Source of the DNA: Gari tellinella
Taxonomy: Eukaryota; Mollusca; Bivalvia; Cardiida; Psammobiidae
Assembly: GCA_922989275.2 (NCBI GenBank)
Contig: OV277859.1
Span: 90,082,198 to 90,146,197 of the forward strand
DNA length: 64,000 bases
Direction: 5' to 3'
A program made the translations under genes and the position numbers. Under the pieces are notes generated by a model. That model did not search any database and was not told where the DNA came from. It saw only the letters and a program-made list of their open reading frames with translations. Of the stretch, positions 1 to 64,000 are shown piece after piece; position 1 is the first letter of the stretch, and each line of letters opens with the position of its first letter.

Positions 1-90
1 TTAGAAAAGAGCATGCCTGCAAATGAGAGCAAAGAAAGTAGTCCGACTAAAGAACAACCAAGGAGAGGCAGACCATTGTCAAAACGAAAG
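1..90 (+). CDS. Exon with AT-hook (partial, left edge cut)
   Basis: Frame 1 is open from the window edge to a donor at 91-92 (AAG|GTTATT). It encodes 30 residues rich in Ser, Lys and Glu and ending in an AT-hook, PRRGRP, followed by a basic tail. It ends in phase 0 and joins the acceptor at 1946-1947 in frame. The AT-hook suggests minor-groove contact with AT-rich DNA. Confidence 0.75.
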
Positions 91-3000
91 GTTATTAAAT
101 TGCAGATTTCAGTTTTTTGACAATACTTGAAATATTTTGTTTAAATTTATACAAATAAAGCTATTTACCCTTTTTTCCAGAATTTTAAACCTTCAATTTA
201 TGCTTCAAATCAAACTACTACTCATCAGAATCATCGCAAAGTGATATATTCGTTTAATTTCATAGATAAAATAAATAGGGCAGAAAATTAATTGGTTTTA
301 ATTAAGATCAATATTCAAACTTTAATTGTGAAATACAATTTTTCTTTCATTTTTACCCTCAGATGTATTCAAAACAGAATTTGTGCATTTAACAACAATC
401 TATTTAAATATTCTTTATATATGCTAAATTGGGGTCTTAATAATTTTCAGATTTGAGATGTTCTTTCCTCATACTAACTTACTTATTATTATTATATTCA
501 GCCGAGGCCAACTCATCAGTTGAAATGTGACTAAAAATCATAATTTTTTTTAATAGATATGTTTTTTGTACATAAAAATGTATAAATGTCAAATAATAGT
601 CTTGTAAGACATTGTGCCCCCGGTATTAAAGCAATTTTAGACAAAATCCATCCATTTATCTGTTTCATTAAGCATTAAAAGATATATCCAAAGTAGTATT
701 TCTTTAAGTACCTTGAAATTTGTTGATAGTAAGGACTTTTTTGGGGTAAACAGACACATTTTCAATTAGAAATTGTAAAAACAATGCCCCATTCTTTAAA
801 AAAAAAAAAATCAATTAGATTGAAATTTGTATCAAATTTTTTTTTTACGGGTTGTTCCTGATAAGTGAAATTCACATCAAAAATGAAAAGTGGTGGAAAA
901 ACCGAACTATCAGTTCTTTTTCTGACCATTTAGCCAAAATAATTTTATCTGTTTACCCCCCCAAAAGGTACATCAGTCATCACACCCAGGCTTTCTGTAT
1001 CTGCTCCCCTCTCTCTGGGGCTTCAAATTAGCCCATAAATGGCAGAAACCAATGTTATCAAACAAACTACCAGTTATTCCTCATTTTAGTGCATATAACT
1101 TAACTCATTACTCCATAAAAAACTTTTTTACTCATTGCTCCACAAAGAAAATATTTCAACTTTACCCAGCTGTGAATATGCATCATAAACTATATCCTAG
1201 CAGATGGTAGCTTAAAGCTGGCTGAAATCAAAGCAGAAGGAGCTTTATGATTTACTTTTAGTGTGCTTTAAGCATCTATCTTACTTCAATACTGGAAACA
1301 AGCTTTAAAATAGGGAAAAGGTTTAAGAGAGGGTAGAGAGTTTATGTGACCCATATTTTGAGGAAGGGGTAAATGAGTTTATAAAGCATTTGTTCCTTTC
1401 CATAGCCTGTTTCTAGTTATGAAGACGGGTAACCACTTAAAGCAGGCTGAAAGTAAACAAGAATGTGCATTAAGGCACATTCTGCTTTACTTTCAGTCTG
1501 CTCTTAGCTACCATATGCTAGAATACTGAAAATATTTCTGATGGTGCATGCATGACTGCATGAAATGCAACAAATTTCTTTAGTGGAGGAATGAATTAAA
1601 AGTGAGAAAGGGCATACTTTTGGGGTAATGAGCTTTACAGAGAAAATTGTTCCGAATATGCCTCATAACTTCATAAGCATGTTTTCCCTACACTTACACA
1701 GGGCTGCCATAATTTAATCTTGAAAATTCCTTAATTTTCCAAATTTTTCTAGCACAATTTCTTAAAGCAGGTTGAAAGAAAAACAGAATGCGCCTGGCGC
1801 ATTCTGCTTTACTTTCAACCTGTTTTAGCTACCATCTGCTAGGAATAAAATAGGACGATTTCAGAAAAAAACGGAGAAATGGCAGCCCTGCTTACATTCC
1901 TCAGGTAAATAGTTTGTGTTCTGACAACTTTTGTTATATCCTTGCAGAGGTTTAAGAAGACCCATGGCCCAGACTTTGAGAATCCGTTGGAGCTGAAGAA
2001 AGGAACGAGTAAGGAGAAGAGTGAGGAGAAAGAGGAGACGCCTGTCTGCGACTTCTGTACTCTGTCTGCCGCGACCAACACACAGGGCAAACCAGAGCCC
2101 CTCTTGGTCTGTATAGAGTGCAATGCTAAAGGTGAGAATTTTCTACCATTAGGGATTTAACCCTTACCCCCATAGAGGCGCCCTTTAGCGCATTTAATGT
2201 ATTCTTCTACTGAAGAAAATAGTTACACTTTACAATATCATGGAGAAAGGACAAATGGAGAGGTAACTTATACTCAAATCTGCATTTTCCCGAAAATGGT
2301 GTCGTCCGTTACCTGTATGTGCGATAACGCTTAATCGATCGATAATTCAACTGCACCGGTACGCCGATAGCGGGCTATCGAGTTTTTTATCGTGTTGAAT
2401 GGTTACCTACTGTTAGTTTAAGTTACATAAAATCCTTAATTTTCACCCGATTTTCATTATAATGGTCTTAAAAGAAGGCTAAGATATTTATCTTTCACTT
2501 GTAAAAATAACAGATTTTATTTTTTAAATTGATCAGTTTTATGGCGAGTTTAAAGAGTGGTTTCCAAATGAATTTGCCGATAAAAGGGAGCAAGCACTCG
2601 CGCATAAATATATCACGCCCCGTTACAAAACCTTTCATAAAACCCTCAATTTTCGACCGATTTTCAAAGAAATGGTCTTAAAGGAAAGCTTAGATACTTT
2701 TCTTTCAGTTGTTAAAATGCAAGTGTTTATTTTCGAAATCGACAAATTTTATGGCGAGTTAAAGTGCGATGGCCAAATGAAATAGTCGATAAACGAGAGC
2801 AGGCGATCGCGAAATATATACTACGTCCCGTTTAAAAAACTTGAATTTAGTCCATAATTTTCGTCCGATATATATATATATATTTTAAAAAAGGTCTTGA
2901 TATAAAGCCGTGACACTTATCTTTCGGTTGTAAAAATACCAGGGTTTTTCTTGAAGCGAAAAAAGTAATGATGACCTACAAAGGTTGCTGGCTAATGAAA

Positions 3001-6000
3001 TGACTAGACCAACTCGCGTAAGAAAAGAATTCCTTCCGTATAAAAACTCAAGCAAACTTCTAAACTTCTAAAAATGTGTTCATGCATTGTTACAATGTTC
3101 TACATGGAGGAAATATTTCCTTGGAGGCAAAAAAAAAATCCATTTTGTATGTAAAGAGACATTTGAAAGGAGTGCGCGTCAAACGGCCAAAATCCAAAAC
3201 GGCCAAAGTTGTAACTGTATTATTATGTCGTATGTGATCATTATTATTATTGAAAGGAAAATTAGAATTATTAACATATTACTTCAAAAAAATGAATTTA
3301 GGGTTAGTTTTACATCCAGACTAAAATATACATATTATCCGTCCCATTTCTATGATAGAGGTAACAGTTTGCATTATCTTCAGAAATTAATTGCAAACAT
3401 GATAACATGAGATCTCCGTTTCTTTCTGCTTTACTTATGTCTTATATAACGGAGTAAATTATAAAGCAGCCAATGCCTAAAGCAATCTATTTTAGTAACT
3501 GCTAAACTCTTTGCCTGCTGATCGCTAGGTCTATTCATCTGTAAACTACATGTCTGCCATATTACACATCACAAAGGAATGTGACACATTACGTAACCGT
3601 ACACAGATAGCAGGGCATTTATAAGCGTCATAAAACTCTCCCAGCATGAAGTCCATGCTTCTTGAAATGCCGATTATCTATGAAGTGCATGTTAGGGAAC
3701 TGGACACATGCAGGGGGTTGCCACTTTAATAAAAAAAGATCAATGCTACCCGTGCGTGTAACTTGAACCTGTGTTTTTGACTTCTGTAACCGCATGATGT
3801 TTATATATTATACAAATCACAAAAAATAAAGATAATAGAATTGAATTGGAAAAAAAACAACAACAAAAAAACCAACATCAATGCACCTGGTTTGGTTGAT
3901 GACTGGATTAACCCTCTCATTACTGAATACCAGTAACATGATGACTATTGCAATTGCAAACAGTTGTAATCCAGACCAGGCTGCAAAATGTCGGATTCAT
4001 AGAGTATGTCGCTTGAAATATAGTTTACCCCTTTTTCGAATTAAGCTCTTTATGACACATTTTACCTTTTCTCCGCATGAGGATCATCAGAGAGAGACAG
4101 ACAGACATTCATACAGAAAGATGGAGACAGAAAAGAAGAAGCGAGAGACTGACAGACAGAGATAAGAGAAAAACAGACAGACAGAGAGACAGTCACAAAG
4201 AGAAACAGAGACATAAATACAGACAGTGGCAGAGAAATATAGACACACACAAACTTCGTAGGTAAACGAAAAAATACGTTTTTCTCTCGTTTTCAAAACC
4301 TCACTAAACTATCAATTTATAAGCTATCGCCTCAAATTTTGTACTACGCGTAAGATAATGGTCGAATAAAACATCTGTATTAAAATTTATAACGATAAGA
4401 TGACATTAAAAGCATTTCTATTAACACCAAACTTCGTAGGTAAACGAAACAATACGTTTTTCTCTCATTTTCAAAACCTCACTTAACTAACAATTTATAA
4501 GCTATCGCCTCAAATTTTGTACTAGTCGTGAGATCATGGTTTAATAAAACATCTGTATTAAAATTTATAACGAAAAGATAGCATTAAAAGCATTTCTATT
4601 AACACCAAACTTTCGTAGGAAAAACGGAAAATACAGTACTGTACGTTTTCTCTCTCATTTTCACAAACTCACTAAACAAACAAATTATAAGCTATCGCCT
4701 CAAATTTTGTACTAGTCGTGAGATCATGGTCTAATAAAACATCTGTATTAAAATTTATAACGAAAAGATAACATTAAAAGCATTTCTATTAACGCCAAAA
4801 TTTCGGAAAAACGTTGTTTTCTAGCCGCCAGCGAGCGCCGCTGATTGAACGACACGATAAATCGCGAGCAGGCCGGATACTTCTCCATTTGTCCTTTCTC
4901 CATGACAATATTAAGAATATACACTTAACAAAGTTATGAGTATGTACCATAAGAACTATTTTCTATATTCATCAATAATTGATGATCATGATAGCTTAAA
5001 GCAGGATGAAAGTAAAAATATTTCAAAATGACCTGCTCCTTAATATCTTTCTGGATGAAGGAGAGAAAATAATTCTGAGGTATATGTATTGTTTTTGAAG
5101 GACCGGTGTTGTCAAAACATATAGATTTTGCAGCATAATGTTTGGGCTGTTTCTATTTTTGAAGACAGATGGTCACTTAAAGCAGGTTGAATGTATAGCA
5201 GAATGCTCCTTCAGGAGCATTCTGCTTTATATTCAACCTGCTTAAGTTATCATTTAAAAATGTACTGGAAATGTCTTCCGTAGTCTATGTTGAGGACTTC
5301 CAAGGTGGAGACAACTTTTCTTAACCCATTACCCCATAAATACGCCTTTTTACACCTATAATTTATTTCTCCTTTGAGAAAAACAGTTCAATTTTATATA
5401 ATAAATATGTTGCATAAGAAAAATTTCTATATCCTAGAAGATGGTAGCTTAAAGCAGGCTGAATGTAAAGCACAATGCGCCTTAAGGTGCCTGCTTTAAG
5501 TGGTCACATGATTTCAAAAACTAGAAACGGGTAATGGGTTAATGTAGAAACTATTAGAGTCGTTCAGTCATATAAATGGGGTAATGGTTTAACTGTCAAT
5601 AGTAGAGAAGGTAAGACACATTATCATTGTGCGATTGTATTTAAGCCCACCCGTCATGTATGGAATACAGCCCAGAGCTGGCTGAGCGAGCCCTCAACTC
5701 TCCCTGGCAGTGTATGGAGTGTAAGATGTGTGCTGTCTGCGGGCTGGATGGACTGGAAAACTCGGTGAGATATTCCTTTGGTATAAAGCCTTTTGGTAGT
5801 TTTAAGTCTTTACTTCAGTCTGTTTCTAGGTTTGAAGACAGGTGGTCACTTAAAGCCCTTTGTTGTGACAACACTGCTAGTTGATTCTAATGATTTGTTA
5901 TAAGTTACATAGGGATTGATGGAGAGATTTGTAGTTTTGAAGACAGGTGATCACTTAAAGCAGGTTGAAAGTGAAGCAGAATGCACCTTAAGGTGCATTC

Positions 6001-9000
6001 TGCTTTACTTTCAGCCTGCTTTAAGCAATCATCTACTAGAATCTATAAAATATTTCTTATATATATACATGTATTCATTACTGTATAAAGCAAGACTATT
6101 TTCTTCAATGAAGGAAATAATTTAAGGAGTAAAGATGTTTACCTATGGAATGGTTGGTTAAAGACATGTGTTGGATTAATGCTGGTGATTATGCATGGTG
6201 GAAATAATGCAGAACGCTCCAGTAGGAAACAGAGTTTGGCAGTCTTGGAGTGTTTGACAGAGCATTGTAATATTTCAAAAACAATTATATTATACAGTTA
6301 AAATTTCATTATAAATAAAGGGTTCCAGATAAGGGGGAGTAATCTGAACAAATCCAAATTTTTCTCACTTATACTGCACCAAATCCTATAGTGTTACTAC
6401 TCATTAGAATCATCTCTTTGAGACGATTCAAATGAGTAGTGCATGACACCATAGGGTTTAATGTAGAAATAAAGTTTTGAGTTTTTGAAATACTCCCCTT
6501 TTCTGGATCCCTGTAGTTCTTGCTCATCACATTTTCATTCAACTGAATGAGAAAAGAAATGCTGTCATTGGAGATTGTCTTTGAAATCATTGAATGTTCT
6601 GCAGGGCTCAAGAGAAGGGGAGTATTTTTGAAACTAAAATATCTATCTCTGCCCCAGATCCTGTGGTGTGACTACTCATTAGAATCGTCTCTTTGAGACG
6701 ATTCTAATGAGTAGTCCCACCATAGTATTAAGTACTGACATGAAGGAGAACATGCTGGAAAACTTGAGTGTGAGTCCCCTTATCTTTAGCCCTTAGTCTT
6801 GAAGATTTATGCAATTTTTAGATGAGATATTTATTTGCTTGTTGTTTTGAACAGGAACTAATTTATTTCCAGGTAAGAGGGAGTAATCTGAACAAATCCA
6901 ACATTTTCTCACTCAAACAGCACCAAATACTATGGTGTTACTACTCATTAGAATCGTCTCTTTGAGACAATTCTAATAAGTAGTCACACCATAGGGTTTA
7001 AAGCAGAAATATAGGTTTTAGTTTTTGAAATACTCCCCTTATCTGGAGCCCTGGGGCCCGTTTCATAAAACTTCGTACGACAGATGTTGTCGTAAGTTAG
7101 ATTATAAAAGTCTCAATTATTATTTATTTCTCCATCTAATCCTGTCTTGTGACATCTCTTTGGAATCGTCTTTTCAAGACGTTTCCAAACAAATGCCACA
7201 AGTCAAGATAAGCTAGAGAAATCAGAAATTAAATGTATTTTAAAGTTTTGACTTACGACTGTTTTTGTCGTACAAAGTTTTATGAAACGGGCCCCTGGTG
7301 ATTAGGTAGTCATTTGTTGATATTTGTTGTTGTTGTTGTACAGGAAGTTATGTTGTTTTGTGATGCCTGTGATAGAGGCTATCACATGACCTGCCACAGA
7401 CCACCGCTTACCTCAAAACCTAAAGGTAAGATAACTCATTAATCAACTCATACACCCCTCAAACTGGAAATGGATAATTCCAATTTCAAATTAAGTCTTT
7501 TCCATTTTTTACACATTAAAGGTTGATTTTCAAAATATATTATAAAATTACACAGTGTAGATCCTGATTAGAGGGTTCCTTTAGGAGACCTCTGATCAGG
7601 CAGAGTTGTAGATAAGCAGAGTATCCGAGTACTTACCAAATTGAAATCAGTGAAATACCCAATTATTTCAAAACTTAAATGGGTGACAGTACCCAACAAA
7701 AGCAAAGGAAACCCAATTATTTGAAAGGGATTGCGTAAAAACCAAACAAATACTCAATTGCTTTTTAATTTCATCGGGTTATCAACTGAACTTTTACTTT
7801 AGTGGAATGTGTGTAAACAAAAGTTGCATATAGAACTATGTAAACACTGAAAATCATTTTTAGACAGTTAACAACCATTCCCTGAATGCACTGTTGAAAG
7901 GACAAGGATAGGAAATCCAAGTTTATTTTCCTTTTGATACCCAATTATACTACAAATCATGGGGTTCTGGACTGTGGATACCCAAATGAATTAGAAACCG
8001 TGGGGTTGTGGTCAATGCAATACCCGATGAATTTTCAAAAAACCCCTATTCTTTTAAAGTCTGTGTATTGATACCCTATTCCAAGAAGAAGTTTATCTAC
8101 AACTCTGGATTAGGGTCTACACTGTTTGCATAGGACAAGTGTACTCTTCACAGGTAGACTAATTGTTTATGACGAGTAAACTCATTCCTAGGGTTGAATA
8201 TGATAATTGAGAAGGCTTTTCCCTTACTATCTCACACAAGTCAGTACAAACACCATTCCTAGTTCCAAAAATAGATGGATTTTCCAATTTTCAAACTTAA
8301 TATGGCTTGCTTGCTCATTCTGTAGAGTGTTAACGAAACAAGCCAAATGCCCTAGGTTCTACTTCGTGTTGAATTGCAACTATTTCACAATGTTTCATAC
8401 ATACATGATATTTGTACTTGCAAACTTTGGTTAAGTTTATATGCCCTGACATCTATGGATGTGGGAGGTATATAGCCTGGTTTTCGCCACCCTTAGCTAT
8501 ATTTTTCACGCATGCGCTTTCTGATGTAACATTTCTTACTAATTCACGGATCTAATTCTGAACTGAACCTTCAATAACACGAATATATACAAATAAAACT
8601 TATGAAATAAATACAAATGTAAATAACTGTACCATTTTTGGCCGGATTGAAAATGCGGTCTATAGATTGGCGAATGCCGTCCGTCCGTCCGTCTGTCCGT
8701 CCGTCCTCACTTTGGTTGACCTTTTTGTTAGTGTCAGTTTTAGCCAAAGCTTAAGTCCTACAGCAACCAAATTTGGCATGTACACTTATAGTGAGGTCAT
8801 CATCACATGCCATGGGTAACTAGGTCACTGTGACCTAGATTTCAAGGTCCAATGACTTAGAGAATTCTTGGTTAACCTTTTCGTTTGCGTCTCGGTTTAC
8901 CTTTTTGTTAGTGTCAGTTTTAGTCAAAGTTTAAGTCCTACAGCAACCAAATTTGGCATGTACAGTTGTAGTCAGGTCATCATCACATGCCATGGGTAAC

Positions 9001-12000
9001 TAGGTCACTGTGACCTAGATTTCAAGGTCCAATGACTTAGAGAATTCTTGGTTAACCTTTTTGTTTGCGTCTTGGTTTACCTTTTTGTTAGTGTCAGTTT
9101 TAGTCAAATTTAAGTCCTACAGCAATCAAATTTGGCATATACAGTTGTAGTGAGGTCATCATCACATGCCATGGGTACCTATATTATATATATATATATA
9201 TATATAAAAAATAATGTCGGCGTGATGCCGGAAACTACCGGGAAAAGCTGTATATATGATTTAAAAAAATAGATGATGTATTATAGGCTTTTAAAACACA
9301 ATTTTATTTCTTCAAACAATGCGCGACGCGTTTCACTATAATTCATCAGGCGCTATACTATTGTTTATATATATATATATATATATATACAAAGCAAAAG
9401 TGCAGACAATCCGGCCATACCGACCTTGGCGGTTTCTCGTCTAACGAGGTCATTGCTCTGGATCACCGGGATGTTTTCTTGTCAAATAACTACCTCTGAT
9501 TGGTCGTTTGATAATAGGTCAATGTAGGCTCTGTCAGTATGTTATAGATTGTTTCATGAAATTTTTTAATGATTTTGAAATATTTAATTTTTTAAAAGTA
9601 AATAATAACGTTTACAACTTTACAATAAAAAAAATAACAACGGGCATGTAGAGTTAAAATTACCAAAATGTCCATTGATTTGAAACTTTTTGTGAATTAT
9701 TGTTATTTTACCTGTTTCTTTCGCATTTTCGACGCTTGAAATCTTCCTTAGTGAAACTGTCCTAGTATTGGGATATCCTCTGTAGTTTTTGGACATTCTC
9801 GGTAGCCTGCTCGTGATGGAATTCTAAGTTTTTCTTAGGTGGCGAATTGACAAGAAAGTGGTGAATTGACAAGAAGCAAGGATAGTGATTTTCCTGTCTG
9901 TGTGTCTGTCCCCTGCGCCTGTCTGTCTGTACGAGGTTAACCAGATATTAATGTTTCTTTTTGCATTAAAACTGATTGCTACTGCACAAAAATGCATTTG
10001 TATCGAGTTGTGTGTTAAAAAAGACTGATCAGCATAGAGTCCTAACTTTGAAAAAAAAGGTGACACTATTTATTTTATAATTTTTCAGGAAAATGGATTT
10101 GCTCAGAATGTAAAACTGAAATGAACAAAGATACAGCAAATGACCAAAAACGTGAGTATCTGAACGTGGCCATACCCTTTTATGTCATAGTACAATGGAG
10201 AAGATGCTATACTTTTCTGTTTAAAATGCAGAAAAATGACAACTTTTTGAAAATGTAAAAAAAAATATGATTAATTTGAAGAGCAAAATGTTTGGAGCTT
10301 AATAAGACATGGGGTAAACCAGAGTCTGATCTAGCTCCAAATTGTTTGAAATTGACATACGGTTTTAAGAATAAGCCTGTGTGTTGGGAAAGAACAATGT
10401 CTTCTCTGTTGTAAGTCAGTTTGTTTCTTTACCTGGGGCCCGTTTTACTAAACTACTTACGCAAAAATTTTGCGTAAGTCAAAATTTTAAATTAAATTTT
10501 TTATTATCACTTGCTACAAACAGCAAATAGCCAGATGCTTTTAGCGCGTCCTCTGATTTGGTTATTTGCTGTTTGCAAACGTTTATGATCGAAAAATAAG
10601 AGTTAAAATTTTTGCGTAAGTTGTTTAGTAAAACGGGCCCCTGGTCCTCATAGAAATGCATTGTTATAAGCCCATTGAACTAGATTCTAGATTCTGCAGT
10701 TAAGGTTTTAGCATTACCCCTTATCTCAAAAATACACTTGTTTACGCCTTTAATTTATTCCTCAACTGAAGAAAATAGTTCCAGTCTATGCAGTTATGAA
10801 TATATGCCATAATATTTCGTATATCCTACCAGATGATAATTTAAAGCGGGCTGAAAGTAAAGGAGAATGTGCTTTAGAGCACATTCTGCTTTACTTTCAA
10901 CCTGCTTTAAGTGATCATGTGTCTTCAAAAGTTGAAACAGTTTATGTGGTAATGGGATTAACAAGTTTAATGGAAAAGAGTAATGTTTTCTTCACTGTAC
11001 CAGATTTTTACAGGTTTCAGATGAAATTGTCTTGACCATCTGTTCTTTGCTTTTCAGTTGATGAACTTCAAGGTTCCAAAAAGTAAGTCAAGATTCTGTA
11101 TCAGTTTACTAAATACTAATTGGAAATTTGTATGCTATTGATTTATTTATCAGGACAGGACAAAAGCAGGAAAAGCAATTTCTATGAAGGAAAAGTTAGA
11201 CATGGTCAACTTTTAAGCCCCTAAAACTTGAAATAGATAGTTCCTGCTTCTAATTAATTTTAAGTCCATTCTGGACTGCGTGTATTTTTATGCCCCCTCA
11301 AACTAAGTGAGGCCTATTGGTTTTGCCCAGTCTGTCTGTCCACAACTTTAACTCTGGCCTTAATTTTGGAACTACATGTACCTGTGTCAAGGATTCATAT
11401 TTGGCATGTTTACCCAACTCAAGAAGCTCTTGTGCTCAGTACAAGTTTATGTCAGACAAAGGTCACCAATGTGTTCGGATTTTGATCCCCTGTCGGGGCA
11501 GTATGTGAGAGGGTACAATGATCACCTGTCCAAACACGTAGGTCTTCTCTGGATTGTTTGATTTCCTGCCACAAAATTATCAAATACAACACCATTCACT
11601 TCATTGAAAGTGTTTTGCCTATGTTGTTAGAACTTGTAACATAGACGATGCAAATTTAATAAAGTTTCAAATATAAACATTCAAGATTGACAGTAGAATA
11701 TGTTAAGATGTGCTTTGTTCCAGCTGGCTTGCTTTAATACTTTACAAATAGTTTCTTTATTTCCAATTGTAGAAGAGGAAGAAAGAGGAAGATGGGTTCA
11801 CCAGCTTCCCCGTTAAGCTTGAAGTGTCCCAAGCCAGAACATTCACAGATGAATGGAGCATTATCTGAGGGTACAGGAGTTGGGGACTACACAGGCAACG
11901 GTAATTGTCTTAACTCATTCATCCCTGAAACTTTTAATGGACAATCCCAGTTTCGATTTTTGTCTAGTCCATTTCTGGCTTTTAAGAGTTGTTTTTGTCA

Positions 12001-15000
12001 ATTTTGGCATTACTGACAAACAGTGAAGACCCTGATCAGAGGGCTCCTTTCGGAGCCCTCTGATCTGGGTCTTCACTGTTTGCACAGGACAAGTGTATTA
12101 TTCACATGTACACTGTTTGAAATGACGCCTATATGCGGGACTAGGGTTCAAAGGGTTAACTCATTCATCCCTGAAACTTCAAATGGACTAGTTAGCTCAC
12201 CTGAGCCTTCGGCTCAGGATGAGCTATTGTGATACCATTCCGTCCGTCGTCCGTCGTCCGTCCACACTTTCAAACATCTCCTCAGAAACCACTGACCCGA
12301 TTTCAACCAAACTTTGTCAGAAGCATCAGTGACAAGGGGGAGCGAAATGTTGTTCAAAGATTTTGGCTAGAGTTATTCCCCTTGCTTTGGGACCAGATTT
12401 TCTAATATGACCGTATAGACAACTTTTAATGCATAAGAAAATCTTTAAAAATCTGCCTCTCAGAAACCAAAAGGCACAGACCTTTGATATTTGGTTTGTA
12501 TCATGACCTAATGATATTCTACCAAGATTGTTCAAATTTTGACCCTGGGGCCAAAAATGGCCCCGCCCCAGGGCTTATCAGTTTTTCTTAGGAAAACCTT
12601 TGAAAATCTTCTTCTCTGAAACTGTATGGCCTAGATCATTAATATTTGACATGTAGCTTTGCCTTATGATCCTCTACCTATATTGTTCAAATTATGACCC
12701 CCGGGTCAAAATTGGCCCCGCCCCCGGGCTTATCAGTTTTACATAGAGTTATATAGGAAAACCTTTAAATTTCTTCTTCTCTGAAACTGTGAGGCCTAGA
12801 TCTTTAAAATTTGACATATAGCTTTGCCTAATGGCCCTCTACCAAGATTGTTCAAATTATGACCCCTTGGCCAAAAATGGCCCCGCCCTTGGGCTTATCA
12901 GTTTTTCTTCAGAAAACCTTTAAAATTCTTCTTCTCTGAAACTGTATGGCCCAGATCATTTATATTTGAAATATAGCTTTGCCTTATAGTCCTCTTCCAT
13001 GATTGTTCAAATTATGACCCCCGGGTCAAAATTAGCCCCGCCCAGGGGCTTATCAGTTTTACAAAGAGTTATATAGGAAAATCTTTAAAAATCTTCTTAT
13101 CTGAAACTGTAAGGCCCAGATCTTTCAAATTTGACATGTAGCTTTGCCTTATGGTCTTCTACCAAGACTGTTCAGCTTATGGCCCCGCCCTTGGGCTTAT
13201 CAGTTTTTCATAGGAAAATCTTTAAAAATCTTCTTCCTGAAACTGTAAGGCCCAGATCATTTATATTTGAAATGTAGCTTTGCCTTATAGTCCTCTACCA
13301 AGTTTGTTCAAATTATGACCCCCGGGTCAAAATTGGCCTCGCCCCGGTGCTTATCAGTTTTACATAGACTTATATAGGAAAACCTTTAAATTTCTTCTTC
13401 TCTGAAACTGTAAGGCCCAGTTCTTTAATATTTGTCACATAGCTTTGCCTTGTGATCCTCTACCAACATTGTTCAAATAATGACCCCCGTGCCAAAAATG
13501 GCCCCACCCTCGACTTATTAGTTTTTCATAGGAAAACCTTTAAAAAAACTTCTTCTCTGAAACTGTAAGGCCCAGATCATTTATATTTGACCTGTAACTT
13601 TGCATTATGGTCCTCTACCAAGATTGTTAAAATTATGACCCTTTGATCAAATTTGGTCCTGCCCCAAGGCTTATCAGTTTTATATAGACTTATATAGGAA
13701 AAACCTTTAAAACTCTTTTTATAGCTATATATATCACGATATTGTTTTGCCCAGTCAGCTTAGGTGCAATGTTCTCAGGTGAGCGACTTGTGGGCCATGG
13801 CCCTCTTGTTTTCATTTTTGAAATATATTGTAAAAAGCAACCATAAATAGTAAAAAATAGACTAGACTTGATTGGAAACTGGATTTGTCCATTTAAAGTG
13901 TCAGGAGTGAATAACTGATACAAATACAATACAAATGCCTGCTTTCGTAAGTAGAGGCCCACATGTCTTTACATGTCCGAGTTCCAGGATTAAAGTACAT
14001 TCTGTTAAAAAAAAAATATAGCCACCGGCTGTAGTGGCCCAATGGTTAACACCTTGGACTACGGTACCAGGGGTCGTGAGTTCGATCCCCCGCCGGACCA
14101 GCGGTCTGACTAGGGGATTTTTTCTGATTCCCCGATGATGTACAGGAATGTTCTTGAGAAAGACATGTACCGCGAATTGCTCCTCTCCACCCAGGGGTTA
14201 AAATGGGTACCTGTGACGGGTCTGAGTCGGTACTGCGGCAGCATTTGAAAGCGCCATATGTTAGCAGTGCTCAATATTGTAGGCAAGATGGCTCGATGAT
14301 CAGGGGAGTATATGTACAGTCGGCTGAGCGGTCATTCGGACTGAAAGTAGACTTTAACTTGGTATATTACTTTTTAGCTCACCTGAGCCAAAGGCTCAAG
14401 GTGAGCTATTGGGATGGCCCTGTGTCCGTCGTCCGTCGTCGTGCGTCGTCCGTCGTCGTTAACAATTACTTCAAATGACATCTCCTCCTATACCGCTGAA
14501 CATATTTCAACCAAACTTTACAGAAATGTTCCTTAGGTCAAGCTCTTTCAGATTTGTTCAAAGAATTAAAAACAATGCAGAACTCTGGTTGCCATGGCAA
14601 CCAAAGTGAAAAAATAAGGAAATCTTAAAAAATCTTCTTGTAAAAAACTGCAAGGGCCAGAGCTTAGATATTTGGCACATAGCATCACCTACAGGTCCTC
14701 TATCAAGTTTGTTCAAATTATGCCCCTGGGGTCAAAATTGGCCCCGCCCCGGGGGTCACAGTTTTACATAGAGTTATATAGTGGAAATTTCAAATGTCTT
14801 CTTCTCTGACACTGATATGACCAGAGCTTTGATATTTGGCATGGTGACACTTCTAAATGTCCTTTACCTATTTTGTTCAAATGGTTCTGGTCAGTTGAAT
14901 ATCTAGGTCATAATTCAATATATGTATAGCAGACAGCAATTCAGCATTATAAGAGTTAGACCCTAGCCACATTTCCTACTGGCAGAGTTACATAACTGAA

Positions 15001-18000
15001 CTCAGGTCAGCTGAGGTTCACTATAACAGTAGCATATGGTGTTGTCTGCTACATTTTTTATGCCCCTTCAGTTGGGGGCATATTGTTTTTGTCTGTCTGT
15101 CTGCTTTTTTTTGTCCGTTTGTCGGTGGTCCAGTGGGTAGGACGCTCGACTAGGAAGCGAGAGGTTCCTGGTTCGAGCCCTGTCAGGATCACTGAAATTT
15201 TTCTGAGCAAAAAATTAACCCTACATTGCTCCACTTCACCCAGGTGATTTAAATGGGTACCTGAGAGGGAAATAAGTCAATGTGTCATGGCTGCTAGTAG
15301 CGCCGAATGTAAATGGCCGACTTATGACTCGATGAACAGGGAGGTAATTGTAAAAGTCGGCAGAATATGACATATAAATTTCAGACTTGATAAACCTATC
15401 ACCTTTACCTTTACCTTTACCTTTGTCAATTTGTTTGTCTGTCAGTCCACAACTTTAATCTTAGCCATAACTTTGTTAAAGGTAGAAACTTTATAACTTA
15501 GGTCATGTTCTGCAAAGGTCAATGTCATTTTTGAGTTATTTCCCAGTGTCATATTTTCTTGTCTTTGAGATAACTCCAGTTCTACTGATGTTAACCCATT
15601 ACCCCATACATATGCCTTTTTACGCATTTAATTTATTCCTCCTCTAAAGAGAATAATTCCTCTTTATACAGTCATAAAAATGTAAGATATAAGAAATGGT
15701 ATCTATATCTTAGTAGATGATAACTTAAAGCAGGTTGAAAGTAAAGCAGAATGGGCAATAAATAATCATATGGAAATACATGTAGCTTGATAAGAAGAAG
15801 TGTCATGGATAAGGGCCATAACTCTGCCAACAATATTTTTTTAAGTTATTCCAATTTGTCATGGGTTTTTTGTCTGGAAGATAATTCCATTTACAGCTAT
15901 AATAAAATGTTGTCTTGTCTATTACGCTAAGGCACAATGACCTCAGGTGAGCGAATTAAGGGCCATGGGCCTCTTGTTTATATTACAAACGCAATGCAGT
16001 TAAATGTAGAAAATGACAGATCCTTGAAAATGTTCTCGAATTAAACTTATCTCAGCAGCAAACAGCTTAAGGTTTGATCAGATGCCATGTTACCTGTTTA
16101 ACTGTTCGCAATTGAAATTACTGTTTAACCCTTTCCCCAATAGAAGCGCCTTTTAGCGGATATGATTTATTCATCCGCTGAAGAAAATAGTTCCAATTTA
16201 ATCAGTAATGAATTTGTATTAGTGGGAATGTTTTCTATATTAAAGCACATTATAGCTTAAAGCAGGCTGAAAGTAAAGCAGAATGCGCCCTAAGGCGCAT
16301 TCTGCTTTACTTTCAACCTGCTTTAAGTAGTCACCTATCTTAAGTACTAGAAATAGGCTATCAGGTAAAGGGTTAAGCCCAAACAGGTTTATTGAGAAGA
16401 ATGTGTTCTCCACTGGTTGTTCAGCAGCTTGCAGTGTTGTATAGATAGCCCACTACAATACTGATCTTATCGTTTCAGGTGGATCTAATGATACAGCATG
16501 TCTTCCTACCCCAAGTGCTTCTCCACGACCAGGTGACACATTTGAGTAAGTATGCTGAAGATCTAGTTTAACTCCTCTTTTTAGCTCACCTGGCACAAAG
16601 TGCTATTCTGATCGTGCTATGTCCGTCGTCAGTCGTCGTCCGGTCGTCCGTCGTCAACAATTTCTTTAAATGACATTTCCTCCTAAACTACTGGATGGAT
16701 TTTAACCAAACTTGGCAGAAATGATCCTTATATGGTCCTCTTTGAAATTTGTTCAAATGTTTCCGGTCCGTTGCATATCTAGGTCACAGGAGCTAAAAAT
16801 AGATCATTTCAATAAAAACTTAAAAAATCTTCTTCTCTGAAACCACAGTACCCTGAGCTTAGATATTTGGCACAAAGCATCATCTATAGGTCCTCTATCA
16901 AGATTGTTCAAATTATGTCCCTTTGGTCAAAAATGAACCCGCCGCGGGGGTCACAAATTTACATAGAGTTATAAAGTGAAATCTTCAAATCTCTTCTTCT
17001 CTGAAACTAATATAGCTAAGGCTTTGATATTTGGCATAGTGTAACTTCTAGAGGTATACTTTACCAATATTATTCAAAAGGTTCCGGTCCGTTGTATATC
17101 TAGGTCACAGGAGCTAAAAATAGATTTTTTTTAATAAAAAGCTTAAAAAATCTTCTCTTAAACTACAGTACCCTAAGCTTAGCTATTCTGCACTCAGCAT
17201 CATCCAATCAGCAATTGGCACAATCATATTGTCATAATTTCTCAGCTTTCCAAGATATGTTACATTTACATCAACGGTCCCAGGTGAGCGATTTAGGGCC
17301 GTATACGACTCTTGTTGTTTCTTTACTTTATTCCTGCATGGAGAACAATATTTCCAATTTGTACAGTCATGAATGTGCATAATAACAAGTAGTTTCTACA
17401 TCCTAGCAGATGAAAGCTTAAAGACATCTCCTGTCGACCTTTTGGTCATAACGCCTTGCCAGATTATTTACTGTCAATTTCCTTGCAAAAAGCATGGGTC
17501 TTGTGCATACTGAACCATTGAATCGTCTTATGTGAGACCGGACCTTTATATTTGATAGTTTGGTTAGAAATAACTATTGAAAATCACTAGAGCATGAGTA
17601 TAATCTGGCCCTCGACAGGGAAACTGAGATTGTATTGCACATGCTTTACAGTTACATTGACACCTCCAGAACAATATGCTGGTGGTCCCTCAATGGACTG
17701 AGGAAAAGTCTTTAAGGTGGGCTGAGAGTAAAGCTAAAGACAGACTGAAAGTAAAGCAGAATGTGCATTATATCAAAGACTTCGTTTAACTCCCCTTTTG
17801 GTGCCTTTAATTTATTCCTCCATGGATGAAAATATTTCGAATTGATACAGTTAGGAATGTGCATAATAAGAAAAAATAAAATCTTAGAAGATGATAGCTA
17901 AAAGCAGGCTGAAAGTAATGCAGAATGCACCTTAAGGTGCATTCTGCTTTGCTTTCAACCTGCTTTTAGTGTTCATCTGTTTTCAAAACTAGAAACCGGT

Positions 18001-20338
18001 AATGGGATGATTCATTTGCCTTGAAGAAGGAACAGAAGTGAGACTGAGGTATTGGTGTTCATGTTGTAATGATGACGTTAACAGGTGCAATAGCACCTCA
18101 AAAGATGTTCATCTGGAAACAATATGTTATGGTTTACTTATGAGTTAACCCAGTACTCCATAAATATGCCCTTTTATGCCATTAATTTATTGGTCCAATG
18201 TTAGTTAGTTCCACTTTATACAGTTTGAAATATAGAATGTAAGAACTATTTATATTCTAGCAGCAGGAAGCTTAAAGGGACTCGCAACCGGATGGTGTAC
18301 TTGTCAAAATAAAATAAAATACTCAAATAAAAGCAAATTTGTGGCATTATTTGGCTTCTGACATTAAAAAAATATGATCAGTCCAAAAAAAGTCTAAAGA
18401 ATCGTCACCGAATCTTAGATTTTTAGATATTTTCCATCGTTTTTCTATACCGACTAGTAGACGGTATAGTTGTTGTTGTTGCTTCTCTACACGGGCTCAG
18501 ACATAAACACGAGCCGAATTACGAAGTTGTATGCACTTTCGATCGCTACACATTGAAATAAGTTAAATCGATCCGAGATAAACGGATAGTTCCGTGGTCC
18601 ATTGGTCTAAGTGGTTTCCCCTATTTTGCCTTCTGTCCGCCAATGCCGGGCCCCGGGTTCGAATCCCACCAGAGACCAATATTTTTTTTTTTATTGAAAT
18701 ACATTTTTTTAAACAGAATTTCTTATCCTAAACTAATTCTTTACCATTTATATAAGCGTTTGACACATATTTACAAATTACTATTTTTAATGCACCATCT
18801 GGTTGCGAGTCGCTTTAAAGCAGGCTTAAAGTAAAACAGAATTCATCTTAAGATGCATTCAGCTTTACTTACAACCTGCTTTAAGTGGTCACCTGTCTTC
18901 AAAATTAGCAACAGACAATGGAGTAAAGTGTTAACAGGGCTCCAGATAAGGGGAGTATTTCAATAACTAAAATCTTTATTTCTGCTTCTTCGAGACAATT
19001 CTAATGAGTAGCAACACCATATGGTTTAGTGCAGGCATAAAGGAGAACATGTTGGTAAATGTTTACCCCCTCTCATCTGGAGCTCTGGGGAATTGATTAT
19101 AATAAATGTTGGGTTTTGTTTTCATGACAGCTATGAAATGAAGATGTCACTGGCTGGTTTAACATTCCCGTCTACTGAGGACCCAACTACATACTCTGAC
19201 GCCACAGACTGGGTCATTGAAGATGTCGTCAAGTTCTTCCAGGAGTGTGGCTTTGAAAAAGAGGCTCAATGTTTTGCAGATCAGGTTTGTTAACTTTAAG
19301 ACGCTGGAAATATTTGTAATTAAATCTTTCAACATTCAACGTCATGGACCTGTTTAAGATATACTCATTACATTGGCAAACAGTGCAGACCCAGATCAGA
19401 GGGCTCCTTTAGGAGCCCTCTGATCAGGGTCTACACTGTTTGCTAATTTAGAGCAGTATTTATTATACTACCCAGAATTCCAAGTAGACTGGTTCATGTT
19501 TTGGTAACTAAAAAGATCCACAAGGGAATCTAATAATCCACCAGGGTTTAGTTAGTGTTGAAAGAGTTAATTACACCTTCACTGTTTGCCATATTTTATT
19601 TAGCAATCTCAACTTGTTTAACGATTATCCTGCCTGATTTAACTTTTCCATTATTTGGAAACAGTTTGGACTTGCATTCAAACCAATGAACTTATATTTG
19701 ATGCTTGTTTTCTGGTATTAATTATCACAGGGCTCCAGAATAGAGGAAATAAAACTCAAGTTTTCCAATATTTTCTGTTTTATGTCTGCACCAAACCCTA
19801 TGGTGTGAATACTTATTAGAATCATCCCGAAGAGACAATTCTAATGAGTAGTCACACCATAGGGTTTAGTGCAGACATAAAGATTTTAGTTCTTGAACCC
19901 ATTACCTCATACATACACTTTTTTATGCCTTTGATTTATTCTTCCACTGAAGAAAATAGTTCAAATTTATGCATCCATCAATATGTTTCATAAGAAATAT
20001 TTTCTATATTCTAGCAGATAGTAGCTCAAAGCAGGCTGAAAGTAAAGCAGAATGTGCCATAAGGCACATTCTGCTTTACTTACAACCTGCTTTAAGTGTT
20101 CACCTGTCTTAAAACTGAAAATTGACTATGGGGTAATGGGTTAAATACTCCCCTTATTTGGGGCTGTATCATCATGAGACATTTTGTGTTTATCTTGTAG
20201 GAGATAGATGGGAAATCCTTGTTACTACTACGGAGAGAAGATGTGCTCACAGGCCTTGGGTTGAAGCTTGGACCAGCAGTTAAAATCTACAAGAAGATAG
20301 TTAGATTACAGCAAATCAGTCAATTAGTAGTTTTATGA
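1..20338 (+). CDS. Double PHD finger + SAM domain chromatin protein, 3' ten exons (N-terminus off window)
   Basis: Ten exons join in frame: 1-90, 1948-2131, 5646-5764, 7344-7425, 10089-10151, 11058-11082, 11773-11900, 16479-16545, 19131-19284, 20201-20338. Every intron starts GT and ends AG and the codon phases match across all nine introns. The visible 349 residues contain an AT-hook (RRGRP, residues 21-25), a first PHD finger (Cys64/67/85/88, His93, Cys96/114/117), a second PHD finger (Cys120/123/137/140, His145, Cys148/163/166), an AT-hook-like patch KKRGRKRK (187-194) and a SAM domain (about 278-343). Tandem PHD fingers of this type in KAT6, DPF and PHF10 read acylated and unmodified histone H3 tails; SAM domains of the SAMD1 group oligomerise. 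A nuclear chromatin-binding role is inferred. No MYST acetyltransferase follows, so this is not KAT6 itself. The nearest relative is probably a SAMD1-like or PHF10-like protein; orthology is unresolved. Confidence 0.9.
960..1072 (+). repeat. 3' fragment of SINE S2
   Basis: The stretch with CTCTCTCTGGGG, AATTAGCCCATAAATGGCAG and a short CAAA tail matches the 3' part of the full SINE at 21552-21822. The tRNA-like head is missing. Confidence 0.6.
1100..1326. repeat. Degenerate A1 palindromic element
   Basis: Starts TTAACTCATTACTCC and carries a weakened core palindrome at about 1211-1274 (CTTAAAGC ... GCTTTAAG) with many mismatches. An old copy in intron 1. Confidence 0.5.
1400..1636. repeat. 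A1 palindromic element
   Basis: Core palindrome at about 1437-1509 with arms AATGTGCA/GGCACATT around TTAA. Outer arms match other A1 copies (GAAGACGGGTAACCACTTAAAG; CTACCATATGCTAG). The terminal TTAAs have decayed. Confidence 0.7.
1699..1890. mobile_element. A2 MITE: CAGGGCTGCCAT ends, 6-bp TSD, core A
   Basis: Starts CAGGGCTGCCAT and ends ATGGCAGCCCTG. Flanked by direct repeats CTTACA (1693-1698 and 1891-1896). The centre is the same palindrome as in the TTAA-ended A1 family (CTTAAAGCAGGTTGAAAG ...). Sits 57 bp upstream of the second exon. Superfamily unassigned; the CAGGG start recalls hAT, but a 6-bp TSD does not fit hAT's usual 8. Confidence 0.85.
1948..2131 (+). CDS. Exon: charged linker and first half of PHD finger 1
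   Basis: Acceptor CTTGCAG at 1941-1947; donor AAAG|GTGAGA after 2131. The exon opens with a basic linker, then an acidic/lysine-rich stretch, then CDFC and CIEC, the first two zinc-ligand pairs of PHD finger 1. It ends in phase 1, with the split codon completed at 5646. An A2 repeat ends only 57 bp upstream of the exon. Confidence 0.93.
2239..4904. mobile_element. 2.67-kb TIR element with 7-bp TSD, non-coding
   Basis: The first 23 bases (2239-2261, starting CATGGAGAAAGGACAAATGG) are a perfect inverted repeat of the last 23 (4882-4904). Direct repeats ACAATAT flank it at 2232-2238 and 4905-4911. Inside are about three degenerate 200-bp repeats on the left (2429-3050) and three about 180-bp repeats on the right (4252-4793), plus a purine-rich (GACA)-type stretch near 4085-4250. 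The longest open frame (3087-3410) has no recognisable domain. Superfamily not recognised. Confidence 0.85.
4252..4793. repeat. Three tandem units of about 180 bp
   Basis: Units starting near 4252, 4431 and 4608 share ACTTCGTAGG, CGTTTTTCTCTC, GCTATCGCCTCAAATTTTG and AACGAAAAGAT in the same order. They form the right subterminal block of the 2.67-kb element. Confidence 0.8.
5165..5250. repeat. A1 core palindrome, partial element
   Basis: Near-perfect palindrome with stem tip AATGCTCC TTCA GGAGCATT. Only short A1 flanks remain. Confidence 0.7.
5321..5542. mobile_element. A1 MITE, TTAA to TTAA
   Basis: Starts TTAACCCATTACCCCATA and ends CGGGTAATGGGTTAA, perfect TTAA at both ends. The right arm of the core is shortened. 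Ends CCC/GGG next to TTAA recall piggyBac; Kolobok also uses TTAA. Confidence 0.85.
5646..5764 (+). CDS. Exon: end of PHD finger 1 and start of PHD finger 2
   Basis: Acceptor TTTAAG just before 5646; donor TCG|GTGAGA after 5764. It encodes AHPSC, a helix and WQCMEC, completing finger 1, then CAVC, the first ligand pair of finger 2. The spacing and the HPSC and WQC signatures match KAT6/DPF family double PHD fingers. The intron upstream holds a 2.67-kb nested transposon. Confidence 0.93.
5910..6140. repeat. A1 element (reverse)
   Basis: Core at about 5955-6026 with stem tip AATGCACC TTAA GGTGCATT, fully paired. The right arm matches A1 through ACTATTTTCTTCA and a decayed terminus near 6125. 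Confidence 0.75.
6319..6514. mobile_element. D MITE
   Basis: Ends GGGTTCCAGATAAG / CTGGATCCCTG with a central palindrome CTCATTAGAATCATCTC / GAGACGATTCAAATGAG inside CACCATAGGGTTT flanks. First of three D copies in 740 bp. Confidence 0.8.
6601..6797. mobile_element. D MITE
   Basis: CAGGGCTCAAGAGAAGGGG at left, CCCCTTATCTTTAGCCCT at right. Perfect central palindrome around 6673-6717. Confidence 0.75.
6870..7052. mobile_element. D MITE abutting G element
   Basis: From CCAGGTAAGAGGGAG to CCCCTTATCTGGAGCCCTG. Core D palindrome at about 6940-6985. Its right end touches the G element. Confidence 0.75.
7053..7295. mobile_element. G MITE (GGGGCCCGTTTCATAAAAC ends)
   Basis: Inverted ends around GGCCCGTTTCATAAAAC, both bordered by CCTGG. 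The centre GGAATCGTCTTTTCAAGACG resembles core D. It ends about 50 bp before exon 7344. Confidence 0.8.
7344..7425 (+). CDS. Exon: PHD finger 2 core
   Basis: Acceptor TGTACAG before 7344; donor AAAG|GTAAGA after 7425. It encodes [17 protein letters not shown] followed by the PPL motif. The CDACD and YHMTC motifs are the diagnostic centre of the second finger of a double PHD module. Phase 0 in, phase 1 out. Confidence 0.95.
7550..8185. repeat. B1 element split by a 507-bp insertion
   Basis: The left half core (TGTAGATCCTGATTAGAGGG ... TCTGATCAGG) stops at 7600 and resumes at 8108 (GATTAGGGTCTACACTG), followed by the B1 arm with GACAAGTGTAC. Confidence 0.7.
7601..8107. mobile_element. 507-bp TIR element in B1 palindrome
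   Basis: Starts CAGAGTTGTAGATAA and ends TTTATCTACAACTCTG. Flanked by GATCAGG and GATTAGG (7 bp, one mismatch). No coding potential. Family not recognised. Confidence 0.7.
8680..9180. repeat. Tandem repeat of about 180 bp with (GTCC)n start
   Basis: A GTCCGTCC run at 8680-8706 is followed by three units sharing TTTTTGTTAGTGTCAGTTTTAG, AGCAACCAAATTTGGCATGTA and GGTAACTAGGTCACTGTGAC, starting near 8715, 8899 and 9077. A type often met in bivalve genomes. Confidence 0.75.
9183..9392. repeat. Two (TA)n microsatellites flanking 160 bp
   Basis: TA runs at about 9184-9207 and 9366-9390 border a segment that on the minus strand contains CCTGATGA and GAAACGCGTCGCG. This resembles termini of some Penelope-like retroelements, but nothing more is visible. 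Confidence 0.45.
10089..10151 (+). CDS. Exon: end of PHD finger 2
   Basis: Acceptor TTTTTCAG before 10089; donor AAAC|GTGAGT after 10151. It encodes GKWICSEC, the last zinc-ligand pair with its preceding Trp, then a polar Lys/Asn/Asp linker. Phase 1 at both ends. Confidence 0.93.
10436..10643. mobile_element. G-like MITE with distinct subterminal sequence
   Basis: Outer ends GGGGCCCGTTTTACTAAAC and its complement, again bordered by CCTGG on both sides, but the subterminal part (CTTACGCAAAAATTT) differs from other G copies. The centre contains paired AACAGCAAATA segments. Confidence 0.75.
10700..10961. mobile_element. A1 MITE
   Basis: TTAA at 10700 and 10958. Core with stem tip AATGTGCT TTAG AGCACATT, a paired variant. 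Confidence 0.75.
11058..11082 (+). CDS. 25-nt microexon in linker
   Basis: Acceptor TTTTCAG before 11058; donor AA|GTAAGT after 11082. It contributes about nine residues (LDELQGSK plus a split Lys). Very short, but both splice sites are strong and its phases (1 in, 2 out) are exactly those needed by the flanking exons. It could be alternatively included: skipping it shifts the frame. Confidence 0.8.
11290..11560. repeat. ATGCCCCC-type interspersed repeat fragment
   Basis: TTTTTATGCCCCCTCAAACT ... TTGCCCAGTCTGTCTGTCCACAACTTTAA matches the repeat start at 15057-15130. It covers the open frame here, which is not a gene. Confidence 0.45.
11773..11900 (+). CDS. Exon: AT-hook-like basic patch and low-complexity linker
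   Basis: Acceptor AATTGTAG before 11773; donor AACG|GTAATT after 11900. The exon starts with RGRKRK, which with the preceding split Lys gives a KKRGRKRK AT-hook or nuclear localisation signal. A Ser/Pro/Gly-rich linker follows. A B1 repeat begins nine bases after the exon end, leaving the non-consensus donor GTAATT close to foreign sequence. Confidence 0.9.
11910..12159. mobile_element. B1 MITE, TTAA to TTAA, 9 bp from a splice donor
   Basis: Starts TTAACTCATTCATCCCTG and ends GGGTTCAAAGGGTTAA. Perfect core B palindrome around GGGCTCC TTTC GGAGCCC. Inserted nine bases after exon 11773-11900. Confidence 0.9.
12156..13925. repeat. B1 element interrupted by an AGCTCACC repeat
   Basis: A B1 left arm starts at the shared TTAA (12156) and stops at 12187. 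B1-arm sequence in the opposite sense (AAATATATTG ... TTGTCCATTTAAAG) resumes after 13812 to about 13920. The core is missing. Confidence 0.5.
12188..13812 (+). repeat. AGCTCACC/CTCTTGTT long interspersed repeat, copy 1
   Basis: Begins with a hairpin (GCTCACCTGAGCC / GGCTCAGGATGAGC) and a GTCCGTCGTCC run; ends after GGTGAGCGAC and a GGGCCATGGCCC hairpin at CTCTTGTTTT. The body has about seven units of about 155 bp (anchor TTCAAATTATGACCC near 12533, 12687, 12851, 13005, 13308, 13472, 13627). A type common in bivalves. Class not settled; the terminal hairpins allow a Helitron-like origin. Confidence 0.7.
14012..14372 (+). repeat. tRNA-headed SINE S1
   Basis: A-box-like TGTAGTGGCCCAATGG and B box GAGTTCGATCC lie 40 bp apart, followed by a body with CACCCAGG, AAATGGGTACCTG and GCTCGATGATCAGGGGAG. 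The body is shared with 15118-15425. Confidence 0.75.
15118..15425 (+). repeat. tRNA-headed SINE S1 with (TTTACC)n tail
   Basis: A-box-like GGTGGTCCAGTGGG, B box GGTTCGAGCCC, shared S1 body and a tail of at least four CCTTTA units. The head differs from the 14012 copy more than the body does. Confidence 0.75.
15591..15755. repeat. A1 left half
   Basis: TTAACCCATTACCCCATA through the left core arm (CTTAAAGCAGGTTGAAAGT), then lost. Confidence 0.7.
16125..16376. mobile_element. A1 MITE, TTAACCCTTTCCCC subfamily
   Basis: TTAA at both ends. Perfect core with stem tip AATGCGCC CTAA GGCGCATT. Arms carry TAGAAGCGCC. Lies about 100 bp upstream of exon 16479. Confidence 0.85.
16479..16545 (+). CDS. 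Exon: Ser/Pro linker before SAM domain
   Basis: Acceptor CGTTTCAG before 16479; donor TTTGA|GTAAGT after 16545. It encodes a disordered Gly/Ser/Pro segment. Supported mainly by strong splice sites and exact phase match (1 in, 2 out). Confidence 0.82.
16580..17319 (+). repeat. AGCTCACC repeat, copy 3
   Basis: From TTTAGCTCACCTGGCAC with a GTCGTCCGTCGTC run to CAGGTGAGCGATTTAGGGCC ... ACTCTTGTT. The interior contains two about 230-bp units sharing GTTCCGGTCCGTTG and ATCTAGGTCACAGGAGC. Confidence 0.7.
17325..18010. repeat. A1 fragments and one A1 element
   Basis: A1 left-arm sequence at 17325-17430 is broken. A rearranged double core piece lies at 17715-17775. A nearly complete A1 runs from TTAA at 17786 to about 18008 with core stem tip AATGCACC TTAA GGTGCATT. 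Confidence 0.65.
18276..18814 (+). mobile_element. T element: TTAA-flanked MITE carrying a tRNA-like unit (copy 1)
   Basis: Ends AGGGACTCGCAACCGGATGG and, inverted, AGCGACTCGCAACCAGATGG; TTAA direct repeats at 18272-18275 and 18815-18818. 539 bp. The interior holds a tRNA-like segment (18589-18678) followed by a T run. No open frame of note other than one running through the tRNA-like part. Confidence 0.88.
18589..18692 (+). tRNA. tRNA-like Pol III unit inside T element (probably a pseudo-tRNA)
   Basis: A-box-like TGGTCCATTGGTC and a perfect B box GGTTCGAATCC about 45 bp downstream, then a run of eleven T at 18682-18692 that would stop Pol III. I could not fold a clean acceptor stem, and the T stem pairs over only three bases, so an aminoacylatable tRNA is unlikely. 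The spacing suggests a long variable arm. Confidence 0.5.
18935..19086. repeat. D MITE with half core lost
   Basis: AGGGCTCCAGATAAGGGGAG at left and CTCATCTGGAGCTCTG at right. The core keeps only one arm. Ends 45 bp before exon 19131. Confidence 0.7.
19131..19284 (+). CDS. Exon: first part of SAM domain
   Basis: Acceptor CATGACAG before 19131; donor CAG|GTTTGT after 19284. After a linker it encodes [16 protein letters not shown], the N-terminal helices of a SAM domain, then an Ala/Cys/Phe-rich helix. The W..(E/D)VV.FF pattern is that of the SAMD1/SAMD13 type. Ends in phase 0. Confidence 0.93.
19340..19572. repeat. B2 element (core B, different arms)
   Basis: Perfect core B (CAAACAGTGCAGACCC ... 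GGGTCTACACTGTTTG), but the flanks (ACTACCCAGAATTCCAAG, GGTTCATGTTTTGGT) match only 21868-22090, not B1. Confidence 0.75.
19733..20168. repeat. D MITE interrupted by an A1 MITE
   Basis: D sequence from CAGGGCTCCAGAATAG through the core and TTTTAGTTCTTGA, then A1 (19897-20144), then the D right end ATACTCCCCTTATTTGGGGC. A1 is therefore younger here. Confidence 0.75.
19897..20144. mobile_element. A1 MITE inside D
   Basis: ACCCATTACCTCATACAT to TATGGGGTAATGGGTTAA. Core stem tip AATGTGCC ATAA GGCACATT, fully paired. Confidence 0.8.
20201..20338 (+). CDS. Terminal exon: rest of SAM domain and stop
   Basis: Acceptor TATCTTGTAG before 20201; TGA at 20336-20338. It encodes [15 protein letters not shown], the SAM mid-loop signature, then [15 protein letters not shown], the final helix. 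The protein ends 15 residues past the helix. Confidence 0.95.
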
Positions 20339-20448
20339 TAAAAACCAAAACAGCATTTAGGTCATCTTTCATATAGCATACTTCATTCACATGAGAACTT
20401 TTACAAAGAACTTGGAAACAAGTTATAGATCTTCATTGCGACGCTTAA

Positions 20449-20633
20449 AAAGGGCTCCAGATAAGGGGATTATTTCAAAAACTAAAATCTTTATTTGTGC
20501 ATTAAACCCTATGGTGTCACACTCATTAGAATTGTCTCTTTGAGACAATTCTAATGAGTAGTAACACCATAGGATTTGGCGAGTGAGAAAAATGTAAGGT
20601 TTGTTCAATTTACTCCCTCTTATCTGGGGCCCT
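20449..20633. mobile_element. D MITE
   Basis: AGGGCTCCAGATAAGGGG to CCCTCTTATCTGGGGCCCTG. Perfect core D near 20520-20562. Just past the DPF-SAM stop codon. Confidence 0.8.
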
Positions 20634-20737
20634 GGCTTTCATCACCTTCTGCATGCTGCGGGTAAATTTGTGATAACTGTTGCAGACAGTTTGGATCCAA
20701 CTCAGCTGTGTGTTTTGTCTGGTTCCAAGCTGTTTGA

Positions 20738-20922
20738 CAGGGCTGCTATTTTTTCGGATTTTTCGCAAATCATCGTTTTTTATCCCAGCAGATTGTAGCT
20801 GAAAACAGGCTGAAAGTAAAGCAGAATGTGCCTTTAGGCGCATTCTGCTTTTCTTTCAACCTGATTTAAGTAAACATGCTTGAAAAATAGAAAATTTGGA
20901 AATCTTAGTTATGGCAGCCCTG
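20738..20922. mobile_element. A2 MITE, 6-bp TSD
   Basis: CAGGGCTGCTAT ... ATGGCAGCCCTG. Direct repeats GTTTGA at 20732-20737 and 20923-20928. Carries core A. Confidence 0.85.
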
Positions 20923-21551
20923 GTTTGATACTCTGGAGATGGCTTCAGAAAGAAAATTCAGATAAATCATCTTTGAGAGTTTGAGCAGACTAGACATTTT
21001 GCAGATGATGATTGCATAATATGCTGAAGGTTAAACAGTAAAATTGTCATCTGCTTCATATATTTACTAGTTTTTCTGATTTTTCTCTCATACTGTTCTT
21101 GTATAGTTAGGCTTGAATCCTTTTAATTTCAGTAGTAGAAATATATGGTAGAACTAATTCTTGATTCAAAGTGGGTTTTTAGAGAGGTTAATAAAATAGT
21201 TTAGTATTAAGAGTTATTTCCCTTTAATTACAATATTAGTATTTTACACTTCCTTCAATAGCCAAATTGACATTAGACAGTTGGATGTAGGTAATTTGTT
21301 CTTTTACAGAAACAAACGTTTAAGACAAAATTCTTTCACAGGAAAAGGTTTTGCTTACAGTTACGAATATACATATGTATACCCTTTTCTTACAGGTTCA
21401 TGGACTAAATATTCATTCTTGGTACTTGTAATTTAAAAAAATTCATTTCAACTGTTATAATTTTGTGTGATTTATTCTTAATAATTAATCTCCAGTTTGA
21501 AATGGAAAATTTTCAGCAACTAGAAATTAAATTTACAAAAATACCTTTTAA

Positions 21552-21822
21552 CTGGGGGATGTAGTCGAGTGGTAAAGCACCCACTGACGACGTCAGCGGT
21601 TTGGAGTTCGATCCCCTGCCAGACCAAGTCCTTCGGATGAGACTTTATAAACTTAGGTCCAATGTATGAGTGCTTTACACTTGGCATCTAAAAGAACCAG
21701 AGAACTCTTTCAATAATAAGAGTAGGGCATCGCGCCCTAATTCTCTGTATCCGCTTCCCTCTCGCTGGGGGTGTCCAATTAGCCCATAGATGGCAGAAAC
21801 GGACATAACAAACAAACAAACC
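21552..21822 (+). repeat. tRNA-headed SINE S2 with (ACAA)n tail
   Basis: A-box-like TGTAGTCGAGTGGTAAAGC, B box GGAGTTCGATCCC, and a body ending in AATTAGCCCATAGATGGCAG and ACAAACAAACAAAC. A full-length copy. Confidence 0.8.
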
Positions 21823-21867
21823 TTTAGATAGTCATATGCCATCTGTTTTGCCTCATTAACTCTTGCA

Positions 21868-22090
21868 ACACCATGGACCTGTTTAAAATTACTCAATATA
21901 TCTTTAAACAGTGTCGAGCCTGATCAGAGGGCTCCTATAGGAGCCCTATAATCAGAGTCTGCATTGTTTACTAATAAAGACCAGTATTCATTAAACTACC
22001 CAGAATTCCAAGCAGACTGGTTCATGTTTTGGTTATTAAAAAGATCCGCACAGAAACTTAAATAATTCACAAGAGTTACTTAGTGTTATA
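21868..22090. repeat. B2 element
   Basis: Core B with a partly decayed right arm. Flanks shared with 19340-19572, including the leading CATGGACCTGTTTAA. Confidence 0.7.
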
Positions 22091-22157
22091 ATAGTTACAG
22101 CCATTAGATACATTTGTTATCATTGGTCCTTGAATTTTGGGGCTGGTGGAATAAATC

Positions 22158-22513
22158 AGGGCACCCGATAAGGGGAGTATTTGAACAAATTAAATGTTTC
22201 TGCTGTCAAATGTTCAATACAAAATTTGAGAAAAAGGAGCAAACTACAGTTGTAAGCGGACAATATTGCAGCAGTGAAAGTGTGAGGCATAATTGTTTAG
22301 AAACAGCTGCAAACACTGTTCATGGCCCCATATAAGGGGAGTATTTCGAAAACTAAAATCTTCATTTCTGCATTAAACCCTATGGTGTTACTACTCATTA
22401 GAATCGTCTCGAAGAGACGATTCTAATGAGTAGCAACACCATAGGATTTTGTGCTGAAATAAGTGAGAAAATGTTGGATTTGTTCAGTTTACTCTCTCTT
22501 ATCTGGAGCACTG
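22158..22513. mobile_element. D MITE (22321-22513) beside a D fragment
   Basis: A D left end (GGGCACCCGATAAGGGGAG) at 22158 lacks a partner. A full D element at 22321-22513 has direct repeats ACTGTT at 22315-22320 and 22514-22519 and a perfect palindrome around GTCTC GAAG AGAC. Confidence 0.8.
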
Positions 22514-22799
22514 ACTGTTGTAAGATGGGAGTAATTCTTCAGAGGGCTATTGAAGGGAGGGAGCACTGTACAATCAGTGATAAGCTTCCCGTTTATGGTC
22601 AAAACTGTAAATAAGATAAATGGCTTATATACTCTTACGAGGGGTAATACATGATTATTTTCCAGCTTGAAGCCTGATCAGAACCTAGTAATTTTGAATC
22701 TGATTAGATTCGAACTGACACACATTTAAAGAATAGCTTTTCCAAGAATTTTTCATATTTTACCTTTTATTGCATTGCATTTACATTTCCAGGGTTCTA

Positions 22800-22982
22800 G
22801 ATAAGGGGAGTATTTCAAAAATTAAAATCTTTATTTCTGCTTTAAACCCTATGGTGTTACTACTCATTAGAATCGTCTCAAAGAGACGATTCTAATGAGT
22901 AGTAACACCATAGGATTTGGTGCCGAAATAAGTGAGAAAATGGTGGATTTGTTCAGTTTACTCCCTCTTATCTGGAACCCTG
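22800..22982. mobile_element. D MITE, 6-bp TSD
   Basis: CAGGGTTCTAGATAAGGGG ... CTTATCTGGAACCCTG with direct repeats CATTTC at 22794-22799 and 22983-22988. Perfect core D. Confidence 0.88.
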
Positions 22983-23218
22983 CATTTCAGTTAAATAGAA
23001 ATGAACAATGTTTGTCGTTTTATTACTGTTGTTGTTGTTTTTGATACAAACTTTTTATTTTGATAAATATGTAACAAATGTTTACAGTGTAAATATTTGT
23101 TTATGTTTTTGAAATATTTTAAGTGTAAATACACAGACATTTGATAGATTAGTTTGCAATGTTAGTTAATCAATTAGTTTCATGTACAAAGCATTTGAAG
23201 GTTTCAGAAATGTCTACT

Positions 23219-23713
23219 TTAAACCATTTACCCCAACACCTTTAATTTATTCCTCCATTGAAGAAAATAGTTTCAATTTATACAGTCCAGAATATGTATC
23301 AGAAGAAATATAGTCTATATCTTAGCAGATGGTAGCTTAAAGCAGACTGCAAATAAAACAGAATGCGCCGTAAGCGCATTCAGCTTTACTTTCGTCCTGA
23401 TTTAAGTGGTAACCAATTTTTGAGAACTAGAAACTGGCTATGGGGTATTGGGTTAAGTGTCAAATTATAGAAGTAGTATAGAGATCTTGAAGACTAGGGA
23501 ATGATTTTGCAGGACAAAAGTTATGCGTTCAAGTTTTTTACTTTCATGTATAAAATGAGATTTCATAAAAATCTTTGGAGCTACCATCTGCTAGGATATA
23601 TAAAATATTTCTTATGATAGATACATGTCCATGGCTATAAATTGGAACTATTTTCTTCAGCAGAGGAATAAATTAAATGCACTAAAAGGCACTTCTATGG
23701 GGAAAGGGTTAAG
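23219..23713. repeat. A1 MITE and A1 right half
   Basis: A1 from TTAA 23219 to TTAA 23456 with core tip AATGCGCC GTA AGCGCATT. A separate reverse A1 half lies at 23577-23713, ending GGGGAAAGGGTTAA. Confidence 0.75.
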
Positions 23714-23958
23714 CAGTTATCTGTCTTCAGAGTTTACCATTCTCCATTATTGCATGGCTACTTCACAAACATATTTTACTGTATTATAATTAATTGAATG
23801 AAAAATTGTCATAGCTTTATTATTTCCATTAATTTGTATATACCTGTATGTAATTATATAAAGTGGTATTTCATATCAAAGCTGATTGTGAGACTTATTG
23901 TTCAATGTATTTTAAACCTCTCTATTACAACAACTAAATCATGTTAGTTAATTATTAT

Positions 23959-25859
23959 TTAATCCTTTCACTCTCAATGACGCTTTAAAGCGCGTTTGCA
24001 ATCAGTTTGGGTCCTGATCAGATGCCACATAATGCGGCGTCTACACCGCTGATCAGAACCTAAACTGTTTGACACTTATCGATTTCTATTAAAGACGTAT
24101 CCGGGAGTTGTTACTGCGCATCCCAAACGCGCATGTCCTTTCCGCTCGTTTCTTTATTTTCCTATCGCGGGTGTAATTATTTACGATCACAACAGCGTCT
24201 AGATCATCGGATTTCGCGAATACAATATTTACTCAATTATCGTTATCTATCGTTAAAAAAAACTTTAAAATTCCTGGGGATATGAAGAGACGCAATCAGG
24301 ATCATTTGTGACAAAAAAGTGCTCGAAATCTCTGGAAAACATTAGTTTTTTCACCAGGAACTCGCCGACTCGAGTCAGCGTTAACTGTGACAGGGAGTGA
24401 ATTTAGTGTTGACATTGCCCATTCCTGTGATAGTCTTTTTGAGATCGATAGTCGGGTCTAGACTCCGGGCGACTTTTTCCAGTCGGCCTGAGTCCGGACG
24501 ATTTGACACCCGCCGGCCATGACGGGCGTGTTTTGCCGCACTGCGGTGCTCTTGTTATGATATTTTATCTTATGAATGGTTATGTTAACTCACTGCCCAC
24601 ATTGAATAATGATTGTAGATGTGTTTATTGGTGGGTCTACTTTTTGTCCAGAGTATATTTCCTTTGTCACATCAGCTACCGATAACAAATTAGGTGTGTG
24701 AGTTCATCTTTGGATGGCGGAGTGTCGCATACCATTTTCAGGTCACCGTGACCTTGACCTTTGACCTTCATTTTACAAAAAGCTTGTTCTGAGCATATAT
24801 CCTATATCTTACCAGTTACCTATTCCAAATTCAGTGTTTGAGTATGGATACTTCCTACATTCTGAACTGAAATATTTGAACATGTATTACCTCCCTTTGA
24901 TGTATGAATATGCATGCAGCTCTATGTAGCTTTATTCATTTATTATATAGCTTTAATGGGTTTTAAGCCAAAGAAAATATGTGTGAAAATAAACATAAAG
25001 TTGTGAATAAAGAATGAATGAATTATGCACCATCAGCATCATATTTAGGGGGAGGGGGGAGGGGGCATTTCATTTTTCACTCCGACTTGAGATGATGACA
25101 ACACTGCATTTTTCAGCAGAACTTTCTAAAGTGCATAATATATGTCACAATGCAAGACATTTCTGTATAGCTGTGGGTATTATTTTATAAAGTATAACAT
25201 TTAGACTATTTAAAAAAAAATTGTTAAAAAAGTGCATATTCGCTGATAAAGGGAGGTAATAAAATTGAACATATCTCTGAAACGAGCAAGGCGAGGTACT
25301 GTTTTCTCATTGGTTCTATACTTGTTATATAATTATCTACTGTTATAGAAAAAAATAGGAAATTCTCCGCGCTAGAATTTTTTATTTTTGCAAAAAGGCT
25401 CAATTTTTTGACGATTTTCGAGTTCATTTTGCACATATTTTATGCGTAAAATCTGTATAATGCCACTCAAATCTAATTATTTTACATTCATTTGTAACAC
25501 TATTCCATATACATGTAATTAATTAGAATTGGACTTGAAGTATCGATATTTGTGTGTTTGATGGACTTTCTTCTTATGAGGCCTAATTTTGGAAAATTTG
25601 AATATAGTACTTCTAAAAAAGAGTAAATTATACAAAAAGTAGCAAAGCGACCTATGTTTTTGAAGACTGTTTTTACTTTCATTTATATCAATTTACTTAT
25701 ATGCAAAGTTTAAAAAAATTCTCTGCGCTAGAAAAAACTCCCAGATACGTCTTTAAGACATACAACCTGAAACCTTACTTTTAAACGTTATGACCCAGAC
25801 GTCAATAAAGCGGTGAAGGGGTAAAAATCTCCCCAATAACTTGATCATGAAAGGCTTAA
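23959..25859. repeat. C1 element split by a 1.66-kb TTAA insertion
   Basis: TTAATCCTTTCACTCTCAAT and core C (CAGTTTGGGTCCTGATCAG ...) to 24092. The C1 right arm (CAATAAAGCGGTGAAGGGG) resumes after 25752 and ends at TTAA 25856-25859. Confidence 0.75.
24093..25752. mobile_element. 1.66-kb TTAA-flanked TIR element
   Basis: Inverted ends AGACGTATCCGGGAGTT and, at right, AACTCCCAGATACGTCT (one mismatch); TTAA at 24089-24092 and 25753-25756. Contains a fragment rich in GGTCACCGTGACCTTGACC (about 24740), a G-rich run at 25051 and AT-rich DNA. No coding potential. An inner element may be nested within it. Confidence 0.75.
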
Positions 25860-25861
25860 GG

Positions 25862-26016
25862 GCCGGTGACTGCATAAATCAAGGTGACAGTAATACAGAA
25901 AGCTCCTTAAGGAGCTTTCTGTTTTTCTGTCACCTTGCTTTAAGCTGTTAGTTGTCTTTTCTATAATCAATTAGCCTTTGTTTCAGTGGTTGTAAAAGAG
26001 AGGCTCTACTGTACAG
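25862..26016. repeat. A3 element, left end lost
   Basis: Core of A3 type (GACAGTAATACAGAAAGCTCC / GGAGCTTTCTG) and right end GAGAGGCTCTACTGTA. Confidence 0.7.
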
Positions 26017-26157
26017 TGTTGTTAGATGATTCTATGCTGTATAGACTATCCACACTAGGAGATTTTGCTCAAGGAGTATCTGCCATACGTAATGATGTTG
26101 TTTTGTTTTAGTGTTAACTCTTTAGATGCTTAGTGATAGTGTTGAATTGTCTGTTAC

Positions 26158-26346
26158 TTAACCCTTTGATCCCTAGTCCAGCATATAGGCATCCTTTTCA
26201 AACAGTGTACATGTGAATAGTACACTTGTCCTGTGCAAACAGTGAAGACTCAGATCAGAGGGCTCCGAAAGGAGCCCTCTGATCAGGGTCTTCACTGTTT
26301 GTCATAAAGCCAAACATTGACAAAAACAATCCTTAAAAATAGTTAA
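26158..26346. mobile_element. B1 MITE (reverse)
   Basis: TTAACCCTTTGATCCCTAGT to TTAA 26343-26346. Core B with loop GGGCTCC GAAA GGAGCCC. Confidence 0.75.
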
Positions 26347-26364
26347 CTTACTCATCATTTACTT

Positions 26365-26715
26365 ACAGTAGCCTGTTTTTAGTTGGGAAGACAGGTGAAT
26401 ACTTAAAGCAGGTTGACAGTAAAGGAGAATGCTCCTTAACCCATTAACCCATAGCCTGCTTCTAGTACTGAAGGAAGGTGACCACTTAAAGCAGGTTGAT
26501 AGTAAAGCAGAATGCGCCTTAAGGTGCATTCTGCTTTACTTTCAGTCTGCTTTAAGCTACCATCTGATATTATATAGAAAATAATTCCTACGGTGCATAT
26601 TCATGACTGTATAAAATGGAACAGTTCTCTTATATGGAGGAAGAAATGAAAGGGGTAAAGGGCATATTTATGGGTTAATAGGTTAAGGGGCATTCTGTTT
26701 TTGCCAAGAATCTGA
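26365..26715. repeat. A1 with a second A1 inserted in its palindrome centre
   Basis: The outer A1 runs to GAATGCTCC at 26435 and resumes GGGGCATTCTG at 26687. Between them lies a complete A1 (TTAA 26436 to TTAA 26686). The outer copy was opened at the TTAA of its own hairpin tip. Confidence 0.85.
26436..26686. mobile_element. Inner A1 MITE (reverse)
   Basis: TTAACCCATTAACCCATA ... TATGGGTTAATAGGTTAA. Core tip GCGCC TTAA GGTGC with one G:T-type mismatch. Confidence 0.85.
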
Positions 26716-26861
26716 ACTGTTTGCAAAGGACGGGTTCCAATGGCATCTAAAGAGTTTGGCAATTTGATGTTGAGATAGGATTCAAATATTTGTTGCAATT
26801 GTGTATGATAATAATAACCTGCTACTGCTACTGCTAGAAGCATATACATGTATAGACAATT

Positions 26862-26931
26862 TTGAAAACAGTGTAGACCCAGATCAGACAGCTCCTGAAG
26901 GAGCTGTCTGCTCAGGGTCTATACTGTTTTC
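26862..26931. repeat. Core B palindrome alone
   Basis: Stem with CAGACAGCTCC TGAA GGAGCTGTCTG: both arms differ from the usual GAGGGCTCC in a way that keeps pairing. Confidence 0.75.
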
Positions 26932-26963
26932 TTTTAGAACTTGAGTCTGAACTTTTTCAGGGG

Positions 26964-27215
26964 AATGGCCTCTGTGGCCTATTGGTATAGTCGCTATGAC
27001 TTACATCACTAAGGTCCTCACCTCTTTGAGTTAGAATCCCAGTCTGGGCAATCAAATTTTTCATGTGGGGAAGTCTTCCAGCTGGCTTTCGGAAAGTCGG
27101 TGGTTCTACCATGTTGCCAATTTGTCCTCTGGGGTCTTCTTCCACCTGTAATTAGCTGGACATCGCTTTATGACTGAAATACTGTTAAAAGTGACGTAAA
27201 ATCATAACAAATTAA
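26964..27215 (+). repeat. tRNA-headed SINE S3 with V-SINE-like tail
   Basis: A-box-like GTGGCCTATTGGTATAG, B-box-like GAGTTAGAATCCC, then GGTGGTTCTACC and the tail ATGACTGAAATACTGTTAAAA. The tail resembles the conserved 3' region of V-SINEs reported from bivalves. Confidence 0.65.
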
Positions 27216-27325
27216 ATCATATCTTTCCAGGGGAATGTTTTCCTTATTAGCCATAGTAGTAGTTGAAGTGATAGGAATTCATAGTTGGTAAGAGTTTTAT
27301 GTAGGAATATTCAGCAAGACCAGAC

Positions 27326-27577
27326 TTAACCCAACACCCCATGAATACCCCTTTTTACACATTTAATTTATTCCTCCATCAAGGAAACTAATTCCATTTT
27401 ATAAAGTCATGAATATACTCCAAAAGAAACATTTTCTATATCTTAGCAGATTGTAACTTAAAGTAGACTGAAAGTAAAGCAGAATATGCCATAAGGCACA
27501 TTCTGCTTTACTTTCAACCTGGTTTAAGCGGTCGCCTACTTTCAATACCAGAAAAAGACAATAGGGTAATGGGTTAA
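27326..27577. mobile_element. A1 MITE
   Basis: TTAACCCAACACCCCATG to GGGTAATGGGTTAA. Core tip ATATGCC ATAA GGCACAT, one mismatch. Shares its right TTAA with the next element. Confidence 0.85.
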
Positions 27578-27827
27578 CTCATTGAGCCCTAGTGACACAT
27601 ATATGCATCCTTTACCAAATGAGTATCTGTTAAGACTACGATTGTCCTATGCAAACAGTGAAGTTCCTGATCAGAGGGCTCCTGCAGGAGCCCTCTGATC
27701 AAGAACTTCACACTGTTTTGCATTTTTCAATTTATTAAAAAAACAAAACCCTTAATAGTCTAAAATGGACCAGCCTTTATTGCAAACTGGAATTGTCCAT
27801 TAGAAGTTTCAGGGGATAATGAGTTAA
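27574..27827. mobile_element. B1 MITE (reverse), sharing TTAA with A1
   Basis: TTAACTCATTGAGCCC to GGATAATGAGTTAA. Core GGGCTCC TGCA GGAGCCC. Confidence 0.85.
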
Positions 27828-27889
27828 CACAAGTATTGTTTCACTTGTAAAGCGTGCAGAAATGTTTGCTAATGGGACAAAGGCCCTAG

Positions 27890-28500
27890 CTTGTTTTCAG
27901 TTTTGAAGACAGACGGTTGCTGCAAGCCAAAAAGGGCATTCTGCTTTAATTTCAACCTGCTTTAAGCTACTGTTTGCTACGTTATAGGAAATATTTCTTA
28001 TAGTGCGTATTCATGACTGCATAAAGTAAAACTATTGTCAACAGTGGTTGGAATAAATTAAAGGCATAAAAAGGCTTATCACTTGGGTAGTTGGTTATTG
28101 ATTTTATTTTCATTGGTAGATATTTCTTTTTATTAACGCATTCAATCCTAGCGATGAGTGTACTCATCATTTACTAACAGTATACTTGTATTGAGTACAC
28201 TTGTTTGGGCAAACGGTGTAGATCCTAATCTAGGGCTTCTTAAGGAGTAACATGATTGGCATTTTATTAACAAGTGTTGCCGGTGACAAAGTTGTTATGA
28301 AATAGTAAAATGCTATTGTAAAATGTCATATGAAGGAGAATAAACTAAAATTCGCATAATGTTGTTTTTCAATGTAAATCCTTAAGTTTGATTTCCCTTT
28401 TCAGTGTTTAAAAACAGATGATTCCACAAATATGGCTGAAGTTAAAGCAGAAATATTCTGTAATGAGCTTTCTGTTTTACTTTCAGCCTAAACAATCAAC
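27890..28500. repeat. Decayed A1, B1 and core A fragments
   Basis: A1 right half at 27900-28100, B1 arm and half core at 28138-28255, and a worn core A at about 28430-28490. Confidence 0.5.
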
Positions 28501-28611
28501 TGTTGGAATGCAGAAAGAACTTCATGTAGCTACCAGGACATCTTAGAAATAAGAAAAATAATTTCTATGCAGAAAAGATTAAAGACATTTCCTCAGTATT
28601 TTGATTGACTC

Positions 28612-28640
28612 CCCCCCTGCCCCCCCCCCCCCCCCCCCCA
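28612..28640. repeat. Poly-C tract
   Basis: A C-rich run broken by TG near 28618-28622, then at least eighteen C in a row. Prone to assembly error. Confidence 0.85.
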
Positions 28641-28937
28641 AATTGTTCTTCTCGATAGGCGTGAAAGGAACTGTAAAAGCATGCAGCATATGCTATACCA
28701 GTTTTGGTTTGCCTAGTGAAGCTAAGACAAACTCGAACTCAAGAGGTTTTTCAATGGTTATTTCTAAACAAAGTATCAAGTATAACAGTGGGTCTTAATA
28801 GGACACGCTTCAATGATTCACAGTAGTACATGTGTGCACAAAACACATGCTTTTTGCCTGGGAATTGCCTGGCTAGGTGTTATCAGCGAAAGTAGGTCAG
28901 GAAATGGCTTTAAGGCCTGAAATAAAGTGTTACCCTA

Positions 28938-29176
28938 TTAAACCTTTACTTGATAGTCTATTTCTAGTTTTTAAGATAGGTGACTACTTAAACAGGTTGA
29001 AAATAAAGCAGAATGTGCATAAAGGCACATTCTGTTTTACTTTCAGCCTGCTTTAAGCTACCATCTGCTAGGATATAGAAAATATTTCTTACGGTGCATA
29101 TTTATTACTGTTTTAAGTGGAACTATATTCTATAGGAGAGGAATAAATAAGAGGCGTATTAAAGGGGTAATTGGTT
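28938..29176. mobile_element. A1 MITE (reverse)
   Basis: TTAAACCTTTACTTGATAG to GGGGTAATTGGTTAA. Core tip AATGTGC ATAAAG GCACATT. Confidence 0.8.
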
Positions 29177-29184
29177 AATACACA

Positions 29185-29415
29185 TGATATGATGTGTATG
29201 TATACATGTCATTCACAAACAGTATACCCACGAAACATACACATGTCTTATGCAAATAGTGTATACCCTGATAAAAGGGCTCTTACATGAGCCCTTTGAT
29301 CAGGGTCTATACATTTTGTCATATTGCAATATATTGGAATAAATAATGCAACCGTAAATAGTCAATAATGGTCTTGACTTATTTAGAAGTTGGAACTGCC
29401 CACCTGATTATAATA
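29185..29415. repeat. B1 element, degenerate
   Basis: Core with AGGGCTCTTACATGAGCCCT. Arms match B1 (CACATGTCTTATGCAAA; GTCTTGACTTATTTAGAAG). Confidence 0.65.
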
Positions 29416-29483
29416 GGTGAAATAGTTCAGCATCAATACACCCCGATGGTAATAATATTAGCTTTTTGTTGTATATACATGTA

Positions 29484-29660
29484 TAGTAAAACCTCTCTAT
29501 TATGACCACTAAAAAGAAGGCTATTTGACTGCATAAGATACAGGTGACAGCTTAAAGTAAAGGAGCTTTCTGTTTCACTATCACCTTGCTTTAAGCAGTC
29601 ACCTGCCATAAACACCCAATAATTGACAAAATTTAGTGGTCGTAATAGCGAGGTTTACTG
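29484..29660. mobile_element. A3 MITE
   Basis: TAGTAAAACCTCTCTATTAT to CGAGGTTTACTG with flanking TA. The core left arm is partly deleted. Confidence 0.75.
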
Positions 29661-29869
29661 TACACGTAGATCTTGATGAATTTTGTAGTGCGCATCAGTC
29701 TTACTTGTGGGACATCATGCATTGATGGTTATAGATCTATATTAAAGTTCATACTATATGGTCCTATCAGTACCCTATAAACTATTTTACAACTTGATTA
29801 TCGTCTGCCTCATCCTCTTACAGTAATATTTTGTCTGTAACAATTGTCGTCTGCTTATTTTAAACGCAC

Positions 29870-30640
29870 ATGAGAAAAGCTTAGGGAGAGCTTTTCTGGT
29901 CATTGAATGTTCAGTGTGCGTCGTCCGGTGTTCGTCAACAATCGTATTGTTAACATTATATAATATAGAGGTCACAATGTTATCCAATCTTGCTCACACT
30001 TGCACAGAATGTGTATGGCCATAAGTTCTCGGGGGGCGATTTCCATTATTCTTGAAATCAGACAAATGGGGTCAATAGTTATCTGCCCATGATGAGTTAA
30101 AATGAAATGCCATATTCAAAAGTGTTAATACTCTAGAAACTAGTTTTGAATGGATTTTGATTAAACTTACACATGCTATGCATGTATGTAAGTTCTTGAA
30201 CCCTTGATGTACTCGGATAGGCTAGAAAAGATTTTGTTGTAGTAATAGTTACGCACTAGCGTCTACAAATTTGAATGGATTTTAACAAAACTTTGTAATA
30301 TTATAAAAGGCTAAAGGTTCTAGAATGAGCTCGATTATGTTTGAAATCTAACTAATTGGTCAAACGTTATATGCCATTGGTGTGTTGAAAATGCCATATT
30401 TAACAGTGTTTGCACAACAACAACTAATTTTGGAGTTCATTGTGATATTGTGCACAATGTATACCAGTGTAGGTTCTTAAAAAAGGAAAATATTTGGGTA
30501 AAATCAGACCATTGGGTCAAGAGTTATCTGCCCTTTATGTACCCGCAATACCATGTATCGTGTTCCAATAATGTTCACACTCTAGATCGTGTCTACAAAT
30601 TTGAATGGACCAAAGTGTGTGTTTTGGCATGTAAATTTAT
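29870..30640. repeat. Old tandem repeat, GTCTACAAATTTGAATGGA type
   Basis: Phrases TTTGAATGGATTTTGATTAAA, GTCTACAAATTTGAATGGAT and GGTCAATAGTTATCTGCCC recur about every 130-180 bp. No gene seen. Confidence 0.5.
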
Positions 30641-30769
30641 ATAGGAACCCGTTCGACAGTCTAGCTGTCGGTCGATCGATCCCTTTGATTTCGTATCCGA
30701 ACGGTTTCTCAGCAATTGTTGACCGGGATGCGATGAAACTTGGTACGATGCTTTATCATTAAGAGCAGG

Positions 30770-31124
30770 GGCCGTAAAAAAGTACGAAACGTCGTGCGAC
30801 AAAAACGGCCGTAAGTAAAAACTTAAAAAAACCCAATCTAATTTCTGATTTCTCAATCTTACATGGAAATGAATAATAATTGAGAATCTTTGAACCTGAC
30901 GTACGACAATATTTGACTTACGACGTTTCGTAAGACGGGCCCCAGGGGCCAGTTTCATAGAACTTCTTACGATAAAAACGGTCGTAAGTCAAAACTATAG
31001 AATCTAATTCTGTCTTGTGACATCTCTTTGGAATGGATTAGATAGAGAAATAAATAGTAATTGAGACTTTTATAATCTGACTAACGACAACATTTGTCGT
31101 ACGACGTTTCGTAAGACGGGCCCA
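30770..31124. repeat. Two G elements head to tail
   Basis: First 30770-30943 (GGGGCCGT ... GTAAGACGGGCCCC), then 30949-31124 (GGGGCCAGTTTCATAGAAC ... GTAAGACGGGCCC). Both have TACGAC/GTCGTA inner repeats. Confidence 0.7.
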
Positions 31125-31490
31125 AGATGCGCGTATAATAATCGTTTTCCTGTTGGTTTATTTTCTTACAGAGTTATACCCTTTTGTTTATACCCTTTTG
31201 TCTATTCTATCTGTTGACTTTATTTCTGGGCGGTTCCCTAGCAAATTCACATGATACTCTATCATACAGGGGAAAAACATCTAAGAAACGTTTTCCAGTA
31301 GGTTGGGGTTCTTAACAGAGTTATATCCCTTTGTTTGAAAGTCTTAGTTTGATTTGTTATGTTCCTTTATCCGACCTTATGCTGTATTAAATGTATTCCT
31401 TTATTGGCTTTTGTCAAGTTTGTATACATATAGTTTTTTCTTGTGGCGAGCACCTTTGTGGGATTATTAATCACCTTTAGTTCTAGCTTA

Positions 31491-31716
31491 CAGTGGAGAA
31501 AACGTTATTCTTTCCCAATAAACGCGTTTTCGCTTAAACTATTATTTCCATTACAAACAGTTTGGAGCCAGATCAGACGCCGGGTAACCCGGCGTCTGAT
31601 CAGGCTCCAAACTGTTTGCCACTCAGACCATCATGAACAGTCATAAGTTGTCCTTTTCTATGTTTTAGTGCAATGCGTTTGCGTTTAAATGGGAAAGAAT
31701 AACGGTTTCTCCACTG
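31491..31716. mobile_element. C2 MITE, TA target, core C
   Basis: CAGTGGAGAAAACGTTATTC ... ATAACGGTTTCTCCACTG with TA on both sides. Perfect core C with tip GCCGGG TAA CCCGGC. Confidence 0.88.
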
Positions 31717-32379
31717 TAAATTTCTTTTGAGTATAGCTAAAACCCAACCGTGAAACTATCAGGTTCAATTACAACAGGTGAGCGATATCACGGCCTTCAA
31801 TGCACACTTTTTTTATTAAATTAAAGCTGTCTAAAATTTCTTTACAAAAATAAATGTTGTGCCGAGTTACTCGATGTCTAGTCTTGATCTTATTGTTAAC
31901 AAAGCAATTCACGGTTTGTCTTTCACATTTTTAAACCATTGTTCTATTCATTTTTTTTCTGATATAGTTTCTAGTAGTAGGCATTGAGACTGCACTACTG
32001 GGCATATGACTTTCCTAGAGCGTCCGTGGTTTGCTTGTGTTAAGATCTTTCCGACCATACCAACATTCTTGCCCTTTTGGTATTGACCTTTGACCTACTC
32101 GTTGTAAATTTCATTATATGCATTTAACATTTGAACTATTAGACACAGGGCTTCCATTTTGGTATGTATCTTTCTTTTGATAGGACCGTTCTTACCATAC
32201 GAATGATTTGTACCATATGACCTTGACCTTCACGTTTGACCTTTTTCCATAAAACTTTAACCTAGAACCTTTACATTGACCTATAATTCGTGCACTATTG
32301 CACATGAGCCTTTTATATTTGGTACGTGTCGCTCTTTCTGACCATGTCAACAATTTTGTCCTTCTGACGCTGATCTTAA

Positions 32380-32915
32380 AGCGACTCGCAACCAGATGGT
32401 GCATTAAAAATAGTAATTTGTAAATATGTGTCAAACGCTTATATAAATGGTAAAGAATTAGTTTAGGATAAGAAATTCTGTTTAAAAAAATGTATTTCAA
32501 TAAAAAAAATACTGGTCTCTGGTGGGATTCGAACCCGGGGCCCGGCATTGGAGGACAGAAGGCAAAATAGGGGAAACCGCTTAGACCATTGGACCACGGA
32601 ACTATCCGTTTATCTCGGATCGATGTAACGTATTTCAATGTGTAGCGATCGAAAGTGCATACAACTTCGTGATTCGGCTCGGGTTTATGTCTGAGCCCGT
32701 GTAGAGAAGCAACAACAACAACTATACCGTCTACTAGTCGGTATAGAAAAACGATGGAAAATATATAAAAATCTAAGATTCGGTGACGATTCTTGAAACT
32801 TTTTTTGGACTGATCATATTTTTTTAATGTCAGAAGCCAAATAATGCCACAAATTTGCTTTTATTTGAGCATTTTATTTTATTTTGACAAGTACACCATC
32901 CGGTTGCGAGTCCCT
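32380..32915 (-). mobile_element. T element, copy 2 (reverse)
   Basis: Ends AGCGACTCGCAACCAGATGG and, at right, CCATCCGGTTGCGAGTCCCT; TTAA at 32376-32379 and 32916-32919. 536 bp, colinear with copy 1 over its whole length on the opposite strand. Confidence 0.88.
32503..32602 (-). tRNA. tRNA-like Pol III unit, copy 2
   Basis: Read on the minus strand: TGGTCCAATGGTCTAAGCGG, then GGTTCGAATCC and a run of eight T (32502-32509). It differs from copy 1 by only a few bases. Confidence 0.5.
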
Positions 32916-33124
32916 TTAACCTTTAATCTACCTTTATAAAAATCTTTAAATGCCTATAATATTTGAACCATTAGGCATAGGGCTTCCATAATGGGCATGT
33001 AACTTTTGTTAAGACATTTCCAACCGTACAAAGGGTTTTCTCCATGCGGCCTTTAGATTTGACAAATTTAAAGCAAAAGTCTTAATCTTAGCTATAACTC
33101 TTCCACTATCTCATATGAGCCTTT

Positions 33125-34438
33125 TTAGCTCAACTGACACGAAGTGCCAAGGTGAGCTATTGTGATCGCCCTGTGTCCGTCGTCATCGTCGTCTGTCGTG
33201 TGTCGTCAACTTTTTCTTTAAAGATCTTCTTCTTGGAAACTACATGGTCAATTTCATTAAAACTTCATAGGATTGTTCCTTGTAGTGTATTCTCTCAGAT
33301 TTCTTCAAATATAGTCATCCAATTGAAATTGTGGTTGCCATGGCAACCAATTGAATTTTTTTTTAAAAATCTTCTTGTCAAAAACTACAGGTCTGAAATG
33401 AAAATAATTTTACCCAGATATGCCATATGTGACCCCCTATAAGATTTCTTAAAATGATGTTTCTATCTTAAAAAACATGGCCGCCAGTTGGTAGGGCAGA
33501 TTTTCCTTATATGGCTATATAGTGAAAACTTTAAAAATCTTCTTGTCTAAAACCGCTTATCCAATTTGAAAATAATTTCCCACAAATGATCCATGGGTGA
33601 CCCTCTACCAGATTTCTTAAAATAAAGTCGATATCTTAAAAAAACATGGCCGCAAGTGGGTGGGGCAGATTTTCCTTATGATACTGTATAGTAAACACTT
33701 TAAAAATCTTCTTCTGTGAAACTACTGGTCCAAATTGAAAATAATTCTACACAAATGATCCATGGGTGACTCTCTACCAGATTTCGTAAGTTAATTTTGA
33801 TATCTTAAAAAACATGACTACCAGTTGGAGGGACACGTTTTCCTTATGATACTGTTTAGTAAAAACTTTAAAAATCTTCTTCTGAGAAACTACTTGTCCA
33901 AATTGAAAATAATTTTACACAAATGATCCATTGGTGTCTCTCTACTAGATTTCTTAAAATAATTTTGATATCTTAAAAAACATGGCAGCCAGTGGGTGGG
34001 GCACGTTTTCCTTATGATATATTGTATAGTTAAAACTTTAAAAATCTTCTTCTGTGAAAACTGCTGGTCCAAATTGAAAATAGTTTTACACAAATAATCC
34101 ATGGGTGACCCTCTGCCATATTTCTTAAAAATTATTTTGATATCTTAAAAATCATTGCCCCCAGTGGGTGGGGCAAGTTTTCCTTATATTTTTCAAAAAT
34201 CTTTTTCTCTGAAACTATTGGTCTGATTTAAGAATATTTTTAAAAAAGTAATGATGGGTGACCCTTTGCCAGTTTTCTTCAAAGAATCTTCCTAGCTCAA
34301 ACAACATGGCTGCCTGTGGGTGGGGGTTAATTTACCTGTGATGGCTTATAGTTGAATTTTATCATTACTGGTCCATTACCATGACTGTAAACATGGGTAC
34401 CAGGTGAGCGATTTAGGGCCGCATGCTGCTCTTGTTTT
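33125..34438 (+). repeat. AGCTCACC repeat, copy 4
   Basis: TTTTAGCTCAACTGACAC with GTGTCCGTCGTC; ends CAGGTGAGCGATTTAGGGCC ... CTCTTGTT. Six or seven units of about 165 bp with AACATGGC(C/A)GCCAGT and TTTTCCTTATGATACTGT. Confidence 0.7.
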
Positions 34439-35273
34439 ACTTTGCAGGTGCCTTCTTTTTGTCGAGACCTTTTCGACCATGCAAACATTTGTTTGCCCTT
34501 CTGACCTTGACCGTTGACGTACTTTCCTAGAAATCTTTAGGTACCTTTAACATGGGAACAAATAGGCATAGGACTTCCATACTTGGTATGTATCTGTCTT
34601 GTCTTCAGACTTTTCCAACCATATCAATGTTTTACTTTGTGACATTGACCTTTGATCTACTATTTCAAAAATATCTAAATGCCTATAACATCTGAACCAA
34701 TAGGCCTAGGGCTTCCATACTTTGTTTGACCATGCTAGTTTGCCCTCTTGATCTTGACCTTGACCAACTTTTGCAAAATTCTTTAAGTGCCTTTACCATT
34801 TGAACCAGTAGACATAGGACTTTGTATATTTCTTGTCTTAACCATACCAATGTTTTTACCATGTTGATTTGACATTGAAATTTGACATACTTTTGCAAAT
34901 AAGCAGGTACATTACCGAAAATGGAGTATTTGTTTTGAGTCGGTAGATACCTTCGAGCTAATTAGTATAAATGGTAAAAAATTTAAAACAACCCAACAAT
35001 TAGTTTACGGCGTTTTCAGTGTTTAACTGGGCAACTCAAATGAATATTTGCTATTCAACTCTACTGGCGTTTTGTAGAAAAACCATACTCACTTATACAT
35101 TTTAAATATCCCAAGATGGATATAAACAAGCCAATTAAGACTTAAATTCGCAAACGTCGAGAGTTAAAGTATAATTGAATTTGTCTCCAATTATAAAACA
35201 CAAAGCATTTCACGGTTTGCATAATTTGTAAGTATATTGTTATTCAACAACTGTTTGTGTCAAAACAAGAGTA

Positions 35274-35469
35274 CAGTAAAACCTCTCCATAACGACCACT
35301 AGCCTAAATTGTGTTAATTTTCAGGTGACTACGTAAAGTAAGGTAAACGTTAAACAGATAGCTCCTTAAGGAGCTGTCTGTTTTACGTTTATCTTGCTTT
35401 AAGCTGTCACCTGATTATCATGCAGCCAATTACCCTTCTTCTTAGTGGTCGTAATAGAGAGATTAACTG
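35274..35469. mobile_element. A3 MITE, TA target
   Basis: CAGTAAAACCTCTCCATAAC ... CGTAATAGAGAGATTAACTG, TA both sides. Perfect palindrome around AGATAGCTCC TTAA GGAGCTGTCT (one mismatch). Confidence 0.82.
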
Positions 35470-36152
35470 TAATTTGCTACAAGCGAGCAGCTTTGAGAAA
35501 CGCCCTAGAGTTGTTATGCAAGAAGGGTTTAAATCGGGTATATCATACCCGGCTGTAAACAGTGGGCAACCATACCCGTCCGCACTCCACGGCTTTATTG
35601 TTTAACTACATTTGTAAAAATACTTGAAAGCAGAAATATTTTCTTCCGGGGCGGATAGATAGTATCTCTGTATCTATAGGTAAGATTTTTGTTGCTAAAC
35701 GTAGTTGCATTAATATAAGTGTTTTATATATATATAAATATAGTATAGATCTAAGTATTACGATCAGCCTAAACAAAATATATTTTCTATGCTTCCGGCA
35801 ACTGGTGATTTAAAGCAAGTGAAAATAAAGCAAACTACTTAAAAGCATCTGCTTCAACACCATCAACACGTATTAGATTATACTTGTCGTAATAGTTTTT
35901 GCTTTAATGGTATTTGTTATTACATTTTGTCATCTTTGCTCTATGTTAATAGGGTGCTAGTTTCAAGTTTTACAAGTTATCGACACGTACATTGTTTTTA
36001 TGATTAAACAATCTCCAACAATTCTTTGTGCATGAACCTTTGTAGTGAAAATTGGTACTCAAAACGTGTTCATAGTGTAGACCAAGAACAGCTACCGTTT
36101 TACAAACACGGACATATTTGTACACTAAAAAGTGAAACCCATTGCAATCAGC

Positions 36153-36356
36153 TTAACCCTTTACCTTATAGAAGCGCCCTTTAGCGCATTTCATTTAATT
36201 GTTCACTGATGAAAATAGTTCCATTTTACACAGTCATGAATATGCACAAATAAATATTTCCTTTATCTGAGTAGATTGTAGCTTAAAGCAAGCTGAAAGT
36301 AAAGCAGAATGCGCCCCTTTCTTCAATATTAGAATTAGGCTATAGGGTAAAGGGTC
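36153..36356. repeat. A1 with right core arm deleted
   Basis: TTAACCCTTTACCTTATAGA through CAGAATGCGCCCC, then directly the right terminal arm ending TATAGGGTAAAGGG. Confidence 0.7.
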
Positions 36357-36539
36357 TGATACTATTTGTAAATAGTTCAACATTTCAATGTTAACGTTTT
36401 ATTTATATGCTTTTGATTTTTATTTCGCTTTGGTGCCGGAAAAGAACACGGTTTTCCGTTGTATAGAACATTCTTGCAACTGATAAAGATGATAACCCAT
36501 GTCTGTCTGTACGTCCTGTTCTGCGTTAACGTTTTCATA

Positions 36540-36965
36540 CACAGGAGAAAATAGTTCCATTTCATACAGTCATTAATGTGCACCTTAACTCTTTCCTCCC
36601 TGAAACTTTAAATGGACAATTCCAGTTTCCATTTTAGTCTAGTCCATTTCTGACTTTTAAGGCTTGTTTTTGTCAATGTTTGGCATGATGACAAACAGTG
36701 AAGACCCAGATCAGAGGGCTCCTTTCGGATCCCTCTGATCTGGGTCTTCACTGTTGCATAGGACAAGTGTACTATTCACATGAACACTGTTTGAAAAGGA
36801 CGCCTATAGGCGGGACTAGGGTTCAAAGGGTTAAAAGATATATTCTATATCGGATATCCTAGTAGATGGTTGCTTAAAGCAGGCTGAAAGTAAAGTTACT
36901 TTCATCATGCTTTAAACGACCACATGTCTTCTAATCTAGAAACAGGCCATATGGTTATGGGTTAA
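36540..36965. repeat. A1 split by a B1 MITE
   Basis: A1 left arm to 36584, B1 at 36585-36834, A1 continues with half a core and ends at TTAA 36962-36965. Confidence 0.75.
36585..36834. mobile_element. B1 MITE
   Basis: TTAACTCTTTCCTCCCTG ... GGGTTCAAAGGGTTAA. 250 bp, the same length as 11910-12159 and very similar to it. Confidence 0.88.
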
Positions 36966-37859
36966 ACATTATTTATAGAGAACGAATACAGCTGGTTTTT
37001 GCATTTTCAATTTATCACATATAGTTAACGAATTCATGATGAGTAATGAGAATCAGCGGGGACATTTCACATGAGTATCTAAGCAATCGAGAGCAGGCAA
37101 TATGCGCGGATAGCGATTTGTCTCAATGGGGGTCCAATCGAGAGAAGATTCATATACAGTCGAGAAGACGTTATTCTTTCTACTAAACATGTTGATGCTC
37201 AAACTTTCAAGAAATTGTAGTGTTCTACAATTAAGTGCATTTCAATTGCGTTTCGTTAAAACGGGACATAAGTTTCCGTATCCACTGTACAATATAAATT
37301 TAGAGTTACCTTCATATATTCTGTTCCATTTTAAAGATTGTCCAGGGTTGTTCGGACCTCTGCCCTCCCTACACACTCTGTATCCGCTTTTGGATATATA
37401 GATATATGCAGGACGTTTAAAGCAAGATGACAGATTAGCAAAACGTTCCTTGAAACTATGCGTTGCTTTCATGCACTATATGCTTTATGCTGCGTTTTCA
37501 CCAAAAGTCGTCTTTTAAGTGATCGCGACGAGGCTAATAAAAACAAAAAAGTTCATTCACACATATGACAGGTCACTGATCAATGCGGTGCAAACGTAGT
37601 AATGAAAGACCCTTCTGCTTTACACTTGCCCTTCATATTAGCTACAATATTTCTAAAAAAACTATCAATTCGTCTTCGTTTTAAAGACTCATTCACCCAT
37701 GTAGGAGACTCATTCACCCATGCAGGAGTCTTCAAATGGGCAACTCCATTAACTCCTTCACCCTTGTAAGTCTAATCTTCCCAATTTTTGACAATTAGGC
37801 GTTTTAATTTACAATATATTGCAAACGAAAAAAAGGAGTGAAAACCCTGACCAATTGGC
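36966..37859. other. Stretch without a recognisable gene
   Basis: Two short open frames in antisense overlap (37126-37472) show no family signature. A doubled ACTCATTCACCCATG at 37688 and 37708 is the only structure seen. Confidence 0.4.
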
Positions 37860-38314
37860 TGTTTAATCATACAAGCTCATCTCTATGTGTATTCTAAAAA
37901 TAACATAGCGACGAATGTTGTATTCAATACCGAGCATCTAAGTTAGGAAGTCGACTTTTTAGCTCAGAAGTTATGGTAATGAACAGAACTGAACAAATCT
38001 TATTTTGACTGATACATACAATATTTTTTTACTCCTCAGAAGCAACCTAATAATCTATATACTTACAAATGTCATGTAAACTATGGCTGAATCATTTGGT
38101 CTTCATTACGAGTACCAAATAGATAGGGAGACACATTGTGTCCTCGCATCTATATAAATACATTGGTCGAAGATAAACTTTCTTGATTAATTTTGAAGCC
38201 ATATAAATTCGTTGGTGTCAGTATAAAAAGGTGGAACTAAGATCGCCGTCGGTTTTTTTTATACCTAATATGGATTTTTTCTGCTATGCTTTGTTACAGG
38301 AGTTTCTTGTAAGA

Positions 38315-38332
38315 TGGGGGCTCGTCCGGGAT
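38315..38332 (+). other. tRNA-Pro-type primer binding site
   Basis: TGGGGGCTCGTCCGGGAT directly after the left LTR. The same 18 bases occur in reverse at 56748-56765. Confidence 0.85.
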
Positions 38333-38534
38333 AAACTTTGAAAGACCGAAATGGCTTTTGATATACCGAAATGACTTTGAAGTCGAAGTGGCTTTGTCCG
38401 TCATCAGTAGTGATGATTTTGTTAAGAGGGGATGTGTTACACCCCACACGCTCACCTCTGTGTGTTCTAAAAATAAACATAGCGACGAATGATGTATTCA
38501 ATACAGAACTCCTGAGTTAGGGTCCGACTCTTTA

Positions 38535-38600
38535 GCCCAGATGTTATGGTAATGGACTGTCATGCAGGCGTCATGGGTTCGATCCCCGCCCAGGGCTATT
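38535..38600 (+). other. tRNA-like segment in the right LTR
   Basis: TAGCCC at 5' pairs with GGGCTA at 3'. Between them are TTATGGTAATGGAC, an Asp-like anticodon-loop string CTGTCAT and the B box GGGTTCGATCCC. The left LTR keeps only the 5' part. A decayed tRNA or SINE head is as likely as a working unit. Confidence 0.4.
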
Positions 38601-38655
38601 TAGTATTCAATATGGATTTTTCTGCTATGCTTTGTTACGGGAGTTTCTTGTAAGA

Positions 38656-40070
38656 CTGGCTAAAAATGTATCTTGACCTGGGTCTGCACTGTTTGCATAG
38701 GAAAAAAGCATAGTGTACACTTCCATCGAAGTCGCTTAAGTCGCACATACTCGAATTTTAAAGGTAAAACGAGCTTAGCAACGTTTTAATTTAGCTTTGA
38801 AAAACGGGTATATTACACTATAGCGATTGCCACCTTAGAAAATCTTGTTAGTTGAACTTAATCTCTACTGCCCTACCCCGGGCACAATGGTTAGTAACTT
38901 GGTATGCAAACAATTTTGTTCCTGATCACTAATCATGCACCGTGTGACGCCGCGTCTGATCAGCTTATCCAAGCTGTTTGGCCTTTATTTCAATATTTTT
39001 TAAGTAGATCTAAAATGAACCCCACCCCCAATCCCAAAACACTAAAACTTTAAATTTTTAAAGTAGGCGACACTTGACGACGTCATGGCAGTGGTGGGGT
39101 TAAGCGTGCGTGTATAATTCCATTGGTTAAGCCAGTTTGAGTTATGGAAGTATGTATATAACGATAAACATGGACTCATGGCTCATATGTGGGCATTCTC
39201 ATATACATTTTCCCAGTTGCCTATACTCCTTTAGGGCACCGAAATGCCCATGGTTGAAATATTAATAGCCATGGTAAGAGAAGCGCTCAAACGATTTTAA
39301 GTGACTTCACGGCAAATTTGTTATGTCGGCTCGTCATACAACCATGCTATGAATCCCATTACCTGTATTATCAATAATAAAAAATGAATTACCCATACAG
39401 TAACACCCCCCCCCCCCCCCCCGTATTTCGACCTCCTATATCATTTAATTTCAATATTGAATACAGGTGGTTGCATAACACAGGATGAAAATAGAGCAGA
39501 AAGCTCCTGTAGGAGGAGCTTTCAGCTTTACTTTCAACCTGTTTTAAGCAATCGCCTGTCCTTTAAAAACTGAAAACCTACCACTTTGAGGATGGTAACT
39601 ATTTCTAAGTTTGACAATAATACATGTCGTTCATTATTCAATTTTTCGAAGCGTATAGCTAAGTGTTTGCTTCAACCGGACACTAATGACTTCATTATTG
39701 ATCTACTTTAAACTCTCTTCGCCTGCCTATATTTCTCAAATTTATATTTTAGGTATTTTGACTTAAGAAAATTGAAATGAGTGCCAAACAATTTGTATCC
39801 TAGTCAGACGCCGCATCCCCCGGCGTTTTGGATCCAAATTGTTTGCAAATAAAAGTTTAGATCTACTCGGGGTCACGCAGAGATAGGATAAGTCTATAAC
39901 AGCCGAACCAAGAGAGTTCGATCTCCATTAAGTCGAATTGTATATGATTTCTACTTTTATAGTTAGATAATTCGAACATACCCGTAATATTGGTCGCACT
40001 AAATATGTATTTACTGTAGCTCTAATATATTTTTACTTCAATTTTCACAAAGCGTATCTAGGTATAGGCC
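38656..40070. repeat. Scattered core fragments and simple sequence
   Basis: Core C pieces at 38930-38985 and 39783-39846 (CAGACGCCGC / CGGCG...), an A-type core with AGCTCCTGTAGGAGGAGCT at about 39470-39550, a poly-C run at 39406-39422, and a worn palindrome with ACATACTCG/CGGGTATAT at 38745-38815. No gene. Confidence 0.5.
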
Positions 40071-40072
40071 TG

Positions 40073-40280
40073 CAGTAAAACCTCTCCATTACGATCACAA
40101 GATCGAAGGCTAATTCATTGCATATAGACAGGGCATGTGGCAGCATAAAGCAATGTGACAGTAAAACAGAAAGCTCCTAAAGGAGCTTTCTGTTTTACTA
40201 TCGCATTGATTTAAGCATTCACCTGTTGTAAACATCTTATAATTAACACACGTTTGTTATCGAAACAGAGAGGTGTTACT
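40073..40280. mobile_element. A3 MITE
   Basis: CAGTAAAACCTCTCCATTAC ... AGAGAGGTGTTACTG. Perfect core around AGCTCC TAAA GGAGCT. Confidence 0.75.
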
Positions 40281-40479
40281 GCAGTGTATGTCAAAATTAA
40301 ATTTGCCATTTAAGCTTAGGCTTATTGACCTGGAACGAAAATATTGTGAGAACATATCAATTTTTATAATGTTGACAGTGTGGTTAACGTTTAGATTGTC
40401 AACAAATATGTTACTATGGCAACTATATTACGGCATGACTAGTTCTTCTTCAGATTGAAAATTTGCGCTTTACTTCTGT

Positions 40480-40830
40480 AAACAGTGGTGATCCAGATCA
40501 ACCGCCTAATTGCAAATGTGACGGCTGACCGGGATGTTCACTGTTTGCAAGCACCCAGTCCTGTCTGTATGACAACTGATAATTATAGTAAATTTTCATA
40601 AAACATGAACACGATGTAGTCAAGAAGTTGTCGGCGACGCCTTAACTCAGTCAAACTAATTGACAATTGTGGTTTCCAGTTAAACGCCCATTTTTTATTC
40701 GCCCACCTCTAAAGGTGGTCGTATATCGGCGTGACCCTGTCCGTCCATCCGTTCGTTCGTTCGTTCGTACGTCAACATTTTGTTTGTCCGGAGTTTTTCT
40801 GGAAAACTGGCCGAAGGGTATTAATGAAAC
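40480..40830. repeat. Worn core palindrome and CCCACCTCTAAAGGTGG repeat fragment
   Basis: A CAGTGGTGATCC ... GGGATGTTCACTG hairpin at 40480-40548. At 40698 a repeat start with a CCACC/GGTGG hairpin and (GTTC)n, like the opening of other long bivalve repeats. Confidence 0.45.
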
Positions 40831-40964
40831 TTCACACAAATATTATATGCATAAAGATCTGAAGCTGAATTAAGTTTGAAGTACATTCGATTTTTCTGTC
40901 AGTTATCTGCCCTTGGTATACTCAGATTTACTATAACTTAAAGGCTGCCAGTTGTACATGTAGT

Positions 40965-41218
40965 TGCAAAATGACAAACAGCGCAGACTCTCTAACATGG
41001 GTCTTTATTGTTTGCATAATTATGATAAGTGTACCCTCAACAGGCACATGTCATAATATTCTACACTCGTCACTTGGAGTCCTCTGATCAGGATCTGCGC
41101 TATAAGTCATTTGATTGTGCAATATAATGCAGCAATTAACACGAAACAGGTGTAAATGGACTAGACCTGGTAGGAAACTGGAATTGTCCATTTAAAGCTT
41201 AAGAAGTGAAGGAGTTAA
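40965..41218. repeat. Degenerate B1
   Basis: B1 arms (ATTATGATAAGTGTACCC; GGAATTGTCCATTTAAAG) around a rearranged core, ending at TTAA 41215-41218. Confidence 0.55.
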
Positions 41219-41278
41219 GTCTACTTTATGTCAATCGTGCCTTTATACGCAGACTTGGATCCTCTCTATAGTTTGCTA

Positions 41279-41524
41279 CAGTGGAGAATCTGTTATTCTT
41301 TCCCGTTTAAACGCAAACGTACGCAAACGCAATGCACTAAAACGTAGAAAAGAACAACTTTTGGACAATTCTGATAATTCTTGTTTATCTTGGTGGCAAA
41401 CAGTTTGGAGCCTGATCAGACGCCGGGTTACCCGGTGTCTGATCTGGCTCCAAACTGTTTGCACTGCAAATAATAGTTTTAGCGTAAACGCGTTTATTGG
41501 GAAAGAATAACAGATTCTCCACTG
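41279..41524. mobile_element. C2 MITE, 246 bp, TA target
   Basis: CAGTGGAGAATCTGTTATTC ... GAATAACAGATTCTCCACTG, flanked by TA. Core C tip GCCGGG TTA CCCGGT. About six differences by eye from the inverted copy at 52499-52744. Confidence 0.9.
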
Positions 41525-41707
41525 TAACACAAGTGCATGTCAACTTAGAGCCGTTGATGTATTTTTGATCTATATTCATGTAACGTAACACCTCCTACTT
41601 TCCGACCTTACATGTGCAACATTATATTCATTTCTTACGCATGAAAGGTAATGCATGACTTAATTTCTTTTGATGCTCAGTGCATTTTGTACTTTTTATC
41701 ATTCTTC

Positions 41708-41956
41708 AAAACATTCAACCTTAGCGACGAGTATACTCGTCATTTACAAACAGTGTACCTGTGAGGATTACACTTGTCCTATGCAAACAGTGTAGACCCT
41801 GATCAGAGGGCTCCTTAAGGAGCCCTCTGATCAGGGTTTACACTGTTTATCATTTTGAAATATATTTTTAAAATCAACCCAAAATAGTCAAAACTGTACT
41901 AGACTTATTTTGAAATTGGAATTGTCCACTAAGAGTTTCAGGAGTGAATGAGTTAA
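41708..41956. mobile_element. B1 MITE (reverse)
   Basis: Core GGGCTCC TTAA GGAGCCC, perfectly paired. Right terminus GAGTGAATGAGTTAA. Confidence 0.8.
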
Positions 41957-42029
41957 AGCTATACTCCATAGATACATATTTGAACGCCTTTAGCTATACC
42001 TCCACTGAAGAAAGCAGTTCCAATTCATT

Positions 42030-42191
42030 ATAGGAATAAACAACATAGTTTTGACGTTCATGACGGTATGACTACATTAGCTTCGCAGAGGGTAAATTAC
42101 GTAAACGCCCGAAGGGCGTTTTCGTAAAATTTACCCCCGAAGCTAATGTAGTCATACCGTCATGAGCGGCAAAGAGATGTTGTTTATTCCT
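42030..42191. repeat. 160-bp palindrome (GGAATAAACAACAT ends)
   Basis: GGAATAAACAACAT is inverted at 42178-42191. Inside, CATGACGGTATGACTACATT and TAGCTTCG are inverted around AACGCCCGAAGGGCGTT. Both arms are almost complete, so this is a hairpin of about 70 bp. Confidence 0.8.
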
Positions 42192-42755
42192 TATACATGT
42201 ATTTATATTTATATTTTCTGTCTTGTCAATTTAATGTGTTTATTTGCCAGATTTGTTTTTCTGTATAAGAATTTATCATATACCGGTCAAAGAGGTTTGA
42301 TAGATGTAATGTCGATGTAATAGCCATTCCAGTTTCTAAATATGGTGAGAAAGTAGTCCCAACTACATGTACTCTAACTGTATTAAAAATTCAGGATTTT
42401 TTCCAGTAAACTTTCTCTCTGTGAATGGAAAAGACTTACAAGGCAAACAAATAACAATGCAACTTGAATATCTATTGCCAAAGCACATTCTAAAAATACA
42501 GGTCGCGGTTGTTTTCTTTACCCATTTACACACATAGCAACGCGATGGCAACGACCTATGGGTCTGTATCACTCCGCTAGTGTCATATGACCGTCGACCA
42601 ATGGGAGCTTAGTGTTAAGTGCCCGATGTAGTCTATTTGAAGAAGTCCACGAATAGCACGGGCGAAATCCGAACTGGCTAAAACCAGATTCGAAGTGTAG
42701 GTTCATCGGCAGATGTACCGCAACTTTTGAATAGGATTACATAAAGACTTTACAG
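42192..42755. other. Stretch without a recognisable gene
   Basis: No palindrome, tandem repeat or coding signature seen. It may belong to the insertion in the A1 copy. Confidence 0.35.
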
Positions 42756-43314
42756 GGTGAATGTAAATATACAGTTATGAATATGTAGCATGAGAATATT
42801 TGATAATCCCTAGCATTTGGTCCATGTCTAGTAGCTTAAAGCAGGCTGAAAGTAAAGCAGAATGCGCCGTAAGGCGCATTCTGCTTTACTTTCAACCTTC
42901 TTTAAGAGATTACCTGTCTTCAAAACTAAAAATAGGTCTAATGGTTAAGAAATATGGTTGTCAACAGTTTGAACCGAAATGATACATGGAGGAACGTGGC
43001 GTATCATCTCGAACGAAACTGTTTGCAATAGTTCACGAATAATCCGCACTAATTCTCAGATAACGATAAACCTAGTTTATTGTGCAAAAATGAAATTGAT
43101 ACCCCACCTTAAAGCATACCAACTGTGACACATACATGTTTCAATTTGATAGTTTACACCAAGGCCGTTTGTCTTGATATCTCTTATTTGACATTGGGCC
43201 TTCTTTTGATAATGTCCTATCATAGGTGTCATTCAGTACACTGCATTGTTGCAAAATCAACTTTCGCAGGCCTAATTGTTTTCTCAGAAGACATGCAGTT
43301 AAACCGAAATTTGC

Positions 43315-44072
43315 TTAACCCATTACCCCATAGTCCGTTTCTAGAACTGATGACAAGGTGACCGCTTAAAGCAGAAAGTAGAGCAGAATGCGCATTAATT
43401 TGACAACACGTTTGTTTCCAAAGAGCCACCAACAGCCTACGCATTAACCTAAAATGCTTTTAGTTACCGAAAATAACGTGACCTCACAATTTGAATAACC
43501 CTTTCACTACCAAATTTTCCGTGAGTTTTTTACCCCTTCACCGTTTCATTGTCGTCTGCTTCAATTTTGTTATTTGCGAGATTGTTTCAAAGTAAGATTC
43601 AACGAGTATGACTTAAACTATATTGATACGAGTGCTAAACAGTTTCGATCCTGATCAGTCGCCGCAAAAGCGCTTTATGACGTCATTGAGAGTGAAAGGG
43701 TTAAATACTCTGTCTAAGTATCAACTGATACAAAAACTTACTTTAAAACATTTATATATATTTCAGCCACAATCCTTTGATTTTGAAGACAGTTTTTGTA
43801 TGTAATCTCAGATTACACGTTAACCCTTTGCCTGATAGCCTATTTCTAGTATTCAAGATAGGTGACCACTTAAAGCAGGGAGAAAGTAAAGCAGAATGCG
43901 CCCTGAGGCGCATTCTGCTTTACTTTCAGCCTGCTTTAAGCTTCTATGTGCTAGAATATTGAAAATTTTCCCTATACTATTTAATCATGCCTGATTAAAT
44001 TGGAACTATTTTCTTCAGCGGAGGAATAAATCATATCTGCTAAAAGGCGCTTCTATCGGGGAAAGGGTTAGG
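43315..44072. repeat. A1 fragment, C1 element and A1 MITE
   Basis: A1 fragment 43315-43398; C1 43494-43704 (AACCCTTTCACTACCAAAT ... GAGTGAAAGGGTTAA, core decayed); A1 from TTAA 43820 to about 44071 with core tip AATGCGCC CTGA GGCGCATT. Confidence 0.7.
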
Positions 44073-44399
44073 ATTAGATAACTTATACAGATCTAGAAGT
44101 TTTCATAAAAAAGGACATTCTTGACAAAATTCCCGATCCTAACTTGGTACATGTACATGCTTATAAAGCGTTTGGGATGAGTCTGAGATCGTTCTCAAGC
44201 TTGTGATTGGTCAGATTTGAGAACTTCATGCCCTTATGAAGCAAACTGGGATGGGCCTACGGGCCTGCACTAGCTGCTGATCAGAGTCTATACTGTTTGC
44301 ACTATTAACTGTGCTTCCCTTCTGCATTACTTCTGCTTTACTTTTTGTTTGCTTTAAACTGTAACAATTCTTACACACCTGAAAAAGTTACGAAAGAAA

Positions 44400-44640
44400 T
44401 CGTTACAAGTATAGATCTACTCGTCATCAACAGTGTATACTTGTGAAATGTACATTTGTTTTATGCAAACAGTGTAGACACTGATCAGAGGGCTCCCGCA
44501 ACTGCATGAACCCTCTTATCAGAGTCTACACTGTTTGTCATTTTACAATACATGCTTGAAATCAGTCCAATAGTCAAAAATAGACTAGATTTAACTGGAA
44601 ATGACCGGGAATAGTCCTTTAAAGGTTTTAGGGTTGATTT
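44400..44640. repeat. B1 element, worn core tip
   Basis: CAAACAGTGTAGACACTGATC ... GAGTCTACACTGTTTG with a disrupted tip. Arms are of B1 type. Confidence 0.65.
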
Positions 44641-45128
44641 TTCAGCCACCTATTTGTACTGTTATTTCACGACCTTGTTAGTAACACGCAGTATGTTCTA
44701 TATTTGCTTTCTTACAAAGCGTGTAAAAATATCAAATTTCAAAGTTCATACAGTAATTTAGGGATTTGATTTTCAACTGGTGTTGATCTAGACTAGACGC
44801 CTAATAAACAAGCTACTAGTCAGACTAAAAAATTGTTAGTATTCCTGCAAATTAAGATAAGATACAGCACAGACCAGACACTCACGTGACAAATTAGGTG
44901 ACAATTAAAGCAGACGACATTTATTAAATTTTAGTACGTTGTATAATTGTCGTCTGCAAAATTAATTCGTCGTCTGCAACAATTCCCAGAGAAGACCTGC
45001 CTGGTTTTCTTTCAGAAAATATAATCAGTGTCAAAATTGTCAAACAGTGAAGACACCGGGGTTACTCGGCGCCTCATCTGGGTGCAGACTTATTTGAAAC
45101 ATCTATACTAGAGCACCCTGACGGCTTA

Positions 45129-48100
45129 TAGTAGAGGGCATTTAGCGTCAAAAACACAAATAAAGGAACTAATTTGTACAGAAATGATTTTTGTGCCCTC
45201 ATATGCTACGACATGAACCGAATAACAGAAAAAAAGTCCCAAGAAATCACACGATGCGAAATATGATTTTTGGGGTAAAATGGCTGAAATAATAGGTAAA
45301 AGCACGATTTTTTGGGATTTCCAAACTGCGATCGTAGAAATCAATATAAAAGCCCGAAATTTACAGGCTAGACAAATATTCATGTAAACTATGGAATGGT
45401 ACTTGTTAAGATATGTAAAATTTTCAAAAAACTAATTTTTGGGGTGAAATTGTCAAAATATTAAACCAAAATCACAAATTTTGAAAAATTCAAACAGACC
45501 GTGACATCTAAAATCAAATGAAGGAAATGGTGCACAGAGTTGATTTATATGTTATAATTTGCTTAAATATGTTCCAAATAACAGACAAAAAGTCTAGGAA
45601 AATCTAATAATGAAAACTATGATTTTTTGGTAAAATGGTTGAAATAATAACTGAAATCGCTAATTTTGGGGATTTCCCTGCTGTGATCGAGGATATCGAT
45701 ATAAAAGCTCCAAATCTACAGGCTAGACAACTGTTCGTGTCAGCTGTGGAAAAGTACTTGTTAAGATAAATAAAATTTTCAAAAAACTGATATTTGGGGT
45801 GAAATAATCAAAATATTAAACCAAAATCACAAATTTTGAGAATTTCAAACAGACCCTGACATCAAAAAGGAAATAAAGGAAATGGTGCACAGAGTTGATT
45901 TATATGTTAATTTTTGCTTAAATTTGTTCCAAATGATAGACAAAAAGTCTAGGAAAATCAAACAATGCAAACTATGTTTTTTGGGTAAAATGGTTGAAAT
46001 AATAACTTAAATCGCTAATTTTGGGGATTTCCCTGCTGTGATCGAGAATATCGATATAAAAGCTCGCAATCTACAGGCTAGACAAATGTTGATGTCAGTT
46101 TTGGAATGGTTCTTGTTAAGATAAATAAAACTTTCAAAAAACTGATTTTTGGGGTGAAATTGTCAAAATATTAAACCAAAATCTCATATGTTATGGATTT
46201 CAAACAGACCCTAACATCAAAAAGGAAATAAAGGAAATGGTGCACAGAGTTGATTTATATGATATTATTTGCTTAAATATGTACCAAATAACAGACAAAA
46301 GTCTCGGAAAATCAAACTATGCAAACTATGATTTTGGGTAAAATGGTTGAAATAATAACTTAAATCGCTAATTTTTGGGATTTCCCTTCTGTGATCGAGG
46401 ATATCAATATAAAAGCTCCAAATCTACAGTATGCACACATATTCATGTCTATCATGGAATGGTTCTAGGTAGGATGAACACAACTTAAAACAAAAGATTA
46501 TTGGGGTAAAAGGGTAAAATTATTCAACCAAAATTTCATATTTTTGGGATTGTTGACAGATTTGACATTGAAATCAAAATAAAGGAAAATATGCACAGAA
46601 TTGATTTATCAGCAATTATATGTTTCAATGTGTACCAAATAACAGACAAATAATGTAGGGAAATCAAAGAATCCGAAATATGATTTTGGGTAAAATGGTT
46701 GAAATAATAACTGAAAAAGCTATTTTTGGGAATTTCCCTTCTGTGACCATGGATATCAATATAAAAACTCCAAATATCCAGGCTAGACAAATATTCATGT
46801 CTACTTCAGAATGGTCCTTGTTAGGATAAATGAAGGTTTCAAAAAACTATTTTTCGGGGTAAAATTGTCAAAATATTAAACCAAAATCATCAATTCTTGT
46901 TTGTAAAATTATCTAGGAAAATCCAACAAAGCCAAATATAAATTTTGGGGTAAACTGATTAAACAAATTAATGTAAATGCAAGTTTTTGGAAATTTCACA
47001 CTATGGACTTAGACGAGAATATAGAAGCTACAAATTTACAGGTAAGGTACATATTACTGTGTACTGTAGCCTTGTACTTATTAGGATGAACTAAGGTTTA
47101 AAAAATCTGATGGGGGGGTTAAAAATGAAAAATGTAAATACATGTAGTTAAATGAAAACCCATGTCTTTTTCACTTCACTATACTGTGACCTTAGACATG
47201 AAACTATACGTTCAAGGTCTATAACTTACACACATACACCATTTTAATGTAGCTTAGTTCAAGGGAAGATAAATCAAAGAGTTTAATTGATTAAAAGTTT
47301 TAAGTAAAAATGGTAAACTTAAATAGGGCACATTTTTAATGTATATATTATGACCTTTAATATTTTTAGAAAAGCTCCAAATCCGTTTGAAAGTACATTG
47401 AGTACATTGTTACAGCAATATAACATGAATATAAAACTTAAAAATATAGTTAAGACAAATATATGAATGGAGACTTTTATAATTAAGGATAACTACTATT
47501 TTGAATTTGTTTTGAAATTCATTACTAAGGTCAAACAACTAAGTCTGATATGTCACAGGGTGGCCGAGTCCATTTATAAGGGAGATCAGCATTTCAGATG
47601 TCCTCGTGTCAAGTTTTAAAGGAAAAGGTTCAGTTATATGTACAAACAATAAGCGAATTAGTTATTGGAAAAAATAACGTAGGCTTGACACAGTCCTTTC
47701 AAATGAGACCTGCAACTAGTTTATCCAAAATTACACATAACAAGCTCAAAAATATATTATAGTGATTTGGAAAAATACACCCCCTCCACCAAAAAAAGAA
47801 ATCAAAACATAAACGAACAATTTTCTGCATGGTTGGATTTTCTGCACGATACTGGTTGGTTCTGGTGTTGGTTGGAAACAAATAGACATGAGCTATCCTG
47901 TACTTTGAGCTGTCATAATGGAATCTGACAACTGTATGAAATATCAGCAAATCATAGTATACGCACATTTAAATTTGGGCATACATCGTAATTAATGTAA
48001 TTAATTGATCTAACAGTGCTTGCTATATATACATGTATATGAAATAACTGATAGTATATATATCACCAGGTCAATAACAGTCAATATTCTTTTTGTGGTG

Positions 48101-50661
48101 CTTATTGTCTACTACCAGTGCACACTCTGATTTGACAAGTGACATTTTAAATTCTGCGTCTAAGCTAGTACATTGGTTTAATTATCAAAATGCTGTCATT
48201 TAACCATTATTGTGTGTGAAACGAATATAGGTTGTTACTTAACCCTAATTGTATGCGGAACGAGAATATATATCATTGGCAAATAGTGAGGACCCAAATC
48301 AGAGTGATTATAGCCTACAGTACAAAGTATATTGTGTCTTACCTGTAAATTTGAGGCTTTTACATTTATATCTAAAGCCATGTTGTGGAAATTCCAAAAA
48401 ATCACATTGAAACTAATTTGTTTTAACCAGTTTACTCCGAAATGTCATATATGTATTTGGCTTTGTTGGATTTTCCTTTAATTTGCTGTTATTTAATTCA
48501 TGTTGAAACATACTCAAACACATAAATCAACTCTCAACGCTTTCCCCTTTATTTGCTTAAGGCTTTATTTGGAGTTTTCAGACCAGGAGATCTCTGCTAA
48601 AATCTCGAAAATTGGTGTTTTTTGTTTAATTATTATAACAACTTAACTACATAAATCAGTTTTTTGACAGTTTTATTAATCTTTATAAGTACCATTCCAC
48701 AGTGCAATTGAGTATTCGTTTAACCTGTAGATTTGGAGCTTTTGTTTTAATAGCCACCACCACAGTAGTAAAATCCTAAATAAAGCCCATTTACATTTTA
48801 TTTTTCAACGATTTTACCCAAAAAACATATTTGGTATTGTTTGATTTCCCTAGATTATTTTTCTATTAATTTGTACATACTAGTATTAAAGCATATGATA
48901 ACGCATAAATCAATTTTGATTTTGATGGCAGGGATTGTCTACAAAAATCCCCAAAATTGGTGATTTTGGTTTAATATTTTGACAATTTAAACCCAAAAAT
49001 CAGTTTTTTGAAAGTTTTATTTATTCTTACTAGTACCATTACACAGTTAAAATGATTTTTGTCTAACCTGCATATTTGGTGTATTTATATTGATATCCAC
49101 GTTCACAGTAGGAAAATTCCAAAAATTCGCATTTTCATTTATTATATCAACATTTTTACCTCAAAATTCATTTTTTAAAGTTTTATTTATCCTTAATAAT
49201 ACTTTTCACAATAGAGATGTATAAGTATCTAGCCTGCAACTTTGGAGCTTTTATATTGATAACGAACGACACAGTACTGAAATCCCTAAAATTAGCGTTT
49301 TCATTTACTATTTCAACAATTTTGCCTCAAAAAAACACATTTCGTATAGATTGATTTTCCTAGATTTTTCTTCTATTATTTGGTACATGCTCTACCATAT
49401 AAACCATTTCTGTGCATATTTTCGTGTTTGACATCAGGTAATCTCTACTAAAATCTCCAAAAATTTGGTTTGTGTTTAACATTTTCATGAAAACCATTTT
49501 TTGAAAGTTTTATATATCCCAAATAGTACTATTTGACAAGGCATATAACTTTCAGTCTAATTTGTAGATTTGGAGCCTTTATGTTAACACCCAGGATCAC
49601 AGTATGGAAATTCCAAAAATTATCATTTTCGTTTATCAATTCAATCATTTTACCCCAAAAAATCGGATTTCGCATCGTTTGATTTTCCTAGATTTTTTTC
49701 TGTTATTCGGTACATATTGGAGCATATGAAAATGCAAAAATCATTTCTGTGCATTTTTTCCCCCAAAATTTTTAAATGCCCTCTACTACAAGATCTTAAT
49801 GTGTGTTCATTTAACTAAATTCATTTTCACTGACATAATAAACTTTTAATCAAGCATGCAGGTATTCTTACAAGTAATTTATAACATTTAAATGGAATAT
49901 GTATCTTGCATGAAGATTTAGAGCTAAATGATTCATATTCAAAGCCACTGGAAGCAAAATTCCTAAAATCCTGATTTTTAGGAATTTTCTAAGGTTTTAC
50001 CCAAAAATATATTTGTTTTTGAATAATATTTCATTGTTTATCTGGTAATGATCTTTTTTAATTTAATTTAATAGAACATTTTGTGTAACGTATTGAGTTG
50101 GAGCATTTATATTCATATTAAAGCCATAATATATAAATTTCAAAAATTCATGGGTTTTTTTTTTGTTTTTTTAAACATTTTTACCATAAAAACACATTCT
50201 TTTAAAACAAATATTTATCTTTACCTAATAACTTACTTTATTTAGAAGGCGTGTGCAACTATTATTTCAAACTTTAGCATTTTTTTTCATAGTTAAGGAC
50301 ACAGTATCGAAATTCCAAAAGTGTGTGTTTTTTAACTTATTTTTTACAATTTTACCCCAAAAAATCCTGTTATTTTAATTTTTCTTTAACTGGTGTGGTA
50401 CTAGCCTGGAGTGTAATGGAATATGTGCCAAATCTGAAAAGTTGGAGCTTTTTTGTTCAAAACCATGGTCACAGTGGCGAAATTCCAAAAAATCGCATTT
50501 TCGTTTATTGTTTTAGTCATTTTACCCCAAAAATCATATTTCGCATTGTGTGATTTCTTGGGACTTTTTTTCTGTTATTCGGTTCATGTCATAGCATATG
50601 AAAACACAAAAATCATTTCTGTACAAATTAGTTCCCCAAAATCTGTAAATTCCCTCTACTA
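45129..50661. mobile_element. 5.5-kb fold-back element with satellite-like arms
   Basis: Starts TAGTAGAGGG and ends CCCTCTACTA. Possible TTA duplication outside (45126-45128 region and 50662-50664). The left arm (to about 47350) is made of units of about 354 bp: GAAATAATA recurs near 45286, 45641, 45996, 46349 and 46701. The right arm (about 48330-50661) holds the same units inverted. The outermost 200 bp of each arm match best, including AACTAATTTGTACAGAAATG. About 1 kb of unique centre (47350-48330). No coding potential; short antisense frames in the two arms look alike only because the arms are inverted copies. Confidence 0.85.
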
Positions 50662-50684
50662 TTAAACGTCTGAATAGTTAACAT

Positions 50685-51170
50685 TTAACCCGTTCAGTAT
50701 CAAATTATTCGGGAGATTTTTACCCCTTTACCGCTTTATTGCCATCTGATTCAGTATTGTTGTCTGCAAGGCTCGTTTCAAATTTGGATTTTAGTTTGTA
50801 TGACTTAATAAATTTCGAAAAGAATGTCAAACAGTTTTGGTCCTGATCAGACGCCGCGTAACGCGGCGTCTGATCAGGACCAAAACTGTTTGCAAACGCG
50901 TTCTAAGGCTAGTTTACATTTAACCCTTTTAGTATCAAATTATTCAGGATATTTTTACCCCTTTACCGCTTTATTGTCGTCTGATTCAGTTTTGTTATCT
51001 GCAAGGCTCATTTCAAAGTTGGATTTAAGTTTGTATAGCACGATATATTTCGAAAAGAGTGTCAAACAGTTTCGGTCCTGATCAGACGCCGCGTTACGCG
51101 GCGTCTGATCAGGACCAAAACTGTTTGCAAACGCGCTTTAAGGTGTCATTGAGAGTGAAAGGGTTATTAA
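50685..51170. repeat. Two C1 elements in tandem
   Basis: 50685-50920 and 50920-51170. Each has TTAACCC, TTTACCCCTTTACCGCTTT, TTGTATG and a perfect core C with tip GCCGCG TAA (or TTA) CGCGGC. The second ends GAGTGAAAGGGTTA. Confidence 0.8.
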
Positions 51171-51400
51171 CCGGTTTTGTGTTTTGAAAACACAAAACAG
51201 TTGGGATCCATATAAGACGTCGCTTGACACGGCGTTTTATCTAGATCAAAACTGTTTGAATCTCGTCTGAAGGATTGTTTAAGTCAAATGCGCACATCTT
51301 GGTCTTGCACATTTTGCAGACGACACTTTCAATACAGACGAAAAAATGACAGGGGATAAAGAAGGGGATAACATTTTCATAAAGGGTACATCAAGTTTTA

Positions 51401-51603
51401 TAGTAAAATCTCTCTATTACGACCACTTTAAAGACGGTTAATCGATTGTGAAAAACCGGTGACAGCTTAAACCTATGTAACAGTAAAATAGAAAGCTCCC
51501 GAAGGAGCTTTCCGTTTTACCGTCACATTGCTTTAAGTAGTCACCTGTCTTAAACACCTGCTAATTAACACAATCTAGTGGTCATAATAGAGAGGTTTTC
51601 CTG
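51401..51603. mobile_element. A3 MITE
   Basis: TAGTAAAATCTCTCTATTAC ... ATAGAGAGGTTTTCCTG. Core AGCTCC CGAA GGAGCT. Confidence 0.75.
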
Positions 51604-51842
51604 CATTTCGTGACAAGTACGAAGTTATATATACATATCAGTTGTTGGCGGGGTATCTTTCAGCTGAGAACACCTATCTCGTCTACATATCTACAATCTT
51701 TAGAATTTAAAATGCCTTTTTGAAAGTCTTGTTTTGTTAAAGAATAAGATGAAATTTCAAGCATGCACCAGACTAGGTAATTGTGGTAAATATAATACGT
51801 CACACAAAATGGTTTCGGCGATTAGAAACAGTACTAATCCAA

Positions 51843-52300
51843 ATTAACTCATTCACCCCAAGAAACTTTTGATGGAATTTCAAATGTTTAATCAAGTAAT
51901 GTCCATATTTTACTATTTAGGGTTGCTTTTAACAATATATTGCAAAATGGCAAACGGTGCAGACCCTGATCAGAGGACTTCTTCAGGAGTTCCTACAACC
52001 TTACAATAAATATTGACTCAAATAAAAGCTAATGTGCGGCATTATCGTAAATATTGCATTAAAGAAATATGATTGCTACGGCATTGTCACGCTTTTTACC
52101 TTTTCGGACTCACAAATAGCCGCGCTCAGCTGAGTAAAAAAGATAACACGAGCAAAGGTGAGCAACCTTCATGGGTCCAGAATTTTTAACTCTTTATCGA
52201 AATTTGTCTTCTCTAGTACATGTAGGAGACCTCTGAGCTAAAACTACACTGTTTGCATAGGACAACTGTATTTTTCACGAACGCACTGTTTGTAAAGTCA
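51843..52300. repeat. B1 element opened near its hairpin tip
   Basis: TTAACTCATTCACCCC ... GGACTTCTTCAGGAGT to about 51990, unrelated sequence to about 52210, then the right core arm ACTACACTGTTTGCATAGG and B1 arm. Confidence 0.6.
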
Positions 52301-52415
52301 AACATACCCGTATTTCAAAATTAAAACGTGGCTCAGCCACTTTTTAACTTTGACATACGGGTATGTTCGACCTAACCGAGTTCGAGATATCGAAGTTCAA
52401 CTGTGTATGACAACT
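52300..52415. repeat. Palindrome with pogo-like right end
   Basis: ACATACCCGTATTTCAAAAT is inverted around GTGGC TCA GCCAC. It is followed by GAGTTCGAGATATCGAAGTT and CAACTGTGTA, like TIRs of pogo-type elements. Similar hairpins lie at 38745-38815 and 61930-62015. Confidence 0.55.
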
Positions 52416-52498
52416 TTCGGCATATGCGAGATCGAGCTATTGAGGCACAATTGTATAATTATAGCTTTTTTCATTGAAATTGATAAAAACCGGATTTA

Positions 52499-52744
52499 CA
52501 GTGGATAATCTGTTATTCTTTCCCAATAAACGCGTTTACGCTAAAACTATTATTTGCAGTGCAAACAGTTTGGAGCCAGATCAGACGCCGGGTAACCCGG
52601 CGTCTGATCAGGCTCCAAACTGTTTGCCACCAAGATAAACATGAAATATCAGAATTGTCCAAAAGTTGTTCTTTTCTACGTTTTAGCGCTTTGCGTTTGC
52701 GTACGTTTGCGTTTAAACGGGAAAGAATAACAGATTCTCCACTG
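52499..52744. mobile_element. C2 MITE, 246 bp, TA target
   Basis: CAGTGGATAATCTGTTATTC ... GAATAACAGATTCTCCACTG. Core C perfect. Near-identical to the reverse of 41279-41524. Confidence 0.9.
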
Positions 52745-52790
52745 TAACCATAATGGATCACCGATGTGGGACAGAGATTTGCACCCTACT

Positions 52791-53001
52791 TTAATCCTTT
52801 CACTACCTTGACGTCACCTGCTTTGGACAATTGTCGTCTGCTTTTATTTCTTAAATTTAGATTTCAGGCAATTTTAATGCATGTACATCGATACGTGTGC
52901 AAAACAGTTAGGACCTTTATCAGACGCCGCGTTACGCGGCGTCTGATCAGGATCCAAACTCCAAATAAGCATTGCGAGGTGAAGCATATTGAAGGGGTAA
53001 G
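52791..53001. repeat. C1 element
   Basis: TTAATCCTTTCACTACC; core C (CAGACGCCGCG TTA CGCGGCGTCTG). The right arm is shortened and ends GAAGGGGTAAG. Confidence 0.7.
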
Positions 53002-53276
53002 AGTTTCATCGCTCTAGATAGTTATGCATGGATCATTTTTTAATACTACATACAGATAGGCGTGTCCTTGAAACTACATTAAAAAATTAATCACCAAAGC
53101 GCTGAATAAATGCCGCCTTAATTGTCGTCTGATGCAATTGTATGATTGACTGATTCCTCGAAATATACAGTGGAGACGGCGTCACTTCTTTCTGATGAAC
53201 GAAGTTAGCACAAAGAGACGATATACTATATAACGTATAGAAAATGAAAATGACAGGTTTTTGAAAATGTTGTACA

Positions 53277-53640
53277 TTGTTCCCTCCCTATAACGGCCCT
53301 CCTTACAACGACCCGTCTCGCAGTTCTCTAAACAAGAATTTTATGTCTAACGCTTTTACTGTTGTAATATCGCCTGCTTTAAATTGTCGCCTGCTGTTTC
53401 TTCTCAAAGTTACATATTGTACATTTAGACAGAAAAAAAACTTAATGACGAGTGGCAAACAATTTGAATCCAGACCAGAGCCGCGTCAATTTCCCTCCCT
53501 ATAACGACCCCTCCGAACAACACACATATTTTGTCTCCCACTGGGTGCCGTTGTAGAGAGGGAGTGCTATATATTCTTTTAAGTCCGAGTGACAAACAGT
53601 TTGGATTCTGCATTTGGCTCCAAACCGGTTGCAAGGACAC
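53277..53640. repeat. CCCTCCCTATAACG repeat with core C pieces
   Basis: TTCCCTCCCTATAACGGCCC at 53280 and again at 53490, facing GCCGTTGTAGAGAGGGAG at 53549-53566. CAAACAATTTGAATCC and CAAACAGTTTGGATTC lie beside them. A nested or rearranged group. Confidence 0.45.
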
Positions 53641-53807
53641 ACGGCCTTTAGCACAAACGCAATTTAAGAGAATGGATAACTGTGTCTAGAAATAAAATCC
53701 AAGTGACAACTACAGTCAAGGGACATAATTATTCGTCACCCTGCCTAAAAGTTGCTTATTATATCGGTTTTTCTCAAAAGTTCATTGGAATTAAAACTCT
53801 AAATAGT

Positions 53808-54116
53808 TTTACATTCCTAACGGTGGCATACTTATAACAGACACATATTTTTACATTCCTGATGGTCACAGACTTATAACGGACACATAGTGTTACACTC
53901 CCAGTGGTCACATACTTATAACGGACACATGTTTTTACATACCTGATTGTCTCATTTTTATAACAGACACATTTATTTAACATTCCTGATGGTCAAATAC
54001 TTATAACGGACACAACGTTTTACATTCCTATTGGTCACATACTTTTAACAGACACATAGTTGTACATTTCTGATGGTCACATACTTATAACAGACACATG
54101 GTTTTACTTTCCTACG
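53808..54116. repeat. 43-bp tandem repeat, about seven units
   Basis: TTTACATTCC starts recur at about 53808, 53850, 53892, 53934, 53977, 54020, 54062 and 54105, each with GGTCACATACTTATAAC and GACACAT. Confidence 0.85.
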
Positions 54117-54599
54117 TGTGCTCGTAGACACTCTTTAGATATATTCTGAAAGAAACTGTTGAACATTTCACATCTTGGATTATTGCAGATGACGAAACAA
54201 TGCCATAGTGTTTAGAAGGCTAAGAAGCACGCTAGTTAACATTCCTGATGATCACACATTTATATCGGACACGACATTTGAATCTCCCGAAGACTTCTAC
54301 TAGTCGCATCAAATGAGACTCACAATATGGAACACCTTAATATTATATTATGAATATAGTTGTGTGATCTCGTATGGATTTGCATAGTTAATATTCTTAG
54401 TCAGAAACCCAACACTTAGTATTTCCTTTCTTTTATGGACCTATAGTATATTATTTGCATAATCAAAACACGGCAGGAAATTTGGGCTGTTATTAGGGAA
54501 AATATCCCTGAAATTACTGAAAGATGCATTTTGTCTATACAAGATAAGTTGGCATCCCGGTATAAATCTTACCATTTCATCTGGAGTTTTGAAAAATGT

Positions 54600-55250
54600 G
54601 TTATCTTAACCCATTCAATATTATAGGGCATGTGTAATCAGTGTACATCATGCGGTGTCTCATCAGAGTCTACACTGTTTGCTGACAGGAATTCAGTATT
54701 CAGATATAGATAGATAAATAGAATTTCAATATAAAACAGAACAAAAAAGACAATTAACCAGCTACCCACCAGCTATACAATATATCTTATACTCTAGCAG
54801 ATGGCAGCTAAAAGTAGGTTGAACGTAAAGCATTCTGCTTTAAGGCTTCAGATGGTCTCCTATCTTCAAAATTAGAAACAAGTTGTAGGGAAATGAATTA
54901 AAGCAGTCATGCATCTTTACTGCCATTAAGTCTTCTTTTACACTTCCGACAAAGCTAGATTTAACTGTATTTGAAACAGTTATACATTGTATTTTACTTA
55001 ATGTGGATTTGACAGATGAAAACTGAAGCTTTTATATGTCCACTGTTACAAACAAAGAACATAATCATTAATATACAGTAAAACATGAAAAAAGTGGCCA
55101 TTAATAGAACACTTTTTTAATACTTAATGCAGGACAAACTTTCATGCAATGTAGAACGCTCTTATATGAGCTTTCTGCATTACGTTTCGGTTGTATTAAG
55201 AAGTATCTAGTTGATAGAGACCACCATATTTCTTTAAGTAGCCGCTGCAC
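54600..55250. repeat. Worn B/C core, A1 core and A3 core fragments
   Basis: 54606-54685 (AATCAGTGTACATCATGCG ... GTCTACACTGTTTG), 54785-54900 (A1 core with both arms shortened), 55076-55205 (CAGTAAAAC and AACGCTCTTATATGAGCTTT). Confidence 0.5.
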
Positions 55251-55558
55251 ACATAGTTTTGTGTACTTTTGTTATATAAGTAAAAACTTTTTTCGAATGA
55301 ACACATACCTTATTCAATACATGCACACTTTGTATAATAAGTCAAGTGGATAGAAAGAACGATATCAGGACAATGGCTCGTAATAAGTGACAAAGAAACT
55401 TCCTTGTCAAGATATTTGGTCCGCTTTATACTTTACAGGGTCTAGACGAATATAACCGACAGTTTATTATTGTCGAGAGAGTTATTATATCAAACGTTAC
55501 TATAAATATCCGCCATTGTTGGCATTTGTTTGCTACTCAGACCATTATCCATTAACCA

Positions 55559-55682
55559 GTGGCCCGTTTCATAAAACTTCGTACGACAAAAACGATCGTA
55601 AGTCAAAACTTTAAAATACATTTAATTTCTGATTTCTGTATCTAATCTTGTCTTGTGACATTACAATGTAATCTTAATATAT
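55559..55682. repeat. G element left half
   Basis: GGCCCGTTTCATAAAACTTC to TCTTGTGACATTACAAT, cut by the following C2 element. Confidence 0.7.
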
Positions 55683-55684
55683 TA

Positions 55685-55930
55685 CAATGGAGGAGACGTT
55701 ATTCTTTCCAATAAACGCAATTACGCTGAAAATATTCCAATGCAAACAGTTTGGAGCAAGATCTGACACCGGGTAATCCGGCGTCTGTTCAGGAGTCAAA
55801 CTGTTTGCCATTTACATAAAATTGAAAATATGTAGTAAGAAACGTCAAAACGTTGTCTTTTTCTACATGTTTGCACTGCGTTTGCGTTCCGATTGCGTTT
55901 AAACGTAGACGAATAGCGTATTCTCCACTG
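55685..55930. mobile_element. C2 MITE, 246 bp, TA target, older copy
   Basis: CAATGGAGGAGACGTTATTC ... ATAGCGTATTCTCCACTG. TA both sides. Core C with several mismatches. Confidence 0.8.
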
Positions 55931-56184
55931 TAGCCGGTATCTAGGTCAAATTGGACAGGATTGGATACTGATTGCATGAAATTTTTTCATCGCGCATAAC
56001 CCACCCCCCATTCGTACTGTAAGTTAAGCGACCACTCAATAGAAATATTTAATACATTTTATTGCTTCATGTAGGATAAACCAATACAAACAGCTGCTTT
56101 AGGAGCTTTCTTCATTATTTCTATTCTTCAATAAGCAGTTACTTTGATTTAAGAGGTCTTCACGCTGCTTTACTGAATGGTCAC

Positions 56185-56258
56185 TTAACCCTTAGCACGC
56201 TAGCGGCGAAACCATAATAACCCAGACAAACAGTTTTGACCCTGATGAGACGCCGTGT
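56185..56258. repeat. C1-like left half cut by a retroelement
   Basis: TTAACCCTTAGCACGCTAGC and a left core arm (CAAACAGTTTTGACCCTGATG ... CGCCGTGTGG) stop where gag-like sequence begins. Confidence 0.55.
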
Positions 56259-56947
56259 GGATTCACAATCAACATCTTAAACCACAGACTCCTCAGAAGG
56301 AACATTTCTTTCTTGAACAAAGCAACCGACATCAGTGCTGAGATAGGCTTCAATATTGTATTTGTTCTCAACGAAACTTTATATTCTTTCCATTTCAACC
56401 TCTAATTCTTTCTTTCGTTTAGCATATTCTAACTGTAAAAGTTTCATATTCCATTCCCCATTCATAGCCTCTCTTTCCATGTACTCTTTCTGTTTCCTTT
56501 GCAAATCTTCTCTCTATCTTAGCTCTGTCTCCTCAGCCCTTTTGCTCTCTCTCTCTCTACACTCTTTCTTCTCAGCATTTTCAGGCTCATCTCTGACAAA
56601 ATGTAACAATTCTTCACCAATCAAAGCCAATTACTTACCGAACGTAACAAACCTTTCCATCGCTCTACTTAGTAACTACAGAATAGAACTACATGTATAA
56701 TTGTACACGTAACTGTATTACTAATATTTAGAAAATTACAAATGGGTTTTATCCATCCCGGACGAGCCCCCATTCGCCACGAATTTCTCATAACCTGTTA
56801 AAACTAAGAAGGAAATAACGTGATTCCGGATTGCTGGAAGGGTGGTACTCTAAACCACGAGACTGTTTCATAACATAATAAATACTTTATTTAAAAGATA
56901 CACAGTCGAAATATACTAATGCCATATCTCACGTAAAATCCCACTCG

Positions 56948-56980
<33 letters not shown>

Positions 56981-57000
56981 ATAGTTTGATACTCTGACCA
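56259..57000 (-). pseudogene. Decayed gypsy-like LTR retrotransposon fragment (LTR end, primer site, gag start)
   Basis: Read on the minus strand: an LTR-like tail with AATAAA (about 56890), a primer site TGGGGGCTCGTCCGGGAT (56765-56748), about 90 bp of leader, then a gag-like N-terminus with an acidic segment and a long Glu/Arg/Lys coiled-coil typical of Metaviridae Gag. Two or more in-frame stops break it, and everything downstream of about 56259 is missing. The upstream LTR edge is not resolved; it lies somewhere between 56900 and 57100. Confidence 0.65.
56948..56982. repeat. (CAT)n microsatellite
   Basis: About eleven CAT units. The poly-Asp reading on the other strand is not a gene. Confidence 0.9.
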
Positions 57001-57139
57001 TGCTTTCAAAAGAACTTTTGAAAAATATTTTTTAGAGCAGTAGCAGACGAGAATTGTTGCAGACGAACAAAAACACACCAACATGCAAAGAGATAAAACA
57101 AGATTAATGTTATTGTTTTCTTCTTTTGAACAGTAAACA

Positions 57140-57431
57140 ATGGCGGGTGGAGAAGGAAACGAGTCGAGGGAAAAGTCACGTGGCAGTAAAGTTAAGGAAA
57201 TCCTCATCGCCAATCTTTTCGTGGTCTTCATGGTCATCGCGATTATAATAGGCGTGGCCGTTGGCCTGGGGGTCAGAAGGCTGGACGGCTGGGAGTATTA
57301 TCAGAAGAGGAAGATCTTCTACCTGAGATTCCCCGGGGACCTATTGCTGAACATGCTGAAGATGTTGATACTGCCACTGATTGTGTCCAGTCTCATATCG
57401 TCATTGGCTTCATTGGATTCACGAGCATCAG
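57140..57431 (+). CDS. SLC1-family (EAAT-like) transporter, first coding exon
   Basis: ATG in good context (AACAATGG) begins 97 codons plus one base; donor CATCAG|GTAAAG. A charged N-terminal tail (1-20) precedes TM1 (about 22-46, hydrophobic with GVAVGLGVR) and the FPGDLLLNMLKMLILPLIV segment of TM2 (64-82), highly characteristic of the glutamate/neutral amino acid transporter family. These transporters move Glu/Asp or neutral amino acids across the plasma membrane with Na+. The TM2 wording fits EAAT better than ASCT, but the substrate cannot be set from two exons. An acceptor-like pyrimidine tract ending CAG at 57131-57133, six bases before the ATG, suggests a spliced 5' UTR. Confidence 0.93.
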
Positions 57432-57462
57432 GTAAAGACATGATGTATAGAGGCCGTAGCTT

Positions 57463-57987
57463 TTAACCAATTACCCTATACGTGTATCATGTTTCTAGTT
57501 GTGAAGACAGGTGACTCCTTAAAGCAGGTTGAACGTATAGCAGAACGCGCTTTCAGGCGCATTCTGCATTACCTCCAGCCTGCTTGAAGCTACTATCTGC
57601 TAGGATATAGATTATAAAGTGGAACTATTTGAAGAAATTATAGTTACATTACATTTGCTGTAATTTCTAATATTAAGTGAAGATTTTATAAGTTTGCATG
57701 TATGCTTAATCCATATTAGATGTTGTTAACATGAATACTGTGTACCCTGAAATGAGCAACCATAACTGCATTACTGAAGCACCGCAACAAAATATTTTGC
57801 GGGAAGCAGATTCATAAGCCCCTCCTCCTCTGCGAAATATATACACAAGTCCCGCTCTCTCGGCTAATTGCGTCTATACGAATTAAATGTCATTTTATCA
57901 ATGGAATTGAATTGGGCGAATGTAAATATTCTTCAGTAGAGGCATCATTTAAAGGCGTAAAAATGCGTGTTGACGGAGTTATGGGTA
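57463..57987. repeat. A1 element, interrupted, 32 bp after the SLC1 exon
   Basis: TTAACCAATTACCCTATACG; core at 57518-57590 (tip AACGCGC TTTCA GGCGCATT); A1-like end (TTCTTCAGTAGAGGCATCAT ... GAGTTATGGGTAAAA) after about 300 bp of other sequence. Confidence 0.6.
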
Positions 57988-58528
57988 AAACGGATTTCTT
58001 TGTTAAAACCACCGTTCTTCTTAAAACACATGTACTCTCATTGGACTACAACACGTCTAAACAAGTAAACACCATTCTTTCAACTTGAAACAAAGCTGTA
58101 TTTACATGTATAACCTAATTTGATCGAAATATATCAATTAGTAAACTCCTGTTTTATCAAATTCAAAACCAACCAATCTATAAATAAACGTGCACGTTGT
58201 CCGCGTTTACTAGATCGCATTGATATTAAGGTGTCTGAGATGTGTCTCAGGTCGTTCTTTATGTTTTGATTGGTCAAGATTTAGCTTTTGCAGCCTTTCT
58301 GCTATTATTTCTCGTGAAATTCCAATACAGAGACGACTCAAACGTCACAATTAGCATAAAAAGTCCTGAGTCTTTAACTGACTATGTAGGGAAATATGTT
58401 CATATCTTAACTTTGCTCATTTGCATTGAACCACACCCCAAGTACTTATTGTTGCAAAAGTTATTCAACCAGTAGCGTGTTTGCTGTTTAGGTTAGCAGT
58501 TTGTACCCCATGTGCAGCGTGCAGAGTA

Positions 58529-58727
58529 CAGTAGAGAAAACATTTTCTTTCCAAATAACCCCGGTTACGCTTAAACTATTATTTTCAATGCCAAACGTTT
58601 GGAGCCAGATCAGACACCGGGTAAATCAAATTGAAACTGGTTGTTGTAATTGTCAAAAGGTTGCCATTTTCTATATTTTATTGCAATGCGTTTGCGTTTG
58701 GACGAAATAATTACGTTTTCTCCACTG
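58529..58727. repeat. C2 element with right half of core lost
   Basis: CAGTAGAGAAAACATTTTC ... TTACGTTTTCTCCACTG. Core left arm to CAGACACCGGGTAA, then deleted. Confidence 0.75.
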
Positions 58728-59021
58728 TGTTTCAGACCGGTAGCCAACTAGCAAACGATGGACATCGACGGCCATCGATTTCTTTACTGAACACGCTACT
58801 GAGGTCTGGTTGGTTAGCGTCTGTTCCTGGTTTTGACTTTCTGTATCGATTCCCTAATTAAAGACAAAAACTAAATTTGAAACAATAATTTTCATACATA
58901 TTAAATTATGGTAGTATAAAGGTTAAGGGTCTTTTAAAACATGTAATTTTGGAAAAATGGCCTACGTGTGGATAGAAGCGGAAAAATATGCTAAGTATCC
59001 CCTTACCAAACACTACCCTAA

Positions 59022-59365
59022 CCCTTATCATGCAAAGTGCGGCTTGACTTACATTTGCAAACAGTTTGAATTCAGATCAGACGCCGCGTACCGCGTACTG
59101 CGACGTCTGATCTGGATCCAAACTGCTTGCCAATCATTTTCAATCTTTCGTCAGTTTGAAAAGCTTAGAAACTTATTTTGATTTATTTTTGCAGACGATA
59201 TATGTGAAACAGACTACAATTCAGCGTGATAAGGGTTAATTTTGTCTGCTGTAATATCGACTGCTTCACAGTTGTCGTCTGCAATCGTTTTATAAGTTAA
59301 TTAAAATGTCAAATAGTTTCGCGGCGTCTAATCTGGATCTAAACTGTTGGCAAGTTTTAGTAAAG
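59022..59365. repeat. C1 element and C1 fragment
   Basis: C1 to TTAA 59236-59239 with core around CCGCGTACCGCGTACTGCG (tip enlarged). A second half core (CGGCGTCTAATCTGGATC) lies at 59320-59350. Confidence 0.65.
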
Positions 59366-59403
59366 TTACGATATGCTGGCAAAACGTTAATTGCAGCATA
59401 CTT

Positions 59404-59862
59404 TAACCCCCTGAAACTTAGTTATGCATTTATGTGCCTTTTGCAAACAGTGTACACATCGAGAGTGCACTTGTCATCTTCAAACAGTGAGGACCAAGAT
59501 CATAGGGATCTTAAAGGAGCCATCTGATTAGGGTATGCACTGTTTGTAATCTTGCAATACATTGATAACAACTATTAATATTAACCCTTAACCCGCCAAA
59601 TAAATTGTCGTCTGCTATATTTCTCGTCTGCTTCAAGTTTCAAAGTGCTTCAAAGTTGCTCAAAATTGCTGAAAATGTTGTTCGAGTCTCAAACAGCTTG
59701 GATCCGGATGAGACGCCGAGTTACTCGGCGTCTCATCCGGATCCAAGCTGTTTGCATATGGAGCTATAGTCGTGACTGGCAGGCTAAGGGTTAAAAGATA
59801 GATTAGAATCAATTGGAATCTAGAATTGTCTTTTTGAAGTTTCAGGGAGGAAAGAGTTAAAG
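59404..59862. repeat. B1 element split by a C1-like MITE
   Basis: B1 arms and worn core at 59404-59580. The insertion lies at 59581-59794. The B1 end (AATTGTCTTTTTGAAGTTTC ... AAAGAGTTAA) follows. Confidence 0.65.
59581..59794. mobile_element. C1-like MITE, TTAA to TTAA
   Basis: TTAACCCTTAACCCGCC ... CAGGCTAAGGGTTAA. Perfect core variant CAAACAGCTTGGATCC with tip GCCGAG TTA CTCGGC; both arms changed together relative to other C cores. Confidence 0.85.
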
Positions 59863-59884
59863 GTACATAAGCGATGTTACAGTC

Positions 59885-60065
59885 AATTTTGTTTGTACTT
59901 TTGCAAACAGTTGTCACCGAAAAACTGGACATCTCACCTTTACACGAACGGTTTGCAACAATTATAAGTAGATCTAACATGACGAACAATGCAGACCCAG
60001 AGCACAGGACACCTTACGAAGCCCTGTGTTCTGTGTCTACACTTTTTGCAAATGATGTAGATGTA
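59885..60065. repeat. Diverged core B palindrome
   Basis: GCAGACCCAGAGCACAGG ... CCTGTGTTCTGTGTCTAC around ACACC TTAC GAAGCC. Confidence 0.5.
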
Positions 60066-60137
60066 GTCATTTTCCGCAAAGTGAGGGTTAATAAACATGA
60101 TATAAACAACTTCCAAATATGTCCATGTAAAACTATA

Positions 60138-60341
60138 CAGTAGAACCTCTCTATTACGACCACTAAATTGTGTCAAATATAGTCGTTTACGACAGGTGAC
60201 TGCTTAAAATAATGTGATATTGAAACAGAAAGTTCATACAAGAGCTTTCGATTTCACTTTCACATTGCTTCAAGTTGTCACCTGTATTCTATACAGATAA
60301 TTAGCCTTCTTTTTAGTGGTCGTAATAGGGAGGTTCTACTG
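60138..60341. mobile_element. A3 MITE, TA target
   Basis: CAGTAGAACCTCTCTATTAC ... ATAGGGAGGTTCTACTG with TA on both sides. The core is somewhat worn. Confidence 0.85.
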
Positions 60342-60548
60342 TACTGCTATATTTTGCCATGGCTTCTAAGTTTGACCTTGACCTTGTTTGACATTCTAGT
60401 TCATTATAACAAAAGGATATATTGTTACACTGGTGTGTCCGTAAATCAGAATGAAAGCCAACTGTTAACTCCTTTACCCCTGAAACTGTTAATGGACTAT
60501 TCCAATATCTCAGTTTAACACTTATATGTTGAAATATGGTCACATACT

Positions 60549-60774
60549 TTAACCTCTTCACTGCCCTATTACATGTAACCCGAGAACAACGGTTATTTGC
60601 AAACAGTTTAAATCCTGATTAGACGCCGCGTTACGCGGCGTCTAATCAGGATTCAAACTGTTTGACACTCATTTCAATATTTCTTAACTCACACAACCTA
60701 AAAATTGAATTTGAGAAATCAAAGCAGCCGACAATTGTTTAAAATTGATGACGTCATGGCAGTGAAGGGTTTAA
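60549..60774. mobile_element. C1 MITE, TTAA to TTAA
   Basis: Perfect core variant CAAACAGTTTAAATCCTGAT / ATCAGGATTCAAACTGTTTG with tip CCGCG TTA CGCGG (one mismatch). Right arm GGCAGTGAAGGGTTTAA. Confidence 0.82.
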
Positions 60775-61426
60775 AACGGACAATGGCAGTGACACAGACG
60801 CTTTTCTTGCTTTGAAGCGACTTTAAATTCGAGCATATGTTAAGAAAATATTTGAGACCATAGCTATAGCTAAAACAACCCGAAGCTTGAAAATACACTA
60901 ATGTAAATGTACTCCAAACTATTCGCAATTGACAAAAACGTGTCCATGTGAAGGAAACTGGTAAATTTTGATCGTCTGTAGGTGAACTATTTGCTAGTAT
61001 TTTATATACGTAATGATTTATATTATTTTATATACGTATGATTTATATTATTATTTCCCGTTCAATCGATACGAAACGGAATGCAAAAACATGTAGAAAT
61101 TAAAAGGTTTTTGACAATGTTGAAGTTTTTTTTAACTGAGTGGCAAAATATGTGTGGCGAGATCAAACACCGGTATCTGATCTGGTTCCTAAGTATTTTC
61201 AATTAGCATGGCAGCTATGGAACAAACACATCAATTAGAACAAAATTACGTCTACCCCGCTGTATATTATATCTAAATCAGAAATAAGGAGACAGAAAAC
61301 CAAATGATGTCATAACAAATAACTTGTAAATGTAAATACACTAAATAAATCATTTGGTGTTCAGTCTGTCTCTTTAAGTTTAAAACGATGTCACACCTTA
61401 TACTTTATAGTAATTTGCATTTCAAC

Positions 61427-61616
61427 AGGGCTCCAGATAAGGGGAGCTTTTCAAAAACTAAATCTTAATTTCTGCACAAACCCTATGATGTCACTAATAA
61501 TTAGAATCGTCTCTTCGAGACGATTCTAATGAGTAGTAACACCATAGAGTTTGGTGCTGAAATGAGTGATAAAATGTTGGATTTGTTTGGAAAACTGACT
61601 CTTATCTGTAGCCCTG
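61427..61616. mobile_element. D MITE
   Basis: CAGGGCTCCAGATAAGGGG ... CTTATCTGTAGCCCTG. Perfect palindrome around GTCTC TTC GAGAC. No clear TSD here. Confidence 0.8.
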
Positions 61617-61904
61617 CTTAAACATAGTAAAAATATGGTGTTACTCGGGTAAAGCTGTATCAAAGAAATTGCAATTAAATGAAGAAAAGACGAAAACATA
61701 ACATAACATAAGTTTGAAATGAAAAGAAAGCTGTATTTTTGAAGGCCATTTCATATAATTGATTGTTTACAAATAAGGTAACCGTGCAGGAAAACATAAT
61801 TGGATTGCCTATATATCTAATTTTGTTATTGCAAAATTTAAACCTGTCACTGTGGTTTGACTTTTAAAAGCTTTTGAATATAACTATAATAGAACCTCCA
61901 GAAC

Positions 61905-62065
61905 TTGAAGTGCAAGCAGCTTATGTCGACCTTTGATAACCCGAAGTCGAGCGTAACCGTATTTCAAAGTAAAAACGTAGTTAAGTCACGTTTTAACTAC
62001 ATGTATACAATACGTGTAAGTTCGACTTTGGTGGGTTCAAAGTATCGAGTATTAATTGTATGTTA
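61905..62065. repeat. Palindrome related to 52300
   Basis: GTAACCGTATTTCAAAGTAA faces TAACTACATGTATACAATACG, and flanking GTCGAGC/AGTTCGAC are inverted. Outer ends uncertain. Confidence 0.45.
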
Positions 62066-62197
62066 CCATATCTAAACCATTATTTTTACATAAACTTGCA
62101 TTGCATTACACGGTCTGTTTAGCATACAGTTCGACGCATTATCAATTTGTATAGAAAAATTGAAAAGACTGCAAGTCTCTTCAGCTAATTCTTGTAG

Positions 62198-62423
62198 TTA
62201 ACCCTTTACTTGCCAAGCTCTAGAGCACCAACATATGCAAACAATTTGGATCCAGATCAGACGCCGCGTAACGCGGCGTCTGATCAGGATCCAAACTGTT
62301 TCGCTTAAAATCGCTTAAAATTTCAATTATATATATACAACAGACGACAGATTCAAGCAGACGATATTATGTCAACGATTATGCGAGACGGGTTTTTACG
62401 TCATAATGGCAGAGAAAGATTAA
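62198..62423. mobile_element. C1 MITE
   Basis: TTAACCCTTTACTTGCC; perfect core C (CCGCG TAA CGCGG); ends GAGAAAGATTAA. Confidence 0.82.
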
Positions 62424-62467
62424 AAAAATAATTTACCCAGCATTACCGGTTTATAGCTGGCTATGTA

Positions 62468-63010
62468 CACTCAGTGCAAAAAGAAACGCACATCGTGCTC
62501 AGACGCAGATTAGGATATATTGTTTTTGAGGAAAATTAGAAAAGAAAGACCATATCTCAAGATTTATTTAATTCTGCAACAAGTTCAGAAAAAATACTCA
62601 AAAAACATTGTGCTGCCTTTTAACCATTTCCCTCCTAATGACGCCAAAAGCGTTTGCAAACAGTTTGGATCCTGATCAGACGCCGCGTAACGCGGCGTCT
62701 GATCAGGATCCAGACTGTTTGACACTCTTATCGATTTCATTTAAGTCATTCTACATTGAATTTTACTTTGAAAAGATCTTGCAAACAACAAAATTGAAGC
62801 AGACGACAATAAGACGATGAAGGGGTAAAAACCTCACGATTAACTTGGCAGCGTAAGAATTAACTACAGCTTGTTTAAAATACCGCACCGATTAGTGCAG
62901 GTTGTGATGCTACCAATTCAATAAAGATTTAATAATAATTCACAAATACGTTCCTTCTACATAAAAATAAGATTGTGATACAAAATGTGCGTTTCTTATT
63001 GTACTGAGTG
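62468..63010. mobile_element. Mariner-like TIR element with C1 nested inside
   Basis: Starts CACTCAGTGCAAAAAGAAAC and ends, inverted, CACTCAGTACAATAAGAAAC; TA at 62466-62467 and 63011-63012. It is 543 bp including a 244-bp C1 insertion. No transposase. Confidence 0.82.
62620..62863. mobile_element. C1 MITE nested in the mariner-like element
   Basis: TTAACCATTTCCCTCC ... CAGCGTAAGAATTAA. Perfect core C with tip GCCGCG TAA CGCGGC. Confidence 0.85.
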
Positions 63011-63012
63011 TA

Positions 63013-63952
63013 TGTCAATAATACGGTTATGGCATATTGTAAAATAATTATGGCTAAGATGAACAAGAGATAAACTGACAGATACACAGGCAGTAGACGG
63101 AATTAATTTATTCGCAAATCCTCGACATAAGCGGCATACACATTCATAATTGAAAAAGAAGTACAATTTCATTGAATTTGCTTACCTTTAGTACATTATA
63201 ACTCATCTGTATACAGTAAAACTGTGCTATGCTACCAATTAAAAACGATATATTAGTAGCATTTACAGCAACAAAATATTCTCGTTTTTAGGCAGTGTCA
63301 CGGTGGAGAATAAGTTTGCCCTACGCAAATAGAGTGGACTCAGACCAGAAGGCCCATCAAATAAATTTTTGATCAGTCTACATTGGTTGTCATTTCTTAT
63401 GCATTGTAATAACAAACACTAAATATTCCAAATTAAATAAAAACAAAACATTCAATATAGGGAATTCAATTTGTATTAATATACAGACTGCTCTTTTCTA
63501 ATATTTCTACCTCTAAATAACAAAAATATTAAGTGTGTTTGGACGTGATTTTCTTTGAAATAGGCCATTATAGGAGGTCGAAATATAAGAAAAGAGCATT
63601 CTAAAATAGACTCCCAGTGAACTTAATTAGAAATAGACGTTTCCATTTGAAGTTTCAGGAGTGAATAGGTAAACCATTTTACTTCCAAACCCAGGGTACA
63701 CTGGTTATTTACAAACAGATCAGGATCCAAAATGATTCTTACTCAATTTTGTATTTCCCATGTCAAAATACCTAAACAATATTTGAGAAATAAACAGAGA
63801 CGAAAATTGTTAAATGCTGACGACGCCATATCGCGATGAAGGGGCTTATTGAAACATGATTCAGTACAGGGTTTCAGTACTGCACACGCATGTTCTTTCG
63901 GATTGTCCGTCAGCACAGAATTCACCATGAAATGTTTCTTGCTGTCTTGTAG
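63013..63952. repeat. Intron tail with worn B1 and C1 remains
   Basis: AT-rich to about 63290. B1-like arms at 63295-63672 (CTACGCAAATAGAGTGGACTC; TTGAAGTTTCAGGAGTGAAT). C1-like pieces at 63690-63850. Otherwise nothing seen. Confidence 0.45.
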
Positions 63953-64000
63953 GTCGCATGGGCCTGCGCGCAGTGGTGTACTACTTGACAACGACATTTT
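63953..64000 (+). CDS. SLC1-family transporter, second coding exon (right edge cut)
   Basis: Acceptor GTCTTGTAG before 63953. The phase-1 join restores Gly and continues RMGLRAVVYYLTTT, the conserved start of TM3 in SLC1 transporters (G-x-(L/M)-G-x-R-A-x-x-Y-Y). The reading frame is open to the window end. The 6.5-kb intron between the two exons is filled with repeats. Confidence 0.92.

Follow-up and report, generated by a model that had tools for sequence, protein, structure and literature searches.

The closest described relatives of the elements treated here are the CMITE families I-VI of the coral Acropora, piggyBac/TTAA MITEs with different TIRs and a common 75-bp interior (Wang et al. 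2010, PMC2872659). In the accessible part of that paper, the interior is better conserved between families than the TIRs and its origin is given as unknown, a new element named CMITE-IN is described as formed by CMITE insertion, the authors suggest a role in transposition for the conserved interior, and about 1600 copies are estimated for A. millepora (PMC2872659). MITE families that have unrelated TIRs but an interior better conserved between them are also found in the bivalve Gari tellinella. However, all the CMITE families described in the accessible text, as well as CMITE-IN, are TTAA-ended, whereas the families reported here extend to A2, with 6-bp TSDs, to C2 and C3, with TA, and to A3, mostly with TA. 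New with respect to CMITEs are the palindromic interior (palindrom*, hairpin, stem and "secondary structure" are absent from the text of PMC2872659), the compensating changes between families (compensatory changes are not mentioned in its accessible part), at least three end chemistries and a far higher copy number (more than 10^5). The first-pass annotation of this DNA, which knew of no standard MITE family with such a construction, was too strong on this point, since the coral CMITEs, as far as their accessible description goes, are a partial precedent.

In common with piggyBac-type MITEs, the families have TTAA flanks, TTAACCC-type ends and a piggyBac transposase in the genome; here, in contrast, a palindrome is present in 27 of 35 complete elements and is common to other end types. 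A conserved middle joined to unrelated heads and tails is characteristic of several SINEs (CORE-, V- and Deu-SINEs), but these are copied from RNA, whereas the elements described here are DNA transposons and their shared middle is a DNA palindrome. The T2-MITE/Kolobok elements of Xenopus are likewise prevalent MITEs with a TTAA target; they differ in their terminal AGGRR motif, and neither palindrom* nor hairpin appears in the accessible text (PMC6004289). The accessible text of the Mercenaria genome paper (PMC8905726) contains none of palindrom*, hairpin or "inverted repeat". A literature search, with most subscription journals outside it, returned no report of cores shared across end chemistries. 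The hairpin in question, of 65-98 bp, recurs with different end chemistries, remains symmetric from family to family despite its changing sequence and varies least in multiplying lineages, and it bears on what lets MITEs become more numerous than the autonomous elements on which they depend.

Element types, ends and target sites

The material consists of a 64-kb stretch of DNA (the window) and 20 sampled 10-kb stretches, 264 kb in total, from a genome of 1.6 Gb in 80 contigs. Core A, a 72-bp palindrome, is hosted by TTAA-ended A1 elements, by A2 elements with CAGGGCTGCC ends and 6-bp TSDs and, in a diverged form, by A3 elements. Core C is hosted by TTAA-ended C1 and by C2 and C3, both flanked by TA. 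The ends of A1 are TTAACCCATTACCCCATA...TATGGGGTAATGGGTTAA (consensus of 252 bp from 32 copies), and those of B1 and C1 are also of the TTAACYC type; all three carry TTAA at both ends and a CCC-type terminal motif, as piggyBac/TTAA MITEs do, with individual copies degraded. The ends of C2 are TA followed by CAGTGGAG. A3, mostly TA-flanked and ending in CAGTARAACCTCTC, and C3, about 350 bp long and ending in TA and CAGYGCTCCCTCTCTACAACGAC, both show a TA target duplication and a CAGT-type terminal repeat, degraded in some copies; we take their TIRs to be of the pogo/Tigger-like (Tc1-mariner) type. Further copies of A2 are flanked by TGAAAG, CGGTAT and CTAAAT. The typical target duplication of hAT elements is 8 bp, and A2 was considered as a hAT MITE and rejected because its TSDs are of 6 bp.

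The insertion types read in the first-pass annotation hold for the A2 copies at 1699 and 20738, where the TSDs are CTTACA and GTTTGA, and for the related cores B and C in TTAA-ended B1/C1 and TA-flanked C2, the C2 copies at 31491, 41279 and 52499 all being TA/TA. The A1 copies at 16125 and 27326 do have TTAACCC...GGGTTAA ends, while in the one at 5910 a TTAACC end can still be recognised on just one of the two sides. Likewise, the TA flanks ascribed to three A3 copies are present at 35274 and 60138 (TA/TA) but not at 40073 (TG/CA), and a further copy at 51401 is flanked by TA/CA. The features are listed in Table 1.

Table 1. Elements and palindromic cores located in the window
Feature	Position	Strand	Core
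A1 element, TTAACCC...GGGTTAA	16125..16376	+	core A 16256-16327
A1 element, TTAACCC...GGGTTAA	27326..27577	+	core A 27457-27528
Core A of A1 copy with one degraded end	5954..6025	-	
A2 element, CAGGGCTGCCAT ends, TSD CTTACA (6 bp)	1699..1890	-	core A 1761-1829
A2 element, 6-bp TSD GTTTGA	20738..20922	+	core A 20799-20870
A3 element, CAGTAAAACCTCTC ends, TA flanks	35274..35469	+	A3 core 35332-35403
A3 element, TG/CA flanks	40073..40281	-	A3 core 40144-40215
A3 element, TA flanks	60138..60341	+	A3 core 60203-60274
A3 element, additional, degraded ends, TA/CA	51401..51603	-	A3 core 51466-51537
B1 element, TTAACTC...GGGTTAA	11910..12159	+	core B 12017-12082
C2 element, TA-CAGTGGAG ends	31491..31716	+	core C 31554-31618
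C2 element	41279..41524	-	core C 41397-41461
C2 element	52499..52744	+	core C 52562-52626
Core C of C1 (TTAACC-type) element	62657..62721	+	
Core D palindrome, in element whose copies end like CAGGGCTCCAGATAAG	22364..22460	+	
Core E palindrome, related to core D	7126..7222	+	
Core B palindrome, no recognised arms, sole free-core candidate	26865..26930	+	

A larger unrelated repeat, A4, with three copies (window 15591, L012:6785 and L020:1707), contains the A1 left arm and half of core A; it is a nested capture with a broken core, still amplified. D elements and the related E palindromes lie at window positions 6300-7000, 19740-19930, 22320-22980 and 61424-61616; D elements, with a palindrome of about 100 bp, end like CAGGGCTCCAGATAAG, and these ends resemble the CAGGGCT of A2. 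Coding exons of a PHD-finger protein and a sodium:dicarboxylate symporter were observed at about 1947-2133, 5645-5760 and 57140-57430 of the window, so that some of the MITEs are probably intronic. Tandem arrays occupy 12433-13807 (unit of about 320 bp), 45234-46982 (about 355 bp) and 53765-54155 (about 42 bp).

Abundance of the palindromes

Near-perfect palindromes number 138 in the 264 kb of window and samples, against none in a 114-kb first-order Markov control. Cores of the A, A3, B or C type make up 105 of them, and about 18 of the other 33 are, by eye, of types D and E. Core A has 27 matches in the window at E<=1e-3. Genome-wide, an 18-mer of the core-A arm, with at most one mismatch, gives 206,310 + 207,202 = 413,512 matches (control 6 + 5), where one complete core can match once on each strand. 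Junction patterns with at most two mismatches, all with 0 matches in the control, give 50,528 + 50,364 = 100,892 for C2, 16,667 + 16,911 = 33,578 for C3, and 7,164 + 7,208 for A2, although the A1 sequence differs there by about three bases, so that A1 copies may be among the latter (the first 100 matches listed, which cover contig C1 and reach into contig C2, are exact). The A3 end pattern, at one mismatch, gives 19,759 + 19,609 with two ends per element (control 0). When TTAA elements were surveyed by their ends only, 32 of the 35 complete ones had an A, B or C core match, and a palindrome score of at least 12 was reached in 27, compared with 2 of 35 random intervals.

Exact C2 junctions on contig C1, at about 1.8-6.0 Mb, are mostly on the + strand among the matches listed, while the genome-wide total is balanced; this is perhaps a segmental array.

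Relatedness and base pairing of the cores

Related core halves are found between A1 and A3, between B and C1/C2/C3, and between D and E, with scores that none of 2000 shuffles reach. A chance likeness of GC-rich palindromes is ruled out by these shuffles together with the Markov control. A common origin of A with B/C is not established, the best scores being reached by 21 of 2000 shuffles (A3-B) and 25 of 2000 (A1-C3), uncorrected for 28 comparisons. The relationship suggested earlier between core D and the centre of G elements stands as that between D and E, on the assumption that E is what had been called G. Consensus cores are identical at 56-71 of 72 positions among A1/A2/A3 and at 55-60 of 65 among the C types, with unrelated TIRs. 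The outer 24 bp are common to B and C cores, with 20-21 identical, and two copies (L022:4868 and L004:1671) combine, by eye, B outer arms with a C tip. Folded as DNA, consensus-like A, A3, B and C cores form single hairpins, with z values of -13 to -18 against dinucleotide shuffles.

Two-sided Watson-Crick changes are more frequent than expected under independence: 47 v 21.3 in A, 27 v 12.8 in A3, 20 v 8.8 in B and 82 v 24.5 in C, in copies without indels and at least 75% identical (54 of 99, 16 of 21, 26 of 34 and 42 of 72, respectively) whose relatedness is uncontrolled. Between the A2 and A3 consensus cores, eight pairs differ at both bases and no pair at a single base; the four comparisons of C-type consensus cores give, for both sides and one side, 2+2, 2+1, 4+1 and 3+1. 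Mismatches in 33 of the 36 pairs of core A are G-T in 32 cases, A-C in 32 and others in 39, without strand bias. This balance holds only with pair 12 left out: its mismatches go in one direction, many A1 copies having C-A there (G-U on the other strand). One strand may have a role at the RNA level.

Arm remnants of TTAA elements

A2 retains 42 bp of the A1 right arm (z 14, 0 of 300 shuffles); to the left of its core, 14 of 16 bp match A1, a match of little weight when aligned freely (z 2.1, 15 of 300). Similarly, C3 retains about 105 bp of the C1 right arm (C1a: z 16, 0 of 300), with no recognisable C1 sequence in its left arm. We read both A2 and C3 as TTAA elements captured within another element and trimmed mainly one-sidedly near the core.

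The core of C2 is identical to that of C1a at 59 of 65 positions, and its right arm has no homology to C1 (z 0.2, reached by 82 of 200 permutations; positive control C3-C1 z 10.5, 0 of 200). A right-arm homology between them first noted by eye was not significant in two alignment tests and was discarded. Right arms of B1 and C1 show no similarity either (z 0.1). The sets in these right-arm comparisons had 24 rows for C1, of which at least one is misoriented and two are C3-like, 8 of 10 rows for C2, to which two typed older copies were added, and 8 of 12 rows for B1. For the left arms of C1 and C2, one of three comparisons (C1b) reached z 2.4 (6 of 300). A3 shares with A1 56 of the 72 bp of the core and, symmetrically on either side of it, about 18-26 further aligned bp (z 3.9 and 3.6; 2 and 3 of 300). 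The sequence common to C1, C2 and B1 elements ends at or near CAAACAG...CTGTTTG. What C2 has in common with TTAA elements is the palindrome only, and the same is nearly true of A3; both would have been built around a TTAA MITE of which the palindrome was retained.

One core with several kinds of ends had been read as module exchange. The sharing is real, and capture is evident in A2 and C3, where the donor arm came along. Descent from a single ancestor by drift of the ends, named at the same time as the condition that would refute this reading, may apply among the TTAA families, but not between the TTAA, TA and 6-bp-TSD families.

Free cores, core-less elements and deletions

Among 140 cores with E<1e-9, both arms were recognised in 114, one arm in 21 and none in 5, in a lenient test (BLAST E 0.05, 18 nt) in which five library families come from single sampled copies that match themselves. 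No target duplication was noted around the five armless cores. By eye, four of these are in element-like contexts: two lie close to ends of the TTAAC/GTTAA type, A1 arm remnants flank another (L028), and a fourth (L019) is diverged and A1-like, which leaves the core at window 26865-26930 as the one free-core candidate. No convincing free hairpin was found among these 140 good cores, and the earlier suggestion that the hairpin itself is mobile is not borne out.

Left-arm matches of A1 number 96, of which 14 end early; core A is present in 59 of the other 82 and absent from 23, about half of which start with core remnants. Among 90 right-arm matches, core A is present in 70 and absent in 12, and 8 start late. 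Both complete core-less C2 copies, considered as an empty progenitor, turned out on alignment to be internal palindrome deletions and not empty sites, and two of the four single-ended core-less C2 copies look, by eye, like palindrome deletions. A2, A3, C2 and C3 have more gaps in the core than in the inner arms (e.g. 0.096 v 0.017 in C2), though B1 does not; filters requiring a near-complete core favour intact cores. The palindrome seems to be deletion-prone, yet kept in multiplying lineages. The central TTAA of core A was also considered as an insertion hot spot, but the interruptions are too few for such a claim (4 against 52 intact centres, with a background of 151 element ends among 3069 TTAA sites).

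Variation in cores and arms

A1 copies were found by their left arm, and most of the core and the right arm were then required (36 of 64 copies). Private changes per site are 0.023 in the core, 0.020 in the left arm and 0.021 in the right arm; variants present in at least three copies are at 0.036 in the core, 0.129 and 0.117 in the left and right arms, and 0.096 and 0.046 in the end 12-mers. The arms hold about 3.2-3.6 times as many shared variants per site as the core, whose value does not exceed that of the transposon ends. Expressed as columns, 19 of 72 in the core and 97 of 156 in the arms hold shared variants (Fisher p 5e-7; the counts were recovered from rounded fractions). Under less strict filtering (45 of 64 copies), shared variants are at 0.047 in the core versus 0.139 and 0.133 in the arms, and private ones at 0.021 versus 0.015. 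With CpG masked (34 of 64 copies), divergence from the consensus is 0.059 in the core and 0.166 and 0.143 in the arms. Over 554 of 561 A1 pairs, the core distance averages 0.097 to 0.125 while the left-arm distance rises from 0.18 to 0.43; in the seven closest pairs the core distance averages 0.04-0.06.

In the other families, variants in at least two copies are, for core and inner arms,.062/.170 in A3,.035/.075 in B1,.003/.039 in C2,.019/.057 in C3 and.037/.072 in A2. Copies of C2 were selected by end and left-arm motifs, those of A2 by ends, right-arm motif and a length >200, those of A3 by ends and a motif bordering the core, and those of B1 and C3 by the core. In six of six families, whatever the ends, the core has fewer shared variants per site than the inner arms, by a factor of about 1.9 to 14. 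Relative to the TIR of the same family, the core is below in A1, B1, C2 and C3 and slightly above in A2 and A3. For A2, A3, B1, C2 and C3, the core has fewer private changes per site than the inner arms as well, a deficit that, with 6-13 copies each, cannot be separated from lineage variants; neutrality after insertion is for this reason read from A1 only. Mantel correlations in A1 are r 0.08 (p 0.24) between left arm and core, 0.21 (p 0.06) between right arm and core, and 0.17 (p 0.04) between left and right arms, and the weak correlation of core and arms could also come from core exchange. A comparison of core and arm trees in A1 had too little signal and was set aside.

Possible role of the palindrome

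The palindromes would reside mainly in TTAA-ended MITEs with piggyBac-like ends, and other DNA elements would repeatedly have been built around such a MITE because these are so common; A2 and C3 still show the donor arm, while C2 and A3 would have kept essentially the palindrome alone. Among the multiplying lineages of every host type examined, the palindrome is less variable than the inner arms, and between families it differs mostly by paired substitutions that preserve base pairing; an inserted A1 copy decays in its core about as fast as elsewhere. The palindrome has probably been selected during amplification, whichever the transposase, and we lean, with some reserve, towards regarding it as a selected cis-acting module of abundant MITEs during that phase, independent of transposase type. 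Repeated selection for the hairpin, one of the options raised in the first-pass annotation, is best supported as the reason for its retention, in view of the lower shared variation and the paired changes.

The conserved cores could instead be passengers, with common TTAA MITEs simply nested in other elements without selection and the conservation being an artefact of sampling or subfamilies. Such plain capture agrees with the TTAA-element arms in A2 and C3, with the half core trapped in the three copies of A4 and with the frequency of core deletions. It accounts for A2 and C3 but not for C2, whose right arms lack C1 homology although 59 of 65 core positions are identical to C1a; moreover, shared variation is lower in the core in all six families, including C2 and A2, which were chosen by ends and arm motifs, and we regard this explanation as unlikely. 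Self-correction by hairpin template switching might also bring the two arms of each palindrome into agreement, and gene conversion among the very numerous copies might homogenise cores, at no benefit to the element, as the two-sided changes and the weak core-arm congruence in A1 could indicate. Unbiased self-correction, however, should leave the per-site substitution rate undiminished, because half of the mutations would be restored and half copied to both arms, yet the core varies less than the inner arms throughout; self-correction accounts for the symmetry, not for the slowdown. Gene conversion may occur within A1, but across families it is not strong, as diagnostic pairs are kept family by family, and homogenisation of this kind is quite improbable as the explanation.

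It is very hard to credit that the hairpin is a mobile unit inserting into other elements. Although the common sequence of C1, C2 and B1 stops at or near the same heptamers and one core in the window lacks recognised arms, at least one arm is recognised, by the lenient test, in 135 of the 140 good cores, the two complete core-less C2 copies are internal deletions, and A2 and C3 contain sequence beyond the hairpin.

If selection during amplification is the correct reading, the palindrome might extrude as a DNA cruciform and act as a hinge that lets the ends of a stiff element of 200-250 bp meet, or it might instead keep the element accessible; as the mechanism, hinge or accessibility is rather doubtful, and the one-way mismatches of pair 12 make a DNA hinge slightly less likely. 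The sharing of cores, the arm remnants in A2 and C3 and their lack in C2 right arms, the lower shared variation and the paired changes are observed; selection at amplification, the level of structure concerned (DNA or RNA) and any mechanism are what we infer. Tentatively, the palindrome could be a portable, transposase-independent amplification booster that any short DNA transposon can acquire, which would explain the success of piggyBac-like, pogo-like and 6-bp-TSD MITEs in this genome, each with some 10^4 to 10^5 copies. A portable hairpin makes the idea that internal sequences may help transposition testable with different helpers.

piggyBac transposases in the genome

The genome has 86 DDE_Tnp_1_7 matches, several with intact frames. 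One young piggyBac family has TTAACCCTTTCGGCGCC ends, and piggyBac frames with TTAACCCTTT ends are present; among 12 piggyBac loci inspected, an autonomous element with the ends of A1 itself was not established. Core matches occur in 8 of these 12 loci, beside or inside the transposon. Palindromes with a score of at least 14 are absent from three of the four intact-frame loci (stretches L031, L033 and L038), and L029 has an AT-rich one; therefore, piggyBac transposition in itself does not require the core. The L029 and L030 loci are 98.75% alike, and upstream of the transposase match each has a TTAACCC-ended stretch of 200 bp that contains a weak B-like core.
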